DNA of 64,000 bases from Malaciobacter mytili LMG 24559 (lineage in GTDB: Bacteria > Campylobacterota > Campylobacteria > Campylobacterales > Arcobacteraceae). The stretch is from assembly GCF_003346775.1 (NCBI RefSeq), contig NZ_CP031220.1, forward strand, positions 1 through 64,000, read 5' to 3'. Position 1 is the stretch's first letter. Each line of letters begins with the position of its first letter. A model generated the notes under the pieces. The model was not told the DNA's origin, did not search any database, and saw nothing but the letters and a program-made list of their open reading frames with translations. The position numbers were made by a program, and so were the translations under genes. This document shows positions 1 to 64,000 of this stretch, piece by piece.

Positions 1-1251
1 ATGAGTGCAAATCCTAAATTATTAGAGTTCAAATCAAAAATAACTTCAATAGAAGATATTTATGAATTTCTAAATAATTTAAAAAACATAAAAGTTTGGG
101 AGCATAGAGCTTCCAGTACTGCTACTTTTTTAGCAAATCCACTTGCATATGCATTAAGTCAATTAGGTATTTCTTTTACTTTTAACGAAGATATATTATT
201 TGGTACATTAGTACATGAAGCAGTAGATTTTGCTTATAAAAATCCTAATTTACCAATTAGAAAAGCAATTAAAGCTTTAATCTTAAAAGCAGGAGAAGAA
301 TACAAATATTTATCAGATGAAAGTAAATTAGAATTTGATAATTTAATTGTTGAAGCTATAAAAGCTTTTAAATTATATTACAGAAATGTAATGCCTTTTA
401 ATAAGCTAGTTTGTAGTGAAGAATATCTTGAATTAGAAATTCCTGCTGAATATTTTAGTAATTCTAGAAATATAGGAAGAATAAAATTCAAAGGAACTCT
501 TGATAGAATCTATCAAAAAGATGGTGTTCTAATCTTGTCTGATTTAAAAACAACTAGAAAAAAACTATCAACTGGTTTAAAATGGTCTGATGAATTAACA
601 AATTTATATAATGAAAAAAAAGAAGCAATGAATGAAGTTTCAAAAATTGATGCTCTTATAAAAAAGCATATCAATAGTGAAAGTGAACTTGTAGAACTTG
701 AAAATGAACATCATAAATTGGTTGAAGAATATAATTTGGCAATTCAAAATAAGAAAGCATTTAAATTGATCTCAAAAAAGATTGAGAAAATTGAAAAGCA
801 AATTACAACTTGTAAAGAAAACATAGCAAATATAGAAATCTGGCAAGAAACATTAAAAAATCTTAATCTCAAAATAAGTGATTTAACTAAAAAAATAAAT
901 CCATTACTACGAATATATAATGAAGAATTATATAATGCAGAAATTAAAGAGTGCAAAAATAGATATATGTTGCAATTAGCATTATATTCTATGATGTATT
1001 CATTTAATTATGGAAAATTAATTAATAAATTTAGAATAGAATTACTTATAAGAGGTAAAGATGGTCCAGAGATTAAAATTTATGAATGGGATTTAATACA
1101 AGAAGATTTAATAAAAGCTGAGTCAGTATTAATTCAATTAATAGAGACGATAGAAGCTGTGTTTGATGGAGTTAATCCAAAAATACTTTTTAGACAGAAT
1201 CCGTATACTTATTATGGTTCTGAATTAAATGATTATTTAAAAAGTTTATAA
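1..1251 (+). CDS. PD-(D/E)XK exonuclease, RecB/Cas4-like
   Basis: 416 aa. Probably the 5'-3' resecting exonuclease partner of the RecT encoded next. Core motifs of the PD-(D/E)XK nuclease fold are visible: GTLVHEA with H72, GTLDRIY with D168, SDLKTT with D181 and K183, and the QLALY motif with Q325. A charged, coiled-coil-like insertion (about residues 195-300) splits the motif III and Q-motif halves, which is unusual. The protein starts MSANP, and the first 19 bases match the 3' end of the 515-bp repeat at 45596-46110, so a repeat copy and its promoter probably lie just upstream of the window. The start at position 1 is consistent with this. The family call is firm; polarity and partner are inferred from context. 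Confidence 0.85.
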   Translation: MSANPKLLEFKSKITSIEDIYEFLNNLKNIKVWEHRASSTATFLANPLAYALSQLGISFTFNEDILFGTLVHEAVDFAYKNPNLPIRKAIKALILKAGEEYKYLSDESKLEFDNLIVEAIKAFKLYYRNVMPFNKLVCSEEYLELEIPAEYFSNSRNIGRIKFKGTLDRIYQKDGVLILSDLKTTRKKLSTGLKWSDELTNLYNEKKEAMNEVSKIDALIKKHINSESELVELENEHHKLVEEYNLAIQNKKAFKLISKKIEKIEKQITTCKENIANIEIWQETLKNLNLKISDLTKKINPLLRIYNEELYNAEIKECKNRYMLQLALYSMMYSFNYGKLINKFRIELLIRGKDGPEIKIYEWDLIQEDLIKAESVLIQLIETIEAVFDGVNPKILFRQNPYTYYGSELNDYLKSL

Positions 1252-1328
1252 TAACCCCAAAAGGGAGTAGTTGACTCCCTTGGGAGAAATAACTATTCCC
1301 TTTAATTAAATATAAAAAGGAAAAAGTT
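1252..1328 (+). promoter_or_regulatory. Tandem-hairpin anti-SD leader L1 (recT)
   Basis: Reference description of the leader family. Full form: P1 is a short hairpin after GUUGC; P2 is a long hairpin opened by ACCC and closed by GGG(U); P3 is a short hairpin whose 3' arm can instead pair with the Shine-Dalgarno (SD). Here P1 is absent. P2 is CCCAAAAGGGAGT / ACTCCCTTGGG with an AA bulge. P3 is GGGA / TCCC. The P3 3' arm TTCCCTTT opposes SD AAAAGGAA, eleven bases before the recT ATG. Pairings were drawn by eye. Confidence 0.65.
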
Positions 1329-2453
1329 ATGGGAAGTTTATCACAATATGCAACAAAAGTTGTTGCTGATAGAAAAGAAAACAGTATTAGTACAATAAGA
1401 AAATTATTGGAAATAAAAAAAGAAGAAATAGTTTCATTTGGAGTTGAATTTGAAAGATTTAAATCAACACTAATTAGATTATTTGCAAATAGTGACCTAA
1501 ATGAGTGTTCTCCAATGTCTGTTGTTGATGCAGCTATGAAAGTTGCTAGTTTAAATCTAGATTTAGATCCTACTCTTGCACAAGCTTATGTAATTGCTAG
1601 ATACAACAATAAAGAAAAATGTAAAATTGCAACATTTATGATTGGTTATCAAGGTTTATTAGAACTTGCACGTAGAAGTGGAGATGTAAAGAAAATTGAA
1701 ACTCATATTGTTTGGGAAAATGAAAGATATCAATATTATGTTGGAGAAAATGGTACTGTTATAGAGCACTATCCTTTACGTCCATCAAAACGTGGAAAAG
1801 AAAGAATTGCAGTTTATGTTTTAGCATATTTAGTCAATGGTGAAATTTACAAAGAATGGGTATGGGATGAAGAAGTAATTGAAATAAAAAACATGTCTTT
1901 AAGTTCAATTAAACCTGACAAACAAAGATATTCACCTTGGGCTGCAAATGTCATATCAGAAGATGGAATGTGGAAGAAAACAGCCATTAGAAGATGTATG
2001 AAATATTTGCCAAAATCAAAAGAATTAATTAAATTTTTAGAAGAAGAAGACAATTACAATAGTGATAACTCTACTCTTATTGATGTAAATATAGAAAATA
2101 ATGAAAACAAGCCAAATGTGCAAAACACAGTTGTAAAACCTCAAACAGTTGAAAGACAACAAGTGCAAAACACAGTTGTAAAACCTCAAACAGTTGAAAG
2201 ACAACAAGTGCAAAACACAGTTGTAAAACCTCAAACAGTTGAAAGACAACAAGTGCAAAACACAGTTGTAAAACCTCAAACAGTTGAAAGACAACAAGTG
2301 CAAAACACAGTTGTAAAACCTCAAACAGTTGAAAGACAACAAGTGCAAAACACAGTTGTAAAACCTCAAACAGTTGAAAGACAACAAGTGCAAAACATTG
2401 ATCCATTTGCAAATGTTATCGAAGAAAATTTTGATGAACTTTCAATTTTTTAG
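1329..2453 (+). CDS. recT: RecT-family ssDNA-annealing recombinase
   Basis: 374 aa. Promotes annealing of complementary single strands during homologous recombination, normally with a 5'-3' exonuclease, which is encoded immediately upstream. The conserved RecT core lies in residues 1-245, with the SVVDAAMKVASLNLDLDP and GYQGLLELARRSG motifs, followed by VLAYLVNGE and WAANVISEDGMWKKTAIRR. A linker of six perfect 15-residue repeats (about residues 264-353) precedes the end ENFDELSIF. ELSIF resembles a weak sliding-clamp motif. SD AAAGGAA follows leader L1. Family assignment is strong. Confidence 0.92.
   Translation: MGSLSQYATKVVADRKENSISTIRKLLEIKKEEIVSFGVEFERFKSTLIRLFANSDLNECSPMSVVDAAMKVASLNLDLDPTLAQAYVIARYNNKEKCKIATFMIGYQGLLELARRSGDVKKIETHIVWENERYQYYVGENGTVIEHYPLRPSKRGKERIAVYVLAYLVNGEIYKEWVWDEEVIEIKNMSLSSIKPDKQRYSPWAANVISEDGMWKKTAIRRCMKYLPKSKELIKFLEEEDNYNSDNSTLIDVNIENNENKPNVQNTVVKPQTVERQQVQNTVVKPQTVERQQVQNTVVKPQTVERQQVQNTVVKPQTVERQQVQNTVVKPQTVERQQVQNTVVKPQTVERQQVQNIDPFANVIEENFDELSIF
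2118..2396 (+). repeat. Six 45-bp perfect tandem repeats inside recT
   Basis: Six identical in-frame 45-bp units at 2118, 2163, 2208, 2253, 2298 and 2343, then a 9-bp partial unit. Each encodes VQNTVVKPQTVERQQ. Perfect identity at the DNA level implies recent expansion or continuing slippage; linker length is probably variable between isolates. The polar repeat should act as a flexible tether between the RecT core and the acidic C-terminus. Long antisense frames across this stretch are artefacts of the repeat. Confidence 0.95.
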
Positions 2454-2462
2454 GAGTAAATG

Positions 2463-2807
2463 ATGTTAAATATATTAGGAACTGTATTATTAGGAATAGT
2501 TATTTTTAGTTTATTACTTTATTATTTAATTAAAAAAGCTAGAAATGATAGAGCAGTAAGAAACGACTTACTTGCATTTTCTTACTTAATTATTAATTTA
2601 GGACCAAATATTTCAGCTTTTGGAATAATTGAATTAATAACTGCAAATGAACTAAAAGAGAAGTTATTTTTATGTATGTTTATCATACTTGGAATTTTAA
2701 TTATGCTACTTGGTAGAAAAATTAGAAATATTCTTTATGAGATAACAAAAAATAAAAAGAAAAGAAATCTAATGACAAATGTTGCACTAGGAGTAAAAGA
2801 TGATTAA
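2463..2807 (+). CDS. Small integral membrane protein
   Basis: 114 aa from the second ATG. I prefer it because AGGAG at 2452-2456 is 6 nt away, against 3 nt for the ATG at 2460. Three hydrophobic segments are visible, roughly residues 1-22, 42-62 and 70-88, separated by basic stretches, so it should sit in the inner membrane. Its last segment followed by GRKIRNIL resembles the end of the membrane proteins at 19379 and 39720. It is coupled to recT (9 bp gap) and overlaps the next gene. Function not recognised. Confidence 0.65.
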   Translation: MLNILGTVLLGIVIFSLLLYYLIKKARNDRAVRNDLLAFSYLIINLGPNISAFGIIELITANELKEKLFLCMFIILGILIMLLGRKIRNILYEITKNKKKRNLMTNVALGVKDD

Positions 2808-3078
2808 AGCACCAAAAACAAAAAGTCAGGTGTTTAAACTTATTTTAAACTTATTGCTACCAACAAATACTGATATTAAAAAAATCAGTAATGGGTATTC
2901 GACAATCCGTCATTTGAAAGAGTGTGGAAGTGAAGCCATATATGATGTCAAATCAGATATTGTTAGAATTACAAAACTTAGTAAAGAATATGTAGGTAGT
3001 ACCTATGAAGACACTACTGAATCAAAGCGGTATAAAGTCATTAGTACAAAAGAAAAAATGATTTTAAAACCACTTTAA
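2800..3078 (+). CDS. Hypothetical basic protein
   Basis: 92 aa, not recognised. Lysine- and serine-rich with no obvious motif and no membrane segment. It starts 8 bp inside the upstream gene with a good GGAG SD, so translation is probably coupled. Its 3' end overlaps by 15 bp the tail of a small - strand gene at 3064-3243. Confidence 0.6.
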   Translation: MIKAPKTKSQVFKLILNLLLPTNTDIKKISNGYSTIRHLKECGSEAIYDVKSDIVRITKLSKEYVGSTYEDTTESKRYKVISTKEKMILKPL

Positions 3079-3243
3079 TAAAAAATATCTTATTTTCGGA
3101 TCATCCTTATACTTATTAATAATTAGTAAAAAAAATGCTAAACCAAAACCAATTATAGATATGTAGTATAAACTACTGTCTTTTGTTGAGATTATATAAG
3201 AAGAAGGGATAATGAAAATTAAGAAAACGTAAAAGTAAATCAT
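3064..3243 (-). CDS. Small membrane protein, antisense orientation
   Basis: 59 aa, start ATG at 3243 on the - strand, with AAAGGAT 8 nt upstream. Two hydrophobic stretches (residues 2-18 and 26-42) separated by STKDSS, then a charged tail KYKDDPKIR. This is the only sizeable - strand gene candidate in the first 40 kb and it runs tail-to-tail into the gene at 2800. The pattern resembles the 30-aa - strand membrane peptide at 40083-40175. A good SD and membrane-type composition support it; function unknown. Confidence 0.5.
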   Translation of the reverse strand: MIYFYVFLIFIIPSSYIISTKDSSLYYISIIGFGLAFFLLIINKYKDDPKIRYFLLKWF

Positions 3244-3279
3244 ATATGCAATCCTTTAAATTTGCATATTTTACAAATA

Positions 3280-3371
3280 GTTTGCTTTAAATAAGCTAAC
3301 CCAATTGGGATATTAATTTGTCCCAAATTGGGACAGAGTATATCCATTAAAAATCAAGTAAGGGAATACTT
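3280..3371 (+). promoter_or_regulatory. Tandem-hairpin anti-SD leader L2
   Basis: P1: GCTT / AAGC with loop TAAAT, then TAACCC. P2: CCCAATTGGGA / TCCCAAATTGGG with one bulged A. The switch arm AGTATATCC can pair with GGGAATACT, which contains the SD (one mismatch, one G-U pair). Note that the SD context here is GGGAATACTT, not AAGGA, and the opposing arm changes to match. Confidence 0.7.
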
Positions 3372-3635
3372 ATGATAACAATATTTAAAACAAATCCATT
3401 TTTAAAAGGAACAATAATTGCAATGTTAACATTTGCAAGTTTTTTTGTTCATCCCGTAGTAGGAATCTTCGTATCAGCAACAGTATTTGCACTTTATGAA
3501 GTTATACAAATAAAAGGTTTAGAAAATAAATATAGTGGAAAAAAATATTTTTACGGAGTACTGTTTTTGATACTATTTATATTTTTTATAAAAGTAACTG
3601 TTTTTACAAAAGAAATTTATTATATATTTAATTAA
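3372..3635 (+). CDS. Small membrane protein
   Basis: 87 aa with hydrophobic segments at about residues 12-32 and 62-80 and a polar middle IKGLENKYSGKKY. Probably two or three inner-membrane passes. First gene behind leader L2; the downstream neighbours are a small acidic protein and SSB. Not recognised. Confidence 0.6.
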   Translation: MITIFKTNPFLKGTIIAMLTFASFFVHPVVGIFVSATVFALYEVIQIKGLENKYSGKKYFYGVLFLILFIFFIKVTVFTKEIYYIFN

Positions 3636-3647
3636 TAAGGAAAGAAA

Positions 3648-3899
3648 ATGAAAAAAATTTTAATAGGACACTATGTAGGTTCACAAATGGAACCTTGTGT
3701 TGAGGAGTTTAATCTTCAACAAGTAGAAGCTGCATTTAAATATGCAGAAGAAAACCACAATCCAAAGTCAATGTGGTCGTTAGAAGATTGTGCTTATGCA
3801 CACTTAGGGATTAATGTAGATAAGATCTACATAATAAGAGAAAGTAATAAATCTTCGATTAAAGAAGATAAAGAAGATTTATTAAATGAATTAAGATAA
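3648..3899 (+). CDS. Hypothetical small acidic protein
   Basis: 83 aa, SD AAGGAAAG 7 nt before ATG. Soluble, acidic C-terminus (KEDKEDLLNEL). No motif recognised. Lies 14 bp before ssb in the same operon, so it may be co-expressed with replication proteins. Confidence 0.6.
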   Translation: MKKILIGHYVGSQMEPCVEEFNLQQVEAAFKYAEENHNPKSMWSLEDCAYAHLGINVDKIYIIRESNKSSIKEDKEDLLNELR

Positions 3900-3913
3900 G
3901 GAAGGAAAGAAAG

Positions 3914-4423
3914 ATGTATAATAAAGTATTAATGGTAGGAAATCTTACTAGGAATATTGAGCTTAGATATTTACCAAGTGGTTCTGCGGTAGCAAAATCT
4001 GCAATTGCAACAAGTTATAAATATAAAACTGCAACAGGTGAGCAAAAAGAAGAAGTTTGCTTTATGGATTTTACTATTTTTGGAAGGTCTGCTGAAGTTG
4101 CTAATCAATATTTAAAAAAAGGCTCTAAAGTCTTACTTGAAGGAAGATTGATATTTGAACAGTGGGCTGCACAAGATGGTTCTAATAGAAGTAAACACTC
4201 ATTAAGAGTTGACAATATGAAGATGCTTGATACAAAGAGTGAGAATTCAGAAGAACAAAATAGACCAAAAAATCAGTATCCGCAAAATACACAATATCAA
4301 CAGAATACACAACAATATCAATCAAAACAGAATATGAATTATAATTCAGTCTCAGAAAATAACTTTAGTTATGTAGAGAATATTCCTGAAATTGATATAA
4401 ATGAAGATGAGATTCCTTTCTAA
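3914..4423 (+). CDS. ssb: Single-stranded DNA-binding protein
   Basis: 169 aa. Binds and protects single-stranded DNA in replication and recombination. N-terminal OB fold with the typical start MYNKVLMVGNLTRNIELRYLPSG, then FMDFTIFGRSAEVANQYLKKGSKVLLEGRL. A Q/N-rich flexible linker (about 112-150) precedes the acidic tip NEDEIPF, the classic SSB interaction tail. Normal length for bacterial SSB. Encoding its own SSB fits a self-replicating element. Confidence 0.95.
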   Translation: MYNKVLMVGNLTRNIELRYLPSGSAVAKSAIATSYKYKTATGEQKEEVCFMDFTIFGRSAEVANQYLKKGSKVLLEGRLIFEQWAAQDGSNRSKHSLRVDNMKMLDTKSENSEEQNRPKNQYPQNTQYQQNTQQYQSKQNMNYNSVSENNFSYVENIPEIDINEDEIPF

Positions 4424-4433
4424 TAGGAACAAC

Positions 4434-4481
4434 AGTTGCCAATGGGCTAATAAATAGCCCATTAGGGCAAAAGGATAAAAA
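4434..4481 (+). promoter_or_regulatory. Reduced leader L3 (primase)
   Basis: Minimal member of the leader family: AGTTGCC closes against GGGCAA, enclosing hairpin ATGGGCTA / TAGCCCAT. P3 and the SD-pairing arm are missing, and SD AAAAGGAT is free. This gene would be unswitched if the model is right. Confidence 0.55.
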
Positions 4482-6191
4482 ATGTTAAATTTAAAATATT
4501 ATGCAAACACTTATTTAAGTGATAAAGAATCTGAAATATTTTTAAAATATTTTGCAAAGACTAAAATTAAGAATTTAGAAACATTTGTTTTTATGCTTAA
4601 TAAAGTTGAGCAGAATATTGCTTGGATTAATAATGAAGAAGATAAAAATAAATTAAGAATCATCTTTCCTCGTTTAGAGGCAAGTTTAAAAGATATAACA
4701 CCATCTTTTAATAAGTTATTAGAGTTCCTATTAGAAAAAGTAGATACAGTTGAAATGTTTACTGAATTTAATTGGAAAAAAGATAATCATGGTGGAATCT
4801 GCCCAAATTGTGGGGAAAGAGAGTTATTTGCAACTAATCATGGTAAGGGTGGCTTTATAAAATGTAATAGAGCCAATAACTGTGGGTATGTAGGTAATGT
4901 CTTTGGTTATTTAACTAAAACAAAAGGTATGTCAACAAAAGATGCTTTAAATGAAATATCAAATAGAGTTGGTATTGACTTAGATGCATATAAAAAGTCT
5001 TTTGAAGTTCATTGTGATGGAAATAGTCAAATAAACTATAATACAAAACCAAAAATTGTTAAAATTGATAGAACAATTGTAGCAAATAAAGAAATTGCTT
5101 ATGAAAAATTAGAACCTTCAAAAGGTGTAAAAGAATATAACTTTTATGAGTTAATAAATAGTTATAATGATTTAACAGAAAAAGATAAGTTTTGTGTAGT
5201 TGTTTCAAGTATATATCATTATAGTTTGAAAACTAACCAAAATGCAAAAAATAATTATTATGTAGGTAGAAATATTTCAGGTAAATACGAGCCTATGTTA
5301 AAAAGTAAAATAATTAAAATAGTCAAACAAATTGGTTATTTAAGTATGTCAAATGATGTACCTAATTTAATTTCTTATTTGACTTCAAAATTTCCTTTAG
5401 CTGATTTAGTAAAGTTTGGAATTTTGAATGATGCAAATCATAAAGTGCCCTACTCTTTTAAGCATTTTAGTGAGGAAGGTTTTATAGTTATTCCAAATTT
5501 TGATTTATACTCAAATTTAATTTTAGGATTAAAATTAAGAAATACAAAATTAGCTGAATGGCAAAATAGTTCAATGAAAGAGCCTGAGCTTTCTTATGGA
5601 AGAATTGCAAGTCCATATCCATATGGATTAAACATTGATGCACTAAAAGAGAATTATGACTTCAGATTTTTTGAAGGCCAAATAGATATGTTTTCAATTC
5701 CTGAAAAAGATAATGTTTGTGATCTTGCTATTCCAGGTGTTTATGGATTAAAACAAGAGCAATTAGGTCTTTTTAAAGGTAAAAAAATTGAACTGTGGTA
5801 CGATCAAGATGATGCAGGACAAAAAGTTGCAAATGGAAGTTTGATTATTAGGATAGAACAATCATTTGATTTAACTTCTTTAAAAGATAAAGGTTTCATT
5901 GAAGAGTTAAAAAGAACAAAATACTCAATTAATTTCGAGTTCAATGAAAATATTATAAAAGTAAAAGATATTGAATTTCCAAAAAATAGAAACGGTTTAG
6001 AAAAATTTAGAATGATTGAAGTCATTACTAAAAGAAGAAATATTCCATATCAAACTAGACAAATAAAAGGTCTAAAAGATAAATTGATTGAAGCAGGAGT
6101 ACTAGAAGTAACTGTTAAACAATGGGATACTAAATTAGGTTCTGATGTAAATGATGTCCTAAAAAGAGGGAATATTAGATACTTAATATAA
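4482..6191 (+). CDS. DnaG-type DNA primase (CHC2 zinc finger + Toprim)
   Basis: 569 aa. Makes RNA primers for DNA synthesis. About 100 N-terminal residues of unknown type precede a CHC2-like zinc finger: C107, C110, C128 and C134 (CPNC, KCN, NCGY). A Toprim domain follows, with FEGQIDMFSIPE (E398) and WYDQDDAGQ (D441, D443). The end WDTKLGSDVNDVLKRGN resembles primase/helicase Toprim tails. No Walker A helicase motif is present, so this is a primase without the helicase half of phage T7 gp4-type proteins. Placed between ssb and dnaN as a replication module. The four-cysteine spacing differs somewhat from canonical DnaG. Confidence 0.85.
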   Translation: MLNLKYYANTYLSDKESEIFLKYFAKTKIKNLETFVFMLNKVEQNIAWINNEEDKNKLRIIFPRLEASLKDITPSFNKLLEFLLEKVDTVEMFTEFNWKKDNHGGICPNCGERELFATNHGKGGFIKCNRANNCGYVGNVFGYLTKTKGMSTKDALNEISNRVGIDLDAYKKSFEVHCDGNSQINYNTKPKIVKIDRTIVANKEIAYEKLEPSKGVKEYNFYELINSYNDLTEKDKFCVVVSSIYHYSLKTNQNAKNNYYVGRNISGKYEPMLKSKIIKIVKQIGYLSMSNDVPNLISYLTSKFPLADLVKFGILNDANHKVPYSFKHFSEEGFIVIPNFDLYSNLILGLKLRNTKLAEWQNSSMKEPELSYGRIASPYPYGLNIDALKENYDFRFFEGQIDMFSIPEKDNVCDLAIPGVYGLKQEQLGLFKGKKIELWYDQDDAGQKVANGSLIIRIEQSFDLTSLKDKGFIEELKRTKYSINFEFNENIIKVKDIEFPKNRNGLEKFRMIEVITKRRNIPYQTRQIKGLKDKLIEAGVLEVTVKQWDTKLGSDVNDVLKRGNIRYLI

Positions 6192-6209
6192 CAATGAAAG
6201 GAATTTGTT

Positions 6210-6485
6210 ATGGGTAAAATTATAGATATTAATGCCCTACTCCATAATCTAGGAGCAAAAAATATTGATGATTTAGAAAAAGTTATTAATATATCTGCCC
6301 CAAGTATGGTGGAGTATTTAATTAGACAGTTATCTGATGATAAAAAATATACATCAGATTTAAATTTATCAAATGTAGAAAAAACAATTAATATTGGTGA
6401 AATTGATATACACTTTGATTATGAAAAAAATTGTCACATCATAGACAATTATAAAAAAGATGATACTTTAAATTTAGATTTTTAA
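6210..6485 (+). CDS. Hypothetical protein
   Basis: 91 aa, soluble and acidic, helix-rich N-terminus (LHNLGAKNIDDLEKVI). SD AAAGGAA 8 nt upstream. Lies 18 bp after the primase, so probably part of the same transcript. Function not recognised. Confidence 0.6.
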   Translation: MGKIIDINALLHNLGAKNIDDLEKVINISAPSMVEYLIRQLSDDKKYTSDLNLSNVEKTINIGEIDIHFDYEKNCHIIDNYKKDDTLNLDF

Positions 6486-6490
6486 TATTT

Positions 6491-6507
6491 TGTCCCAAAT
6501 TGGGACA
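6491..6507. repeat. TGTCCCA-AAT-TGGGACA palindrome
   Basis: Perfect 7-bp inverted repeat with a 3-nt loop. The same palindrome is embedded in P2 of leaders L2 and L5 and begins all four copies of the 515-bp repeat (TACTGTCCCA / TGGGACAGTA). Standing alone between the 91-aa gene and leader L4 it may be a terminator without a U tract, or a protein-binding operator. Confidence 0.7.
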
Positions 6508-6518
6508 GTATAAAAAAT

Positions 6519-6617
6519 AGTTGCATTTTAATGCTAACCCCAAAAAGGGATATTTATCTATCCCTTGCGGGGATAGTGTATTCCTTAATATTAAATAATA
6601 ATTATAAGGATAATAAA
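6519..6617 (+). promoter_or_regulatory. Tandem-hairpin anti-SD leader L4 (dnaN)
   Basis: P1: GCATT / AATGC, then TAACCCC. P2: CCCC / GGGG plus AAGGGATA / TATCCCTT. P3: GGATA / TATTCC with a one-base bulge. The P3 3' arm TCCTTA is the exact complement of the SD TAAGGA. The long upstream frame through this leader lacks an SD and is not coding. Confidence 0.75.
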
Positions 6618-7670
6618 ATGAAAACTACTATTCATACAAAACAATTCAAAAATAGAGTAACAATTGCAAGTAACTATGTTCCAAAAGGAAAAGATGATAA
6701 GCAAGTTATTTCTTTCTATTATATTTCAAAAGAATTTTTACAAATTAAAGCTACTGATTTTATTGAAACAATTGAATTTAAAATCAATTGTATTGATTTG
6801 GATCAGTTCGAACCATTTTCAGTAAATGGAAAACAATTAGCACAAATTCTTAAAGTGATTAAAAGTGATACTTTCAGTTTAGAAGTAGATGATTCTTTTC
6901 TTCATATTAAAGATGGAAGAAATAAAGCAAAAATAGAAAAATATGCAGATGTTGTAGATTTTGAAATTGAAGATAAAGTAATAAACACTTTTGAATTAAC
7001 TCAAACTATTATTGCAGCATTAAGAAATTCACAACATTCAATAGACTTAAATTGTCCTAAGATTGAATTAACTGGTGCTCTTATTGATGCAAAAAATGGT
7101 TACTTAAATGTAGTATCATCTGATACTAGAAGATTAACCGTTCAAAATGTTTCTACATCTGACAAAAACTATGAATTCATCTTACCATTACAAGCAATTA
7201 ATACAATTTCAAAGTATTTCAGTTCAAGTTCCGTAACTGTAAATATTACTGAAAGTAGAATTTTTGTGGCAAATGATACAAACAGGTATTCTTGCAAAAA
7301 AATAAATGGTATTTATGTAGATTATAATCGTGTTATCCCAAAAACTTTCAAACTTACTGTTGATGTAGATAAAGCATTATTTTATAGTTTAATAAATGAT
7401 GCTTCTGTTATTGATAAACAAGTAATTGTTGATATTTCAAATAACACTATAAAAGCAAGTGCAGTTGATAAAAGTGTGACTTGTGAAGAACCATTGGAAA
7501 ACATTGAAGGTATCAATATGATTATGGTATTTAATTCTAGATATTTACTGGAATTTCTTGATATTTGTCACGATGGAGATATCACAATTAATTTTAATGA
7601 TGCAAAGTTACCAATATTATTAACTCAGGGTAATTTAACTGAAGTGATAATGCCAATTGTTTTAGAATAA
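6618..7670 (+). CDS. dnaN: DNA polymerase III beta sliding clamp
   Basis: 350 aa. Ring-shaped processivity factor that tethers polymerases and repair or modification enzymes to DNA. Hallmarks: GALIDAKNGYLNVVSSDTRR (domain II), VDYNRVIPK, and the C-terminal VFNSRYLLEFLDIC, GDITINFND and VIMPIVLE. Slightly shorter than chromosomal DnaN (about 355-370 aa). Start chosen at 6618 because AAGGA lies 7 nt before it. A clamp encoded on the element is notable given that several proteins here end in QLxLF. Confidence 0.93.
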   Translation: MKTTIHTKQFKNRVTIASNYVPKGKDDKQVISFYYISKEFLQIKATDFIETIEFKINCIDLDQFEPFSVNGKQLAQILKVIKSDTFSLEVDDSFLHIKDGRNKAKIEKYADVVDFEIEDKVINTFELTQTIIAALRNSQHSIDLNCPKIELTGALIDAKNGYLNVVSSDTRRLTVQNVSTSDKNYEFILPLQAINTISKYFSSSSVTVNITESRIFVANDTNRYSCKKINGIYVDYNRVIPKTFKLTVDVDKALFYSLINDASVIDKQVIVDISNNTIKASAVDKSVTCEEPLENIEGINMIMVFNSRYLLEFLDICHDGDITINFNDAKLPILLTQGNLTEVIMPIVLE

Positions 7671-7703
7671 AAAATACTAAATTTAAAAAATAAGGGAATG
7701 AAA

Positions 7704-8147
7704 ATGAAAAAAATAGAATTATTAAAGTCGTTATTAGAAGAATTAAAAGACAGTATTGATATTTCTTTATTAATTGAAAATGTTAATAAAGATTTAGAAA
7801 TAAAAAATTTTGATATTCACAACAATAATTTAAGTATTGATTTAAAAGTTAAAAATGATAATCCAGTTTTAACTAAATACAATACAGTAATGCCTTGCGT
7901 TGAGGTTGATTTTTATAAATTGCCATCAGAAATAAGACCTATTTTAGAGGAAATTGGTGCAGATGCAACACCTTCTGATCCATCATGGGTTAATGTATAT
8001 TTGTATGCGACATATCAATTAGAAAGACCTGCAAATAAACCATCAGTCTATTTTGATGCAAATAAATACAGTGATGAAACATTGCAATTATTTAAAGATT
8101 TTTACAATTCTGTAAAAGATTTTAAATATATAATAGTTAAATACTAG
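7704..8147 (+). CDS. Hypothetical protein
   Basis: 147 aa from the second ATG, which has AAGGGA 6 nt upstream (the ATG at 7698 abuts the SD). N-terminal half helical and charged (residues 1-50), C-terminal half richer in aromatic residues (PSDPSWVNVYLYATYQLERP). Soluble. Follows dnaN by 33 bp. Not recognised. Confidence 0.6.
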   Translation: MKKIELLKSLLEELKDSIDISLLIENVNKDLEIKNFDIHNNNLSIDLKVKNDNPVLTKYNTVMPCVEVDFYKLPSEIRPILEEIGADATPSDPSWVNVYLYATYQLERPANKPSVYFDANKYSDETLQLFKDFYNSVKDFKYIIVKY

Positions 8148-8156
8148 GACTATATT

Positions 8157-8405
8157 GTGAAAAATATCAGTGAAATTTACAATGATAACGGTCCTTTTGA
8201 AGTATTTGTTTTTTATTCATTTTTATTAATTGATAAAGATACTAATAAAATTACAATTAGCTCTAAAAAAGAGTTAAGAGAAGTATTTTTAAAACAATTA
8301 AAACTTAATAATAAGAAATATAAACACTTACCAAAAGAAGTAAAAAGAGATTTAAAAAATGATTTAATTAGAAGTTATGTACATATAAAAAATACATATT
8401 TTTAA
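8157..8405 (+). CDS. Hypothetical protein, GTG start
   Basis: 82 aa. Starts with GTG at 8157; AGGA lies 7 nt upstream and no in-frame ATG follows early. Lysine-rich second half (KKELREVFLKQLKLNNKKYKHLPKEVKRDLKND). Soluble, possibly nucleic-acid binding by charge only. Last gene of the dnaN group. Confidence 0.55.
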   Translation: MKNISEIYNDNGPFEVFVFYSFLLIDKDTNKITISSKKELREVFLKQLKLNNKKYKHLPKEVKRDLKNDLIRSYVHIKNTYF

Positions 8406-8416
8406 TTATTAATTGA

Positions 8417-8511
8417 GCAGTGCTCTGCGAGCTAACCCAATTGGGATATTAATTTGTCCCAAATTGGGACAAATCATATTTCATTTAGTTTATAACTTAT
8501 AAGGAAAACTT
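8417..8511 (+). promoter_or_regulatory. Tandem-hairpin leader L5 (SNF2 helicase)
   Basis: P1: GCTC-TGC-GAGC followed by TAACCC. P2 is identical to that of L2 (CCCAATTGGGA / TCCCAAATTGGG). P3 is not clear; instead AGTTT / AAACT brackets SD AAGGA, leaving it in a loop. Confidence 0.6.
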
Positions 8512-10878
8512 ATGCGAACAATAAGCATAGAAAATATTATTAAAGACAATATTGAAGTTTTTAATAAAAAACTAGGTGATGTACTTAAACCTAGATTTGA
8601 TATATACAATCCTAAAAAATATGATGCAATAATTAGTAGGATTTTAGATTCAGAAAGAAAATCTTTTCCAATGCAGGCACAAAAAATAGCAGCTATTGCA
8701 GATGAATTGAATAGAAAAAAACAAAAAGCTGTTATTCTAAGTGCAGAAATGGGTTCTGGGAAAACAGATATGGCTTCAAAAATTGCTGTTACGATAGCAA
8801 AAAATAAAAGAGTTAATTTTATTATGTGCCCTCCTCATTTAGTTGATAAATGGGAAAGTGAATTAAGGAAAACAGAAACAAGTTATGATAAGTTTAAAAT
8901 TATAAAAGTTTCAAAATGGGAAGAACTAATTCCTTATACAAATAGAGATATGAGAAAAGAAAAGGTTAGATACTTTTTTATTGTATCAAGAGAAGGGGCA
9001 AAACTTGGATATAAGAAAGAGATGGTATTTAATCTAAAAAAGAAAATAATTTATTCAGAAGAATTAATTGATGGGGAAAAAGAGTTAGTAAAAAAGTCAA
9101 TCTTTTCATTAAGATGCCCTGATTGTTCAACAGAAATATCTGAACTAACAAATTTTGATTTTTCTAAAATTGAAAATTTTCCAGTTAATGAACAAAAACA
9201 AATAATAAAAGAAAATTTAAGTAATGATTTCCCTAGAAAATGTCCTCATTGTAATACTATACTAAGACAAATAAGTTCAGAATATCAAAAAAAAGATAAT
9301 AGAATTAGGCTTAGTATTGCAGAGTATGTAAAAAGAACTTGGACAAAAGGTAAAATTGAATTATTAATCATTGATGAAATTCATGAATATAAAAGTTCAA
9401 ATTCTGGACAAGGTAATGCAATGGCACAACTTGCTTCAGTAAGTAAAAAAATTCTCGGTTTAACGGGAACATTACTCAATGGATATGCTTCTAGTTTATT
9501 TTATATATTATTTAGAATAAATCCTTATTTAATGAGTAATAAATTAGGTTATTCATATAAAGATGTCAGAATGTTTATCGAACATTTTGGAGCTTTTGAA
9601 AAACAATTTACTGCAGAAGAAGTAAAAGAAGGGAAAGTTACTAAAAAAGGTAAACAAATCAATATTAAAGAAAAACCTAAGATATCGCCAAATCTATTAA
9701 CTGTTTTATTAGATATGGTAGTTTTTCTAAGACTTGATGAAATTAAAATGGAGGAAGGAGAGGGATTGCCTCCATACAACGAAGAAGTCTTATTAGTAGA
9801 AAAAGATGAAAAGATTTTTGAAAAAACAGATAGTTATATTGATGTTCTAGCAGGAAAAGTAAAAAAGAATCCAAAATTACTTGGGAACTTAGCTAATGAT
9901 TCAATAGGTATATATGATATGCCTTTTAATGAATTTAATGCACAAAATGAGGTTATTTATAATCCTGAAATTTCAAGAGAAGAATTTGGACTATTAAATA
10001 AAGAAAAAGCACTGATAAAGTTAGTAGAACAAGAGTTTAACTTAAATAGAAAAGTTCTTGTATATGTCTACTTTTCTAATAAATCTATTGCACAAGACTT
10101 AATAAAAATACTTCAAAATAAATTTCCAAATAAAAAGATTTTATTTTTGCCACCATCTGTTAGTGCTAATAAAAGAGAAGAATGGATTAAAAACAATCCT
10201 TGTGATCTTTTACTTGCAAATCCTGAATTGGTAAAAACTGGATTGGATTTATTAGATTTTACTACTATCATTTTTTACGAAAGTACTTACAATATATTTA
10301 CTTTAAGACAAGCTAGTAGAAGAAGTTGGAGATTAGGGCAAAAAGAAAATATCAAAGTTATCTTTATGGCTTATAAAAGTACACCACAACATTTAGCATT
10401 AGACTTAATAAGTTCTAAAGTAAATGCTGCAAGTTCTTTGGAAGGTAGATTAAGTGGTGATGATGATTTAAGTGCTATGGCTGATGATGACTCAATTCAA
10501 TCAGCACTTGCAAAATCAATTTTAAAAGGTTATATAGCAAAAGATAATATAAATATGGAATCCTTTGAAAACTTTGGTTCAAATAGGGAATGGAACCCAT
10601 TTGAAAAATATTATCTTGATAGAAAAAATAAACATTTAACTTGTGAAATACTATCAAACAATGATAAAGAAATAAGAAACAACAACAATAATAATGTTTT
10701 AGAAAAAACATTAATTATTGAAAATGAGATTGTAAATAATCATAATGATACAAATACTTATAAATATGTATATTATGAAAAAGTAAAAGGTAAAAAAGAA
10801 TTTAAAAGAATGGAAATTGATATTGATGATAGAGATACATTAAATAGTATTGGTTCAATTCAATTAGCACTTTTTTAA
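8512..10878 (+). CDS. SNF2-type helicase with zinc insertion and clamp motif
   Basis: 788 aa superfamily 2 ATPase. Walker A GSGKTD (G81-T85), CPPHLVDKWESEL motif Ia region, DEIH (D288-H291), LTGTLLNG motif III. C-terminal helicase half has NPELVKTGLDLLDF and the QASRRSWRLGQ arginine-finger motif (Q600-Q610). A zinc-ribbon-like insertion between motifs Ia and II carries C202/C205 and C244/C247. The protein ends SIQLALF: QLALF at residues 784-788 matches the sliding-clamp binding consensus QLxLF, so it may ride on the DnaN encoded just upstream. Precise role (remodelling, replication restart, defence) is unknown. Confidence 0.85.
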   Translation: MRTISIENIIKDNIEVFNKKLGDVLKPRFDIYNPKKYDAIISRILDSERKSFPMQAQKIAAIADELNRKKQKAVILSAEMGSGKTDMASKIAVTIAKNKRVNFIMCPPHLVDKWESELRKTETSYDKFKIIKVSKWEELIPYTNRDMRKEKVRYFFIVSREGAKLGYKKEMVFNLKKKIIYSEELIDGEKELVKKSIFSLRCPDCSTEISELTNFDFSKIENFPVNEQKQIIKENLSNDFPRKCPHCNTILRQISSEYQKKDNRIRLSIAEYVKRTWTKGKIELLIIDEIHEYKSSNSGQGNAMAQLASVSKKILGLTGTLLNGYASSLFYILFRINPYLMSNKLGYSYKDVRMFIEHFGAFEKQFTAEEVKEGKVTKKGKQINIKEKPKISPNLLTVLLDMVVFLRLDEIKMEEGEGLPPYNEEVLLVEKDEKIFEKTDSYIDVLAGKVKKNPKLLGNLANDSIGIYDMPFNEFNAQNEVIYNPEISREEFGLLNKEKALIKLVEQEFNLNRKVLVYVYFSNKSIAQDLIKILQNKFPNKKILFLPPSVSANKREEWIKNNPCDLLLANPELVKTGLDLLDFTTIIFYESTYNIFTLRQASRRSWRLGQKENIKVIFMAYKSTPQHLALDLISSKVNAASSLEGRLSGDDDLSAMADDDSIQSALAKSILKGYIAKDNINMESFENFGSNREWNPFEKYYLDRKNKHLTCEILSNNDKEIRNNNNNNVLEKTLIIENEIVNNHNDTNTYKYVYYEKVKGKKEFKRMEIDIDDRDTLNSIGSIQLALF

Positions 10879-10890
10879 AAAAGGAAAATA

Positions 10891-12054
10891 ATGCAAAAAG
10901 ATAAATTAAGTAAACTAACAACTAAAGATAGAGTTCTTTATGATGGAATGTTAAGAGAAGTAATAAAAAGAGGTTCAAAACCTTTTTTATATATTGATAA
11001 TCAATTGATATCAATAAATGATATTTCTGATAAGATAGAGTACATAGAACTCTATGAACCAAAAATTTATTATGATGGGAGTAAAGGATATCTTGAAAAA
11101 TATATTCTAAATTCTAAAGATGAATTGGTTTTACTAGAGATATCAGGACAAGAAACTCAAATAAAAGCAATTAGCTCATTAGTTCTTTTAGGAAAGAAAA
11201 ATAAGAAGAATGAACTTAGTATTGATGAAATAAAAAGAGTTGATTTTTTTCAGAATGGATATCGAAGAAAAATACAAACATTAGAAGATGGAATTTCTAA
11301 TTGTTTAATTTATCATAGTAATTCAATTTCGGGGAAAGAGCAAAATATCATTTTTGGTAAAACAGAAGATGAAGTTTACACGAGATTTTTATCGTGGCTT
11401 AAAGATTCTGTACCTTATCCAACACATAAGGATTATAATAAAACATTATTTGAAGAATTAAAAAATAATAAGCATTTAGTAGAAATGCGTTCAAGAAATT
11501 TAATTGCATTTGAAATAAGTGTAGAGTTAATTTCTGATGAATATAAATTATTCAAAGAAATAGTAATTAATCTTCTAAAAAAACTTAATGTTTTAGAAGA
11601 TAAGATAGAGCAAAAGCAGAAAACTACAAATAAAGAGAAAATAAATTATCCAAAATCAACATATTTAACTGAAAAGCAAGTTAAAAATATTTACAAAAAG
11701 TTAGAAACATTACCTAATATTTATGAATATGATGGAGTTAAATATAAACCAGTTGGAATTAAATTATTTAGTCCTAATATGACTTATTATGTAGTTGAAG
11801 TAAATAAGAACGGGGATGAATGGTTTGAACCATATGAAAGATGCTTTGGATATGTTAAAAATGAATCAAATCCATCACTTTCTGAATGGGGATATTTTAG
11901 TATTCCTGAGCTTTTAGAGGTGCAAATACCTGTAAGATTTATAAACAATAGTGGACCAACAAATTTTCATGTTGGTTTTGAAATGGATTTATATTTTGAA
12001 GATAAATATATTGATATTAGAGGCAAAATATATAATAAAGATGAAATAGCATAG
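10891..12054 (+). CDS. Hypothetical protein coupled to helicase
   Basis: 387 aa, soluble. Mixed composition with a lysine-rich linker around residues 238-255 separating a 230-residue N-terminal part from a C-terminal part rich in beta-type sequence (YYVVEVNKNGDEWFEPYERCFGY). No motif recognised. Twelve bases after the SNF2 helicase with SD AAAGGAA, so probably a partner in the same operon. Confidence 0.65.
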   Translation: MQKDKLSKLTTKDRVLYDGMLREVIKRGSKPFLYIDNQLISINDISDKIEYIELYEPKIYYDGSKGYLEKYILNSKDELVLLEISGQETQIKAISSLVLLGKKNKKNELSIDEIKRVDFFQNGYRRKIQTLEDGISNCLIYHSNSISGKEQNIIFGKTEDEVYTRFLSWLKDSVPYPTHKDYNKTLFEELKNNKHLVEMRSRNLIAFEISVELISDEYKLFKEIVINLLKKLNVLEDKIEQKQKTTNKEKINYPKSTYLTEKQVKNIYKKLETLPNIYEYDGVKYKPVGIKLFSPNMTYYVVEVNKNGDEWFEPYERCFGYVKNESNPSLSEWGYFSIPELLEVQIPVRFINNSGPTNFHVGFEMDLYFEDKYIDIRGKIYNKDEIA

Positions 12055-12147
12055 TATTGTTTTCTCCCAAAAGGAGTTCGGTCAAATAAATTGACTTGGG
12101 ACTCCTTTGGAGCTCCTAAGTTTAATATAGTATTAGGAGAAATACTT
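12055..12147 (+). promoter_or_regulatory. Leader L6 with SD TTAGGAG
   Basis: P2 is long: CCAAAAGGAGTT pairs with GGACTCCTTTGG and GGTCAA continues toward TTGAC with small bulges. The short arm CTCCTAA at 12112-12119 is the exact complement of TTAGGAG, the SD of the next gene. Here the leader strands are built on GGAG/CTCC instead of GGATA/TATCC, and the SD has changed with them. Confidence 0.7.
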
Positions 12148-12300
12148 ATGATAAAAATAGTAAAAAAAAGAAAAGAAGTACTTGAAGAAAGATTTCTAGA
12201 ATTATTAAAATATGGAGTTGTAATTAATCCTGAAGTTTTAACAGATAAAGTTTTTAAAATAGTTAAAGAGGGAGTTAAGGATGAAAAACTTCAAGCTTAA
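12148..12300 (+). CDS. Hypothetical small basic protein
   Basis: 50 aa from the ATG at 12148, preceded by TTAGGAG; the longer frame to 12091 runs through the structured leader. Mostly one charged helix (KKRKEVLEERFLELLKYG). It overlaps the next gene by 20 bp, suggesting translational coupling. Function unknown. Confidence 0.55.
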   Translation: MIKIVKKRKEVLEERFLELLKYGVVINPEVLTDKVFKIVKEGVKDEKLQA

Positions 12301-12931
12301 ACCTAGAATTTTAGAATTTACTTCAGTTGAATTTTTAACAAGTTCTGAAAAAGAAAAGATATACAAAGACTTCGTAAAATTTTTGAACAATCATTTTAAA
12401 AAATCTTGTTTTTCTAAAAGATTATATAATCATTTTCATTTACATTGTGGTTTTATAGCTCATTATAATATTAATGGATTTTATGGTGAATATTTCTCAA
12501 TAGCAGCAAAGTTTCATAAATTATATAGTGGTTACTCTAATCTATCTGAATACGAAAAGTGCATCACATTAAAACCAAACGATACTGCGAGTGAGTGTTT
12601 TGTGGATATTTTTAAATCTTTAATTAATAAAAATGAACCATTGGGATTTTTTTTCCAAATGATTATGCAAAAAGATTCTTTTTATGGGGATAATAATTAT
12701 AAAGATATAAATGATGCAATTAAAAGTGCGTTTTTAGAGTATATAGAAACTTTCAATGAATATATAAATAAATCATTAGATAAATATGAGAATGATAATA
12801 AGAAAGAAAAGTTCAAAAAGAAGAAAGAAAAAATAATAGAAAAAACACTAATTGTAGAAGAAGTTGAAGAAAATAATGTTGTTCCTGTTATATATACAAG
12901 CAGTAAACAATTAACATTATTTGAATTTTAA
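12281..12931 (+). CDS. Hypothetical protein with C-terminal clamp motif
   Basis: 216 aa. SD GGAG 8 nt before the ATG, inside the upstream gene. Residues 1-150 are globular; 165-195 are a lysine/glutamate-rich helix (KKEKFKKKKEKIIEK); the end is SSKQLTLFEF, with QLTLF at residues 210-214, a strong match to the beta-clamp binding pentapeptide. The body is not recognised. The arrangement, a globular domain plus charged linker plus clamp tag, is typical of proteins recruited to replication forks. Confidence 0.65.
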   Translation: MKNFKLKPRILEFTSVEFLTSSEKEKIYKDFVKFLNNHFKKSCFSKRLYNHFHLHCGFIAHYNINGFYGEYFSIAAKFHKLYSGYSNLSEYEKCITLKPNDTASECFVDIFKSLINKNEPLGFFFQMIMQKDSFYGDNNYKDINDAIKSAFLEYIETFNEYINKSLDKYENDNKKEKFKKKKEKIIEKTLIVEEVEENNVVPVIYTSSKQLTLFEF

Positions 12932-12952
12932 ATATAAAAATTAAAGGAAATT

Positions 12953-13306
12953 ATGATGAAAAAAATTATATTAGATGGATATGAAGATATGGAATTATAC
13001 TTAGAAATTGTTGAATATGAATCAAATAATACAAAAGCTGTATTTATAAACTCTTTAGAGAGTTATGAAGATAGTTCTTGTTTGGAGACTTTTTTGGAAA
13101 TTACAACAAATCATGAAGATGCTGAAAAATACCTAGGTGCTGATGAGATTTTGGTTAAAACTTGGTCTGAAAATGAACCTTTCGTGAAATCATTATTATC
13201 TAGTGGTTTTTTTGAAGATACAGGACGAAGAATAGAAGTATCTCAATGGTGCGAAGCTGCTATATGGAAACTAACAAATATATCAAATAGTTCTCAAGGA
13301 TTATAA
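12953..13306 (+). CDS. Hypothetical acidic protein
   Basis: 117 aa (115 if the second of the tandem ATGs is used; both have AAGGA at workable distance). Strongly acidic, with conserved-looking DGYEDMELYLEIVEYESN and SQWCEAAIW. Acidity could reflect DNA mimicry, but nothing else supports that. Ends one base before the methyltransferase gene, so co-translated. Confidence 0.55.
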   Translation: MMKKIILDGYEDMELYLEIVEYESNNTKAVFINSLESYEDSSCLETFLEITTNHEDAEKYLGADEILVKTWSENEPFVKSLLSSGFFEDTGRRIEVSQWCEAAIWKLTNISNSSQGL

Positions 13307-13307
13307 A

Positions 13308-14339
13308 ATGGCTAGATTGGAAAGTGATTTAAAGAAAGGATATTATCCTACAAGTACATTAACTGTAAAAAAGATATTTGATAAATTCTTAATCTTTAAT
13401 ACAGAAAAAAAGACAATAGCATTAGATAGTTGTGCAGGTGAGGGTGATGTTATAGAATATATTTCAAATAACTATAACTGTAAATCATATGCAGTAGAAC
13501 TTGATATTGTAAGAGCACAAAAAGCAATGACTAAAAATATCTATAAGGTTTTAAATCAAGATGCAATTTTTGAGATTAAAAAAAGTAATTGGTTTGCAGG
13601 TTTAAATTTTTTAAATCCTCCTTATGGAATTAATAGTATGAAAAAAAGACTTGAACTTGCATTTCTTCAATCTTGGGGAACTGCTACTATAAAAAATGGT
13701 GTATTAATTCTAGTAATAAATCCATCATCTTTTGATGAAGAATTTGTTAGAGTAATTCATCGGCAAGGATATAAATTAATTGCTTCTGTATATGATGATA
13801 CAAATGATGATTATAAAAATTATAAACAATTTTTCTTAATCTTACAAAGAATAGGAAGTTCTTATAGAGATCCTTTAAGCAAATTAATGAGTGCTTATAA
13901 TGATAAAAGAAATATCAATGATATAAAAGATGATGAGATTAATAAAATAAATGTTGCAACAGGTGTTGAACCGAATACTTTTATTGAAATTGAAATTCCT
14001 AGATGGAAAATGAAAAGAATACTTGAAAAATCAACATTATATGATGATTTTATAAAAGATATTAATTCACAAACATTTTTGAAGGAAGCAATTGAACATC
14101 CAAATGAAGGTCAAGCAGCTCTATTAATTGCATCAGGTATCATTGAAGATATCATTGAGGTTAATATAGATGGACAATTAGAAAAAATTATTACAAAAGG
14201 AACTGTTTATAAATATCAAAAAACAAGTGATGTTTGTAATAATGATGGAAAAATAGATAAAGTTAAAGAAGTAGATGCATATAAGACAGAAATATACGCA
14301 TTAAGTCTTACAAAAGGTGATTATATAAAATGTACATAA
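13308..14339 (+). CDS. N6-adenine-type DNA methyltransferase (NPPYG)
   Basis: 343 aa SAM-dependent methyltransferase. Motif I ALDSCAGEGDV (D40-D47) binds SAM; motif IV LNPPYG (N103-G107) is the amino-methyltransferase catalytic loop. Order and size resemble the class found as lone genes on plasmids and phages (DUF6094-like). No separate target-recognition domain is obvious; the region after 200 may serve. No restriction enzyme is adjacent, so it may act in self-modification or anti-restriction. Starts immediately after the preceding stop. Confidence 0.8.
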   Translation: MARLESDLKKGYYPTSTLTVKKIFDKFLIFNTEKKTIALDSCAGEGDVIEYISNNYNCKSYAVELDIVRAQKAMTKNIYKVLNQDAIFEIKKSNWFAGLNFLNPPYGINSMKKRLELAFLQSWGTATIKNGVLILVINPSSFDEEFVRVIHRQGYKLIASVYDDTNDDYKNYKQFFLILQRIGSSYRDPLSKLMSAYNDKRNINDIKDDEINKINVATGVEPNTFIEIEIPRWKMKRILEKSTLYDDFIKDINSQTFLKEAIEHPNEGQAALLIASGIIEDIIEVNIDGQLEKIITKGTVYKYQKTSDVCNNDGKIDKVKEVDAYKTEIYALSLTKGDYIKCT

Positions 14340-14348
14340 GGAATAAAT

Positions 14349-14825
14349 ATGTGTAAAAATTTTTTTAGAAAAAAAGATACAGCATTAAAACACTTTACAA
14401 TTGCTGCAAAAGTATTTGTTAAAGTAATTAAGTATTCATACCTAATGAATAGTATATTAAAAGCATATACTTTAAAAAGTTATTCATTCGATGAAAAGAA
14501 TGATATTACAATCGACAATTGTATTTTTTACTTTGAAGAAATTAATGAAGAACTTTTACATTTAAAAGATATCAAAATAATTAAAATTGAAGATAAAAAA
14601 GAAAAATTTGTGTTTAACTTAACATTGCACTTTTTAGAAAGAGTATTTGAAAGAAACTTAAAATATTTTGATTGGAGTATTTTATGTAATATTTATAAAG
14701 AGGCTCTTAAAAGTAATCATATTAAAAGTTTTAAATATGAAATTTGCAATAGTCGTTCAACTTGTGAGTATGCGATTGATAATAATACTATCTCTATTAT
14801 TACTGGTTGGAATGGAATAAGATAA
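14349..14825 (+). CDS. Hypothetical protein
   Basis: 158 aa, start ATG with AAGGAAT upstream. Charged, helical N-terminus with acidic middle (FYFEEINEELLHLKDIK) and LHFLERVFERNLKYFDW. Soluble. Ends 22 bp before repeat copy 1. Not recognised. Confidence 0.6.
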   Translation: MCKNFFRKKDTALKHFTIAAKVFVKVIKYSYLMNSILKAYTLKSYSFDEKNDITIDNCIFYFEEINEELLHLKDIKIIKIEDKKEKFVFNLTLHFLERVFERNLKYFDWSILCNIYKEALKSNHIKSFKYEICNSRSTCEYAIDNNTISIITGWNGIR

Positions 14826-14902
14826 TAGTCATATGACTTATAAAATTTACTGTCCCAAAATGGGACAGTAAATAAGGGAGAGAATTAAAACGATAAGTTT
14901 TT

Positions 14903-14922
14903 CCTTGAAAGAGGTTTTTTTT
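14903..14922 (+). terminator. Intrinsic terminator in repeat copy 1
   Basis: CCTT-GAAA-GAGG hairpin followed by eight T. The stem is short but the GAAA tetraloop and T8 tract are convincing. It would stop transcripts of the upstream operon before the repeat's own promoter; equivalent sequence is in all four copies. Confidence 0.65.
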
Positions 14923-15048
14923 ATATATATAAACAGACTAAAAAACAGACAAAGAACAATAAATATAATACTCAAATCTCAAAAGAAACACTAAGTAATA
15001 TTTAACAAATAATTAGCTATATTAATAGTATTCATTTTTTGAATTATC

Positions 15049-15054
15049 TATAAT
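15049..15054 (+). promoter_or_regulatory. -10 box TATAAT in repeat copy 1
   Basis: Perfect TATAAT in a T/A-rich stretch. No clear -35, which is usual for sigma-70 promoters of Campylobacterota. Transcription would start near 15062, just before the structured RNA. Present in all four copies; copy 3 lacks one following AAT triplet. Confidence 0.55.
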
Positions 15055-15069
15055 AATAATAGATATAAG

Positions 15070-15245
15070 TTTGTTGCGAGAGCAATAAGCTGTGCCAAAA
15101 AGGCAAATGGAGTAGAGATACATCCAAAAGGGCAAAAGTTTGTAAACTATAAGATAGAAGTCTTGTAGCCCAGGTGAGAAACCAAAAGAAGTTTGCGAAG
15201 GTATAGTCTATAATCTAAATAATTAGATTGTAGAGTGTTTCAGAG
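15070..15245 (+). ncRNA. Candidate structured RNA, copy 1
   Basis: Helices seen: TTGC-GAGA-GCAA (15074-15085); TGCC-A5-GGCA (15093-15105); TGGA GTA-GAGA-TAC A TCCA (15108-15126); a three-way junction closed by GGGC (15130) and GCCC (15168), holding AGTTT/AAACT and AAGA/TCTT; GGT-GAGAA-ACC (15173-15183); and CTATAATCTAA / TTAGATTGTAG (15208-15233). Three GAGA loops of GNRA type and A-rich joints suggest a compact fold. Every copy is nearly identical, so covariation cannot be judged. GAAGGTATAGTC at 15198 resembles a group I intron S element, but the rest of that core is missing. Confidence 0.6.
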
Positions 15246-15246
15246 T

Positions 15247-15350
15247 AGTTGCTCAAAAGAGCTAACCCGTAAAGGGATACAAAAGATTGTATTCCTTACG
15301 GGATACTACTATTTGTATCCTTTTAGTTTTTAACTTATAAAAGGATAAAA
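15247..15350 (+). promoter_or_regulatory. Leader L7 in repeat copy 1
   Basis: Best-formed leader. P1: GCTC-AAAA-GAGC. P2: CCCGTAA(A)GGGATACAA / TTGTATTCCTTACGGG, 16 bp with one bulge. P3: GGATAC / GTATCC. Arm TATCCTTTT is perfectly complementary over 9 bp to AAAAGGATA, the SD region of the methyltransferase gene, so P3 and SD occlusion are mutually exclusive. Confidence 0.8.
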
Positions 15351-16760
15351 ATGAGTGCAAATAACTTAATAAAAACTTATTCTTCAAAAATTGGTGATAA
15401 AGACGGTACAAAAAGAGTTTGGATTGAATCACAAAAAATTCATGAAACATTAATGGCTGAACATTTAAAGTATGAACCAGAGTATGATTTTGAAAATAAA
15501 AAAATTATACTTAGACCAGGTTTTACACATTCAATTATAGTAAGACAAAAAAATAATATGCCTGTAATTGATATTGTTAATAGGAATATTAATAAAATTT
15601 TTGATGGTTATAATCATATTGTTATAAAATTATATAATGATGAAATCATTATTGAACCATTAAAAGAAGAAACAGAACAAAAAAGAGCAAAAGAAAAATC
15701 AAACAATAAAACTCCAACAATGATTGAAATATTTGCAGGTGGTGGAACTTTAGTTAAATCTTTAAAAGATGCAGGTATAAAACCAATTGCAGCAATTGAG
15801 CTTGAAGATAAATATCTTCAAAATACAGAGTTAAATAATCCAAATATTATTACTTATTGTGGAGATTTAGCAAAATTAGATATTTCATTATTGCCTGATG
15901 CAGATATTATAAGTGCAGGAATTCCTTGTGAAGGTTATAGTCAAGCACAAACTAAAGCAGAAAAGTTTGAAGCTCATCCTACGGGTTCATTAGGTTTTTA
16001 TGTGTTGAAAATTATAGATGCTATAAGACCTGCAGTTGTATTGATAGAAGAGGTACCAAATTTTAAAAATTCAGCGATAGCTACAATGGCAAGATATGTT
16101 CTTACTTCAATGGGATACAATATTTCAGAAACAGAATTGATTGGTTCTGATTATGGTTCTCTTACAAAAAGAAAAAGATATTGTATGGTTGCTTCAATTA
16201 AAAAAGGTTTCAAATTTCTTGATTCTTACAAAATAGAGTGTAATAAAACAGTTAAGGATATCTTAGAAATTCCTATTGATGATAGAGAATGGCATTCAAT
16301 ACATAATTCAAGGCTTGCAAGTTTTTATTTAAAAAAAGAAGCAGAACATATTGCAAAAGGTAATGGATTTAGAATAGCTAGAACATCAATTAATGATAAT
16401 ATTACTGCTACTATAACAAAAGGTCATTATTTGCAAAGAATAACTGAACCAATACTGGTTCATCCTGAAGATTCAAATTGTTTTTCTATTTTTACACCTA
16501 GAGAAATTGCAAGAATTAATAGTCTTCCTGATGATTTTAAATTGCCTGAAGCAAAGACTACAAGTGGAGAAATTATAGGTCAAGGTGTTTGCTATAATGC
16601 TTTTAATGCAGTAGGTAAAATGATTGTTCAACACTTTAATAGTATTGAATATGATGAAGAAAAAGAGAAACTATTAGCTTTTAAAGAAAAAATAAATACA
16701 ACTAATGTTGATTATACAAATGATCAAATTAGTTGCTTTTTTAATGGAACACTTTTTTAA
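15351..16760 (+). CDS. C5-cytosine DNA methyltransferase 1
   Basis: 469 aa. Methylates cytosine C5. Motif I IEIFAGGGTL (F128-T133), motif IV GIPCEGYS with catalytic C193, motif VI LIEEVPNF (E233; the usual ENV is EEV), motif VIII TKRKRY, motif X IGQGVCYNAF. The recognition region between VIII and IX is short. Residues 1-120 form an extra domain (PVIDIVNRNINKIF, IVIKLYNDEIIIEPL) that recurs in the methyltransferases at 22857 and 41131. The start MSAN is contributed by repeat copy 1. Ends FFNGTLF, a possible weak clamp tail. No cognate endonuclease nearby. Confidence 0.88.
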   Translation: MSANNLIKTYSSKIGDKDGTKRVWIESQKIHETLMAEHLKYEPEYDFENKKIILRPGFTHSIIVRQKNNMPVIDIVNRNINKIFDGYNHIVIKLYNDEIIIEPLKEETEQKRAKEKSNNKTPTMIEIFAGGGTLVKSLKDAGIKPIAAIELEDKYLQNTELNNPNIITYCGDLAKLDISLLPDADIISAGIPCEGYSQAQTKAEKFEAHPTGSLGFYVLKIIDAIRPAVVLIEEVPNFKNSAIATMARYVLTSMGYNISETELIGSDYGSLTKRKRYCMVASIKKGFKFLDSYKIECNKTVKDILEIPIDDREWHSIHNSRLASFYLKKEAEHIAKGNGFRIARTSINDNITATITKGHYLQRITEPILVHPEDSNCFSIFTPREIARINSLPDDFKLPEAKTTSGEIIGQGVCYNAFNAVGKMIVQHFNSIEYDEEKEKLLAFKEKINTTNVDYTNDQISCFFNGTLF

Positions 16761-16863
16761 ACAACTTAAAAAAATAATTTAATGTTGCCAATAAGAAATA
16801 ATTGAACCTTGTTTTAATTTATAACTTTAAGGCTAATACTAATATGAAAGAAAAAGAGAAAAA

Positions 16864-17304
16864 ATGAAAAAGATTAAAAAAATAATCAAAAAACTTTTAA
16901 GATATACTAAAGATAAAAATATTGAAGAGTTAATTGGCTATTCTAAAAAATATAATGCAATTATAACAATTGCTTGTAAAGATTATCCTTTTAATTTCGA
17001 AATACAAGATATGCTAAATAACCTAGATAAAATTCAATGGGATAAACTTCTAAAGTATTTTGAAAATGGTCTGTCTTATCTTAAAGAACTTGAGATTTTT
17101 GAAGAAAAAATTATTCTTCAAAATATAGAAAGAGCTAATGAAGATAATTCATTAGTTGTTGAATTAAAATATAAGGGAATGAGTATTCATAACCCATATT
17201 ATGATGAATCAGGTATTGAAAGTGTAGAACCTTTTAAATATTATAAGAAATATTATGTTTATTGGTTAAAAAGAATAGAAGTTTTATATTTAGAAAGTAT
17301 TTAA
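16864..17304 (+). CDS. Hypothetical protein
   Basis: 146 aa with a very basic start (MKKIKKIIKKLLRYTKDK) and a more acidic body. Upstream 16784-16863 contains GTTGCC and GGCTAAT like the leaders but no stable P2, so it is at most a decayed leader; SD is a weak GAGA run. Not recognised. Confidence 0.55.
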   Translation: MKKIKKIIKKLLRYTKDKNIEELIGYSKKYNAIITIACKDYPFNFEIQDMLNNLDKIQWDKLLKYFENGLSYLKELEIFEEKIILQNIERANEDNSLVVELKYKGMSIHNPYYDESGIESVEPFKYYKKYYVYWLKRIEVLYLESI

Positions 17305-17377
17305 AAAAATTAGATACTTAAAAAATGTAAATGTTGTCAATTGAAGTATTGAACTTTTTTTGAGAATTTTATAAATT

Positions 17378-17453
17378 AACACCTAATGAGGGTATATTTT
17401 TACCCTCATGGGTACTAATATATCTCTCATTTATTATAAAAAAAGGAAAATAA
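17378..17453 (+). promoter_or_regulatory. Leader L9
   Basis: P2: TGAGGGTA / TACCCTCA inside ACC / GGT. A GGGTA arm and a TATCTCTC arm follow, but P3 and the SD pairing (SD AAAAGGAAAA) are weaker than elsewhere. P1 is replaced by GTTGTC...  without a clear partner. Confidence 0.55.
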
Positions 17454-19271
17454 ATGAAAGAATTAAAGATAAATCAAAAATTGTTATGTATTAAAGTAGA
17501 AGAGAACTCACCTTTCGAAATTGATAGAATTTATCCAATTACTAAAATTATTAATGAAAATAAAATTGAATTGGCAAATAAAGTATGTTCTCACTATTCT
17601 AATTCAGAAATTTTTGAGTATTTCAAAGTTTTAGAAATAGAAGATATTAAGGATATTAATAACAAAGCATTAAAAATTAAAGAAGCTTTTGAAGCACAAA
17701 AAGAAATAGATGACAATTTATCTACAGATAGTGATTTCACTTCAGATAATATCTTACTTGAACAAGCAATAGAATTTTTAATTGAAGATGATACTTCTTT
17801 AATTGAAGAAGAATTAAGATTTATAGTAGATACATTAGATATTACAATGGTTGAAGTTTGTAGTTGTTGCAAAACAATTATACTACCTGATGATGAGTGC
17901 TATATGGATTCTAAAAATAATAATGTACCGTTATGTGATAGTTGCTCTGTATATAATGAAGAAACTGACCTTTATGAAAGAGTATTAAGTGAAAAAATCT
18001 TAATAGAAAATACAAATTGTGAATTTTCTAATAGTTTACGAAGAGATAAAAAAGAATTTTTTTTAATGAACTTAAATAAGTATCTTTATTCAAATAAACA
18101 CAATAACATTTTAACTTTTAATGAAAGTGATTTAGATGGATTCTTAGAAGAAGAGCAAATGCCATTTAAAATATGCGATAATTGTAAAAAGATTGAAGAG
18201 AATGTCAACTCTTATGATTTTAGTAATTATTCATTTAGTGATTATAATTTGTATGATGCTGAAGAATATTATAAAATAGATACATTATCAAGGCAAAATG
18301 TTATTTGTCAAGATTGCTATGATTTATACTCTAAAGTTAAATATTTAAGTTTAGAAGAACTTACAAATAGATTTAATGAAAACAAAATGTTTTATAGAGT
18401 AGGGGAAACAGTTATTATTAAAAAGAATAAAGATAATAAAAATCATGTAAGAAAAATTATTGCTATTGACGAAAAAAATCATACTTATACTTTAGAAGGA
18501 AATTTAGTCATTGAATATAATTTACTACATTGTCCTCTTAATGAAGCAATTGTAAGAGAATACAATGAATTCTTAATAGACAAAGATGATATTGATATTG
18601 ATGAAGTTGATGAGTACATACAATATAATTGGGAAGGTTTTCCTGAAATTGAATATGCCTTTGAAAAGTTTGGGTATAGAAATGAATTTATTGAATACCT
18701 AAAATCAAAAAAATTATTAACTATTGGATTATATTTAGAAGACAATGGTTTGGATGAAATTAATATTGTACGAAATAGTATAATTGAGACAATTTTTTGT
18801 ATGAATGAAGAAACACAAAAAATTCCATCTTATGATGAATTATATAATACAGATATTTTAGATGAAAGTTGGATTCTTAGTGAAGACTATGAAAATTACA
18901 CATTGGCATCTATTTTGAGTATCATTAATGATAGGGTTTATTCATTCTATGATACATTAAAGCAGCTAAATGAGTATAAAAAAAGCTTATTATATTCTTA
19001 TAAAGAAATACCTGAGCACTTTACTTCTAAAGAACTTATATCTAAAATAAAAGAAGTTAATGATACTTGTAAAATTAAGATTACTAATGTACTGGATACT
19101 GAGAATATTGTTTCTATAAATATATCATTTGACAATAAAGTAAATTTAAGTACATTTGAAATGCACTTAAAAGTTAAAATGGATAAAGAATTTAATAGAA
19201 TTGATAATCTTATTACTGCAATAAGACAAGCAATAAAATATAATGTTGTAGAACTTTGTCTTCATAACTAA
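17454..19271 (+). CDS. Large acidic protein with two zinc-binding clusters
   Basis: 605 aa, not recognised. Two cysteine clusters suggest zinc sites: C136/C138/C139 with C161/C164 (CSCC ... CDSC), and C241/C244 with C285/C288 (CDNC ... CQDC). The rest is strongly acidic, with a DDIDIDEVDEYIQYNWEG stretch near 375-395. N-terminal 60 residues look beta-rich. Cytoplasmic. Acidic character plus zinc ribbons could indicate a nucleic-acid or protein adaptor; that is inference only. Confidence 0.65.
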   Translation: MKELKINQKLLCIKVEENSPFEIDRIYPITKIINENKIELANKVCSHYSNSEIFEYFKVLEIEDIKDINNKALKIKEAFEAQKEIDDNLSTDSDFTSDNILLEQAIEFLIEDDTSLIEEELRFIVDTLDITMVEVCSCCKTIILPDDECYMDSKNNNVPLCDSCSVYNEETDLYERVLSEKILIENTNCEFSNSLRRDKKEFFLMNLNKYLYSNKHNNILTFNESDLDGFLEEEQMPFKICDNCKKIEENVNSYDFSNYSFSDYNLYDAEEYYKIDTLSRQNVICQDCYDLYSKVKYLSLEELTNRFNENKMFYRVGETVIIKKNKDNKNHVRKIIAIDEKNHTYTLEGNLVIEYNLLHCPLNEAIVREYNEFLIDKDDIDIDEVDEYIQYNWEGFPEIEYAFEKFGYRNEFIEYLKSKKLLTIGLYLEDNGLDEINIVRNSIIETIFCMNEETQKIPSYDELYNTDILDESWILSEDYENYTLASILSIINDRVYSFYDTLKQLNEYKKSLLYSYKEIPEHFTSKELISKIKEVNDTCKIKITNVLDTENIVSINISFDNKVNLSTFEMHLKVKMDKEFNRIDNLITAIRQAIKYNVVELCLHN

Positions 19272-19290
19272 GATTTGATTGTTCATTTGT

Positions 19291-19378
19291 TTTACCCTTC
19301 TATACGGGGTTGTAAATATTCCCGTATAGATATTGGGAATATTGATTTTTTTTAAAATTAATTACTGAGGTAAAAAAG
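19291..19378 (+). promoter_or_regulatory. Leader L10
   Basis: P2 is TCTATACGGG / CCCGTATAGA, 10 perfect base pairs. The following GGGAATATTGA-T8 is terminator-like rather than a clear P3. SD is GAGGT. Sequence of P2 is unrelated to other leaders though its place is the same. Confidence 0.55.
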
Positions 19379-19672
19379 ATGAATACTGTATATATTGTTT
19401 ATATTTTACTGACCATTACTTTTCTTTATATAACTCCACTATGGAATATTATTATTGACAAAATAGAAAATAATTCTACTGTTATTAGTATTTTAACAAT
19501 AGTTGGAGATTCTTTATATATGATTGGTGGGGGAATAGTTGCTTCTGATGCATTTACTAATGGATTAAAATTATGGATTTTAATTAATAATAGTGGTATA
19601 ATCCTTATCATATTAGGAGCAATAATGAGAGAGTATTTTAAAAAAATAAACTCTTTTAATGATAAAAAGTAA
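19379..19672 (+). CDS. Membrane protein, GDxLYMxGG family
   Basis: 97 aa with three hydrophobic segments (about 3-25, 37-58, 68-86). Paralogue of the 88-aa protein at 39720: both share GDSLYMIGGGIV or GDVLYMVGGSIV in the second segment, then IILG.IMREYFKK or IVIGSYLKRE. Both are followed at once by a tiny membrane peptide. Function unknown; the paired layout suggests a two-component membrane unit. Confidence 0.65.
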   Translation: MNTVYIVYILLTITFLYITPLWNIIIDKIENNSTVISILTIVGDSLYMIGGGIVASDAFTNGLKLWILINNSGIILIILGAIMREYFKKINSFNDKK

Positions 19673-19684
19673 AAAGGGAAATGT

Positions 19685-19762
19685 ATGGAACTACTAATTG
19701 CAATAGGTTTATTTGGTGCATTAGTTGGTTATAGCTTATATAAAAGAAAAAAGTACAAATAA
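19685..19762 (+). CDS. 25-aa membrane peptide
   Basis: MELLIAIGLFGALVGYSLYK then a basic tail. ATG at 19685 has AAAGGGAA upstream; the ATG at 19681 is in another frame. One hydrophobic helix with a positive C-terminus, a form typical of small membrane regulators and of type I toxins. Twelve bases after the larger membrane protein. Its counterpart at 39988 occupies the same position after the paralogue. Confidence 0.5.
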   Translation: MELLIAIGLFGALVGYSLYKRKKYK

Positions 19763-19807
19763 GTTGCTTTAAAGTTTAGACTACAAAAATTATAAAGGAA
19801 AAAAATA

Positions 19808-20107
19808 ATGATAAAGTTATTAGAAGATGGAGATTGGAAACTAATTTCTAGGGAAAAACTTGAAAATGAATTATATTTAAAAAATAGGGCATTGGTTAAA
19901 GATGAGGTATCAAATAAGATAATCAGAATTATTATAGATTATGATAATGACTTACACTATTATATTTATGATAGTTCAATAAAAATCAATTATCAAAAAG
20001 ATGCAATAAGTGAAAATTGTGAAGATAATTATTTGATTAATGACATGATAGAAGATTTACCTTTAGATTCTCTTGATAGAGTATTTAAAGCTGCTATGGA
20101 GTCATAA
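19808..20107 (+). CDS. Hypothetical acidic protein
   Basis: 99 aa, SD AAAGGAAA 7 nt before ATG. Acidic, no membrane segment. IIDYDNDLHYYIYDSS suggests a beta region. Its stop abuts the next start. Not recognised. Confidence 0.55.
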   Translation: MIKLLEDGDWKLISREKLENELYLKNRALVKDEVSNKIIRIIIDYDNDLHYYIYDSSIKINYQKDAISENCEDNYLINDMIEDLPLDSLDRVFKAAMES

Positions 20108-20497
20108 ATGAAAATTTCATCTAATATTAATGAAGTATTTTTTGAGGAAGAAAATAGAGTTATCGTATGTCCTTTAACAAAAGAGATTATTGCAGACAAT
20201 TCATTAACAGTTTATGAAGGAGATAAAGAGAGCTCTTTAATAGGATATATAGATGGCGAAGTTTATTTAATTTTTAATAGGGAGTTCAAGAGAGAACTAC
20301 AAGAAAATGGTATCTTTGGTGAACATGAAGAAACGCTAAAGCTTGCAGAAAAGAAATATGTTGTAATAGAGTTCGAAGATGATACATATTGCCCAACATT
20401 TTTTTTAGAAGATAAAGAGGGAAAGATTGCAGATTTAATTAAAAAATATGCAACAGTTGATGAATTCATCAAAAAAGAAATGACAGAAAAATCTTAG
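20108..20497 (+). CDS. Hypothetical acidic protein
   Basis: 129 aa, starts one base after the previous stop; GGAG of GGAGTCATAA serves as SD. Acidic; VCPLTKEIIADNSLTVYEG and EFEDDTYCPTFFLEDKEG are the most structured-looking parts. Not recognised. Confidence 0.55.
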   Translation: MKISSNINEVFFEEENRVIVCPLTKEIIADNSLTVYEGDKESSLIGYIDGEVYLIFNREFKRELQENGIFGEHEETLKLAEKKYVVIEFEDDTYCPTFFLEDKEGKIADLIKKYATVDEFIKKEMTEKS

Positions 20498-20663
20498 TTC
20501 TTCTATTACAGTAATTAAAACACAACAATAAAGTGAGACTTTTACTTAAAAGGATATGTAATATCTAAAAATAACTATAGAAGAGTTATATAGGTATAAT
20601 TTTTTACTTTCCAATAGTATATAAATTAAATATTCTAATATTTACTAAAAATGTAAATAAAAA
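20498..20663. other. Short gene-free AT-rich gap
   Basis: No gene, promoter match or hairpin that I can support; contains AAAAGGATATG directly followed by a stop codon, perhaps the scar of a lost small gene. Leader L11 starts immediately after. Confidence 0.4.
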
Positions 20664-20745
20664 AGTCGCTTATTAAAGCTAACCCACAAGGGAATATTCT
20701 TATCCCTTGTGGATAAATATATTCCTTTTAATATAAAGGAAAACA
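20664..20745 (+). promoter_or_regulatory. Leader L11
   Basis: P1: GCTT / AAGC. P2: CCACAAGGGA / TCCCTTGTGG, 10 perfect pairs. P3: GGATA / TATTCC. Arm TTCCTT complements SD AAGGAA exactly. GUUGC is GUCGC here. Confidence 0.75.
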
Positions 20746-21354
20746 ATGATTAGTACATACAAAAACCACAAAAACCTCCTGAAAATATTGTACCCAAAAG
20801 GTGAATGTGAAGAAACAAATAAAGCTTGCTATATTGAATACTGGGAAAGGTTTAAGAAACATCAAAAACTAAACTTAGTATTCAATAGCTTAATTGAGGA
20901 CTATATGACTTTTGAAGGTTACAGTCACATTGAAGAAGTTCCTGTAATTTATTATGAAATACCTAATGTAATTTATGAATTTGCAGCAAATAACTTTAGT
21001 GAAGAAAATTTAGAAGAGATTTCTTTTTATACAGGAGAATATGAAGGTATAAAATTTATTCAATATAAGGGTTGGGATTTTATAAACAGTCTATTTATTG
21101 AGAGAGTACTAAAAAATATTCGTAGTAAAAATGAAACATCATTTATAGTTCATACTTCACCACTTTTTATTGGCTCTGAGTCTGATTATGCAACTGTTGT
21201 TGAAATTGAAACAATTGACTTTTTTAAGATACCTGCATTTGAATGTTTCAAAATTAATGACACATTATGGGGGATTAAAGAGTCTCAAGAAAAAACATTC
21301 TCAAAATACAGTTGTGAATACGATATGAGAAGTTACGGTACACATTGGATGTAA
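20746..21354 (+). CDS. Hypothetical protein
   Basis: 202 aa, soluble, aromatic-rich (YYEIPNVIYEFAANNF, YKGWDFINSLFIERVL). No recognised motif. Leads a two-gene group ended by repeat copy 2. Confidence 0.6.
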   Translation: MISTYKNHKNLLKILYPKGECEETNKACYIEYWERFKKHQKLNLVFNSLIEDYMTFEGYSHIEEVPVIYYEIPNVIYEFAANNFSEENLEEISFYTGEYEGIKFIQYKGWDFINSLFIERVLKNIRSKNETSFIVHTSPLFIGSESDYATVVEIETIDFFKIPAFECFKINDTLWGIKESQEKTFSKYSCEYDMRSYGTHWM

Positions 21355-21376
21355 AAAATAAATAAAAAGGCAAAAA

Positions 21377-21745
21377 ATGATTAGTTTTATAGATATAGAA
21401 GATGGATTAAAGAAAATAAAAGAAATTTATTTTACTAATTCTAAAGAAGTCGAAGATAAATTTGCAGATTATTTAGTGGAAAATATTAATATGTATTTTG
21501 ATACTAAACAAATGAAAATTGCAACAATAATGCAAGTAATTCAAAAATTTAGAAGTTGGATACATGAGAAAGAAGAATTAGAAACTCTAGAATATAAAGA
21601 AACTTTTAATAACTTAAAGAATGAAGAATATAATTTTATTGATGGTTCGCCTGTTCCATATGGTACAAGAATTGGTGTTAAAAGAAAAGATTTTATAAAT
21701 AATATAAATTATCTAGAATTAGATAATGGAATATTATATGCATAA
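21377..21745 (+). CDS. Hypothetical protein
   Basis: 122 aa, helical N-terminal two thirds, ends IDGSPVPYGTRIGVKRKDFINNINYLELDNGILYA. Its stop codon is a single base before repeat copy 2, so the repeat may have replaced the original downstream sequence. Not recognised. Confidence 0.6.
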   Translation: MISFIDIEDGLKKIKEIYFTNSKEVEDKFADYLVENINMYFDTKQMKIATIMQVIQKFRSWIHEKEELETLEYKETFNNLKNEEYNFIDGSPVPYGTRIGVKRKDFINNINYLELDNGILYA

Positions 21746-21968
21746 GTACTGTCCCAAAATGGGACAGTAAATAAGGGAGAGAATTAAAACGATAAGTTTT
21801 TCCTTGAAAGAGGTTTTTTTTATATATATAAACAGACTAAAAAACAGACAAAGAACAATAAATATAATACTCAAATCTCAAAAGAAACACTAAGTAACAT
21901 TTAACAAATAATTAGCTATATTAATAGTATTCATTTTTTGAATTATCTATAATAATAATAGATATAAG

Positions 21969-22144
21969 TTTGTTGCGAGAGCAATAAGCTGTGCCAAAAA
22001 GGCAAATGGAGTAGAGATACATCCAAAAGGGCAAAAGTTTGTAAACTATAAGATAGAAGTCTTGTAGCCCAGGTGAGAAACCAAAAGAAGTTTGCGAAGG
22101 TATAGTCTATAATCTAAATAATTAGATTGTAGAGTGTTTCAGAG
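21969..22144 (+). ncRNA. Candidate structured RNA, copy 2
   Basis: Identical in sequence to copy 1 through the helices listed there, as far as I can read. Confidence 0.6.
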
Positions 22145-22145
22145 T

Positions 22146-22249
22146 AGTTGCTCAAAAGAGCTAACCCGTAAAGGGATACAAAAGATTGTATTCCTTACGG
22201 GATACTACTATTTGTATCCTTTTAGTTTTTAACTTATAAAAGGATAAAA
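22146..22249 (+). promoter_or_regulatory. Leader L7 in repeat copy 2
   Basis: Same P1, P2, P3 and 9-bp arm-to-SD complementarity as in copy 1, placed before the 204-aa gene. Confidence 0.8.
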
Positions 22250-22864
22250 ATGAGTGCAAATCTTAAAATTAATCAAGATATGTCTTCAAAGAACTATGAA
22301 ATTGTTGAAATAAATCAACATAGACTTACAGTTTTTGAAATGTTCGAAAATAGGAATTCTGCCAATACATATATTGAAAACTTAAATAGTAAATCATCAA
22401 TACAAAAATTAATTAAAGAAAAAAAATATAATCTTTGGATTGGTGGTATATGTTTAGATTGTAAAAATCTAAGTTTTCGTGAAATGTATAAGCTCTCAAA
22501 ACAATATGAACAAGATGATTATGATGTACTAATTTTAAATGATAATAATCATCTAATCAATAAAGAAGTGATTACTTTAAATTTAACAAATTTAGAAGTT
22601 TATCTATATGTAAACTTTTATGTACAGAAGAAATCTAAATTAAAAGATTTAAAACCTATTATAAAAGATGGTATTGTTACAGCAAAATTTAATTTAATCA
22701 ATAATCAAATTTTCTATAATATAGAGAATACAAAGAATTTTAGAACAGAATTGAAAGCTTTAAAAATAGGTAGCGTCAAATTTGATTTAACATTAAATAA
22801 ATTGAAAGAAGATGATTTAGCTATATTAAGAAGCATGATTATAAAAGGAGAATTACATGTGTAA
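22250..22864 (+). CDS. Hypothetical protein with MSAN start
   Basis: 204 aa. N-terminal four residues come from repeat copy 2. WIGGICLDCKNLSFREMYKL holds a C-x-x-C pair. C-terminal third looks beta-rich. It overlaps the methyltransferase gene by 8 bp with GGAG as internal SD, so the two proteins are made together and may cooperate. Not recognised. Confidence 0.6.
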   Translation: MSANLKINQDMSSKNYEIVEINQHRLTVFEMFENRNSANTYIENLNSKSSIQKLIKEKKYNLWIGGICLDCKNLSFREMYKLSKQYEQDDYDVLILNDNNHLINKEVITLNLTNLEVYLYVNFYVQKKSKLKDLKPIIKDGIVTAKFNLINNQIFYNIENTKNFRTELKALKIGSVKFDLTLNKLKEDDLAILRSMIIKGELHV

Positions 22865-24257
22865 TATTCCTAATATAATTACAAAACAGTTAAAATTACA
22901 ACCTTCGCAAAATGGCAAAAAATTAGTTATTTCAACAAATTGGTTACCTTTATTTGGCTTCGAGTATGGAGTTAAAATTGTTGAAGAATTAATAGGTCCT
23001 GGTAAAGGTTTATTAATAAGACTTGCAAATGAAAATGATAGTAAAATTAAAAAAGTTTATCAAAGAGAGTATAAAACAAGGAAAAATAATCCTTTAGAAA
23101 CTTTACTTGATATAAGAAGTCAAAAGTTAATAAATCAAGCCTTCCCTGAAGAAACAAAAAATGTCCATATTACTTTTAAAAAAGGATTAATTGAAATTAA
23201 ACCTATTGCAAATAAAGTATATGGTGTTATTCAAAAGTTTAAGAAATTAAAAAATCCTCTAACTGCTACTCTTGCTTGTAGTTCTGGTATTGATGGTTTT
23301 TCACTACAAGAGAATAAATTTCAAATAGATACATTAATTGAGTATAGACCTCATGAAAAAAGAGATAAAAAAGATTTAAGTGAAACTGGAGCATTAAATG
23401 CTTTAGACAATTTAAATATAAATACTTTAATAAATGAAGATATTATGACTTTAGACCTTGATAGAATAGAAAAATTAACAAATATTAGTAAAAACACACT
23501 TTATCATGTATCGTTACAATGTGATGATTTTTCGAATGTTAAAGCTTCTTCTTTAAAAAATAAATCATTAGATGAAGGAAGTTCAACATTAGATATGGTA
23601 TTTGATGCATTAACTTTTGCTAATAAATTTTTACCTCCAACAATATTAATAGAAAATGTAAAAGGATTTAAGAATTCAGATGCAGGAAAAATTCTTGTGT
23701 CAAGATTAAAAAGATTAGGTTATGAAATAAAACATGAAATATTTGATAGTAGAGATTTTGGTGGACTTACATCAAGAGTTAGATACTATTTAATAGCTAC
23801 ATTGTTGCCATTTGATTATAATTTGCCAAAAGTAACTTTTAGAAATACTAATGAAATTTGGGATACATATATTGAACCTTATATTGTATCAGGTGAAGCA
23901 AGAGAAGTAACATTTAGTAAATCTTTACAGGATGGATTAAAGACAAATAGAATTAGACTTATTAAAAGAGATTCTTTATATAGTCCTACTTTTCTAAAAT
24001 CACAAGATAGAATGGCTAAAGATTCAGTGGTTATACAAGATGAGAAAAGAGAAAATAAACTTTTTTTTCCTTCAAATGAAATGATGGCTAGATTAATGTC
24101 TATACCAAATGAATTTACTTTTAAAACTTGTAGCAAAACTATAGAGTCAGAAATAATAGGGCAATCAATTGATTATTTACTTCATAATGTTCTCATAAAA
24201 TCAATTAAAGATTATTTACTTTTTGCACATGCAAAATTAAATAATAGATTATTTTAA
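22857..24257 (+). CDS. Divergent C5-cytosine methyltransferase 2
   Basis: 466 aa. Motif IV has SLQCDDFS with C222, so the proline before the catalytic cysteine is replaced by glutamine (Q221). Motif VI ILIENVKGF (E266-V268) is canonical, motif VIII GGLTSRVRYYLIA and motif X EIIGQSIDYLLHN are present. Motif I is degenerate (LACSSGIDGF). The N-terminal 140 residues match the extra domain of the methyltransferases at 15351 and 41131 (PLETLLDIRSQKLI, VHITFKKGLIEIKPI). Ends LNNRLF. Catalytic activity is uncertain; it may depend on the co-translated 204-aa protein. Confidence 0.78.
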   Translation: MCNIPNIITKQLKLQPSQNGKKLVISTNWLPLFGFEYGVKIVEELIGPGKGLLIRLANENDSKIKKVYQREYKTRKNNPLETLLDIRSQKLINQAFPEETKNVHITFKKGLIEIKPIANKVYGVIQKFKKLKNPLTATLACSSGIDGFSLQENKFQIDTLIEYRPHEKRDKKDLSETGALNALDNLNINTLINEDIMTLDLDRIEKLTNISKNTLYHVSLQCDDFSNVKASSLKNKSLDEGSSTLDMVFDALTFANKFLPPTILIENVKGFKNSDAGKILVSRLKRLGYEIKHEIFDSRDFGGLTSRVRYYLIATLLPFDYNLPKVTFRNTNEIWDTYIEPYIVSGEAREVTFSKSLQDGLKTNRIRLIKRDSLYSPTFLKSQDRMAKDSVVIQDEKRENKLFFPSNEMMARLMSIPNEFTFKTCSKTIESEIIGQSIDYLLHNVLIKSIKDYLLFAHAKLNNRLF

Positions 24258-24269
24258 AGAAGGGTTAAA

Positions 24270-24827
24270 ATGGAAAAAGAAACAAATATAACATTACAAG
24301 TGGATGTTATTCAAAATAATGGAATAAGTATTAAAGTAGATTGGTCCAAAAAGAATTTAAGTACAAATTCACTATTGAGAATGGAAAATGCTTTTATTGA
24401 TGAAAATAATCAAATAAAGTTAGATTCCTCTTTAATAAGAATATTAGAAGAATTTTACTTTATCGAACCAAACTGTATTTTAGATTGTTTACTTAATAGT
24501 AAATCATATAATATAAAACCTATTGATGGATGGAATGAAAAGTGTAAAAATTTTAGTAATTGGAATTATCGTATATTCTTAGCAAATACAAGAAATAATT
24601 TACTATTAAAATTAAAAAATCCAAATTCTATGAAAAATCTTTCAGATTTAATAGACTTTATGGATAATAAATATAATTTTAAAGATTGGATTATCCATCA
24701 TAGAGTAGAGTTTAATGATTATGTGATTTTAAATGAAAAAGATGATATTTACAATGGTAGAGGATATTCAAAAAAAGAAGCCATAAAAAATATTATTCCA
24801 AATTCAAGAATAGTAAAAGTTCTGTGA
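24270..24827 (+). CDS. Hypothetical protein
   Basis: 185 aa, soluble. FIEPNCILDCLLNSKSYNIKPIDGW and MDNKYNFKDWIIHH are its more distinctive parts. SD AAGGG 7 nt upstream of ATG; 12 bp after the methyltransferase. Not recognised. Confidence 0.55.
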   Translation: MEKETNITLQVDVIQNNGISIKVDWSKKNLSTNSLLRMENAFIDENNQIKLDSSLIRILEEFYFIEPNCILDCLLNSKSYNIKPIDGWNEKCKNFSNWNYRIFLANTRNNLLLKLKNPNSMKNLSDLIDFMDNKYNFKDWIIHHRVEFNDYVILNEKDDIYNGRGYSKKEAIKNIIPNSRIVKVL

Positions 24828-24865
24828 ATTAATGAAAAAATAGAACTAAGAAAAATTAAGTAACT

Positions 24866-24964
24866 TGTTGCAAAAAAATGCTAACCCACTAGGGATAAAA
24901 ACTATCCCTATTAAAGGGAAGTGTTTATCCTTTAATTAATGAAAAATTATTATAAAGGTAAAAA
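24866..24964 (+). promoter_or_regulatory. Leader L12
   Basis: P1: GCA / TGC, then TAACCC. P2: TAGGGATA / TATCCCTA. P3: GGGA / TCC; alternatively the first GGGATA can pair with the last TATCC. Arm CCTTTA complements TAAAGG of the SD. Confidence 0.68.
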
Positions 24965-26413
24965 ATGCAATTAAATAAAGAATTAAAAAAATATTATCAA
25001 CCAAATGTTGAAGACTTTTCAGAATTAGGTTATGAAACTTGTAATATATGGCTTTCTAAAAAAGTTTTACGTAATGAGTTAAATAACAATGGTTATAATA
25101 ATATTGAAATAAAAGAATTTGAATCTGAAAAAATAGATTTTAATCCGATAATCATTGATACAGATGATTATGAATTCTCAAAAGAAGATGGAATCTTTTA
25201 TATTAAAAGAGTTTCATTGCTTAAAAATATTATAACTGAAAATGCTCAATTAATAATATCAAATCCATTAACATTATTAGAATTCTTATTTGGTAAAGAG
25301 AATGTTTCTTTTGATAATAAAGTTAATAAAGGGAAAATCTTTGATAAAGATATGCTAATTGTTAAACATAGTTATATTATTAAATATGAAGAAAATGAGT
25401 TTATTCTTGAAATTATAAATTATAAGTCAATTGAATTGTATATGAGAGAAGATTTAAAAAAATTGCTATATGTAGATATTAAACCAAACTTTCATAAATT
25501 CATTTTTCCAGATAATAAAAAAGAGTATATAGTGAATATTTGTCAAGATTTATACGAAAAATACTTTAATCAAGTACATGCAGCAATTGCATATTCAGAA
25601 GGGAAAAATAAGGATTTTATTCAATTTACAAATGATAATACTTATGGACTTTGCTTAGAAGGTTATAAGCTTGAATTTTGTTGGAATGAATGCATTGAAA
25701 AGTTAATAGAAATAGATAATAAAAGATATAAAGTATTTGGACAAATTAATGAAGAAGATATTTTTTATTATTATGTAGATTGTAAATTTATAAAAAATAT
25801 TTTTTTTAACAAACTTGCATCAATTGGTATTTTAATTACAAAAGAGAGTAAAACTAGTTTTGTAATTGATACAAAAGAAATAAAAAGAGATTCAGCTTGG
25901 AGAGAAACAGGTATAAATAATTCTTTAGTTAAAAAAATTGGCAACAGTCTATTTATTAAAGAAAATAATACATCTGTGGAAAACAAGTTGATTTACTTAC
26001 CTAAAAATTCAGAAATGGAGTTTTTAAATAAATTAAATGAAATGTATGATCTTAATTTAGAGGTAACTGATTTTGAGAATGATGTAAAAACTTTTGAGAA
26101 AAAAATATTATTAAACTTAAAAGAGGGTAATGATGATGAATATGGTGTAAGTTACATAATATCAAATCTTATTACAGATAAAACTTTAAAAAGAATAATA
26201 GAGATTACTGACAAAATCTATAATTATGAACAATATCATAATATTTCATTAGATGATTATGAAAATGATATATTTGAATTTTTTCAAGTTCAACTTAAAG
26301 AAATTATAGATGAACCAATTAATACAAGTTCTTGGTATGAAATTTTTGAAAAAGTACTTAAATACTTTAAGATCAAATTTTATAATGTAGAACAAAAAAC
26401 ATTAATTATATAA
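24965..26413 (+). CDS. Hypothetical protein
   Basis: 482 aa, soluble, not recognised. Rich in I, N, K, E and aromatic residues; no motif, zinc cluster or membrane segment. Acidic C-terminal third (DDYENDIFEFFQVQLKEIIDEP). Start has AAAGGTA 5 nt upstream. First of a two-gene unit. Confidence 0.6.
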   Translation: MQLNKELKKYYQPNVEDFSELGYETCNIWLSKKVLRNELNNNGYNNIEIKEFESEKIDFNPIIIDTDDYEFSKEDGIFYIKRVSLLKNIITENAQLIISNPLTLLEFLFGKENVSFDNKVNKGKIFDKDMLIVKHSYIIKYEENEFILEIINYKSIELYMREDLKKLLYVDIKPNFHKFIFPDNKKEYIVNICQDLYEKYFNQVHAAIAYSEGKNKDFIQFTNDNTYGLCLEGYKLEFCWNECIEKLIEIDNKRYKVFGQINEEDIFYYYVDCKFIKNIFFNKLASIGILITKESKTSFVIDTKEIKRDSAWRETGINNSLVKKIGNSLFIKENNTSVENKLIYLPKNSEMEFLNKLNEMYDLNLEVTDFENDVKTFEKKILLNLKEGNDDEYGVSYIISNLITDKTLKRIIEITDKIYNYEQYHNISLDDYENDIFEFFQVQLKEIIDEPINTSSWYEIFEKVLKYFKIKFYNVEQKTLII

Positions 26414-26422
26414 GGATATAAA

Positions 26423-27850
26423 ATGTCTGTTTACTATATTGATAATCAAGCAGCAATACAAACTAAAGACAATAAGATAATAATCTTTAATAAAGGTGGA
26501 GATAATAATCTTATAAGTTGTGAAACAAATAAAAGATATTCAAAATGGAGCATTGAAGCAATAATAAATTATGAAAAATTTGATGATTATGTGGAATATA
26601 TTATTCTAAATGAGTATCAAGGGGGTTGCACTCAATATGAAGCTTATAAAAATACTTGTTTTGAGCACCCACTAGAATTAGATTATAAAATCTATAAAAG
26701 ATATGAAAAAATATTTCAAAAAAGAATGTTTAGTGATTTTGAATTAAATGCTCTTAATGAACATAATATCAATGATTTCATTAAGAATGTACATAATTTA
26801 TTTTTGGATAATAAATACAAATTATCTGAATATGGTTATGATACATTAGGTATTAAACCAAAATGTCCTACAAGGGATATGACTGAAGAGCAAGCTGCTA
26901 TAGATAGGATTAAATCATATAAAACAAACTTAGAGTATTCAAATCTAAAATATAATGAATTTCTTAAAAAATATCATAACTTCTCAAAAGAAGAATTAAT
27001 AAATGATGTCTTTTTTTGCAGTCAACATGCTATATATAAGAAACAATATAATCATTCAATTGATATTTTAGCTAGTATTGCTTGCCAAAAATCTTATTTT
27101 GAATTTGATTATGCTTGTTTTAATTTGATACTAAGTAATGATTTTAATCTATATAAATTGTTAACTAGTTATGCTGTAAAAGATTTAATAAAATATTTTG
27201 CACCCCATTTTGAAACTATTATAATTTATGATAGTTTCAAAGAAAGACTTGACAATTTAATAAATAATGAAACTTGTGAATATAATAAAAAAACAATGCT
27301 TGAAAATAAAGAATTAATATTAACTAGTGACTATAGAACACTAGTAAAAGAAACAAAACAATTATTGGAAGAAGAACGGAAAATGGCTAAAACTAATTTC
27401 ATTAACTCATTCAATTCAATTGTTAAAAAATGCTGGTATAAGCAAACAAATACATTGATTCCTAATCTTATAAAAGAAATGAATAAACTATTATCTTTTG
27501 AAACTTTTACTATAGAAGATTGTTTAAGAGAAAATGTAAAAGTAGATGAAAATATATTTCTTTTATTTAAGGATTTAGAAGAAATTACAAAACACCATAA
27601 AAATCAATTAACAAAAAATAAAAAAGCTATTGTAGAAGTTGCAAATTATATAGTTGAAAAATTTCATCAACATATAGATGAAAAAATAATTAATAATATT
27701 TGTAATCACTTCAATATAAAAAAACCTATAGTTGAGAAAAAAGAAGAACAAATGAGCCTTTCACAAATAACTGAAGTTGCTTTTGATAATAAGTTAGATT
27801 TGTATGATGACAGTGTTTTAGAAAATTTCAGAAAAGGGTGTTTATTTTAA
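26423..27850 (+). CDS. Hypothetical protein with -LF tail
   Basis: 475 aa, soluble. N-terminal KTKDNKIIIFNKGGDNN and a helical C-terminal half from about residue 290. The C-terminus reads NFRKGCLF, one of several -LF ends in this element that could be weak clamp-binding tails. Not recognised. SD AAGGATA. Confidence 0.6.
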   Translation: MSVYYIDNQAAIQTKDNKIIIFNKGGDNNLISCETNKRYSKWSIEAIINYEKFDDYVEYIILNEYQGGCTQYEAYKNTCFEHPLELDYKIYKRYEKIFQKRMFSDFELNALNEHNINDFIKNVHNLFLDNKYKLSEYGYDTLGIKPKCPTRDMTEEQAAIDRIKSYKTNLEYSNLKYNEFLKKYHNFSKEELINDVFFCSQHAIYKKQYNHSIDILASIACQKSYFEFDYACFNLILSNDFNLYKLLTSYAVKDLIKYFAPHFETIIIYDSFKERLDNLINNETCEYNKKTMLENKELILTSDYRTLVKETKQLLEEERKMAKTNFINSFNSIVKKCWYKQTNTLIPNLIKEMNKLLSFETFTIEDCLRENVKVDENIFLLFKDLEEITKHHKNQLTKNKKAIVEVANYIVEKFHQHIDEKIINNICNHFNIKKPIVEKKEEQMSLSQITEVAFDNKLDLYDDSVLENFRKGCLF

Positions 27851-27880
27851 TTAAAGATATACAGATTAATTAAATTGTAT

Positions 27881-27969
27881 TTTGCCGATGAGGTATTTAT
27901 TTACCTCATAGGTAATAAGTACTTCATTTTGGCTAATTTTAATATTAGTATTATAAGGGAGTACTTATT
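27881..27969 (+). promoter_or_regulatory. Leader L13 with SD GGGAG
   Basis: P2: ATGAGGTA / TACCTCAT. P3: AGGTA / TACTT. Arm AAGTACTTC can pair over nine bases with GGAGTACTT, covering the SD GGGAG (one G-U). Strand code here is AGGTA/TACCT, different from GGATA/TATCC, yet complementarity holds for P2, P3 and the SD. Confidence 0.75.
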
Positions 27970-29559
27970 ATGAATTTAAAAGAAATACTACAAAATAGTA
28001 TTATTATAGATGAAGAATTATTTGAAGTATCAATAAAAATTGAACTTAAAAGAGAATATTATCTAACACTTAAAGCATATTTAAAATTGATAGGTGGAAA
28101 ATATAATTCTAGTGGAAAGAAATTTTGTTTTTTAACTAATCCAAAACCATTTATTAATAATTATATTGAAACTGAGATAATGCCTAAAAAAAACCCTACT
28201 GCATTTTTCCCAACACCAAAAAACTTAGTTGATGATATGTTTAGAATTGCAAATTTTGATTATTTTGATGATGAATTTCAAAAAAATCTAAAAATACTTG
28301 AACCAAGTGCTGGAGTAGGGGGAATAAGTGATAGTATTAGAAAAATTACACCATATTCAACACTTGATATAGTTGAAATTTTAGATATAAATCAAGAGGT
28401 ATTAAAGAAAAAGGGTTATGATCCAATTTGTATGGATTTTATGGAATATAATAAAGATTATATTATCAAATATGATTATATATTTATGAATCCTCCTTAT
28501 CAAGGTACAACATATATAAAACATATTAAACATGCTTTCAAAATGTTAAAAGATAATGGAACTTTATGTGCAATTATTCCATCAAGTTTTATTTCAAACA
28601 AAGATAAACTTTCAAATTGGATGTATGAAAAAGCTACTCAATTAGGAAATATTTATCATAATCAAGAAGGTTCATTTAAAGAGCAAGGCACAAATGTAGA
28701 AACTTGCATAGTACATTTAGATAAATCTACTATTAAATGGAAATTAAATGAGTATCAAGAGTGTAAAAACTTTTTTACATGGCAAGTATGGATATCACTA
28801 TATACAAATAGCAATTTTTACAGTTACTTAGAAAAACTAAAGTATAGTGATGATATTAAAGAACATATCAAAACGAAAATACTTAAAGAACTAGATAACT
28901 ACAAAAAAGAATATAGCTATTTTTCATATGAATTTATTGATGATTATGTTGAAAAAATGTTTGAATATTGGTGTTATATAAATGATAGAGAAGAACTACT
29001 TAAAGATAATACAGAAGTAGTAAAAGATATTTCCGTAATATCTGAACTTGATAGAAATAAGCAAATGTTTAAGCAAATGGCTAAGTGTATATATGAGGCA
29101 ATAGAAGATAATACTTTCAATGGTAAAAAAATTACTTATAAAACAAGTAGTAAGAAATACAATACAAGTACTTCATATTTTGGTTCTCAATCTTGTTTCG
29201 AAGCTGATGAAGCTTATAATAATAATGAATATAATGGTTATATGATTTCAGCAAAAAGAAAAAATAATATGAGTGATTTTGTTGGAATTGAAATAACCCA
29301 AAGAATGTATACACAAAATGCACCTTTTGAATTAGTAAAAAATTCAGAAGTTCTTATAACAAAAGAAACATTAGATGAGATTCTATTTAGTGCAAATAAT
29401 GATGTTATTAAACTTGCTAACTTACTTAAAGATTATTATGACAATAATAATAAGCTAAACAAATATTTAAAAATAAATGAAAATAATAATGCATTAGATA
29501 TTAAAAGTATATATAACATTGAACAATTAAATACTTTTGCATCTGGCTTACTATTTTAA
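27970..29559 (+). CDS. N6-adenine-type DNA methyltransferase (NPPYQ)
   Basis: 529 aa. Motif I ILEPSAGVGGI (E111-G118) and motif IV MNPPYQGT (N174-Y177), followed by LKDNGTLCAIIPSSFI, a typical gamma-like amino-methyltransferase core. The first 85 residues form a separate small domain (KLIGGKYNSSGKKFCFL). Residues 230-510 are long and unassigned, possibly target recognition. Ends NTFASGLLF. No restriction partner. Probably modifies adenine; cytosine N4 is possible. Confidence 0.82.
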   Translation: MNLKEILQNSIIIDEELFEVSIKIELKREYYLTLKAYLKLIGGKYNSSGKKFCFLTNPKPFINNYIETEIMPKKNPTAFFPTPKNLVDDMFRIANFDYFDDEFQKNLKILEPSAGVGGISDSIRKITPYSTLDIVEILDINQEVLKKKGYDPICMDFMEYNKDYIIKYDYIFMNPPYQGTTYIKHIKHAFKMLKDNGTLCAIIPSSFISNKDKLSNWMYEKATQLGNIYHNQEGSFKEQGTNVETCIVHLDKSTIKWKLNEYQECKNFFTWQVWISLYTNSNFYSYLEKLKYSDDIKEHIKTKILKELDNYKKEYSYFSYEFIDDYVEKMFEYWCYINDREELLKDNTEVVKDISVISELDRNKQMFKQMAKCIYEAIEDNTFNGKKITYKTSSKKYNTSTSYFGSQSCFEADEAYNNNEYNGYMISAKRKNNMSDFVGIEITQRMYTQNAPFELVKNSEVLITKETLDEILFSANNDVIKLANLLKDYYDNNNKLNKYLKINENNNALDIKSIYNIEQLNTFASGLLF

Positions 29560-29576
29560 AATGAAAAGGGAAAATT

Positions 29577-30011
29577 ATGTTATTAGTAGAGGTATTAAAA
29601 GAAAACATAGAAAATAGATATCTAAATGAAGAATATCTAGATATAAATATTATTGAAGAGTATGTTGATTCAATGAATAGTGAATTTCAATATTTATTAT
29701 TAAAACTACAATTTAATAGTATTAAAAATTACTTAACAAAAGAGTTAGAAGAAAAAGTAAATGAATTAGTTAAATTAATTAATTATGACGAATTTTTTTG
29801 TTTTGAAGATGCTGAAGAAATGGCATTGGTTTTAAGAACAGGTGTAAAACTATTAGATGAAGAGGGGAAAATTTATAGATATGAATTTGGTCTTTTAAAT
29901 CCATATAGAGTAACTTATGACAATATAGATATTCCAATTGATGATGATTGGTATAAATGTGATGGTGAAACACCTTTTAAAATTATTATAGGAGAACAAA
30001 ATGAATTTTAA
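29577..30011 (+). CDS. Hypothetical acidic protein
   Basis: 144 aa, SD AAAGGGAAA upstream. Strongly acidic (FCFEDAEEMALVL, IDDDWYKCDGE). Overlaps the next gene by 11 bp. Not recognised. Confidence 0.55.
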   Translation: MLLVEVLKENIENRYLNEEYLDINIIEEYVDSMNSEFQYLLLKLQFNSIKNYLTKELEEKVNELVKLINYDEFFCFEDAEEMALVLRTGVKLLDEEGKIYRYEFGLLNPYRVTYDNIDIPIDDDWYKCDGETPFKIIIGEQNEF

Positions 30012-30822
30012 AAATGAAATTGATTCATTAAAAGAATTAAAAGAAAGTTTTATAGCAAATTGGCAAAAAATGCTAGATGAGGGTTATGAGTTAGGTCTGG
30101 TAATAGAACAAAATTTATATAAAGATAAATTGTTAACAATTTTATATGATACATTAAATATTAGAGAAGAATTAATAGAAAATCATAGTGATATTTTTAT
30201 TGATGGCTTACCTAAAATTGAAAATGAACTTGATTTTAGTGATACACTTGATAAAATTGAGAAGCAATTTGATACTCTAATTGAAGAAATAAGTAATGCA
30301 CACAAAATTAACTTAAAATTTGTTGCAATAAATATCTTTAATAAATTCCAATATTCTCTTATCTTAGAAAGAAATGAAAAAAAACCTGCAACTGAACAAA
30401 CATATGCAATTGAATTTTTGAGAGTTCCAAAATATGGAAAAAACTTTGAAAATATCCCAAGTTGCATTGAAGGTGCTAGAGATAGAAATAATATTTATTG
30501 GAGTGATTTCACTTTTATTGATACTAATGGAAATGAGTACCAAACATTTGAACATATAAACATTCATAAGATGGAAGATTATAATAAAGTTATGGAGATT
30601 AAAAGGTCAACAAAACTTAAAGATTCAAATGATGTTTTGCTTGCTGCTTGTGTAGTTACATTATGGGAAGAACATAGAAATACTAAATCAAAATATTTAT
30701 ATTTCTTCTCAAAATTATACACTCCTAATGATATCAATACATTAAGAAAAAATTTCTTTAATAAAGTTAATGAAGAAAAAATAAATAAAAATATCTCATT
30801 AATTGAGACTATTTGGAAATAA
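30001..30822 (+). CDS. Hypothetical protein
   Basis: 273 aa. ATG lies in the end of the upstream gene with GGAG 6 nt before it. Helical N-terminal 110 residues (KELKESFIANWQKML, LDKIEKQFDTLIEEIS), mixed C-terminal part. Soluble. Not recognised. Confidence 0.58.
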   Translation: MNFKNEIDSLKELKESFIANWQKMLDEGYELGLVIEQNLYKDKLLTILYDTLNIREELIENHSDIFIDGLPKIENELDFSDTLDKIEKQFDTLIEEISNAHKINLKFVAINIFNKFQYSLILERNEKKPATEQTYAIEFLRVPKYGKNFENIPSCIEGARDRNNIYWSDFTFIDTNGNEYQTFEHINIHKMEDYNKVMEIKRSTKLKDSNDVLLAACVVTLWEEHRNTKSKYLYFFSKLYTPNDINTLRKNFFNKVNEEKINKNISLIETIWK

Positions 30823-30829
30823 TTTTGTA

Positions 30830-30941
30830 AGTTGCCTTTGAGGGTAAATAATTTACCCTCTAGGGTATATTTACTCTCTGGTTAATAAATTAAAAGCATT
30901 AATGCTTAATATAACGAATAATTAGAAAGAGAGAAAATAAA
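30830..30941 (+). promoter_or_regulatory. Leader L14 with SD AGAGAG
   Basis: P2: GAGGGTAAAT / ATTTACCCTC, ten pairs. P3: AGGGTA / TACTCT. Arm CTCTCT is the exact complement of AGAGAG, the only SD-like run before the ATG at 30942. SD and arm have changed together relative to other leaders. The distance between arm and SD is longer here (about 45 nt). Confidence 0.75.
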
Positions 30942-31940
30942 ATGGAAAATTACAAAGTAGGGCAAAAAGTTAGAATTGTTACACTTGATGAGGTAGATGG
31001 AGTTTCAAGTTCAGATATAATTCTTAAACATTTAGGAGAAGTAGTAACAATAAAAACAGTTACAGATGATTGTGGTTTAACTATATATACTGTTGAAGAA
31101 ATAGATGGAGTTGATTTTATTGATGTTGATTTTTCAGGGCATTATCATAATTTACAGAAATGGCAAGAGGAAACTATTTGTCCTTGTTGTGGCTCTAAAA
31201 ATTTTTCAAATTATGAAGATTATCAATCTGAAGAAATATTTAGAATATATACTTGTGATGATTGCGATGAAAGCTGGACTGAAAGATATAATCTAACAAA
31301 GATTTCTTCATTTGGAAATGAACTTGAAATACCTTCAGAAAAGGAAAACAGACTTGAAAAAGAAAATCAAGTTTTAAGAAGCACAATTAATAAATTGAGG
31401 ATAGAACCTAAATTTTGTATTATAGATGAAAATGATGTTATAGTAAATTGTAATATTAAAGATTATCCAATTGGTAATGTTGAATATAAAAAATTAGATT
31501 TTGTTAATGAAGATCCAAGAGTAGATTATCCATATGGGATTGAGTTTAATAAATATAATTACAATGGAGAATTACTTGAAAATATTGATATAGTTTGGTT
31601 TTCTACTGAAGCAGAAAGACTAAATCATATTCTTAAAGAAGATTTGATTAGTTATTGCAAAGATATAAATCAAGATGATTTAAAACATAATTTAAGATTA
31701 TATGAAGAAGATTCATTATTTATAATTGAAAATGAAATAGGTGAAATATCTATAACATTAAAATATAAATTATGGCAAGCAATTCAAGTTTCTGATTTTA
31801 TATATTATATAAGATTTGAAAAACTTGATAGTGGAGAAATACTATTTCACAAAAGAATTTTCTTAAATGAAAAAGATAATTTTATTACTACAAGAACTCT
31901 AAGTAATAACGAACTATTTGTGCCAATAGCACAATTATAA
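30942..31940 (+). CDS. Hypothetical zinc-ribbon protein
   Basis: 332 aa. Residues 1-70 are beta-rich (KVGQKVRIVTLDEV, SH3/KOW-like in look). A zinc ribbon follows: C80, C82/C83 (CPCCG) and C105/C108 (CDDC) within a SEEIFRIYTCDDCDESW context that resembles transcription-factor ribbons. The remainder is unassigned. Possibly a nucleic-acid-binding adaptor; unproven. Confidence 0.62.
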   Translation: MENYKVGQKVRIVTLDEVDGVSSSDIILKHLGEVVTIKTVTDDCGLTIYTVEEIDGVDFIDVDFSGHYHNLQKWQEETICPCCGSKNFSNYEDYQSEEIFRIYTCDDCDESWTERYNLTKISSFGNELEIPSEKENRLEKENQVLRSTINKLRIEPKFCIIDENDVIVNCNIKDYPIGNVEYKKLDFVNEDPRVDYPYGIEFNKYNYNGELLENIDIVWFSTEAERLNHILKEDLISYCKDINQDDLKHNLRLYEEDSLFIIENEIGEISITLKYKLWQAIQVSDFIYYIRFEKLDSGEILFHKRIFLNEKDNFITTRTLSNNELFVPIAQL

Positions 31941-31954
31941 TTAGGAGTTTAATT

Positions 31955-32836
31955 ATGAGTAATAATATAGATATTAGTAGTAACATAATTAATGAAATAA
32001 ATAATGTTTTAACTAAAAATCATTTAAAAAATGTTTTTTTAAGAAAAAGTAGTTGTTTTGGAATAAAAGGTACTTCAAAATATGATGATAAAGATTTGAT
32101 AAGGTCTTTGAAAAATTTTGTTTTAGAAGCACCTTATAATAAGTCTTTATATGAAGACTTTGTAGATATTGGACTATTACCTAAATTTTTTATTGGTGAT
32201 TTAGTTCATTGGTATAAAGAATACCCTCCAAAAGATAATTTTGAAGTAAATTCTAACAGAGTAGATGTAATTGAGAATATTGGAACTCATTTATTGGGTG
32301 GTTTCAGCTATTTTACAAGAGAATACAATATCTCATCTAATATAGAACCACGAATTGGAAAAGCTTCAGAATCTTACATTGTAAAATGCGGAATAGATAA
32401 AAATATAAAATTTGAGATTCTTGGAAAAAATAAAGATACTTTATCTCAAATAGATGCTACAAGATACAATGAACTTGCAAAACAAGAATTAAAGGAATTA
32501 ATAATTCCAAAAAACCATAAGATAACACAAACTCAAACAAATTGGTTTTGTGGTTATTCATTAGGAAATTTATCTACCTATATTACTTATGATAGGAGTG
32601 TCACAGAAAGGTGTAGTTTTGAATTATCTGTAGAAATTAGATTCCATATTAGAGATTTAGCTAATGATAATTTTAATGCAACTTTGTGGCTTGATTGTAA
32701 AAAAGAGAATAAAAAAATAGATTTATTAGAAAATAATAAAGATAGATTTGTTTATGCGTCAAATTTTGATGAAATGTTCTCAAAAATAATCAGTGTATTA
32801 AACCCTTTAATTGAAAAGGAATGTAATGCAAATTAG
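31955..32836 (+). CDS. Hypothetical protein
   Basis: 293 aa, soluble. SD AGGAG 8 nt upstream. Beta-type sequence in the C-terminal half (YITYDRSVTERCSFELSVEIRFH). Not recognised. Overlaps the next gene by 11 bp. Confidence 0.58.
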   Translation: MSNNIDISSNIINEINNVLTKNHLKNVFLRKSSCFGIKGTSKYDDKDLIRSLKNFVLEAPYNKSLYEDFVDIGLLPKFFIGDLVHWYKEYPPKDNFEVNSNRVDVIENIGTHLLGGFSYFTREYNISSNIEPRIGKASESYIVKCGIDKNIKFEILGKNKDTLSQIDATRYNELAKQELKELIIPKNHKITQTQTNWFCGYSLGNLSTYITYDRSVTERCSFELSVEIRFHIRDLANDNFNATLWLDCKKENKKIDLLENNKDRFVYASNFDEMFSKIISVLNPLIEKECNAN

Positions 32837-33074
32837 TAGTTTAAATTGTAGAAAAGCAAATAAAGAAGAAGAAAAAAATATTTTAAAAGCTTTGTGTACT
32901 AAAGTAAATGAATATTTTTTTAATGGTAAAAAATTTGGCTCAATTTATGAAGTTTATAAATATTGTAAAAAAAACAAAATATGTAATGGAACTATAAAAC
33001 ATAAGTATGGTAATTGGGGTACTGTTAAAAGTTTAATATTAATGAAAGAAAAAGAAGTAATTAAATATTTCTAG
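32826..33074 (+). CDS. Hypothetical small basic protein
   Basis: 82 aa from the ATG at 32826, with AAGGA 5 nt before it; a TTG five codons upstream is less likely. Very lysine-rich (KYCKKNKICNGTIKHKYGNWG). The sequence pattern from residue 38 resembles a small DNA-binding fold but I cannot name it. Its stop codon TAG is the first part of leader L15. Confidence 0.55.
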   Translation: MQISSLNCRKANKEEEKNILKALCTKVNEYFFNGKKFGSIYEVYKYCKKNKICNGTIKHKYGNWGTVKSLILMKEKEVIKYF

Positions 33075-33169
33075 TTGCTCTTAGAGCTGCTTAAATCCCA
33101 ATTGGGAGTTTAGGAAATTTCTAACTCCCAATTATGGGAGTTATTTTCCTTATATAAAAAGGAATTTAC
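33072..33169 (+). promoter_or_regulatory. Leader L15
   Basis: P1: GCTC-TTA-GAGC. P2: CCCAATTGGGAGTT / AACTCCCAATTATGGG. P3: GGGA / TTCC. Arm TTCCTT is complementary to SD AAGGAA. The element begins exactly at the stop codon of the upstream gene (TAG-TTGC). Confidence 0.75.
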
Positions 33170-34684
33170 ATGCAAACTTATTTTAATTTTGATGAAATAA
33201 AAGAATTTTCTAAGATACTTAGTTCAAATTTAATAGAAAGAAAAAAAAGCTTAGAAGAAGGAAGAGATTTCCATACAGTTAATGGAAAAATTGTAAGGAG
33301 AAAAAATAAAACTTATGAAACTTACTCATATGATAGCTATGCTAAAGATAATGCAAAACTAAATATCAGTTATGCTTTAAACTATTTAGGGTGGACTATA
33401 TATGGTTTTAAAGAGGATAGAAGTGATTCAATGACTGATTACTTTGATTTTGAAAGTTGGAAAGGGATAGCAGTTAAAAATGGTTATATCCTTGTAATTG
33501 AAAATTCAAGTGGGGGTATTATTTCAGGCAATTGTGTAATGAGTAGTTATTCAGAAGATGCAATGTATCAAGTTAATAAACTAACTAAAAAAATAGAAAA
33601 ACTTGAAAATTTAGCAAATAATGTTGCAGCAAGTATTGGAGAAGTAAAAAACTCTTGTGCATTAATCGAAAAGTATAAACAAGATATTATTAAATTTCAA
33701 AATGAATATTATCTTTGTTATGATAATAAATCTAACCCATATCCAAAGGATTTACCTCCTGTAGAATATCAAAAAAATCCAAAAGGAAGTAATTGGCATA
33801 TCGAAAAGAATGGAAGAATAATTGCAAAAGGTAATGGTTATATAAAATTTGCAAATGTAAAAGGCTTCTCATACAGAAGTAGAAATATATGTAATTTATT
33901 TTTCAAGAAAAAAAGTAGTAATAATATTGAGATCATCGAAAAACATACCACAAAATCTTGGAAAATTGCATATAACAATATACTTAAAAAACAAGATGGT
34001 CAAGAGGGGCTTCTAGATGATTTTATGAAGTTCTTAAATAAATTAAATGACATTGTAAAATTAAAAATAGGAGATAGTGAAGAAGAAACTTTAACAAAAA
34101 AAATAAAAACTATTCAAGAAGTGTATTTTACTGCGGAAAAAACAAACGAAAAAACTGAATATATTAAAGTTTCTAAGAAGTATTCAAGTGTTTCAGGACT
34201 TATTGCAGGTAGAGTTTATAAAATTATCGGAGATAATGAAGTAGTAAAGGTTACAAAAAGTTTTGTGAAAATAGATGATAAGTACATAACTACATTTAAA
34301 AAAGAACCAAATAAATCTACAAAAAGTCAAATAGCTTTTAATCTAAAAGAAAAAATCAATGATGGGAAACTAATATATATCAAATTAGTTGAGAATATAC
34401 ATACTTTTGAAAAAGAAGATTATGTTAAGCAAAAACCATCTAAAAGAAAAGCAAAAACTTCTTCAAAAAATTATGATTTCGAAAAAATGTTTATTTCAGG
34501 TGAAGTTATTGAAGTAAATAATGAAAAAACAAATAAGAAATATAAAGTAATAAAACTTAATGAAAAGCTAGAATTAACTACTTTTAAAAAGCTTTGTGAT
34601 TATTTAAAAGATAATCAATTAGGTTTTTATGTAAAAGGTAAAGGAGTTTATTTAAACTCTTTAAATAATGAAAATGTAGCATAA
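33170..34684 (+). CDS. Hypothetical protein
   Basis: 504 aa, soluble. NGKIVRRKNKTYETYSYDSYAKDNA at the N-terminus; residues 145-185 look coiled-coil; a basic linker KQKPSKRKAKTSSKN lies near 423-437 and a short C-terminal domain follows. Not recognised. SD AAAGGAA. Confidence 0.6.
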   Translation: MQTYFNFDEIKEFSKILSSNLIERKKSLEEGRDFHTVNGKIVRRKNKTYETYSYDSYAKDNAKLNISYALNYLGWTIYGFKEDRSDSMTDYFDFESWKGIAVKNGYILVIENSSGGIISGNCVMSSYSEDAMYQVNKLTKKIEKLENLANNVAASIGEVKNSCALIEKYKQDIIKFQNEYYLCYDNKSNPYPKDLPPVEYQKNPKGSNWHIEKNGRIIAKGNGYIKFANVKGFSYRSRNICNLFFKKKSSNNIEIIEKHTTKSWKIAYNNILKKQDGQEGLLDDFMKFLNKLNDIVKLKIGDSEEETLTKKIKTIQEVYFTAEKTNEKTEYIKVSKKYSSVSGLIAGRVYKIIGDNEVVKVTKSFVKIDDKYITTFKKEPNKSTKSQIAFNLKEKINDGKLIYIKLVENIHTFEKEDYVKQKPSKRKAKTSSKNYDFEKMFISGEVIEVNNEKTNKKYKVIKLNEKLELTTFKKLCDYLKDNQLGFYVKGKGVYLNSLNNENVA

Positions 34685-34694
34685 GGATAATAAA

Positions 34695-35069
34695 ATGGCA
34701 ACTACAATAGTAACAAAAAAAATCAATAATGTATTAATATCTTTTGAAGATGAAATTGTATCAAAACACTTTGAACCAATTGTAATGGAAATAGTTGATG
34801 CGTTTAATAAGAGATTAGAAATTACATTGGATTGTTTATGGATAGATGTTGGTAAAAACATTTATAATATTCATATTGAAATTAATTCAAGAAAAGATAA
34901 TGTTGATTTTGAAGATATTTATTTAGATATTTCACAAGATAAAACAAATCTTATAGGTTGTGCAATTTCAAAAGGGATAGATTTAAAGAAAAATTTTAAT
35001 ACAGAAATAGTTACAAAAATGATTAATGCAATAAACTCTGTAAATAAAGAAAGAGGTTCAAATGTTTGA
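34695..35069 (+). CDS. Hypothetical protein
   Basis: 124 aa, SD AAGGATAA upstream. Alternating hydrophobic pattern in 40-75 suggests beta strands (LEITLDCLWIDVGKNIYNI). Overlaps the next gene by 8 bp. Not recognised. Confidence 0.55.
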   Translation: MATTIVTKKINNVLISFEDEIVSKHFEPIVMEIVDAFNKRLEITLDCLWIDVGKNIYNIHIEINSRKDNVDFEDIYLDISQDKTNLIGCAISKGIDLKKNFNTEIVTKMINAINSVNKERGSNV

Positions 35070-35442
35070 AAATTTACCTAAATTTAAAACTATTCTAAAA
35101 AGAGAAAAGTGCTTGAGAAAAGTAAAAGCAATTGATTATATGAATTTAAAAGTTTGTGTAGAAATTTCTTCTTGTTTTGAATGGCATATTCCAAAATATA
35201 TCTTTGAGTCAACATACTATAAAGATAAAGAAGAAAATGAAATATATGAAGGAGATATAATTGATTGGGGAAAACATTCAAGAGGAATAGTTATGAAAGA
35301 AAAAGGACAATGGGTTATATCAAATAGTAATGGTTTTTTTCCTTTACATGGATATTGTAATGATGGAAAAATTGTAGGAAATAAAATATTAAATAAAGAT
35401 ATGTTAAAACATCCAAATTTAATATATTTTAAAATTGCGTAG
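35062..35442 (+). CDS. Hypothetical protein, YopX-like pattern
   Basis: 126 aa. The stretch DKEENEIYEGDIIDWGKHSRGIVM resembles the D-x-x-G-x-x-I-Y-E-G-D pattern of phage YopX-type proteins; the match is from memory and partial. Small beta-rich cytoplasmic protein. Ends 4 bp before repeat copy 3. Confidence 0.5.
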   Translation: MFENLPKFKTILKREKCLRKVKAIDYMNLKVCVEISSCFEWHIPKYIFESTYYKDKEENEIYEGDIIDWGKHSRGIVMKEKGQWVISNSNGFFPLHGYCNDGKIVGNKILNKDMLKHPNLIYFKIA

Positions 35443-35665
35443 AATTTACTGTCCCAAAATGGGACAGTAAATAAGAGAGAGAATTAAAACGATAAGTTTT
35501 TCCTTGAAAGAGGTTTTTTTTATATATATAAACAGACTAAAAAACAGACAAAGAACAATAATTATAATACTCAAATCTCAAAAGAAACACTAAGTAATAT
35601 TTAACAAACAATTAGCTATATTAATAGTATTCATTTTTTGAATTATCTATAATAATAGATATAAG

Positions 35666-35841
35666 TTTGTTGCGAGAGCAATAAGCTGTGCCAAAAAGGC
35701 AAATGGAGTAGAGATACATCCAAAAGGGCAAAAGTTTGTAAACTATAAGATAGAAGTCTTGTAGCCCAGGTGAGAAACCAAAAGAAGTTTGCGAAGGTAT
35801 AGTCTATAATCTAAATAATTAGATTGTAGAGTGTTTCAGAG
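35666..35841 (+). ncRNA. Candidate structured RNA, copy 3
   Basis: All helices noted for copy 1 are kept unchanged; the copy-3 differences fall outside the RNA, which hints that the RNA part is under stronger constraint. Confidence 0.6.
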
Positions 35842-35842
35842 T

Positions 35843-35946
35843 AGTTGCTCAAAAGAGCTAACCCGTAAAGGGATACAAAAGATTGTATTCCTTACGGGAT
35901 ACTACTATTTGTATCCTTTTAGTTTTTAACTTATAAAAGGATAAAA
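35843..35946 (+). promoter_or_regulatory. Leader L7 in repeat copy 3
   Basis: Identical to copy 1 leader, placed before the DndC-like gene. Confidence 0.8.
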
Positions 35947-37776
35947 ATGAGTGCAAATCCTAATAAAAAATTCAATACAGTACTTGTACAAACTATTAAA
36001 AATGATATAGAAAATTTCTTAGAAAATATATCAAGTTTTAATATAATAGGCTTTAATGCACCAATTATCTTAAAACATATAGATACTTATGCTCAATTGA
36101 TATACTTGTATAATTATGATGATAGACCTTTCTCCGTTGCTTATAGTGGCGGTAAAGATTCTACTGTTACATTGGATGTTGTTTTTAAATCACTTCTTTT
36201 ACATAAATTTATTTATAAAAAGATTAATCAAAAAAAAACTTATATTGTTTTTTCAGATACATTATTAGAAATGGATCCAATAATAATAGGTATATTAAAT
36301 TCAATTGAAGAATTGAAGGAATTTTCAAAAAAATACGATTTGAATGTAGAAGTCTTAAAAGTTGCTCCTATTATAAAAAATACATTTTTTTCATTGTTGA
36401 TTGGGAAAGGCTATTTGGCCCCAAGAAAAGATAATCGCTGGTGTACAGACCGCATGAAAATTTTGCCTCAAAAAAAAGCAATATTATCAATACTAAAAAA
36501 TAATAAAAATGGTTTTATTGCAATCACAGGACAAAGGCAAGATGAATCAATTGATAGAAAAAAAAGAATGGAACAACTTACAATAGATGGCTCATTTAAA
36601 GAACATGAATTCAAAAATTGTAATTTATATGCACCAATAGAATATTGGAATTCTAATGATGTTTGGAATCATATATATAATCATAGATTAGATTGGGTAA
36701 ATGCAAATGAATTAGGTAGAATTTATGCTGAAGCTGCAAATGATGGGGATGAATGTAAAAGTCTTTTAGAAGGTTTTGAAACTGGTTTAACTCCTGGTTG
36801 TGGTAAGTCTGCAAGATATGGTTGTTGGGTGTGTTTATTATTTGAAAAAGATAAAACACTTAATAATTTAACACATCATTATGACTATTTAAAATATATG
36901 GAAGACTTTCGTAATTGGTTAGCACAATTTAGATATGCTGAATGGAATGATAACAGAGATATTTTTATTCATGGGAAACATAGGATGAAAAAATATGATA
37001 TGAATAATCATAGAAAAGGTATGCAAATTCCAGGTGGATATAATCTTAATTTTAGAAAACAAGTATTAATAAGATTGTTAGAAACTGAAGAAAAAGTAAT
37101 ATCTGAAAGAAAAATTCCATTAATAACTGATGAAGAATTAGCTTATATCCAAGAAATTTGGATTGAAGATGGTGATTTAGAATTATCAGTTTTAAAAATT
37201 GCAAAAAATAGAAAATTTAAACACTTAATTAATCCAATGTATTTTAAAGTTCTTAAATCTGTTGAACAGATGAAAGACTATTCTAAACCTCATCCATACC
37301 ATATAGTAAATTATACTTGGAAATGGATTTACGATTTAGATAATAAACTTGCATTTGATACCTCAAAATTTTGTGAAAGATATTTTTGTCAAATGGCAAT
37401 TCAATTAGAAAGAAACAATTTTGATTCTTTCAATATAATGAAAACATTAATTGATAATAACTATAAATTTTCAAGATATTTAGCAATAAAGTTAATTAAA
37501 AAGTTGCCACTAGAGACAAAAATGCATTTTGTTGATAAAGCTAAGGAAAACTACATTAGAGAAGAATGGAAAGAAGATAAAATAGGTTTTCTAACTTTTC
37601 TAGGTATGTTTTATCAAGGAGAAATCAAAATACCAAAAGAGAAAAATCTTTTCGGCTTTAATAGTGAATACTATGAACATTTTGAAGCATTAAAGGAGTT
37701 TAAAAAGAAAGAAGACATTATTCTTTGTGAAAAAATATCGCTAAAAGACAAAATGAGATATTTTGATAATTGGTAA
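35947..37776 (+). CDS. DndC-like sulfurtransferase / PAPS-reductase-family protein
   Basis: 609 aa. ATP-pyrophosphatase fold with P-loop AYSGGKDSTVTLD (S67-T73). DndC-type features follow: RWCTDRMKILP (C166), AITGQRQDESIDRKKR, YAPIEYWNSNDVWNHI, and a cysteine cluster CGKSARYGCWVC (C285, C293, C296) then EKDKTLNN. In known DndC these cysteines bind an iron-sulfur cluster and the enzyme activates DNA for phosphorothioation. Residues 380-609 are an extra C-terminal region. DndA, DndB, DndD and DndE are not in the window. The substrate could be DNA phosphorothioate or another thio- or nucleotide modification. Start MSANP from repeat copy 3. Confidence 0.82.
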   Translation: MSANPNKKFNTVLVQTIKNDIENFLENISSFNIIGFNAPIILKHIDTYAQLIYLYNYDDRPFSVAYSGGKDSTVTLDVVFKSLLLHKFIYKKINQKKTYIVFSDTLLEMDPIIIGILNSIEELKEFSKKYDLNVEVLKVAPIIKNTFFSLLIGKGYLAPRKDNRWCTDRMKILPQKKAILSILKNNKNGFIAITGQRQDESIDRKKRMEQLTIDGSFKEHEFKNCNLYAPIEYWNSNDVWNHIYNHRLDWVNANELGRIYAEAANDGDECKSLLEGFETGLTPGCGKSARYGCWVCLLFEKDKTLNNLTHHYDYLKYMEDFRNWLAQFRYAEWNDNRDIFIHGKHRMKKYDMNNHRKGMQIPGGYNLNFRKQVLIRLLETEEKVISERKIPLITDEELAYIQEIWIEDGDLELSVLKIAKNRKFKHLINPMYFKVLKSVEQMKDYSKPHPYHIVNYTWKWIYDLDNKLAFDTSKFCERYFCQMAIQLERNNFDSFNIMKTLIDNNYKFSRYLAIKLIKKLPLETKMHFVDKAKENYIREEWKEDKIGFLTFLGMFYQGEIKIPKEKNLFGFNSEYYEHFEALKEFKKKEDIILCEKISLKDKMRYFDNW

Positions 37777-37790
37777 AAAAAGTTAAAAAA

Positions 37791-37880
37791 TTGTTGCTCA
37801 TAGAGTTAACCCATAAGGGGAAATATATTTTTCCTCTTATAGAGGTTAATATATTCCTAAAAGTATTCAAAGGAGTAATT
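37791..37880 (+). promoter_or_regulatory. Leader L16
   Basis: P1: GCTC-ATA-GAGT. Outer TAACC / GGTTA encloses P2 ATAAGGGGAAA / TTTTCCTCTTAT (one G-U). Arm ATTCCT can pair with AGGAGT containing the SD (one G-U). Confidence 0.68.
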
Positions 37881-38441
37881 ATGAGTACTTATAAAAAACT
37901 AGAAAAAATAATCTTACCTCAACTACAAAACTTTCAAGAAGATTTAACAGTAATTGATAAAAAAACACTTTCAACATATAAAGGAAAATTTCTTTATGGT
38001 GTTAGACCAAATGGAACAAATCTGTTAATGTTAGATTCTAAAAGAATTGATTATAAAGATTTGCCATTAAGTAAATTAGAAAATTTACTTAGCTCAAATC
38101 TGTGTATATTAAAGTATGCAAATAAAAAGTTCTATTATTATGATGGTGAGACAATAAGTGAAATAGACTTTGAACAATTACATACAATATATGGAATGTA
38201 TTGTAAAGAAGTATATTCTATACATAAGAACTTAGAGAGACTAAATATAAAAAAATTATCATATGTTCTTTGGGAACTTATGTCAAATAATAGAAAATGG
38301 AAATCAGAAATTAAATCTTCAATGAATCAAGAGTTAAGAAAAATCAGAAATAATTTTAATTTTTTTTCAATTAAAAGGAGTAATTTAATAAGTGAGGTGG
38401 AAGAACAATTATTTTCAAAATGTAATATTTTAGATATATAA
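37881..38441 (+). CDS. Hypothetical protein
   Basis: 186 aa from ATG 37881, which has AAAGGAG 7 nt upstream; the longer frame crosses leader L16 and is rejected. Basic, helix-rich C-terminus (WKSEIKSSMNQELRKIRNNF). Not recognised. Confidence 0.58.
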   Translation: MSTYKKLEKIILPQLQNFQEDLTVIDKKTLSTYKGKFLYGVRPNGTNLLMLDSKRIDYKDLPLSKLENLLSSNLCILKYANKKFYYYDGETISEIDFEQLHTIYGMYCKEVYSIHKNLERLNIKKLSYVLWELMSNNRKWKSEIKSSMNQELRKIRNNFNFFSIKRSNLISEVEEQLFSKCNILDI

Positions 38442-38494
38442 GTTCATAACTAAGTATTAAATTATAAAAAATTAAAAAAAAGAAAGAGAAAAAA

Positions 38495-39157
38495 ATGAGT
38501 AATATTGAAAATTTAAATAAAGTAGATTCGTTATCAAAAGAACAAATAAGAGAGTTCTTTATTAATTGTGCAAAACAATTATATAAAAATGAAGAGGTAG
38601 AGTTTATATTTAAAGATAAGCTTTATAATGGATTTGTTTCTTCTAATGGTGGATATGAAATAAATAGTTATGAAATGTCTGCTCAAAAAGATGAAGATGA
38701 TTGTTACAATGATGAAGATATATTAGATGGTGGATTAAATGAAGGTACTGCATATGATGCTATTTTTTCTTTATTATCAAGTGAAGATATTGAAAAGTAT
38801 TATGAAAAGAATTACTTTGTAATTAATGCACAAAGAGATAGTTCAGTATCAACTGAAAATTGTTATATAGTTGAAATAGGGCAAGAGAACTTTTTAAATA
38901 GTTTAATAGAATGGTATGAAAATATTATTCTTGTTGAGGAATATCCAACAGAAGACCTAGCAATTGCAAGGTGTATGGAGGTAAATGATATAACAACAAA
39001 TAATTGGAAAGATATAGTATCAAAAGAGAATGTATATACTGTTTTTGTTGGTGGAACAGAAATAAATGATACCTATTTATCTTTTGATGAAGCTTTAAAA
39101 CTTCTTAATTCATATAAAGAAGACAATTATGATGATGTTTATATCATGAAAAAATAA
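38495..39157 (+). CDS. Hypothetical acidic protein
   Basis: 220 aa, very acidic (SAQKDEDDCYNDEDILDGG). SD is a weak AAAGAGAAA run. First of four short genes in close order. Not recognised; acidity alone does not justify an anti-restriction call. Confidence 0.58.
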   Translation: MSNIENLNKVDSLSKEQIREFFINCAKQLYKNEEVEFIFKDKLYNGFVSSNGGYEINSYEMSAQKDEDDCYNDEDILDGGLNEGTAYDAIFSLLSSEDIEKYYEKNYFVINAQRDSSVSTENCYIVEIGQENFLNSLIEWYENIILVEEYPTEDLAIARCMEVNDITTNNWKDIVSKENVYTVFVGGTEINDTYLSFDEALKLLNSYKEDNYDDVYIMKK

Positions 39158-39166
39158 AGGTTAAAA

Positions 39167-39406
39167 ATGAAAGAAATAGAAAATAATAGTTTATTAAAGA
39201 AACTAGAAAAAGAGGCTAGTGAACTAGGTAATAAAGCTTTTAATAATGGAATACCAAGAACTCCAATATATGATGATAAATTACTTCAGTTATTTAAAAA
39301 GTATGAACTTAAAGTTTCTGAAGGAGCAACAATTTTTAAAGCATGGTTAGATAGTTGGGATACATCAAATTTAAAAGAAATTACTATGAATGAAATAAAG
39401 GATTAA
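39167..39406 (+). CDS. Hypothetical protein
   Basis: 79 aa, SD AAAGG upstream. Helical, NNGIPRTPIYDDKLLQLFKKY at its centre. One base separates it from the next start. Not recognised. Confidence 0.55.
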   Translation: MKEIENNSLLKKLEKEASELGNKAFNNGIPRTPIYDDKLLQLFKKYELKVSEGATIFKAWLDSWDTSNLKEITMNEIKD

Positions 39407-39407
39407 G

Positions 39408-39623
39408 ATGGCAACAGTACAAGATATAAAAAAATTAAAAGAAGAATATCAGAACAGAAGAGTTTATTTTGAAGGGAATGAAGATATTGAAGGTTTCTAT
39501 GGAGAAGTTGATAACTTCAGGTTAGACACTGATAATTCAATAATTGTCATCTTAAGAGATATGGAAGATCAATGTTTTGACATTGACTGGAAAGAGATAG
39601 AAGATTTAGAGTTTGAATCTTAA
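39408..39623 (+). CDS. Hypothetical acidic protein
   Basis: 71 aa. AAAGGA of the upstream gene's last codons serves as SD. Helix then beta-type region (NSIIVILRDMEDQCFDIDWKEIED). Not recognised. Confidence 0.55.
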   Translation: MATVQDIKKLKEEYQNRRVYFEGNEDIEGFYGEVDNFRLDTDNSIIVILRDMEDQCFDIDWKEIEDLEFES

Positions 39624-39633
39624 TAAATATAAT

Positions 39634-39719
39634 TAGTTGCTCACAAAGAGCTAACCCATAAGGGATAATCTTATCCCGAAGGGATAGCATTATCTTATAT
39701 TTTGAGAAAGTGAGAAATT
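39634..39719 (+). promoter_or_regulatory. Leader L17
   Basis: P1: GCTC-ACAAA-GAGC. P2: AAGGGATAA / TTATCCC with outer CCC / GGG. P3: GATA-GCAT-TATC. SD before ATG 39720 is weak (GTGAGA) and its pairing with the P3 arm is not convincing. A TATAAT at 39628-39633 directly precedes the element and could be a -10 box. Confidence 0.65.
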
Positions 39720-39986
39720 ATGAAAATTATACTAATAGAGATATTCATTATTTTTATGCTCCTTCTACGAGAATTAGGTATACCAAAATTAATTTATGAA
39801 GAGTTATATACAAATCCTAAATTAAGAACATTAATAAAAGTATTTGGTGATGTTCTATATATGGTTGGTGGTTCTATCGTAGGTGCTGCAATATATGCTT
39901 ATTTTGTTGAGGTAAAACTTTACTTGACAGTTTTAATAATAGGTATTATATTTATAGTAATTGGATCATATTTAAAAAGGGAATAG
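39720..39986 (+). CDS. Membrane protein, GDxLYMxGG family
   Basis: 88 aa, three hydrophobic segments (about 2-18, 40-62, 66-83). Paralogue of the 97-aa protein at 19379, sharing GDVLYMVGGSIV and a closing IVIGSYLKRE. Preceded by a leader and followed at once by a tiny membrane peptide, the same order as at 19379-19762. Confidence 0.65.
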   Translation: MKIILIEIFIIFMLLLRELGIPKLIYEELYTNPKLRTLIKVFGDVLYMVGGSIVGAAIYAYFVEVKLYLTVLIIGIIFIVIGSYLKRE

Positions 39987-39987
39987 T

Positions 39988-40086
39988 ATGGAAACAAGTT
40001 ATTTAGAAATAGCTTCATTTGTAATTTTGTTTATTGCAATTGTATTAGCTATTGGGAAATACGATAGTAGGAAGCAATATAATTAA
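39988..40086 (+). CDS. 32-aa membrane peptide (IGKYD)
   Basis: METSYLEIASFVILFIAIV then LAIGKYDSRKQYN. SD AAAGGG before the ATG at 39988. One transmembrane helix. Its stop codon overlaps that of a - strand paralogue (40083-40175): the shared TTAA encodes both stops. Both peptides carry LAIGKYD. Confidence 0.55.
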   Translation: METSYLEIASFVILFIAIVLAIGKYDSRKQYN

Positions 40087-40175
40087 TGATTTTGTTTTTC
40101 AAAGTCATATTTACCTATTGCTAAAAAAATAGCTATTGCTAAAATAGATAGAGTTGTGATTTCAAATATAGTCAT
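40083..40175 (-). CDS. 30-aa membrane peptide (IGKYD), antisense
   Basis: MTIFEITTLSILAIAIF then LAIGKYDFEKQNH. Start at 40175 with AAAGGAT upstream on the - strand. It is clearly related to the + strand 32-aa peptide with which it meets tail-to-tail. Such convergent paralogues would form complementary 3' ends only over the last bases, so antisense control of the type I toxin kind is possible but not shown. Confidence 0.55.
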   Translation of the reverse strand: MTIFEITTLSILAIAIFLAIGKYDFEKQNH

Positions 40176-40220
40176 AGTTTTATCCTTTTAGATAATTATA
40201 GCAAATATATAAAATAATAT

Positions 40221-40305
40221 CAATGCTAATAAAAGCATAACCCAAAAGGGATAAATTATTCCATTTTGGGATAATTATCCTTAATAAAAAAATAAGGAAA
40301 AGAAA
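40221..40305 (+). promoter_or_regulatory. Leader L18
   Basis: P1: ATGCT / AGCAT, then AACCC. P2: CCCAAAAGGGATAA / TTATTCCATTTTGGG, 14 pairs with a bulged A. P3: GGATAATTATCC. Arm TCCTTA is the exact complement of SD TAAGGA. Confidence 0.77.
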
Positions 40306-41028
40306 ATGACTATTTTAGGGCACGAGATTACTATAAAAACTTATGAAAATGATAACTTAATTGATTTTGAAAATATAGACTCTTCTTTAAAAGATACTAT
40401 CATTATGTCAATTAATGATTCTATATTGGAAGGTTCAACTGCTTCTTATGGAGAAATAGAAGAATATTCAATTTATTTTGAGTGGGAAATAGAAGAATAT
40501 ATACCATCATTTGATGAGTTAAAAAATTTAATTTCTTCATTTGAGGGTAAATTAGATGTATCTCAAATCAATCAATTAAGTGATGAAATAGAAAAACTAC
40601 ATAAAAAAAGAATAGAGCTTAAATGTGAAGAAATATTCAATGAGTATATTTTAAAATCCAATAATAATTTACTTCAACTTTTAATAAAATATTTTAATTT
40701 AAAAACAATTAGTTTTATTAATGCAGAAGAAGATTGTTCTTGGGTTAATGTGGTTGAATTAAGTTCAATAGAGAAAAATATATCTTTTTTTACAAATTCA
40801 TCAGACTATGGTGAAATATTCGGAATTAAACATTTTGATAATTTCATTAATGGTTATGAAACTTTTATTGATATATTAGAGAATGTAGAATTTGATAGTG
40901 ATGAGGAATTAGAAAATTTTGAAACAATTATAAGTTTAATTACAAAAGATGAATATAGTGAATTATTCAATTTTATAAAAGAAATGGATAATGAAGCTAG
41001 AAAGTTTCAATTATACATAACAAACTAA
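40306..41028 (+). CDS. Hypothetical acidic protein
   Basis: 240 aa, acidic, soluble. GEIEEYSIYFEWEIEEYIPSF and a helical segment from 75 to 110. SD AAGGAAA. A single-gene unit between two leaders. Not recognised. Confidence 0.58.
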   Translation: MTILGHEITIKTYENDNLIDFENIDSSLKDTIIMSINDSILEGSTASYGEIEEYSIYFEWEIEEYIPSFDELKNLISSFEGKLDVSQINQLSDEIEKLHKKRIELKCEEIFNEYILKSNNNLLQLLIKYFNLKTISFINAEEDCSWVNVVELSSIEKNISFFTNSSDYGEIFGIKHFDNFINGYETFIDILENVEFDSDEELENFETIISLITKDEYSELFNFIKEMDNEARKFQLYITN

Positions 41029-41037
41029 TTTATATAT

Positions 41038-41130
41038 AGTTGCTCATATAGAGCTAACCCATAAGGGATAAATTATCCCTTGTGGATAGTTCTATTCCTT
41101 TAAAGTAAAACTTATAAAAAAAGGAATTAT
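41038..41130 (+). promoter_or_regulatory. Leader L19 (methyltransferase 3)
   Basis: P1: GUUGCUC / GAGC-U-AAC with one bulged U. P2: CCATAAGGGATAA / TTATCCCTTGTGG, 13 continuous pairs. P3: GGATAG / CTATTCC. Arm ATTCCTTT is the exact 8-base complement of AAAGGAAT, the SD of the next gene. Confidence 0.8.
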
Positions 41131-42477
41131 ATGTCAGCAAATATAATATTAGAAGATAAAGTAAATAATAAAATAGAACCATTTAAAAAAATTATTAAAC
41201 CTTTGAGGGATTTACCAGGTGGAAATAAGGGTTTATGGTTAAATAATCTTAGTTTAAAAAAGAGTATGGAAGCAGGAGACACTGTAAATATTTCTTATGA
41301 CTATGATAAAAAAATCGTAGTTGTTGAAAAAACTGAATTATTAGGTAATCATATAATATCTTATAGAAAAAGTGATATAAAAAAAACTCCAATATTAGAT
41401 ATTAAAAATAAAAGTATTACTGAACTTTTTAAAAATGTAGAAAAAGTAGAAATTCAGTTATTTAAAAATAAATTGATTATAAAAACTGCTACTACTGAAG
41501 AGTTAAGAAATCAAAGAAAACAAATAGGATTTAAGACATTCGAACTGTTTTGTGGAGGTGGTACATTAACTCAAATGTTTAAACAAGCAGGTTTTACTCC
41601 AATTGGTGGATTAGATATTGAGAATAAATTTTTAAATATGTTTGAACATAATCATAAAGAATCAAAATATACTATTTTAAGTTCATTGGAAGATATTGTT
41701 CCAAGTGATTATCCAAAAAATGTAGATATTGCTTTAATTGGTATACCTTGTGTACCTTATACTAAAGCAAATATAAATTTAACAAAAGCATTAATAAATT
41801 ATGAAAATGGAATTGCAACTGAAAAAGAAATGAAACTTGTTAGGCAAAAAGAAGATGCTGAAACAATGACATTCTTTGTCCTTGAAGCAATTAGAGCAAT
41901 GAATGTAAATACGGTAATCATTGAAGAAGTTGTTGAATATTCAAAAACAGAAGCTTGTCAATGGTTAAGAGTTATGCTTAAAAAATTTGGATATCACATT
42001 AGTGAAACTATTGCGACTGGTTCTCATTCAAAGAGAAAAAGATGGGCTCTTGTTGCAAATATGAATAAAAAAATTAACCTTGAAAATTTAATTCCAAATT
42101 CTAATAAAACAATTGAAGACTTGTTAGAAACTCCAATTGATAAAAGAGAATGGAAAACAATTGATGAGGTCCCTAGAGTATTAGCTGCTAGTAAAAAAGA
42201 TAAAGTAGGTATTAGAACAGTATCTCCAAGTGATATAAAATCTAATACATTTACTACTCATGGAACAAGATCTACAGAACCAATTTTAAAACATCCTACT
42301 AAAGAGTTATATTCAGAATTTACAAATAAAGAAATTGCAAATATTCATGGTTTAAATAACTATGAACTTTCAAATGTAAAAACTTTAAATAGAAAAATCT
42401 TAGGGCAGGGTGTTACTGATATGTTCTATCATATTGCATTAAGACTAAAAAATAGTATAGAAAAGTATGGAGCATAA
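41131..42477 (+). CDS. C5-cytosine DNA methyltransferase 3
   Basis: 448 aa. Motif I FELFCGGGTL (F140-T145), motif IV GIPCVPYT with catalytic C207, motif VI IEEVVEYS (EEV in place of ENV, as in methyltransferase 1), motif VIII SKRKRWALVA, motif X KILGQGVTDMFYH. The N-terminal domain (PILDIKNKSITELF, VEIQLFKNKLIIK) is shared with the other two. It also begins MSAN but with different codons (TCA GCA AAT) and without a 515-bp repeat in front, so the MSAN start is older than the repeat's spread, or is selected. Overlaps no neighbour; next ATG is 2 bp after... the stop. Confidence 0.87.
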   Translation: MSANIILEDKVNNKIEPFKKIIKPLRDLPGGNKGLWLNNLSLKKSMEAGDTVNISYDYDKKIVVVEKTELLGNHIISYRKSDIKKTPILDIKNKSITELFKNVEKVEIQLFKNKLIIKTATTEELRNQRKQIGFKTFELFCGGGTLTQMFKQAGFTPIGGLDIENKFLNMFEHNHKESKYTILSSLEDIVPSDYPKNVDIALIGIPCVPYTKANINLTKALINYENGIATEKEMKLVRQKEDAETMTFFVLEAIRAMNVNTVIIEEVVEYSKTEACQWLRVMLKKFGYHISETIATGSHSKRKRWALVANMNKKINLENLIPNSNKTIEDLLETPIDKREWKTIDEVPRVLAASKKDKVGIRTVSPSDIKSNTFTTHGTRSTEPILKHPTKELYSEFTNKEIANIHGLNNYELSNVKTLNRKILGQGVTDMFYHIALRLKNSIEKYGA

Positions 42478-42478
42478 A

Positions 42479-43198
42479 ATGAAAATCTATTTTGCGTGCC
42501 CAACTGGTAAAAGAAGAGATAATATTTTGAAAGAGTACGGTTATGAATTTGGAGCTTGTTTAACAAGAGATACTTTTAATCATATTACTGCAAGAACAAT
42601 GCATTGGTTCTTCGATAATGGTGCATTTTCTGATTGGCAAAATAAAAGACCTTTTAATGCCCAAAAGTTTATAGACCAAATGTGGAGAATTGAATCAGAA
42701 ATAAGATTTGGAAAACCAATATCAAATGATTTAGATTTTTCTTCTATGGAAAGAGGTGAACCTAAAAAATACAAATTAGTTTGCCCTGAATTTGTAGTAT
42801 GTCCTGACTTGCCTGCAAGAGGTAATGAATCCTTGGAGTTTTCAAGAAAATGGATAGATTACTTAGAAGATACCTTCCCTTACTATGATTATTTTTTAGC
42901 AGTTCAAAATGAAATGAGTTTTGAATTAGTAGAAGATGATTTGAAAAATAATAGGTTTAGTGGTCTTTTTGTTGGTGGAACTAAAGAATGGAAATACAAA
43001 GAAGCATCAATATGGGTGGAATTAGCACATAAATATGGTATTCCTTGTCATATTGGTGGAATTGGAAATAGAAAATCAATACTTTGGGCTAAATCAATTG
43101 GTGCTGATAGTGTTGATAGTGGAGTGGCAATGATACATCCTAAACATTTAGCTGAGATATTAAATATCAAAGATGACATGTTTTGGAATGTAGCATAA
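42479..43198 (+). CDS. TGT/DpdA-like TIM-barrel protein (candidate base-exchange enzyme)
   Basis: 239 aa from ATG 42479 (GGAG 6 nt upstream). FFDNGAFSDW, FVVCPDLPARGNESLEFSRKW, YFLAVQNEM, GLFVGGTKEWKYKEA and IPCHIGGIGNRKSILWAKSIGADSVDSG follow the order of a TIM barrel and resemble phage tRNA-guanine-transglycosylase relatives, including DpdA proteins that insert 7-deazaguanine into DNA. The resemblance is from motif memory. Coupled to C5-methyltransferase 3, so a role in DNA base modification is plausible. No queuosine or deazaguanine synthesis genes are visible here. Confidence 0.5.
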   Translation: MKIYFACPTGKRRDNILKEYGYEFGACLTRDTFNHITARTMHWFFDNGAFSDWQNKRPFNAQKFIDQMWRIESEIRFGKPISNDLDFSSMERGEPKKYKLVCPEFVVCPDLPARGNESLEFSRKWIDYLEDTFPYYDYFLAVQNEMSFELVEDDLKNNRFSGLFVGGTKEWKYKEASIWVELAHKYGIPCHIGGIGNRKSILWAKSIGADSVDSGVAMIHPKHLAEILNIKDDMFWNVA

Positions 43199-43231
43199 TT
43201 AATTATTTAAAAAAATATAAAAGGAAAAAAT

Positions 43232-43960
43232 ATGTCAAATGAAGCAAAAGAATTAATATATGTATTAGAACAAAATGGTTTTATCCCTTTTGGATTAAAT
43301 ATGCCAATTAGTATGGTTATTGAAGATATTAGAGCTTGCAACTATAATTATTATGGTAATAAATATGCATCTTCAAATGAATTATTTGAAAATTCTGCTC
43401 TTTCAATTAAATTTAAACACAATCAAGTAGAAAATCCATTTTGGATAACTATTTTTAAAGGTGCAAATTATAGAGAAAAAGAAACTTTATTTGTTGCTGC
43501 AACTTTTAATGAAATTATTGATGAAAATAATAATTTCTGCAATTCAGAAAATACTTTTTATGCTAAAGATTGTATATCAAAAAGCAATGAACTCTTTGAA
43601 GGTATTGAGTCAATTAAAGAAGTATTAGCAGCATTTGAAACTACATTATTCTCTGGAAGTGAAGACAGTACTCCTATCTTTGAAGATAATTCTGATGCAT
43701 TGTATGATGTTATCGAAGAATTAAGAAGTTTATTAAAAGAAGAAACTTTAGATGCAGATGAAATTGAAAACCTTATTTATGAAAATAAAAAAATGGGTGA
43801 TTTCTTAGAACTTCTTGGATTTACTCCAGATGATATAACTACAAACATTATAAATGGTAGTGAAGATGAGTTAAAACAATTAGTTAAAGATATGAAACTT
43901 TCAAAAGATTGTCTTAAACAAGTTAATTGTAGACAAAAAAGTTATGATACTTCTATGTGA
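43232..43960 (+). CDS. Hypothetical acidic protein
   Basis: 242 aa, SD AAAGGAAA upstream. Acidic, helix-rich C-terminal half (DVIEELRSLLKEETLDADEIENLIYENKKMGDFLELLGFTPDDI). Soluble. Not recognised. Confidence 0.58.
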   Translation: MSNEAKELIYVLEQNGFIPFGLNMPISMVIEDIRACNYNYYGNKYASSNELFENSALSIKFKHNQVENPFWITIFKGANYREKETLFVAATFNEIIDENNNFCNSENTFYAKDCISKSNELFEGIESIKEVLAAFETTLFSGSEDSTPIFEDNSDALYDVIEELRSLLKEETLDADEIENLIYENKKMGDFLELLGFTPDDITTNIINGSEDELKQLVKDMKLSKDCLKQVNCRQKSYDTSM

Positions 43961-44025
43961 AATTATTAAACTAGTTAGTATCTTTAAACAAGTTTCAGAA
44001 GATGGTATAGATAATTTATTTATCT

Positions 44026-44313
44026 ATGCTGAATAATCTGATAGGGGTAAATAATGATATTTATAAAAAAACATTTTCTGAAAATCAGATTATTAGAACA
44101 GGTGTTTCGCATCAATTTGTAACTTCAATAAATGGCATAAAAGCAGAAGAATTGGCAAAGCAAATTGCTTTTAGAGAACATAAAAAAGTTTCTCAAATAA
44201 AAAAAATAACTGTTTGCTATGCAGGTAATGTTACATACAATGACAATCTAAGTGTAGGATGTATTGAAGAGTATTTTGCAACACTTGAAGATTATAAGAA
44301 AAATTTACAATAA
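44026..44313 (+). CDS. Hypothetical protein, start uncertain
   Basis: 95 aa as drawn. No good SD precedes the ATG at 44026; instead ATAGATAA / TTATCTAT forms a hairpin ending at that ATG. The same hairpin (ATAGATAATTTA / ATTATCTAT) occurs at 44601-44622 before the gene at 44656. Soluble, with IKAEELAKQIAFREHKKVSQIKKITVCY. May be a truncated gene. Confidence 0.45.
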   Translation: MLNNLIGVNNDIYKKTFSENQIIRTGVSHQFVTSINGIKAEELAKQIAFREHKKVSQIKKITVCYAGNVTYNDNLSVGCIEEYFATLEDYKKNLQ

Positions 44314-44329
44314 AGTTAAAAGGACTAAT

Positions 44330-44590
44330 ATGAATTTTAATGAAACTATATGCAGTAAAGGATTAAAAGTGGAATATATAAGAGGAAAAGAAAATATACA
44401 AAAAGTTTTAAAGTCTGGAACAAAACTTACTTCGGATGATTTTAAAAATCCGACAATAGAACACTTTGCTTATGATAAAGAAAATATTGGAACAACTTTT
44501 TCGCCTTATGTTGTAATAAATGGCAATACTTTTGTTAGATGTATGGACGATATTGACTACGAATGTAAAATGTTGAGAATTATACAATAA
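44330..44590 (+). CDS. Hypothetical protein
   Basis: 86 aa from ATG 44330, preceded by AAAAGGA. The longer frame begins inside the upstream gene without SD. VLKSGTKLTSDDFKNPTIEHFAYDKENIGTTF. Not recognised. Confidence 0.52.
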   Translation: MNFNETICSKGLKVEYIRGKENIQKVLKSGTKLTSDDFKNPTIEHFAYDKENIGTTFSPYVVINGNTFVRCMDDIDYECKMLRIIQ

Positions 44591-44655
44591 AGGACTTATC
44601 ATAGATAATTTAATTATCTATGTTGAAGAATAAATTTAAATTTTTGGAGAAAAAA

Positions 44656-45225
44656 ATGAGATTTTTATATGAATTAAATAGTGAAGAAATTAAAAAAGTA
44701 TTCTATGAAAATAGAAATAATTATATTGCTACAGCAATATTAAAACATAAAAATACACCAACGGAATTATTATTGAAAAATACTAATAATTATAATATTG
44801 TTCAAAATATATATCTAAAAGATGAGGTATATGAAAAAATATTAAAAGAAAAATATGAATGTATTGTTAGTATGGCTTGTAGAGTCTCACATACACCAAT
44901 CTGGTTTTTAGAAAAAGCGTTAGAAATATTTCCTAATAACTATGATGTAGAATATTCAATAGCAAGACTTTTAGATAGGAAATTAACAGATAATCTTTAT
45001 AAGAAGCTTTCATTATCTTCTCGTTGGGAAGTAAGAAGCTGTATTGCAAAAAATAAATGTGTACCTAAAAAATATCTTAGTGAACTTCAAAACGACATAG
45101 ATTCAAGAGTTTTAATAAGTGTAAAAGATAGATTAAATGAATCTGATTACAATATGGGAATAAAAAATTGGCGGGATGTTCCACAATTAAAAATTAATAT
45201 TGAAAGAGATGTATTATGTTCTTAG
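44656..45225 (+). CDS. HEAT/LRV-like repeat protein
   Basis: 189 aa from ATG 44656 (TTGGAG upstream). Repeating units with N.TP..LL or N.CVP.KYL and following helices (e.g. VRSCIAKNKCVPKKYLSELQNDIDSRVLISV) look like the leucine-rich-variant/HEAT type of alpha solenoid, a protein-binding scaffold. Partner unknown. Overlaps the next gene by 10 bp. Confidence 0.5.
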   Translation: MRFLYELNSEEIKKVFYENRNNYIATAILKHKNTPTELLLKNTNNYNIVQNIYLKDEVYEKILKEKYECIVSMACRVSHTPIWFLEKALEIFPNNYDVEYSIARLLDRKLTDNLYKKLSLSSRWEVRSCIAKNKCVPKKYLSELQNDIDSRVLISVKDRLNESDYNMGIKNWRDVPQLKINIERDVLCS

Positions 45226-45557
45226 GTAATACACAAAAGAAGCAGCTTATAAATGAATTGAAGTTAAATAATAGAGAAGATATAGTAAATAATATATTAG
45301 GGGATGAAACTAAATTTAAACATATCAAATTTACAGATGAAGATTCTCAACAAGTTGCAATTATGCTAGATGAAGATACATATATTTATTCACAACAAGT
45401 AAGTGATGACTATGATTGGCATTTAGATAATAAAAAAGACGGGAAGTATTATCTTACGGATACTATTAATTTAAACAATTATACAGAAGTTGAACAAAAT
45501 AATGAAGTTTCTTCATATTATGGCTCACTAGAAAGATTAAAAAATGATAGTTGCTGA
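45216..45557 (+). CDS. Hypothetical acidic protein
   Basis: 113 aa, start within the preceding gene. Acidic (KFTDEDSQQVAIMLDEDTYIY). Ends 38 bp before repeat copy 4; the end of the frame contains GATAGTTGCTGA, a relic of the leader start AGTTGC. Not recognised. Confidence 0.52.
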   Translation: MFLGNTQKKQLINELKLNNREDIVNNILGDETKFKHIKFTDEDSQQVAIMLDEDTYIYSQQVSDDYDWHLDNKKDGKYYLTDTINLNNYTEVEQNNEVSSYYGSLERLKNDSC

Positions 45558-45817
45558 ATGTATATTTGAAAATATGTTGTAAGATAATTTGGATTTACTG
45601 TCCCAAAATGGGACAGTAAATAAGGGAGAGAATTAAAACGATAAGTTTTTCCTTGAAAGAGGTTTTTTTTATATATATAAACAGACTAAAAAACAGACAA
45701 AGAACAATAAATATAATACTCAAATCTCAAAAGAAACACTAAGTAATATTTAACAAACAATTAGCTATATTAATAGTATTCATTTTTTGAATTATCTATA
45801 ATAATAATAGATATAAG

Positions 45818-45993
45818 TTTGTTGCGAGAGCAATAAGCTGTGCCAAAAAGGCAAATGGAGTAGAGATACATCCAAAAGGGCAAAAGTTTGTAAACTATAA
45901 GATAGAAGTCTTGTAGCCCAGGTGAGAAACCAAAAGAAGTTTGCGAAGGTATAGTCTATAATCTAAATAATTAGATTGTAGAGTGTTTCAGAG
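45818..45993 (+). ncRNA. Candidate structured RNA, copy 4
   Basis: Same helices as copy 1. Since there is no real gene directly behind this copy, keeping the RNA intact argues for a role of its own, or simply for recent duplication. Confidence 0.6.
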
Positions 45994-45994
45994 T

Positions 45995-46098
45995 AGTTGC
46001 TCAAAAGAGCTAACCCGTAAAGGGATACAAAAGATTGTATTCCTTACGGGATACTACTATTTGTATCCTTTTAGTTTTTAACTTATAAAAGGATAAAA
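45995..46098 (+). promoter_or_regulatory. Leader L7 in repeat copy 4
   Basis: Identical leader and SD, now in front of a 10-codon frame. Confidence 0.8.
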
Positions 46099-46131
46099 AT
46101 GAGTGCAAATCCTAAATCAATTTTATACTAA
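46099..46131 (+). pseudogene. 10-codon stub MSANPKSILY
   Basis: Directly downstream of repeat copy 4. Shares 18 of the first 19 bases with the exonuclease gene at position 1, then a stop. Most simply the scar of a deleted cassette gene; a regulatory leader peptide cannot be excluded because leader L20 follows 80 bp on. Confidence 0.6.
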
Positions 46132-46212
46132 ATTATATAGTATTTTTAATATTAAAAAATAATATTATTAAACTATGAAGAGAATGTATAAATATTTCTA
46201 TTTTGATATTTT

Positions 46213-46299
46213 TGGTGCTTCTTAAAGTAAACCCATTAGGGATAGTAATTATCCTTAATAGGGATACTACTATCCTTTTTTTAATAAAAGGAATTTAAA
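46213..46299 (+). promoter_or_regulatory. Leader L20
   Basis: P1: GCTT-CTT-AAGT. P2: CCC ... TTAGGGATA / TATCCTTAA ... GGG. P3: GGATA-CTAC-TATCC followed by seven T, terminator-like. Arm TCCTTTT exactly complements AAAAGGA of the SD. Confidence 0.75.
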
Positions 46300-46476
46300 A
46301 TGGAATATATATTAGGTTTATTTAAAATTAATAAAAAATTTAATCCTTTAAAAGTAATAGAAAATATTGAAAGTAATGATTATTTAAATCAGAGAACAAT
46401 TGAGAATATTGAGTTTGAAATGAATAAAATCAATACTTTCCAAAAATTACTATATGCTGCAAAGGGTAATAAGTGA
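46300..46476 (+). CDS. Hypothetical small protein
   Basis: 58 aa. SD AAAAGGA 8 nt before ATG. Helical, charged (IESNDYLNQRTIENIEFEMNK). Its TGA overlaps the GTG start of the next gene (GTGA), a standard coupling signal, supporting that it is real. Confidence 0.58.
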   Translation: MEYILGLFKINKKFNPLKVIENIESNDYLNQRTIENIEFEMNKINTFQKLLYAAKGNK

Positions 46477-47795
46477 AACAAATTAATATAAATCAAATAA
46501 AAGGTATTGAAAAGTTATATAAAGCTTTTGATAATGTTATTCATGAGCAGTATGAAAATTATCAAACTTTAGAACTTTCAAATAACGTAAAAAGAGGAAT
46601 AATAGAGAAAGAAGTTTATTTAAAATTATCAATTGCACAATACACTGCAAATAGAAATGCTATTGAGTGTTTAGAAGGTGCAATTAATTCTCTATTGCCT
46701 TGGTTAGAATTACTTATAAATTGTGATGAAAAACCAAATAATGAGCAATTATGTTTATTTGGTTCAAGTGTAGATGATGAATTAGAAAAAGAACCAGAAA
46801 CTCCAACAAGTTCTGATGATAATTCTTGGAGTAGATATTTCCGTAAAGTAGAAAATGTAAGAATTTCTAATATGAAAAAAAAATATAAATTTTTCGAGTT
46901 ATTTAATCCTATTTGTTGGTGGTGGGCTTATCATACTTTAAACTATAAAAAATTTATTCCTTCAAATGAAGAGTTAGAAAATCATATTAAATTAAAAATA
47001 TTAGAATATAAAGACAAACCAGGTAGATATAAAGAAGTTTGGTTTGATACTTATAGAGATATTTTTAATAAATCTATGTCAGATATAGAATTATATAATT
47101 GTGTATTAGGAGCATTTAGATTTTATTTAGTGCCTTTTAAAGAAAAGCATGGAGTATTCTTTGATAACAGCTATACTATTCATAGTGAGCCATCAGAAGA
47201 GATTACTTATATGTTTTATTTTTCTATGAATAAATTAAATATATATTATTCACCAATACATAATATTCATAATTCAGAGGACTTTAAAGAGTATGATTTT
47301 TATAATCCTTCATTCATTTCTTTTCTTAGAGAAACATTTAATGTAAAAGAGTGTGAACCGTTAAATGATGATATTGTTAGAGAAAGAGTATTTAAAATTA
47401 TATTTGATGAAATAACAATTAAGTGGAAAGAAATATTAAATAATTCATCTTCATATAAAGTATTTAAAAAAGCTTTAATGAAAAAGCTAAAAAATAAGAT
47501 ATCAAAAGTAGGTCATTTTACAGAAGAGTACTCATTTGAGTGTAATATATGTACTAAACAACAACAACTTATAATCACTCAAAGAAAAAAAACAAGGGAA
47601 CTATTAAGTTATGATATTAGCAATGATGATGAGACATCTTGGAAATATATAGTTCTAAATCTGCAAAATGATGAATTATTCAAAAATGCTTTTGAAAGCT
47701 TTAAAAAAACTAATACATCGAATATGTATATTGTAGATAATGAATATAAAAATGCAGTTCAATTATGCTTATTTGATTTAAATATTGGAGCATGA
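46473..47795 (+). CDS. Hypothetical protein with two clamp-type motifs
   Basis: 440 aa, GTG start overlapping the upstream stop, SD AAAGGG. Contains NEQLCLFGSS (QLCLF at residues 92-96) in a flexible, acidic stretch and again AVQLCLFDLN (QLCLF at 430-434) near the C-terminus. Both match the sliding-clamp pentapeptide. C-x-x-C in FECNICTKQQ (about 353-356) may bind metal. The core with FELFNPICWWWAYHTLNYKKF is not recognised. Two clamp motifs could let it bridge two subunits of the DnaN ring. Confidence 0.62.
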   Translation: MKQININQIKGIEKLYKAFDNVIHEQYENYQTLELSNNVKRGIIEKEVYLKLSIAQYTANRNAIECLEGAINSLLPWLELLINCDEKPNNEQLCLFGSSVDDELEKEPETPTSSDDNSWSRYFRKVENVRISNMKKKYKFFELFNPICWWWAYHTLNYKKFIPSNEELENHIKLKILEYKDKPGRYKEVWFDTYRDIFNKSMSDIELYNCVLGAFRFYLVPFKEKHGVFFDNSYTIHSEPSEEITYMFYFSMNKLNIYYSPIHNIHNSEDFKEYDFYNPSFISFLRETFNVKECEPLNDDIVRERVFKIIFDEITIKWKEILNNSSSYKVFKKALMKKLKNKISKVGHFTEEYSFECNICTKQQQLIITQRKKTRELLSYDISNDDETSWKYIVLNLQNDELFKNAFESFKKTNTSNMYIVDNEYKNAVQLCLFDLNIGA

Positions 47796-47797
47796 TA

Positions 47798-48094
47798 ATG
47801 GAAATTTTTGAACAACAAAAACAATATAAGTTCTATGCATCAATAAAAGATGGTATAGGTAAAATTTCTTATATTGAAACAAAAAAGAGATTTAGAAATC
47901 AAGGCATAGCAAAAAAAGTCGTTACAGATTTTATAGTGCTATGTAAAAAAGAAAATATAAGTATTATAAAAATAAATGCTTATACGAAGTGTTTGATATT
48001 TTGGGAAAAACTTGGTTTTAAAGTAAGCAAAAATCCACAAATTATTGATGGACAAAAACAAATTTTCCATAACGGAGTTTATATTTTAAAATAG
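47798..48094 (+). CDS. GNAT-like acetyltransferase
   Basis: 98 aa from ATG 47798 (GGAG 7 nt upstream). RFRNQGIAKKVVTDFI matches the acetyl-CoA loop R/Q-x-x-G-x-A of GNAT proteins and FWEKLGFK is the usual C-terminal motif. Shorter than most GNATs (about 140 aa), lacking the first strands. Substrate unknown. Its TAG stop begins leader L21. Confidence 0.65.
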   Translation: MEIFEQQKQYKFYASIKDGIGKISYIETKKRFRNQGIAKKVVTDFIVLCKKENISIIKINAYTKCLIFWEKLGFKVSKNPQIIDGQKQIFHNGVYILK

Positions 48095-48171
48095 TTGCCT
48101 TAATGGCTAATTAACCTACGGGTATTTCACTAACCCGTAGAGGGGTTAGTTATTATAAAAAGGTAAAACTT
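48092..48171 (+). promoter_or_regulatory. Leader L21
   Basis: P1: GCC-TTAAT-GGC. P2: CTACGGGT / ACCCGTAG within AACC / GGTT. No clear P3 or SD-pairing arm (SD AAAGGT). The AGTTGC start overlaps the upstream stop TAG. Confidence 0.6.
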
Positions 48172-48645
48172 ATGAAAAAAGAAATAAAAAAAGCTAATAA
48201 AGAATTTTACTTTATTTCAAAAGTAACAATTGCAAAAGATGTTGCATTTAAGTATCCAAATTATTGGATAAATAAATTTACACCTTGTACTCTTGCAAAA
48301 AGATTAATTTCTGGAAATAGTGAAAGAAATAGCATGAAAAACTATGGTTTTGAATATAAAACAATAGCATCTAAAAAATTAAAAAAAATCTATTTAATAC
48401 AAGAAGTACAAATTAATGGTGCAAATGTAAAAAATATAAATATTGCTTATGATAAGGAATTTGCTTATTCAATGGCATATCAATATTGTAAACAATACTA
48501 TAAAAAAGAATTAAAAGTAGATTTTGGAAATTGTGAAAACTATGATGAATTTTATAGTATGGCATTACAAAATCAAGATTTATTAAATTCTATAATTATA
48601 GTAAGTGAAATTGATATTTCATCTAAAACAATATTACCTTTTTAA
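48172..48645 (+). CDS. Hypothetical basic protein
   Basis: 157 aa, lysine-rich N-terminus (MKKEIKKANKEFYFISK). Tyrosine-rich middle. Soluble. SD AAAGGTAAA. Lies 11 bp before the methyltransferase gene. Not recognised. Confidence 0.57.
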   Translation: MKKEIKKANKEFYFISKVTIAKDVAFKYPNYWINKFTPCTLAKRLISGNSERNSMKNYGFEYKTIASKKLKKIYLIQEVQINGANVKNINIAYDKEFAYSMAYQYCKQYYKKELKVDFGNCENYDEFYSMALQNQDLLNSIIIVSEIDISSKTILPF

Positions 48646-48656
48646 AAGAGGTAAAT

Positions 48657-49592
48657 ATGTCATTACTTAGCAAAATAATTAATTTTATAAAACTTCAAGA
48701 AAAAGAAGTTCATTTATCTGAAATTTATGAAAAATTTGAAGAAATAAAAAAAACAACTATCAGAGGAAGAATTAATGAAGCAGTTGGAACGAAATTACTA
48801 AGAGTTGGGAAAGGCAAATATTTATTAATTAGTGATGATGTTCAAGCAATTGTTGAACAAATGGATAGTAGATTTGCTATTCCAAATATTTTATCTTCAC
48901 TTCTTTATTATGATATGATATTTTTAGATATACCATATTTTGCAAAAGGTCAAAAAGGTGGTAATAGAAACTTATCTACTTACGATTTGATAATGCCTGA
49001 AGAATTTGAAAAAATGACCTTAGAATTACAAAAAATGTTAAGGACAGAAGATTCTCAACTTTATTTTATGATTGCAGGTGGGAAAAGTAGTAAAAAAGAT
49101 GCTCTTAATTATTTAAGTGCATTTGCACCTACTAACTTAAAAGTAGCAGCGAAAGGTTCGTATACTAAATTAACCTCAAAAGGAACAGTTTGCAATATGG
49201 GAAAATATCTTATGCCTCCTGAAGAGATATATGTATATTCTCATAGCGGTAAACTATTGAAACCCGATGAAACAATTTTAGATTTTGAACTACAAAGACC
49301 TCCTCTACCAAAACAAGGTGGATATCCAACTCAAAAACCATTTAAATTGCTAGAGCAAATAATCAAACAATCTACAAATGTAGGTGATTTTGTACTTGAC
49401 TTATTTGGTGGAAGTGGAGTTACTTTAGATGCAGCTTTAAGTTTAAAAAGAAAATGCCATATTTTTGATATTGCAAATGAAGCAATAAATAGAATGAAGA
49501 ATATATTAAAAACACACGAGACTTTAATTTGTAGTAGTTTACCTGTTAATAATTCATATAGCAGTTACAAACAATTACAACTATTTAGTTAA
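48657..49592 (+). CDS. Beta-class amino-methyltransferase with clamp tail
   Basis: 311 aa. About 70 N-terminal residues look like a winged helix (VHLSEIYEKFEEIKKTTIRGRINEAV). Motif order is beta class: LDIPYF (D91-Y94) first, then PTQKPFKLLEQII and DLFGGSGVT (F250-G254). DIPY instead of DPPY is a minor variation. Probably N6-adenine or N4-cytosine specific. Ends SSYKQLQLFS, where QLQLF (306-310) fits the clamp-binding motif, so methylation could follow replication. No partner nuclease. Confidence 0.83.
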   Translation: MSLLSKIINFIKLQEKEVHLSEIYEKFEEIKKTTIRGRINEAVGTKLLRVGKGKYLLISDDVQAIVEQMDSRFAIPNILSSLLYYDMIFLDIPYFAKGQKGGNRNLSTYDLIMPEEFEKMTLELQKMLRTEDSQLYFMIAGGKSSKKDALNYLSAFAPTNLKVAAKGSYTKLTSKGTVCNMGKYLMPPEEIYVYSHSGKLLKPDETILDFELQRPPLPKQGGYPTQKPFKLLEQIIKQSTNVGDFVLDLFGGSGVTLDAALSLKRKCHIFDIANEAINRMKNILKTHETLICSSLPVNNSYSSYKQLQLFS

Positions 49593-49611
49593 CTATATTA
49601 TGTAATTTCAT

Positions 49612-49757
49612 TTGGTATCTCAGGTGACTTTACCACTATTGTTTGTTTTTGTACTAAAAAAGAAAAACTTATTTTTCTAAAAATGAGAAAATATTTAAAA
49701 TATACTGATGATAAATTAGTTCGTCAATATGCACATAAATTTAATATTCCAATGTAA
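49612..49757 (+). pseudogene. Duplicated 3' fragment of the 96-aa gene
   Basis: Near-copy of 50014-50156, the last 47 codons of the following gene, differing at about two codons (LVRQYAHK versus LIHQYAHK). The copy extends beyond the stop through about 35 shared bases into the next leader, so a roughly 185-400 bp tandem duplication took place here. No start remains. Confidence 0.7.
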
Positions 49758-49790
49758 CTTAAAGTTTAAAGGAATTTTATTATTTAGATT

Positions 49791-49865
49791 AGTTGCTTTA
49801 TCAAGCTTACCCATATGGGCATAAATTGCCCTATGGGCAAGTATGCTCTTTTTAAAGGAGTAAAA
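49791..49865 (+). promoter_or_regulatory. Leader L22
   Basis: P1: GCTT-TATC-AAGC. P2: CCCATATGGGCA / TGCCCTATGGG. P3: GGGCA-AGTA-TGCTC with T5. Arm CTCTTT opposes AAAGGAG (one G-U). Strand code GGGCA/TGCCC. Confidence 0.72.
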
Positions 49866-50156
49866 ATGGTAATAATAATAAAAATTGCTAGATATATTCT
49901 ATCTATTTTGAAAGTACATCAAAAAACAAAATGTTTTGTAAATGGAGAAGATAAAATTGATTTAGATATGAAATTATTATCTAAATTAGTTAATTCAAAT
50001 GTAAAGTCATATGGTATCTCAGGTGACTTTACCACTATTGTTTGTTTTTGTACTAAAAAAGAAAAACTTATTTTTCTAAAAATGAGAAAATATTTAAAAT
50101 ATACTGATGATAAATTAATTCATCAATATGCACATAAATTTAATATTCCAATGTAA
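49866..50156 (+). CDS. Hypothetical protein
   Basis: 96 aa from ATG 49866 with AAAGGAG upstream. Hydrophobic first 16 residues, then a soluble domain VNGEDKIDLDMKLLSKLVNSN. Cysteine pair CFC. The tail is duplicated at 49612-49757. Not recognised. Confidence 0.55.
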   Translation: MVIIIKIARYILSILKVHQKTKCFVNGEDKIDLDMKLLSKLVNSNVKSYGISGDFTTIVCFCTKKEKLIFLKMRKYLKYTDDKLIHQYAHKFNIPM

Positions 50157-50189
50157 CTTAAAGTTTAAAGGAATTTTATTATTTAGATT

Positions 50190-50280
50190 AGTTGCTTCAT
50201 AAGAAGCTTACCCAAAAAGGGCATACGAAAGTCACTGCCTTTAGGGTAGGTATGCTCTTTAATTTACTAAGGAGTGAATT
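50190..50280 (+). promoter_or_regulatory. Leader L23
   Basis: P1: GCTTC-ATAA-GAAGC. P2: ACCC / GGGT enclosing AAAGGGCA / TGCCTTT. The arm TATGCTC can pair with the early GGGCATA, or CTCTT with AAGGAG of the SD. A sibling of L22 through the local duplication but with diverged, still complementary stems. Confidence 0.72.
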
Positions 50281-51066
50281 ATGACAGTAGAAAATTTAAG
50301 CAAAAAAGCTTTATTAGAGATGATTGAAAGTTTTGAGTACTATCCTGCAGTTACAGAAGCAGATGACAGAGCTTATATTTTGGCTTATCTTGATGATGAA
50401 GCTTGTGCAATAAGTAAAGATGATATTCAAGAGTATATTGATGCTATTGAAATCACAGAAGATAATATTCATGAATTCTATGAATTTATGAATGATGAAG
50501 ACTTAATAAAAAATAAAGATTTAATTCATGAAGTTATTTTTGAAAACAAAATGGAAGTCTTTTCAAAACTTTTTGAAAAAGATTTGATAAATGAAAAAGA
50601 TTTTCCTGAATGTAATAATATATTGTGTTTTCAAGGGTTTGTTTTAAAGTATTCTCTTTTCGGGATAATAGACACTTTAAAACCAATAGATGAATATATT
50701 CAAGAGATAAAAAATAGTGAAGCATATCAACAATATATCTCAAACAAAAATGTTGATGCAAACAATATCTCTTGTCCAAAAAACATTAAAGACTTAATTG
50801 AAAAATTTATTCCTGAATTTGATTATAACCAGGATAACAATATCTATGGAAAAGATGCACATGCTAACACTAGAGCTGATTTAGAAAGATTTGTTAATGA
50901 GCTTCAACAATTAATTGGAATTAAATCAATTCAAATTAATGCAGATGAAGTAAACAATGATGTTTATAATGAGTTAAGAAGCAAAACAAATGCAATAATT
51001 CATAGAAGAGACACTAAAGATGAATTCATTATTTTCAATACAATTAAAAATGGTGTACTATTATAA
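50281..51066 (+). CDS. Hypothetical acidic protein
   Basis: 261 aa, strongly acidic and helical (DDRAYILAYLDDEACAISKDDIQEYIDAIEITEDNIHEFY). A coiled or solenoid shape is likely. SD AAGGAG. Not recognised. Confidence 0.58.
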   Translation: MTVENLSKKALLEMIESFEYYPAVTEADDRAYILAYLDDEACAISKDDIQEYIDAIEITEDNIHEFYEFMNDEDLIKNKDLIHEVIFENKMEVFSKLFEKDLINEKDFPECNNILCFQGFVLKYSLFGIIDTLKPIDEYIQEIKNSEAYQQYISNKNVDANNISCPKNIKDLIEKFIPEFDYNQDNNIYGKDAHANTRADLERFVNELQQLIGIKSIQINADEVNNDVYNELRSKTNAIIHRRDTKDEFIIFNTIKNGVLL

Positions 51067-51225
51067 ATTTAAATAAAACTTCAATACTTACTTTAATAAA
51101 GATATATCCTTTGTAATAATGTATTAAAAGACTTTTATCAAATACGATAAATATTAAATTCTAACTTTATTATATTAGGTTATATACCATTTAGGAAATT
51201 AATATTCATTTGAAATAAACAAAAA

Positions 51226-51244
51226 CTCTAAATTAATTTAGGAG
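51226..51244 (+). promoter_or_regulatory. Simple SD-occluding hairpin
   Basis: CTC TAAA ... TTTA g GAG: the SD GGAG of the 49-aa gene lies in the 3' arm. It is not a member of the tandem-hairpin family, lacking P1 and P2, but has the same effect. Confidence 0.5.
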
Positions 51245-51250
51245 AAAACA

Positions 51251-51400
51251 ATGTGTATATTTTCAAAATTAAAAATTATTGCAGGTGGTTTTGTACTTGC
51301 AGCAGTTTTAGCAGTTTGTAGCAAAATATATGTAGAAAAATTAGCAAACCAAACACTAGGTTATAAAATCACAAAAGTATTGGTTTCATTGCAAGATTAA
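51251..51400 (+). CDS. Small membrane protein
   Basis: 49 aa. TTTAGGAG 7 nt before ATG. One hydrophobic helix (IIAGGFVLAAVLAVCSKIYV). Tail ANQTLGYKITKVLVSLQD. Between two larger units; the 180 bp upstream hold no other gene. Function unknown. Confidence 0.5.
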   Translation: MCIFSKLKIIAGGFVLAAVLAVCSKIYVEKLANQTLGYKITKVLVSLQD

Positions 51401-51437
51401 TAAAATTTACTTTATGTTTGTTATAAAAAAATAATAA

Positions 51438-51530
51438 GTACCCAATAAGGGCTAAACATCTCGAAAGAGGATTAGTCCTTATGGGACTAACTCTGTTCGT
51501 TATAAGTACTGAGGTACGAAAGAGGAGAAA
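51438..51530 (+). promoter_or_regulatory. Leader L24
   Basis: P2: CCCAATAAGGGCTAA / TTAGTCCTTATGGG with one bulged A, carrying CTC-GAAA-GAG in its apex. Arm CTCTGTTCGT can pair with ACGAAAGAG, nine pairs with one bulge, next to SD AGAGGAG. P1 is missing. Confidence 0.7.
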
Positions 51531-52427
51531 ATGAAAATAAAAGTTCCATTTTATTATATGGCTAATGTAATTATGCCAAGAAAGAGAAAATCAGAAAGTG
51601 TTATGGTTCAAGATAAGGTTACAATTGAAATAAAAGAGTTTAGGAAAGAAGATATTCCTGTAGCTTTTAGAGTTGAAAATGATGACCTTCCTTTTGAATT
51701 AAGAACTCTTGACAAAGAGATTCTTTTTGATGGTAAAAAATTATGGACACTTGATTTTGAAAAAATTAAAAACGAAGATAATAGAACTGTAGGCATAGAA
51801 GCTGTATATATTGATACAGTTAAGAAAAAGACTGAAAGTGGTGGTGAAAATCACAAGTGGTCATGTTCTACAGTTGATGCTCCTTTTTATGGATTCTGGC
51901 ACTCTGCTAAGTGTGCAATGGAGCGTTATGACGAAAAACTTAAAACTAAAAAAGAGCTATTGAAACAATGCAGAAAATGGGTTGATGATAATAGAAAAGA
52001 AGTTTTAAAAGAAATCAGAACAAAAGCTAGAAGTATTATAGCAATTGATAATGCAATGTACAAAACAGCATCTGAACCAAGATATGTTGTTATGACTTTT
52101 GGATTAGGAAATAATCATGGTGGTACTGGAATGTCTGTAACAAACTATTACAATAGTAATATTTGTAAAAGTAAATATTTTACAGCTTTACAATATGAAG
52201 AAGCTTGTAGTCATGCAATAAATGTTGCTAAAAACAGAGGTGATTCAGAGTCAATAGAAAGAATAGGAGATGATAAGATTGTAGTATTAATGCCAGAGGC
52301 AGTTAAACTTAATCCAAATAAAGACCATAGAAATGGAAATGAGTTTTTAAATAGTATTGAAACTGGTATTCAAGCTGCAGGTCCTCTAGGTGGATTAGTG
52401 GTAGCATTATCAGCTATTACACAATAA
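51531..52427 (+). CDS. Hypothetical protein
   Basis: 298 aa, SD AGAGGAG. Basic middle (DEKLKTKKELLKQCRKWVDDNRKEVLKEIRTKAR), glycine-rich MTFGLGNNHGGTGMSV, and a hydrophobic, glycine-rich C-terminus (GIQAAGPLGGLVVALSAITQ) that may insert in a membrane or drive assembly. Codon and base composition are slightly less AT-rich than neighbours. Not recognised. Confidence 0.6.
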   Translation: MKIKVPFYYMANVIMPRKRKSESVMVQDKVTIEIKEFRKEDIPVAFRVENDDLPFELRTLDKEILFDGKKLWTLDFEKIKNEDNRTVGIEAVYIDTVKKKTESGGENHKWSCSTVDAPFYGFWHSAKCAMERYDEKLKTKKELLKQCRKWVDDNRKEVLKEIRTKARSIIAIDNAMYKTASEPRYVVMTFGLGNNHGGTGMSVTNYYNSNICKSKYFTALQYEEACSHAINVAKNRGDSESIERIGDDKIVVLMPEAVKLNPNKDHRNGNEFLNSIETGIQAAGPLGGLVVALSAITQ

Positions 52428-52448
52428 TAATTTAAAACAAAATCAATT

Positions 52449-52534
52449 AGTTGCTTCATAATTGAAGCTTATCCATATGGATACACAATATCCTTGATGG
52501 ATAAGTGTATTTTTTTAGTATATAAGGATAAAAA
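52449..52534 (+). promoter_or_regulatory. Leader L25
   Basis: P1: GCTTCA-TAAT-TGAAGC. P2: ATCCAT / ATGGAT with inner GGATA / TATCC. P3: GGATA / TATTT with T7. The U-rich 3' arm can pair with TAAGGATA of the SD through G-U pairs. GCUAACCC is GCUUAUCC here, and its ATCC pairs with the changed GGAT. Confidence 0.7.
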
Positions 52535-52795
52535 ATGGCAACAGTACCACAATTTATTAAAGAAGTGGCATTAGAATTAGAATTAAGTGCTGAAACTGCA
52601 TTTATTAAAAATGATAAATATGTCCATATTTATTATGATACTGAAAAGGAAGGTTTTATTTATAATATATATCCATTTAATCAAGAATTGATTTTTGACA
52701 AAGATGGGAAAATAAAACCTCAACATATTATAAAAAGTAATTTTTGTAAGACTGATGAATTTGTTACAGTAGAAAATGCATATTTTAATGCATAG
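52535..52795 (+). CDS. Hypothetical protein
   Basis: 86 aa, SD AAGGATAA. Acidic, mixed fold (KYVHIYYDTEKEGFIYNIYPFNQEL). Not recognised. Confidence 0.55.
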   Translation: MATVPQFIKEVALELELSAETAFIKNDKYVHIYYDTEKEGFIYNIYPFNQELIFDKDGKIKPQHIIKSNFCKTDEFVTVENAYFNA

Positions 52796-52821
52796 AAAAA
52801 ATGAATTTTGGAGAAATAAAA

Positions 52822-53322
52822 ATGACTTATGAAAATTTATGTGATGAAATAAATAGTGACAAAACTGGTTTAGCTAAAGGATATGCAATTAAATTTTTGC
52901 AAGATATGATTTGTTATGTAAGAAATAGTAAAAATAAATTTGATGATTTGATTAATAATGATTTGAAATTATTTAAGTCTATTGAAGCTGAAATACTTGA
53001 AAGAAAAAAACCACAAGATGGTGATTTTGTTGAATATTCAGAAGGTAAGTTTGCAAGAATTTCAAGAATTCATCAAGATGGGAATATTCAACTTTCTAAT
53101 AAGATTGGGGTATATGTTTCAGAAGGTGGTTATTCTGAAGCTAGCGGTTGTACTTATGATTCAGAAATTGTTGATATTGAACGAACAAGATTGGTATTAA
53201 AAAACCTAACCCCTACTTCAAAAACAATGATAGGTTGTTGTTGGACTTTTAGTGAAGGTATTTCTGGAGCTAATAGGGGGGTTAATTACAATATCAAATT
53301 TAAAGTTTGGTTACTTGGTTAA
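52822..53322 (+). CDS. Hypothetical protein
   Basis: 166 aa from ATG 52822 with TTGGAG upstream. Helical first 65 residues, then a beta-type segment (DGDFVEYSEGKFARISRIHQDGNIQLS), and a C-terminal LTPTSKTMIGCCWTFSEG. Looks like small conserved plasmid proteins of unknown function. Not recognised. Confidence 0.57.
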   Translation: MTYENLCDEINSDKTGLAKGYAIKFLQDMICYVRNSKNKFDDLINNDLKLFKSIEAEILERKKPQDGDFVEYSEGKFARISRIHQDGNIQLSNKIGVYVSEGGYSEASGCTYDSEIVDIERTRLVLKNLTPTSKTMIGCCWTFSEGISGANRGVNYNIKFKVWLLG

Positions 53323-53386
53323 AAAAAGAGAAAATGTTGTATTAAATAATTATACAACTAAACAAAAAGATAAAAAGGATATAAAA

Positions 53387-53818
53387 ATGAAATATGTAAT
53401 AATAGTAAATGCAGAGGCAATTGACAAAAATGAACTTAATAGTTTTGAGGGGAGAACTTTCAACACAAAAGAGTCTTTTTACGAGGAAGTAAGAAAATTA
53501 ATTGATAGTAATGACATAAATTTATATAGCTTAGAGGACTTTATGAATTCTTATAATAATAAAGAAATCAACTTTGTTGACACTTGGATGTGTTATATTG
53601 ATATTACAAACAATATTGAGCTAGTTCATGTAAAAGATGATGATGGTACAGTATTCTTTGCATATACAGATATGAGTGAAGATGAAATTAAACAAGCTAT
53701 TATGGACGAGGAATTAGATGCAAAAAATATGGACTTTGAAGAAAAAACAATTGAACATGCTAAAAGGTTGAATAAGTCTTTTGAGTGTGCTGAATATGAT
53801 ATTTTCAACATTTTTTAA
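53387..53818 (+). CDS. Hypothetical acidic protein
   Basis: 143 aa from ATG 53387, which has AAAAAGGAT upstream; the longer frame overlaps the previous gene without SD. Acidic C-terminal half (DMSEDEIKQAIMDEELDAKNMDFEEK). Not recognised. Confidence 0.57.
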   Translation: MKYVIIVNAEAIDKNELNSFEGRTFNTKESFYEEVRKLIDSNDINLYSLEDFMNSYNNKEINFVDTWMCYIDITNNIELVHVKDDDGTVFFAYTDMSEDEIKQAIMDEELDAKNMDFEEKTIEHAKRLNKSFECAEYDIFNIF

Positions 53819-53844
53819 TAACTTAAATAAAGTAGGAAGTGAAA

Positions 53845-54108
53845 ATGAAGAGATATATAAGTATATTAATAATATCACTATTAATATTTGTATTAAATGG
53901 ATGTGCAGTTAAGAAAACTGATAGTATTCCAACAAAAGTTGTTAAACATACAATTAATACACCTGCATATGTAGTAATAGCGATTGATGTTACTACAGAT
54001 TTATTGCTTATGGGGACTATTATTGGTGGAGCAAAATTGTTAGGTATTGAACCTAAAAAGGATGAAAAAAAGAATATTTCAATTACTGATGAGGTAATTA
54101 AAAAATAA
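53845..54108 (+). CDS. Small lipoprotein
   Basis: 87 aa from ATG 53845 (AGGAAG 6 nt before; a GTG two codons upstream is also possible). Signal peptide SILIISLLIFVLNGC with a lipobox LNGC, so C20 would be acylated and the protein anchored in an envelope membrane. A second hydrophobic stretch follows (YVVIAIDVTTDLLLMGTIIGGAKLLG). Small lipoproteins of this shape occur as entry-exclusion or envelope-stress factors; no specific match. Confidence 0.65.
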   Translation: MKRYISILIISLLIFVLNGCAVKKTDSIPTKVVKHTINTPAYVVIAIDVTTDLLLMGTIIGGAKLLGIEPKKDEKKNISITDEVIKK

Positions 54109-54116
54109 AGATACTT

Positions 54117-54267
54117 TCCTCTTTTTTTAGAGGTTGGACTTTTGGTGGATTATAAATAATCTAAGTCTGTAAAACTCACCACCACAACTTACTTTGATGT
54201 AGGCATAAGCTTCTTGAATATTTAAAAATAAATGTTCAAGTAGCTTATGCTAAAAAACTACATCAAA
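54117..54267 (+). ncRNA. Structured region with pseudoknot and long hairpin
   Basis: Three elements in a row: CCTCT-T7A-AGAGG (54117-54134); an interleaved pair GACTT / AAGTC and TGGTGG / CCACCA, the pattern of an H-type pseudoknot (about 54137-54186); and a long imperfect hairpin TTTGATGTAG / CTACATCAAA (54193-54202 and 54258-54267) continuing through GCATAAGCT / AGCTTATGC and CTTGAA / TTCAAG. Lies before a 55-aa gene at the end of the + strand block. Could be an untranslated leader, a stable RNA or a replication or mobilisation signal. Confidence 0.45.
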
Positions 54268-54276
54268 GGAAACAAA

Positions 54277-54444
54277 ATGAAAATCAAACAAAATCCAATA
54301 AAAATGACATTTATAAAAAAATACGGTTATAGAACATATAGGGAAATATATTTTCTATGTAAGTTTTTTGATATAGAGGTTACTGAAGCTTTAAATAAGG
54401 CTGCAGAGGATTTAAATAAATTAGTTAATAAAAAAACCCGATAG
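54277..54444 (+). CDS. Hypothetical small basic protein
   Basis: 55 aa from ATG 54277 (AAAGGAAA upstream). Helical (FDIEVTEALNKAAEDLNKLVNKK) and basic at both ends. Its stop codon sits in the loop of the terminator that follows. Last gene of the + strand block. Confidence 0.5.
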   Translation: MKIKQNPIKMTFIKKYGYRTYREIYFLCKFFDIEVTEALNKAAEDLNKLVNKKTR

Positions 54445-54478
54445 GGTTTTTTCCCTTTGAAAAAAGGTTTTTTTTCAC
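54431..54478. terminator. Bidirectional terminator between convergent genes
   Basis: AAAAAACCC-GATA-GGGTTTTTT is a textbook terminator usable in both directions. A second one, CCTTT-GAAA-AAAGG then T8, follows directly. They separate the + strand block from the - strand HTH gene. Confidence 0.85.
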
Positions 54479-54481
54479 ATA

Positions 54482-54706
54482 TTATTCAATTTCAATAGTT
54501 TCATTTAGTATATTTTTTATAGCTTCATATTTTTTACTGTTGTAGTAATGCTCTAAAAAAGGCTTAACCCAATAAGGAATATTTTTTTGACTATTAACCC
54601 AATTATAAACAGTTCTAGGCTCAATCTCAAAAATATTCGCAAATTCTTTTTTTGTTAATTTACACTTATTAAGAAGTATATCGAATTCTTCAGTAGTTAA
54701 TGGCAT
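54482..54706 (-). CDS. HTH DNA-binding protein
   Basis: 74 aa. A helix-turn-helix is clear: LTKKEFANIFEIEPRTVYNWVN, then PYWVKPFLEHYYN. Small Cro/XRE-like regulators of this size are common on Campylobacterota plasmids. Divergent from the gene at 54830, and palindromes in the shared 123-bp gap are probable operators, so it may repress both directions. Confidence 0.75.
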   Translation of the reverse strand: MPLTTEEFDILLNKCKLTKKEFANIFEIEPRTVYNWVNSQKNIPYWVKPFLEHYYNSKKYEAIKNILNETIEIE

Positions 54707-54771
54707 AAATAATATCCTTTAATTTATAGAACATATTTTAACAAAAAAATACAACTTTATAAACAAAACTC

Positions 54772-54829
54772 TTGACAATGTAACCAAAAGGTTATATAAT
54801 ACACTTATAAATTAACCTAAAGGGTAACT
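54772..54829 (+). promoter_or_regulatory. Sigma-70 promoter with two palindromic operators
   Basis: TTGACA (54772-54777), 17-bp spacer, TATAAT (54795-54800), a consensus promoter and the strongest in the window. The spacer holds TAACC-AAAA-GGTTA (54781-54794) and the leader holds TAACC-TAAA-GGGTAA just before the ATG. Repressor binding would block polymerase. The HTH protein encoded divergently is the likely repressor. Confidence 0.85.
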
Positions 54830-55219
54830 ATGAAAACAAATTTTTTTGAAATCAAACCATTTAAAGCAATAATTAAAAGCAGAAAAGAGTTAATTAAACT
54901 TGGTTGTATTGATAGTGATGATAAAAATGAATTTATAAATAAGTTCTCAAGTAGATTAGTAACTATTAATATTGAAAGAGAGGATGGAAAAACTTTTGTA
55001 TGTGTTGAAGAGCCAGAGTATGAAATTTATGACATATTTATTGAAAAAGTAATTCCTGTATATTTAGATTGTACAAGTGATTTTGATGTTACACTTTCAG
55101 CATTAAAAGAAGTATTTAATTTTAATTCAGAGCAAGCTGTTTCAGTATTAATAAAAAGAACTTTGAAAAAGATAGCAAAAATAAATAAAAGTAAAGAACT
55201 ATTTGAGCTATACTGCTAA
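54830..55219 (+). CDS. Hypothetical protein under repressor control
   Basis: 129 aa, SD AAAGGGTAA overlapping an operator. Mixed alpha/beta; CVEEPEYEIYDIFIEKVIPVYLDCTSDFDVTLSALKEVFN. No motif recognised. A promoter this strong under tight control suggests a regulatory or replication-control gene. Convergent with the gene ending at 55247. Confidence 0.6.
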   Translation: MKTNFFEIKPFKAIIKSRKELIKLGCIDSDDKNEFINKFSSRLVTINIEREDGKTFVCVEEPEYEIYDIFIEKVIPVYLDCTSDFDVTLSALKEVFNFNSEQAVSVLIKRTLKKIAKINKSKELFELYC

Positions 55220-55246
55220 TACACAAATAGTTCTGTATTATATTGG

Positions 55247-55903
55247 TTAGTAACTTTTATATTTAATTGTATTATATTTGCCAATTATCTTTAAAGAAAG
55301 ATTTGACATTCTTTTTATCACTGTTTGGTCTTCAATGTCTTTAGAATTTGATTTGTTTTCAAATATTTTAAGTATCGAATCCGTTTTGTGATATATATTT
55401 AAAATATCTTCAAAACTGTTCTCTCTTATATAATCAAACTTTGAGAATTTGTAGTTAAATTCTTTCATGTCACTTATTAAATAAATAACTAACATATCAG
55501 GTATCCATAAAAACTTTTCTTCTTTTTTTATCATATTTTGAACATGGTTTCTAAATAATGCTGCTAGTTTATTGTATAAGAAGCCATATGGCTCCATTAA
55601 TCTATTTTTATTCTTAATTAGATTTTCTAATGTTTGATAACTAATAACTTGTTTTTCTAAATACTCTTTTAAGATTGACATATGGTTATTTATAATTTGA
55701 CGTTGACCTACATCAATAAAATCTGGCAAAAGTTTTTTTTCATTATGTAAATCAGCATTAAAATAACAATCTAATAAGTTTAAACAAAATGTTAATAAAA
55801 CTTCTTCTTTTAAATTAGAAAAAGTATACTGTTTTTGTTTTAATAACAGTAATAAAAAATCGCTACTTCTATTTATTAATAAATCTCTTCTTGGGTAAGT
55901 CAT
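55247..55903 (-). CDS. Hypothetical protein
   Basis: 218 aa, helix-rich, no membrane segment. Third gene of a tight - strand operon (57166 to 55247), its ATG sharing a base with the stop region of the preceding gene. SD AAGGAG. Not recognised. Confidence 0.6.
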   Translation of the reverse strand: MTYPRRDLLINRSSDFLLLLLKQKQYTFSNLKEEVLLTFCLNLLDCYFNADLHNEKKLLPDFIDVGQRQIINNHMSILKEYLEKQVISYQTLENLIKNKNRLMEPYGFLYNKLAALFRNHVQNMIKKEEKFLWIPDMLVIYLISDMKEFNYKFSKFDYIRENSFEDILNIYHKTDSILKIFENKSNSKDIEDQTVIKRMSNLSLKIIGKYNTIKYKSY

Positions 55904-56421
55904 TATTTTTTACTCCTTAGTTGTTTATCAATATATTGTTGATAATTGTAGTGGAAAGTATCAACCTCATCAGCAATTTTTTCAATACATTGTGCAAGGC
56001 TAATTATTTCATATTTATCAAACTCAATAAATATACCTGTTGCTCCCTTAACAGCAATATTAATTGAAAAAAGAGTGCTATTCCTAGTAGAAATTGATAG
56101 AGTTTTCTTATTCCCACTAGAACTGCTTAATGATGGATCAGTATGTTTAACATATGAAGTTTCTTTTTTTTGAAAAAGCTCTTTTAATGCAACTGCTAAT
56201 CCTCTTAATTCAAAAGAATTGTATTTCATACTAATTTTGTTTTTAGAATCATATGTTTTTTGAGGAGTCATAGGAAAAAGCTCTATATAAATAACATCTT
56301 CTGCATATTTTGCTTTTCCTTTTTCATACTCTAAACAAGCATTAATATTAAGCATAGTTAACTTTTTAAATGCCTTTTGTGCAATTTTTATTCTAACTGT
56401 TTTATTTTCTATCTTATTCAT
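55903..56421 (-). CDS. Hypothetical protein, possible ssDNA-binding type
   Basis: 172 aa. Basic N-terminus (NKTVRIKIAQKAFKKL), beta-type middle with FELRGLAVALKELF, serine-rich TDPSLSSSSGNKKTLSIS, and IAVKGATGIFIEFDKYEIISLAQCIEKIADEV. The look is of a small nucleic-acid-binding protein, similar to RNA/ssDNA-binding folds, but I cannot assign a family. Overlaps both neighbours by a few bases, so co-translated. Confidence 0.55.
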   Translation of the reverse strand: MNKIENKTVRIKIAQKAFKKLTMLNINACLEYEKGKAKYAEDVIYIELFPMTPQKTYDSKNKISMKYNSFELRGLAVALKELFQKKETSYVKHTDPSLSSSSGNKKTLSISTRNSTLFSINIAVKGATGIFIEFDKYEIISLAQCIEKIADEVDTFHYNYQQYIDKQLRSKK

Positions 56422-57166
56422 TTACATTCTTCTTTTTAATATAAATTCTTCTTCCATATTTTTTAAAACCTCTTTCTAAAAGATATTTAGTCTTCATATC
56501 TGGTCTATGATTATCTGCATTTTTAAATTCTCTAAAAATTATGATGTTTGGTATTAATTTGGATAAGTGTTTATTTGATTTACCTTTTTTAATATAAAAA
56601 CCTTTATCATTTTTTTCTAAATAAGCAAAATTAATTTGTGCATATGAAATTTTATCTGTATATCCTGATATTTCGAATTCATGTTCTTCAGGATTATTAG
56701 CTGCAAAATTAATAAAATCTCTTTCTTTTTCTAATTTATTCTTTAATTTATTCATAACTGAATCTTTAAAATCTTGTGAGTAGTTACTCTTTTCAAGTCT
56801 TTTTCTTAGTCTATCAATTAAGAAATTGTAATCAACAATAAATTCAACTGGAGCAGCTTGACAACATTTAATGTTGTCTGTAATTAAAACATATTTGTCA
56901 ACAATAGTAAAACTGAAACTGTATGCAGGTTTACCATAATTGATAAAATTTACAATTTTTCTAACATCATATGCTTTACCTCTTTTACTTTCAGTTCTAA
57001 GAGGTTTTAAAGTTCCATCAATTGCGATAATTTTTTCTGCAGTATCTTCATCAATAATGTAATATTTAGCATTAAAAAAAATTCGTTCAACAGAAACAGT
57101 ATTTAATATATTAAATATTTCTTGTTTAGCATCAATAAGAGTTTCTTTTTTTGATTTACTAGACAT
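56414..57166 (-). CDS. Hypothetical protein, operon leader gene
   Basis: 250 aa from the ATG at 57166 (AAGGAT 6 nt upstream), preferred to the ATG at 57187. Lysine-rich, with VDKYVLITDNIKCCQAAPVEFIVDYNFLIDRLRKRLEKS and a basic tail KKYGRRIYIKKKN. May bind nucleic acid. First of the three-gene operon. Confidence 0.58.
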   Translation of the reverse strand: MSSKSKKETLIDAKQEIFNILNTVSVERIFFNAKYYIIDEDTAEKIIAIDGTLKPLRTESKRGKAYDVRKIVNFINYGKPAYSFSFTIVDKYVLITDNIKCCQAAPVEFIVDYNFLIDRLRKRLEKSNYSQDFKDSVMNKLKNKLEKERDFINFAANNPEEHEFEISGYTDKISYAQINFAYLEKNDKGFYIKKGKSNKHLSKLIPNIIIFREFKNADNHRPDMKTKYLLERGFKKYGRRIYIKKKNVNE

Positions 57167-57220
57167 AATATCCTTACACCCTTTCATTTCATAAAGTTAT
57201 AACCTAATGAAAGAGTTACT

Positions 57221-57565
57221 TTATTTAAGTAACTCTTTGTTCATGTAATTTTCAATGTTAATAGGGTTAATTCCATTTTCACATTGAGAATTTAGTTCAA
57301 CAATGTAACTATTGTAGATAGTATCTGCCATTGAATTAATTTTGTTAATAGATTGAATTTTTAAATTCAATAAAAACTTGAAATCCTGACTTTGTAAATT
57401 AGAAGAATAAAATTCTTCAAAATCATTACCCATATTTGCAAGGTTACATTTTTTAGCATTGTAAATATCTAACATTATATCTTTTTTAACTTCATTAATA
57501 CTAGCAGCAAAAGAGTTAGTACTAAATAAAAAAACAAAGAATAAAGTTAAACTAAATTTTTTCAA
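57221..57565 (-). CDS. Secreted periplasmic protein
   Basis: 114 aa with a signal peptide MKKFSLTLFFVFLFSTNSFA and an expected cleavage after A20. The mature part is helical and contains two cysteines (KKCNLANMG, NSQCENG) that could form a disulfide. Its start overlaps the end of the preceding membrane protein by 4 bp. Function unknown. Confidence 0.65.
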   Translation of the reverse strand: MKKFSLTLFFVFLFSTNSFAASINEVKKDIMLDIYNAKKCNLANMGNDFEEFYSSNLQSQDFKFLLNLKIQSINKINSMADTIYNSYIVELNSQCENGINPINIENYMNKELLK

Positions 57566-57978
57566 GAGTTTTCTACCGTTGAAATATTTTCTTTTTCTTT
57601 TTCAAGTTTTTTAATTTCATTTACAATAGAAACTATAATAATATAAAGGTTGCTTCTATAATAACTTTTCATTAATTTAGACATAACAAAAAAAGCAAGA
57701 AACCCAATTAAAATAATTGCGATATAACCTAAAGTACTATTATTAGTAATAGTTAATATAGATTGAGCACCAAGAATGTATCCAATTGCAATAGCAATTG
57801 TACCAATAAAATTAATTTTTTCAGGTTTATAACCAATATTTAAATCTGAAGATTCTTTTCTCAAAGATTCAAAATCTTTATTAGTAATAACTTTTTTGTT
57901 TTCAAGAATATCAGATACTTTGTTTTTTAAAGTTCTAATAGTTTGAATTCTATTGTCAATACTTTTAAGACTTTCCAT
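57562..57978 (-). CDS. Membrane protein with two helices
   Basis: 138 aa. Cytoplasmic charged helices at both ends and two transmembrane helices at about 59-78 (IGTIAIAIGYILGAQSILTI) and 85-105 (LGYIAIILIGFLAFFVMSKL). C-terminal KKLEKEKENISTVENS. Not recognised. Confidence 0.62.
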   Translation of the reverse strand: MESLKSIDNRIQTIRTLKNKVSDILENKKVITNKDFESLRKESSDLNIGYKPEKINFIGTIAIAIGYILGAQSILTITNNSTLGYIAIILIGFLAFFVMSKLMKSYYRSNLYIIIVSIVNEIKKLEKEKENISTVENS

Positions 57979-58518
57979 TATTTGCTCCCAGTAAGATAAA
58001 TTATAATATTAAAAATATAAATAATCTAATTAATATTATTAATACTATTATAGCATATTTTTATTAGCAAATAAACTCAAATAAACAATAAATGTATCAT
58101 TTTCTAAATATATAATCTAGCCCCTTGACACGACCATTTTACTATAAGCACTATTTTACCGTACTTCCAATTGATGTTTCAAGTGTTTCAACTTTATTTT
58201 CTTTTGAGCATATTTTCCTATTTTTTTTGAAGTTTCGCCCCGCACCACATTAACAATATTATCAAAACTAACAACATTAACAACAAAATTAACATTTTGA
58301 AAAATTATAACATCAATAACATTATTGCTGTTTAGTGAAGAGTATGGGGACTAATTTTTGAGTTTTTGAAAATGTGTTGGAATTGTTGGAAGTGTGAAAA
58401 AGGTTTGAAGAAAAGTTTTGTTTTTGAGAGTGTGGATATTATAATAAAAGTAATTGTTGAGGTTTATGTGCTAGATTATATATATTAGAAATGTAACATT
58501 CTATAAAGAAAAAGAGTT
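57979..58518. other. 540-bp gene-free region with TAACA repeats
   Basis: Very AT-rich with an isolated GC patch (GAAGTTTCGCCCCGCACC). TAACA occurs at 58251, 58269, 58278, 58290, 58308 and 58317, i.e. in two clusters with spacings 18, 9, 12, 18 and 9. Iterons of a replication origin are one explanation; the multiples of three suggest alternatively a decayed N/I-rich coding stretch. No Rep gene is recognisable next to it. No full gene seen on either strand. Confidence 0.35.
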
Positions 58519-60027
58519 TTAAAATAAACCTTTTCTTTTTCTTTGTAATGCATCATACTCTTTTTTAATTCTAAAGTTAAGTACATCCAGGTCACAAGAA
58601 ACTTGTAAATAAGTTGTTGAGTCTGATAAATCACATATTTGTTTTGCTCTTGTAACTGCAACATAAAATAAATTTATTTCATCAGTATAAAATGAAGGTA
58701 CTTTGTTTATATTTACAATATAGTCTTGATAACTTTCATATCCTGCCTTTGCAATTATATAAGCAAAATCTGCGAAATCGTCTGCGATTATTACTTTATC
58801 AAATTCAAATCCTTTACAAATATGTGCATTTGTTAATATAAGTCCATTTTGTCCCTTATCATAATTCTCTTTTGTTATCTCGTAAAATGAGATTATTTTT
58901 GCACCATATTCTTTTACTATTTTTATTATAGTTGAAAGCTCATTATCTTCAATTTCATTTATATAAGTTTCAAGCTCACTTGTTGAATTAAAAGAGGAAA
59001 AAAACTTTTTGTTTTTTTTGATTAAATGATTCTCTTTGGCTAAAAAATAGAACAATTCAATTGCAAAAGTAAATATTATATCTGGATCTTTTAAAGTATT
59101 AAAATTGTAATTTTCTTCTGAAATTAGTTCAGCAATTTTTTTAATAAGCTCTGCATTAGTTCTACTAATATAAGCTTCTGTCTTAATTTCTGGATTTTCA
59201 ATTACTTCAATGTTTGATACAATCTTATTTTCTTCAGCTTTAAATCTTTGTAGTATTTTATTAGCAATTGCAGCTATTTCTTTGTTGTATCTAAATGTTT
59301 CTGTAAGATGGAATAATGTTCCTTTAACTCTTTTCATTGCGTTTATAGAGTTATTAAAAGAGTATATTTGTTGATGGTCGTCACCTACAAGTATCCTTCT
59401 TTTAGCAGGAATATTATTAAAAATTGATATTTGTACAGGGTTAATATCTTGCCCTTCATCCAACATTAAAATATCAAAGTCTAAATAACCAATAGTATCA
59501 TCTTTTAGCATAGTTTCAAAATGTTTTTTAATCATAGCAAATGATGGCTCTATTACTCCAGTCTCCATTTCATCATATAATCTTTGTGCAAGTTCTGAAT
59601 ATTCATAATCTTCTTTTGATTGATCAATATCAATATAGTGTTTATCTGAATTACAATAATTATTAAATATTGTAAATACTTCTTTTGCTTCCAAAAAAGA
59701 GATATTATATAATTTTGCAATATCTATCTCTTTATAGTTTACAATATTTCTTATTTTTATTTTTTTTGCATATTTTGCTATATTTGCATATGCTAAAGCA
59801 TCTATTGTTTTTACAGTTACATTACTATTGTCTTTAAACCTTTTTTTCGCTTCTTGCTCATTTGCTTTGTTAAATGTAAGATATAAAATTTTTCTGCTTT
59901 TATAACTATTAGCAATTAGTTCAAGTGTTGTTGTTTTTGCTGCACCTGCAAAAGCTCTTATTTTTATTCTTTCTTCATTTTTTATTGCATGTACTATATT
60001 AATTTGCTCTTGTGTAGGAATAATCAT
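58519..60027 (-). CDS. UvrD/Rep-type superfamily 1 helicase
   Basis: 502 aa from ATG 60027. The ATG at 60054 lies inside a TATAAT and has no SD. Motifs: IRAFAGAAKTTTLE (Walker A, with GAAKTT where GxGKT is usual), LTFNKAN (Ia), LMLDEGQDINPVQ (Walker B), VGDDHQQIYSFN (III), HLTETFRYN (IV), TNAHICKGFEFDKVII (V), FYVAVTRAKQ (VI). Shorter than UvrD because the 2B insertion is small, as in FBH1-like helicases. Likely 3'-5' unwinding in repair or plasmid maintenance. Ends KRKGLF. Confidence 0.87.
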   Translation of the reverse strand: MIIPTQEQINIVHAIKNEERIKIRAFAGAAKTTTLELIANSYKSRKILYLTFNKANEQEAKKRFKDNSNVTVKTIDALAYANIAKYAKKIKIRNIVNYKEIDIAKLYNISFLEAKEVFTIFNNYCNSDKHYIDIDQSKEDYEYSELAQRLYDEMETGVIEPSFAMIKKHFETMLKDDTIGYLDFDILMLDEGQDINPVQISIFNNIPAKRRILVGDDHQQIYSFNNSINAMKRVKGTLFHLTETFRYNKEIAAIANKILQRFKAEENKIVSNIEVIENPEIKTEAYISRTNAELIKKIAELISEENYNFNTLKDPDIIFTFAIELFYFLAKENHLIKKNKKFFSSFNSTSELETYINEIEDNELSTIIKIVKEYGAKIISFYEITKENYDKGQNGLILTNAHICKGFEFDKVIIADDFADFAYIIAKAGYESYQDYIVNINKVPSFYTDEINLFYVAVTRAKQICDLSDSTTYLQVSCDLDVLNFRIKKEYDALQRKRKGLF

Positions 60028-60052
60028 TTGAAACTCTTTTATTTTTATTTGC

Positions 60053-60105
60053 ATTATAGCATATTAGATTAACTTTTTAAACTATATTTTAACCAAAAAG
60101 TTAAA
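60053..60105 (-). promoter_or_regulatory. Helicase promoter with operator-like palindromes
   Basis: On the - strand a TATAAT (60053-60058) lies about 26 bp before the helicase ATG. Upstream are TTAACTTTTTAA (60069-60080) and TTAACCAAAAAGTTAA (60089-60104), close to the TAACC-N4-GGTTA palindromes at 54781. The same HTH regulator may bind both places. Confidence 0.5.
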
Positions 60106-60120
60106 TTATAATTAAATTTA

Positions 60121-60472
60121 ATGAAAAATTTTAATTACTTGATTATTTTCATTATTTGTTAGTTCTGATTTATATGTTAGGTTCAATAGTTACTACTATT
60201 GCTATTTCTTACTAGGCTTTTTATTAGTTGAAAGTTTTGAAAATTATTCAAAAAAACCTATTATTACAAAAGCACTAATAGGAATAAATGCTCGTGTAGT
60301 TTCACTAATTTTTGTAGCACTTTGTAATCCTATATTTCCAAGTGGAATAAAAAATATTTTTGATTTATTAGCTTTAATTGTAAGGTTTATTATTGTGTTG
60401 AGAAAATTTAAAATTTCTATTCTTCTTTTAATAATTTTATTCTCTCTTTATGGTGTTATTTTAAGTTTGTAA
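60121..60472 (+). pseudogene. Frameshifted membrane protein
   Basis: ATG at 60121 opens MKNFNYLIIFIIC then stops; another frame continues without start as SSDLYVRFNSYYYCYFLLG ... VESFENYSKKPIITKALIG ... NIFDLLALIVRFIIVLRKF ... ILLLIILFSLYGVILSL, ending TAA at 60472. Four hydrophobic segments and consistent codon use point to a former inner-membrane protein broken by a frameshift near 60160. Confidence 0.5.
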
Positions 60473-60640
60473 TATACTAAAAATAAATATTAAAGATTTA
60501 ATTTTTACTTAAGCAATATGGAACTTTTAGTACCTTTATGCAAAAGTACCCTATATCAGACTGACACAGAATTTCTAACACTTCCTTTTCATCCTCAAAT
60601 ATTATAAATTGGAAGGATTTGTTGTTTTAAGAATTGAGAT

Positions 60641-60670
60641 AAAGGGTATCCCCTTACGGGGCATACCTTT
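60641..60670. terminator. Terminator after the HTH gene
   Basis: AAAGGTATGCCCC-GTAA-GGGGATACCCTTT read on the - strand, overlapping the stop codon of the HTH gene. CCCC/GGGG with ATA/TAT and GG/CC gives a stable stem. Could work in both directions. Confidence 0.7.
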
Positions 60671-60906
60671 TAATTAATAGCCTTTTTTAGGAGTTTTTTA
60701 AGTTCATCGTATTCATTTAACTGATTCTTTAACTCTAAATTTTCAAGATACATTTCAATAGCTTTTTTTAAGGGTTCACTTACATTTCCAGTTGAAGCAA
60801 CTTTATTTATATTGCCTTCACTATACCCAATCTGTTCTGCAAGTTGTGCATAAGTCAAACCTAACTCTTTACAAGTTTTTTTGATGATGTTCTGTTCTTC
60901 GCTCAT
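60670..60906 (-). CDS. HTH (XRE-like) transcription regulator
   Basis: 78 aa. Helix-turn-helix in LGLTYAQLAEQIGYSEGNINKVA, followed by a second helix and coil (LENLELKNQLNEYDELKKLLKKA) for dimerisation. SD AAAGGAGAAG. This is a common small regulator type in Campylobacterales genomes and mobile elements. Target unknown. Confidence 0.78.
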   Translation of the reverse strand: MSEEQNIIKKTCKELGLTYAQLAEQIGYSEGNINKVASTGNVSEPLKKAIEMYLENLELKNQLNEYDELKKLLKKAIN

Positions 60907-60915
60907 TCTTCTCCT

Positions 60916-61024
60916 TTATATTGCTTGATATTTACCATTTTTATTGATGTATTTAAATTCAATGATTTCTTCTTCTATATCATTAAATTCTGCAACATCT
61001 AATCTTGTCCACTCATCGATCAGT
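60916..61024 (-). pseudogene. 3' remnant of a gene
   Basis: Open frame without start on the - strand reading TILLIDEWTRLDVAEFNDIEEE ... KYINKNGKYQAI, ending just before the HTH gene's SD. Acidic, protein-like composition and position suggest the preserved end of a truncated gene. Confidence 0.35.
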
Positions 61025-61350
61025 AAAATAGTTTATCTGTTTCTTATTGTATTGTATTATATTAAATAATTGATATCATAAATAGTTGACTTTTATGATA
61101 TAATTTTTTTAATAGTTAAAGTAAATTATTGATAAAGTATTTTAGATTAACATTTATTAATAGTTTATTTAATAACAACTTCGAGAAATCCCATTGGTCT
61201 TTAGCGATATTACTCATTACTATTTACCTTTATTTGAATTTTTTTTAGCTTTGCTTTTTATTTTTTTAAAATCATTAACTGTTATAAAACACATACTTGT
61301 CCTTTTTTTAATCTTAAATAGTCTAACATAAAATGTTAGACCTATTAAAA
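61025..61350. other. Gap with two tiny - strand frames and an inverted repeat
   Basis: A 24-codon frame at 61220-61294 (MCFITVNDFKKIKSKAKKN...) has AAAAAGGA before it and may be real. A 33-codon frame at 61116-61217 (MSNIAKDQWDFSKLL...) lacks an SD and may be a truncated gene start. TATCATAA / TTATGATA (61074-61100) is an 11-bp-spaced inverted repeat, operator-like. Nothing else is supported. Confidence 0.3.
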
Positions 61351-61777
61351 TTAATTTTTGATATATAAGTTTGATGCTCTCTTTTTCTTATTAAGCTCAA
61401 ACTCTATTTTGTTAAGTTCCATTGTTCTTTTAGCTACCATTTCAAAGAAAATTAAAATACTTTTATTAATATAGGCAATTAGTAATACTACTGAGATTAA
61501 CCCTAACATTAAAAAATAATCCAAACATTTGCACTGATAATAAAGATATTATTTGCACTGTTAAAAAAGATATTGTAATTACATATATAATTAAAATAAT
61601 CAAAAATACTCTAATATTCTTTTTTAAAATTTTAGAGTTTGCGAATAAAAAATTAATTTTTGCATCAAAAAAATTTGATTCCTTTAATCCTATTACCTCC
61701 TCACCTTTTTTTTCTAACTCTTCAAGACTATAAGTGTTTATCTTTTCTTGTATCTCATTCCTAAAATTTTTAAACAT
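61351..61777 (-). pseudogene. Frameshifted membrane protein
   Basis: N-terminal frame from 61777 gives MFKNFRNEIQEKINTYSLEELEKK ... RVFLIILIIYVITISFLTV and then runs out in an unlikely tail. The adjacent frame continues YFLMLGLISVVLLIAYINKS ... FEMVAKRTMELNKIEFELNKKK and stops at 61351. Together they form a about 140-aa protein with two transmembrane helices and charged ends, broken by an indel near 61520-61540, where TTTGCACTG is repeated and T runs are present. Programmed shifting is possible but not indicated. Confidence 0.55.
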
Positions 61778-62156
61778 TTTTATTCCTTAAATTTTTAATA
61801 AATCTTTTTATATCTTCAATACTTTCTCCTGGTAAAAAATCCATATTAAATATTGAAACCTTTTCATCAGTCAAACTTCTATATTTTAAAAGAGTTGAAT
61901 TATTAATTTTTGCGTGAAATACATACAATTTCACACCATTATCATACTCAACAAGTTCTAGTAAATTCCATTTTAAAATTAATAATCCTGTTTCTTCTTT
62001 TGCTTCTCTTTTCATTGCATTTATAGGACTTTCATTTTCTTTTACTCGCCCTCCAACCCCATTGAATTTTCCATTTTGCCATTCAGGTCTATTTTTCTTA
62101 ATTAACAGGACATTTCTACCATCATTAATAAATCCAACAACATAAATATTTTCCAT
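61770..62156 (-). CDS. Nudix hydrolase
   Basis: 128 aa from ATG 62156 (GAGGT 7 nt upstream), preferred to the ATG at 62174. Perfect Nudix box from G36: G-x5-E42-x7-R50-E51-x2-E54-E55-x-G57 in GGRVKENESPINAMKREAKEETG. Hydrolyses nucleoside diphosphates linked to another moiety, such as oxidised dNTPs. The beginning NGKFNGVGG is typical of MutT/8-oxo-dGTPase relatives. Substrate not determinable. Confidence 0.85.
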   Translation of the reverse strand: MENIYVVGFINDGRNVLLIKKNRPEWQNGKFNGVGGRVKENESPINAMKREAKEETGLLILKWNLLELVEYDNGVKLYVFHAKINNSTLLKYRSLTDEKVSIFNMDFLPGESIEDIKRFIKNLRNKNV

Positions 62157-62166
62157 TTTTACCTCA

Positions 62167-62436
62167 TTATGCAATTTTTTTCAATTCAGATTTAAATACT
62201 CTAACTGCTAGAGTCTTAACCTCATCAATTATCTGTTGATTTACCCAAGAATATTCCATTAGTTTTTCAAGTTCATTCTTTATATCAATTGTATTTTTGT
62301 TAATTTCATAATAAATCTTTTCACTTTCTTTATTGAATACAATGATTATATTATTATCAGATAAGAAACAAAATTTATGTTCTTTCCCTTCCTTTAGTAA
62401 TTGTTCTTGCTCTTTAATCCATTCAGTATATTTCAA
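62167..62436 (-). CDS. Hypothetical protein, TTG start
   Basis: 89 aa with a TTG start and a strong AGGAG 6 nt upstream; no nearby ATG fits as well. Helical, charged (WIKEQEQLLKEGKEHKFCFLSDNNIIIVFNKESEKIYY). Directly precedes the Nudix gene (10 bp to its start), so probably co-transcribed. Not recognised. Confidence 0.55.
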   Translation of the reverse strand: MKYTEWIKEQEQLLKEGKEHKFCFLSDNNIIIVFNKESEKIYYEINKNTIDIKNELEKLMEYSWVNQQIIDEVKTLAVRVFKSELKKIA

Positions 62437-62520
62437 TTAAGCTCCTTATAGTATTTATATAAAAAAAGAAATATTTTTTCTCATATAAAGACTATGCAAA
62501 AGCTACAAAAGTAGCTTTGC

Positions 62521-63657
62521 TTAGATTTTAGATTTTGCCATCATTGAATAATAGTTATCAGATGGGCAAAATTCATTTGCTTTTAAATAATACTCTTTAC
62601 TTTTATCTTTATTTTTCTCATAAGATAAATATCCTTTTTCAAAAAATTCACCTCTTAAATAAGTAGTTGTACAACCTTTATATTGACTTCCCACTTCTAA
62701 TGCTTTAAAAAGTATTTTCTTATAACTATTTATATCTAACCCTGTATCCTCATTTAATAAAGACATAATATATCCATCTTGATATTTAGATTTGTAGTCA
62801 ATTCTTTTTATTAAAAAATCAGCTAATTTATCTGCTGCTAAGAAGTTCCCTCCCTTAACTGCTTTATATAAATGTTCTATTGCTAATTTAAAATTTGGTT
62901 TTTTAACTTCAATAGTCGTAGTTCCTATAATTTCATTTGCATTTACATCACTTTTTCTACATTTTTCATACGGACAATTTGAAATTTGTTTTAATATAGT
63001 ATTTAATCCTTTTTTTCCCTTCATATATAACATACCTTGAATATATTCAGGATCTTTAAGCCATTTGTCTCTATTTAATTGTTCTGCATTTGCATTTGTT
63101 GTATTTAATAATAATGTAAATGCTGTAATAATTGAAGAAGCTCTAAACATATTAGATATTAACTCTTTTTTAGTTTTATTTTCAATTTTTATAATAAAAT
63201 ATAAATGCATTACAACTAAAGACATAAATATCCATTTAGAATAATTATGAACAATTTTAAGATTTTTAAATGTTTCTTCTGAAATAGGGTAATCAATTCT
63301 TATATACATCCAAATACCACTAATACTTAAAATAAGACCAAATATCACCATACCTAAAACAGTAAGATATACTTTCTTATTATTAATAGTACTTTTTTTA
63401 AATAATACAAGAAGTATAGCAATAGTAAAAATAATACCTGAATAAAAATGCCAATCCCATGTAATTCTTCTTTCAATACGTGCAATAAAAAGTCTATCTG
63501 CAGGTGGAATTGAAATATTAAGTTGTGGCAGCGATATTTCAAAACTTTTCATAATTGCTTCTTTTGAGAAGAAAAAATCAGCTGCTAAAGCAGTAGCAAC
63601 TAAACCAAGAAAGCTTAAAAATAATATCCAATGATTGATTTTATAAATTGTTTTCAT
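62521..63657 (-). CDS. Cytochrome b561-like membrane protein with Sel1-like region
   Basis: 378 aa, SD AAAGGAG. Four or five transmembrane helices in residues 8-185. Histidines at H9, H70, H137 and H151 lie in helices and can ligate b-type hemes as in cytochrome b561/NiFe-hydrogenase cytochromes. A soluble part from about 190 begins after a signal-like ITAFTLLLNTTNANA and contains Sel1/TPR-like helices (AIEHLYKAVKGGNFLAADKLADFL, YEKNKDKSKEYYLKANE) plus cysteines CPYEKC. The fusion of heme-binding membrane domain and solenoid is unusual. Likely a host respiratory or envelope gene. Confidence 0.65.
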   Translation of the reverse strand: MKTIYKINHWILFLSFLGLVATALAADFFFSKEAIMKSFEISLPQLNISIPPADRLFIARIERRITWDWHFYSGIIFTIAILLVLFKKSTINNKKVYLTVLGMVIFGLILSISGIWMYIRIDYPISEETFKNLKIVHNYSKWIFMSLVVMHLYFIIKIENKTKKELISNMFRASSIITAFTLLLNTTNANAEQLNRDKWLKDPEYIQGMLYMKGKKGLNTILKQISNCPYEKCRKSDVNANEIIGTTTIEVKKPNFKLAIEHLYKAVKGGNFLAADKLADFLIKRIDYKSKYQDGYIMSLLNEDTGLDINSYKKILFKALEVGSQYKGCTTTYLRGEFFEKGYLSYEKNKDKSKEYYLKANEFCPSDNYYSMMAKSKI

Positions 63658-63667
63658 AATACTCCTT

Positions 63668-64000
63668 TTAACTTATTGATGAGATATATAATCTATTTGG
63701 GTATGGAAGAGGATAGGGTAAATCAATTGTGATAATCTCTCCATTTAATTCGATTAAAACTTTAGTTATTGCATTTGCTTTAATAAATGCATTATTAGTA
63801 CTTTCATTTGTACCATCATAAACTGCTCCATCAACTTCAGCAAAAATATGAGAACTGAATTCATCATTTTTAACTTCATCATAAACCAGTTGTTTTGGAG
63901 TTGTATCTGCAATACCTGTATAATTGAACATTAAATCATTTCTAGAATTAAATAATTTAATATTAACTTTTTGAGATTTACTAATTACAAATGCACCGCC
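63668..64000 (-). CDS. C-terminal part of a hypothetical protein
   Basis: The frame is open to the window edge: 110 residues are visible and the true start lies outside. GGAFVISKSQKVNIKLFNSRNDLMFNY, EVKNDEFSSHIFAEVDGAVYDGTNESTNNAF and a proline-rich end PYPLPYPNRLYISS. Looks like a secreted or surface beta protein. The methionine at 63931 is internal. Ends 10 bp before the cytochrome-like gene, so one operon. Confidence 0.6.
   Translation of the reverse strand, partial: GGAFVISKSQKVNIKLFNSRNDLMFNYTGIADTTPKQLVYDEVKNDEFSSHIFAEVDGAVYDGTNESTNNAFIKANAITKVLIELNGEIITIDLPYPLPYPNRLYISSIS

Follow-up and report, generated by a model that had tools for sequence, protein, structure and literature searches.

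The near-identical 515-bp repeats of a conjugative plasmid of Malaciobacter mytili probably are operon heads, and two-state RNA leaders probably gate the translation, perhaps also the transcription, of an establishment-type gene set. The last ~100 nt of every repeat copy belong to a family of structured leaders. It is an undescribed RNA family which probably controls plasmid replication and DNA-modification genes together. The family has 17 distinct members at 21 sites; all of them lie within the first 52.5 kb, and the rest of the plasmid has none.

The 64-kb window, i.e., the whole stretch of DNA analysed, comes from a plasmid of 170 kb which has a transfer system of F type. The contig is apparently circular because a fifth repeat copy spans its ends. 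TraC, TraB, TraG, TraH, a coupling protein, ParB and Rep3 were recognised, which marks the plasmid as conjugative; a phage origin of the window was rejected, as transfer genes and Rep/Par are present instead. A 54-kb block has its genes for replication, recombination and DNA modification on one strand. The repeats are best read as splitting this block into five long transcription units. Searches of Pfam, NCBIfam and PDB sequences identified neither a relaxase nor an oriT on the plasmid; the proposed establishment or leading-region role is therefore derived from gene content and layout.

An earlier note on this DNA had described four direct repeats and implied a fifth ahead of the exonuclease at position 1. 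All five exist. The copies at 14848, 21747, 35447 and 45596 are 99-100% identical; the one at 35447 has lost 3 nt and carries a few substitutions. The fifth matches the repeat up to the base before ATG, where the contig ends, and the contig resumes at window position 1 with ATG AGT GCA AAT CCT AAA. At its 5' end this copy is short of ~175 bp, which in the others contain the palindrome and the terminator-like part; its identity starts about at the promoter-like region. Over the presumably transcribed ~300 nt all five copies agree with 100% identity, the few differences being confined to the 5' ~210 bp. Distances from the preceding stop are 22, 1, 4 and 38 bp in the order of the copies named above, in agreement with the 1-38 bp given previously, and the genes behind the copies are those claimed according to Pfam, PADLOC and translation of the stub (10 codons, MSANPKSILY-stop). 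What did not hold was the view that the repeats divide DNA-modification cassettes. They head five long operons of mixed content (6-15 kb behind each repeat), and additional methyltransferase genes at 13308, 27970, 41131 and 48657 lie within operons and not immediately behind a repeat.

Table 1. Positions of repeats, leaders and genes in the window; plasmid coordinates are marked as such. The anatomy of the repeat is given for copy 1.
Feature	Position	Strand	Remarks
Repeat copy 1	14848..15362	+	515 bp; operon starts with C5-methyltransferase 15351-16760 (Pfam DNA_methylase)
Repeat copy 2	21747..22261	+	515 bp; operon starts with 204-aa protein 22250-22864 and C5-methyltransferase 22857-24257
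Repeat copy 3	35447..35958	+	512 bp; operon starts with DndC-like 35947-37776 (PADLOC DndC E 7e-82)
Repeat copy 4	45596..46110	+	515 bp; then stub 46099-46131, then short leader and gene 46300
Fifth repeat copy	plasmid 170135-170445 and window 1..12	+	1..12 are the first four exonuclease codons
Palindrome TGTCCC-N5-GGGACA	14851..14867		candidate operator
Weak terminator-like hairpin CCTTGAAAGAGG, then T8	14903..14922	+	read from sequence
Promoter-like region	15030..15065	+	predicted; -10 TATAAT 15049-15054 inside palindrome TATCTAT-N7-ATAGATA
Extra 5' structured RNA domain	15066..15240	+	repeat copies only
Leader-family module	15244..15353	+	ATG 15351
Module closing helix	15244-15249/15305-15310	+	
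Module H1	15251-15254/15259-15262	+	
Module H2	15266-15302	+	
Module RBS hairpin H3	15316-15325/15338-15347	+	
Exonuclease gene	1-1251	+	behind fifth repeat copy
Short leader	1242..1328	+	before RecT; R1 E 0.0085; H1 absent or weak
RecT gene	start 1329	+	behind short leader
Short leader	3278..3371	+	R1 match
Gene run with SSB		+	behind short leader 3278..3371
Short leader	6518..6617	+	before sliding clamp
DnaN-like sliding clamp	6618-7670	+	behind short leader
Short leader	8415..8511	+	before SNF2/helicase-like gene
SNF2/helicase-like gene	8512-10878	+	behind short leader
Short leader (weak)	17360..17453	+	before 17454; R1 E 0.018; H1 absent or weak
Short leader	20663..20745	+	before 20746
Short leader	24865..24964	+	before 24965
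Short leader	33072..33169	+	before 33170; R1 match
Short leader	37791..37880	+	before 37881; R1 E 2.6e-8; not among R1 training leaders
Short leader	39634..39719	+	before 39720
Short leader	40220..40305	+	before 40306
Short leader	41037..41130	+	before C5-methyltransferase 41131-42477
Short leader	46212..46299	+	before 46300
Short leader	49790..49865	+	before 49866; R1 E 3.8e-5
Short leader	50189..50280	+	before 50281
Short leader	52448..52534	+	before 52535; R1 E 1.9e-4

The contents previously ascribed to the repeat are largely borne out. It has a -10 region like that of a promoter, its leader is strongly folded (z = -9), a hairpin lies over the ribosome-binding site (RBS), and the first four codons are included. 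As to the terminator, the structure first taken for it is the palindrome TGTCCC-N5-GGGACA; a separate weak hairpin with T8 stands behind it. The palindrome may be an operator because it occurs nine times on the plasmid (further sites at 3319, 6491, 8455, 21750, 35450, 45599 and at plasmid positions 125637 and 165816), yet never on the 2.87-Mb chromosome. The repeat leader folds with -87.3 on the + strand vs -67.6 on the other strand; for the extra 5' domain the values are -47.2 as + strand RNA vs -30.9 kcal/mol for the opposite strand. In 399 genomes of the order this domain has short matches only. By eye, GGUAUAGUC resembles a group I motif; this idea was abandoned, as no gene is interrupted by the repeat and Rfam gave no intron match.

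The model R1 was built on 10 leaders and took up no more than the short CCC/GGG hairpin given by RNAalifold; it was superseded by R2, comprising H1 and a nested H2. The R1 search found further members on the same strand, only within 1-52.5 kb and each just upstream of a start codon. Most short leaders begin up to about 60 nt from the preceding gene or inside its end, and are thus mostly intercistronic. In Rfam the whole window has no match above the gathering threshold and no permissive match of note. Beyond this plasmid, the leader family is present in three further genomes from the host's own family; it also extends to other Campylobacterales families, including elements of Sulfurimonas. No significant leaders were found in the examined parts of two plasmids which share a primase, Nitrosophilus pHRV44 and Campylobacter coli pCC001. 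Exact-pattern matches in viral contigs were discarded as chance matches in GC-rich coding DNA. The protein encoded at 41131-42477 also begins with MSAN (codons ATG TCA GCA AAT). A mere overlap with the repeat was rejected as an explanation of such starts, since the gene at 41131 has TCA for AGT and a gene of G019 has ATGAGTGCAAAT behind a leader of the family.

Covariation supports two hairpins, H1 and H2, an alternative helix B competing with H1, and a hairpin H3 over the RBS. In H1/H2 both sides change in 11 of 15 pairs, with 49 both-side-change cells vs 17.3 +/- 3.3 in shuffled and a maximum of 18 in slid controls; these pair counts are inflated, as the alignment had been fitted to the model. 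The cognate helix B duplex has -3.14 vs -1.77 kcal/mol (0 of 2000 permutations; 5 of 2000 within elements). For the anti-SD/SD pairing of H3 the cognate value is -6.97 vs -5.58 (1 of 5000; within elements 0 of 5000), and pairing of the RBS is 0.73 vs 0.56 with the upstream sequence shuffled, being higher in 35 of 43 cases. A strand test gave 24 G.U vs 6 A.C in well-aligned core pairs, and 29 vs 35 over all aligned cells, where some rows have the outer helix misaligned. Between the H1 and B states the median difference is 2.9 kcal/mol. H1 is favoured in 11 of 34 leaders and B in most others, so the resting state is not uniform. The module of the repeat itself forms no helix B; AGUAGU/ACUACU closes a three-way junction instead. 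Long and short leader versions may therefore work differently.

The repeats, the gene layout, the leader family with its covariation and the recurrence of this family in other elements are computational results; promoter and terminator activity, the direction of the switch, its trigger and a role in early establishment are what we infer in the following. Each repeat would end the previous operon, start the next one from an identical promoter and put a structured leader of ~285 nt before the first gene, of which the terminal part would be one member of a cis-regulatory family standing before many cistrons of the replication, recombination and DNA-modification block. In short leaders H1 (GCUC/GAGC type) competes for the GAGCUA strand with helix B, a downward extension of the CCC/GGG hairpin H2. 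This switch would decide whether H3 covering the RBS, possibly also a terminator-like hairpin, blocks expression. The entire regulon would respond to one trigger, the most plausible occasion being the plasmid's establishment in a new host. More tentatively, one may envisage a widespread bistable leader family of Campylobacterales conjugative elements in which a single trigger flips ~20 mostly intercistronic leaders per element, while the extra head RNA of the five operons would set either the polymerase or the response to the trigger. Replication, recombination and DNA-modification genes of the plasmid would then be under a timed RNA-based control following transfer.

Could the leaders instead be terminator-like attenuators, with the 5' domain of the repeat loading the polymerase for read-through, as do conAn2/ConAn1 of pLS20 or the put/EAR RNAs? 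We consider such processive antitermination somewhat unlikely. To its credit, 14 of the 17 plus-strand terminator-like sites in 1-56 kb fall in leaders or repeats, helix B and H2 are followed by a U-rich stretch (U 0.54), the extra 5' domain is limited to the five operon heads, and pLS20 has an RNA and protein antiterminator heading an operon with >20 terminators (PMC8955417). Yet the site scan used a loose consensus, the U-rich stretch doubles as the anti-SD and often is a weak U-tract (UAUUCCUUUA), and a ConAn1 or NusG-like partner was not recognised. That the repeats are single-stranded DNA promoters of the Frpo/ssi type, folding in the transferred strand for early expression in the recipient, is very unlikely. 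The plasmid is conjugative, SSB, methyltransferases and RecT are reminiscent of leading regions with several Frpo copies (PMC11541004), and the promoter region carries two small palindromes. However, structure favours + strand RNA over the opposite strand, no strong stem includes the -10 region, the anti-SD covaries with the SD, many leaders are intercistronic with no room for a promoter, and no conserved -35/-10 pair was seen in short leaders.

The earlier note further proposed a plug-in platform on which any frame recombined behind ATG AGT GCA AAT is expressed. This idea has partial support, but that the identical repeats exist for swapping genes there by homologous recombination appears unlikely. 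Five different genes do stand behind identical DNA, one copy has a stub, and leader copies are homogenised within other elements (98.7% over 76 nt in G262; 82-92% over about 100 nt in G174). The DndC-like orthologue is located behind a different short leader in G093, with a longer N-terminus than in the Malaciobacter mytili plasmid, and is the second operon gene in G174/Sulfurimonas; gene and leader thus are not a fixed travelling pair. Against this, the proposed search for the 515-bp unit found no match in the plasmid collection, the phage collection or 399 genomes of the order. The repeat is thus not supported as a vehicle of exchange between plasmids. Moreover, long gene runs rather than single genes follow the repeats, and a shared head co-regulating operons explains their identity without a recombination function. 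The RecT/exonuclease pair is not by itself a sign of recombination at the repeats. Hairpins between cistrons recur along the long gene runs, as RNase III sites do in T7 early mRNA, and RNA processing or stability elements come to mind. This is very unlikely: simple processing sites would not be expected to conserve a competing helix B or an anti-SD/SD pairing, and many H2 stems have just 9-13 bp.

How conjugative plasmids rapidly switch on, and then off, anti-restriction and replication genes is an open question, and the plasmid biology of Campylobacterales is little studied. Dozens of divergent members with measurable covariation allow predictions for a mechanism at the level of base pairs, and the covariance model is usable to find more conjugative elements and their establishment genes.

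Several known systems invite comparison. Like conAn of pLS20 (PMC8955417), the repeat places an RNA element ahead of a long operon that has numerous terminator-like structures inside it; here these coincide with leaders. Unlike conAn, five heads are on establishment-type operons instead of one on a conjugation operon, and no protein partner was recognised. Frpo/ssi of the F and ColIb-P9 leading regions (PMC11541004) likewise are structured sequences, similar to one another and present several times, that precede genes for SSB, anti-restriction and methyltransferases on conjugative plasmids. In contrast, it is the sense RNA that folds here, with a hairpin at the RBS, whereas the predicted promoter boxes are outside strong stems and the promoter region forms small hairpins only; the repeat had no match in the plasmid collection, which includes F-like plasmids. 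With EGeRS2 and the Reg repressor of p576 (PMC8708921) the plasmid has in common a repeated palindrome specific to the element, which occurs both at the repeats and ahead of an HTH gene of the plasmid. Here, however, the palindromes lie ~180 bp upstream of the predicted -10, two fall inside leader hairpins, and the regulator is XRE-type, not RHH.

The closest analogue of the repeats appears to be EGeRS1 of the Bacillus plasmid pLS20, the mechanism of which is not known (PMC8708921). Homology is not indicated: R2 has no match in pLS20 and the 515-bp unit none in the plasmid collection. The host belongs to a different phylum and the transfer system differs, EGeRS1-B was without promoter in its test (PMC8708921) whereas the repeat has a promoter-like region, and no short intercistronic relatives are described for pLS20. 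Yet in pLS20 five establishment operons of one region each have, immediately ahead of the RBS, a structured sequence of 420-750 bp, and these five are near-identical, with 93-98% mutual identity by our computation; ~325 nt adjoining the RBS are conserved in all, and one copy is without ~180 bp at its 5' end (PMC8708921). The Malaciobacter mytili plasmid has the same arrangement: several copies of a structured sequence directly upstream of the RBS at the head of clustered operons, one copy being shorter at its 5' end.

The window, 64 kb long, opens a contig of 170,445 bp, and the same genome has a 2.87-Mb chromosome. Repeat search and alignment confirmed the four repeat copies reported in the earlier note, each starting 1-38 bp past the last stop of the preceding gene run. 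The fifth copy, which had only been implied, is present upstream of the gene at window position 1. It runs across the contig ends, which makes a circular contig most likely. All five copies agree exactly over the 3' ~300 bp of the repeat, the portion expected to be transcribed, and what few differences they show are confined to the first ~210 bp. F-type transfer proteins (TraC, TraB, TraG, TraH and a coupling protein) are encoded on the minus strand from ~62 to 123 kb, and the plasmid also encodes ParB, a ParA-like protein and an initiator of the Rep3 type. By this gene content the element is a conjugative plasmid; a phage identity was considered and rejected on the same genes.

The repeats reside in a one-strand block of ~54 kb which carries genes of recombination (exonuclease, RecT), replication (SSB-like, primase-like, DnaN-like clamp, SNF2-like helicase) and modification (several DNA methyltransferases, a DndC-like enzyme). 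Each of its five long gene runs, 6 to 15 kb, is headed by one repeat copy. A clamp-binding-like QLxLF motif ends 4-5 of 51 proteins of this block versus none of the 102 encoded elsewhere on the plasmid. The palindrome TGTCCC-N5-GGGACA occurs nine times on the plasmid versus zero on the chromosome; the XRE-family regulator encoded next to one site is a candidate autoregulated repressor.

Features of the plasmid and their coordinates (window and plasmid numbering coincide)
Feature	Position	Remark
515-bp repeat	window 14848, 21747, 35447, 45596	
Fifth repeat copy	plasmid 170135-170445	lacks first ~175 bp; aligns up to the base preceding the start codon; continues at window position 1 with ATG AGT GCA AAT
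TGTCCC-N5-GGGACA	window 14851, 21750, 35450, 45599, 3319, 6491, 8455; plasmid 125637, 165816	
XRE-family regulator gene	plasmid 125734-126468	one palindrome ~80 bp upstream
Leaders recovered by R1	window 37791-37865; 49790-49855	E 2.6e-8; E 3.8e-5
Leaders of weak score	window 1242, 17360, 33072	
45-bp tandem repeat	window 2073-2477	~seven units, C-terminal part of RecT gene
DnaN-like sliding clamp	window 6618-7670	plasmid-borne
QLxLF-like C-termini	ends of genes 8512, 12281, 46473, 48657	helicase, methyltransferase, others
202-bp duplication	window 49600-49801, 49999-50200	ends just 5' of two successive leaders
Nested inverted repeat	window 54110-54280	long; 5' of a 65-aa frame (54247); immediately right of the block
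NACHT-domain protein	plasmid 68120-70558	end of transfer block
GGDEF/EAL protein	plasmid 84716-85954	transfer block
TraC-like transfer ATPase	plasmid 96281-99772	same block; EAL-like region at C-terminal end
Tyrosine recombinase genes	plasmid 151360-155756	three in tandem

Strongly diverged relatives of the repeat's final ~100 nt precede other genes of the block. A first covariance model (R1), built from ten leaders, recovered members outside its training set. In total, 17 distinct leaders are found at 21 sites, i.e., 16 short ones in the window and the five repeat copies; three of them score weakly but fit on inspection by eye. All are on the plus strand directly 5' of a start codon, and all lie within 1-52.5 kb except the copy at the contig end. 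Since most overlap the previous stop or begin at most ~60 nt past it, the leaders are, judged by position, intercistronic elements and not promoters. The nested inverted repeat, which the leader model does not match, may represent a further leader or be part of a transfer origin.

In 34 distinct aligned sequences, 11 of the 15 pairs of helices H1 and H2 show changes on both sides (49 such cells versus 17.3 +/- 3.3 in shuffled and 8-18 in slid controls). Helix B can form between a strand 3' of H2 and the 3' strand of H1 together with the UAA after it, and is more stable with cognate than with swapped partners (-3.14 versus -1.77 kcal/mol; 0/2000 permutations overall, 5/2000 within elements). 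Because both use the same bases, H1 and B are mutually exclusive; the median energy gap computed between the two states is 2.9 kcal/mol. Anti-SD and SD strands likewise prefer their own partners (-6.97 versus -5.58 swapped; 1/5000, within elements 0/5000), and in 35 of 43 leaders the ribosome-binding site (RBS) is more paired than when the sequence upstream is shuffled. This covariation and RBS pairing, the excess of G.U (24) over A.C mismatches (6) in core pairs, and the better fold of the repeat leader as plus-strand RNA (-87.3 versus -67.6 for the complement) point to a function residing in the sense RNA. The module of the repeat itself is a variant: AGUAGU/ACUACU replaces B and closes the junction of H1 and H2.

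A second covariance model (R2), including nested hairpins, has matches in G028, G019 and G093, three further genomes of the host's family, and the leaders extend beyond that family within the order (G262, G152, G174). There they also precede relatives of this plasmid's genes, e.g., a helicase in G262 resembling 8512-10878. Searched parts of two Campylobacterota plasmids that have only the primase in common with this one gave no significant leaders, nor did an exact-pattern search of viral contigs. Within other elements leader copies are homogenised.

The proposal that genes are exchanged as cassettes behind the repeat is supported in part. In G093 a short leader precedes the DndC-like orthologue (63% identity), whose N-terminus is different and longer, and the orthologue of G174 is the second gene of an operon; thus leader-gene pairings do change. 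Yet the 515-bp unit is absent from the plasmid and phage collections and from genomes of the same genus, and its 5' RNA domain gives only short matches in 399 genomes of the order. Cassette exchange through the repeat itself is a hypothesis.

We propose that the leaders would sequester the RBS in helix H3, with H1/B as sensor, and that one trigger common to the regulon would shift the H1/B balance. This blockage of expression would act on translation, perhaps with attenuation in addition; of 17 terminator-like sites on the plus strand, 14 fall in leaders or repeats. At operon heads the repeat would add a predicted promoter with a terminator/palindrome upstream, as well as an additional 5' RNA domain. 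The ~54-kb block resembles in content the establishment genes of other plasmids (PMC11541004). Neither oriT nor relaxase was identified on the plasmid; expression of these genes may be timed after transfer.

Among known systems EGeRS1 of pLS20 is the closest analogue: five near-identical structured repeats 5' of the RBS of five establishment operons, which block read-through depending on orientation (PMC8708921). The leader model does not match EGeRS1 and a plasmid-collection search with the repeat gave no match; for these reasons we do not class the repeat as EGeRS1. It does resemble EGeRS1 in layout, down to one truncated copy: one EGeRS1 lacks the 5' ~180 bp (PMC8708921), as the fifth repeat copy lacks a 5' portion of similar length.
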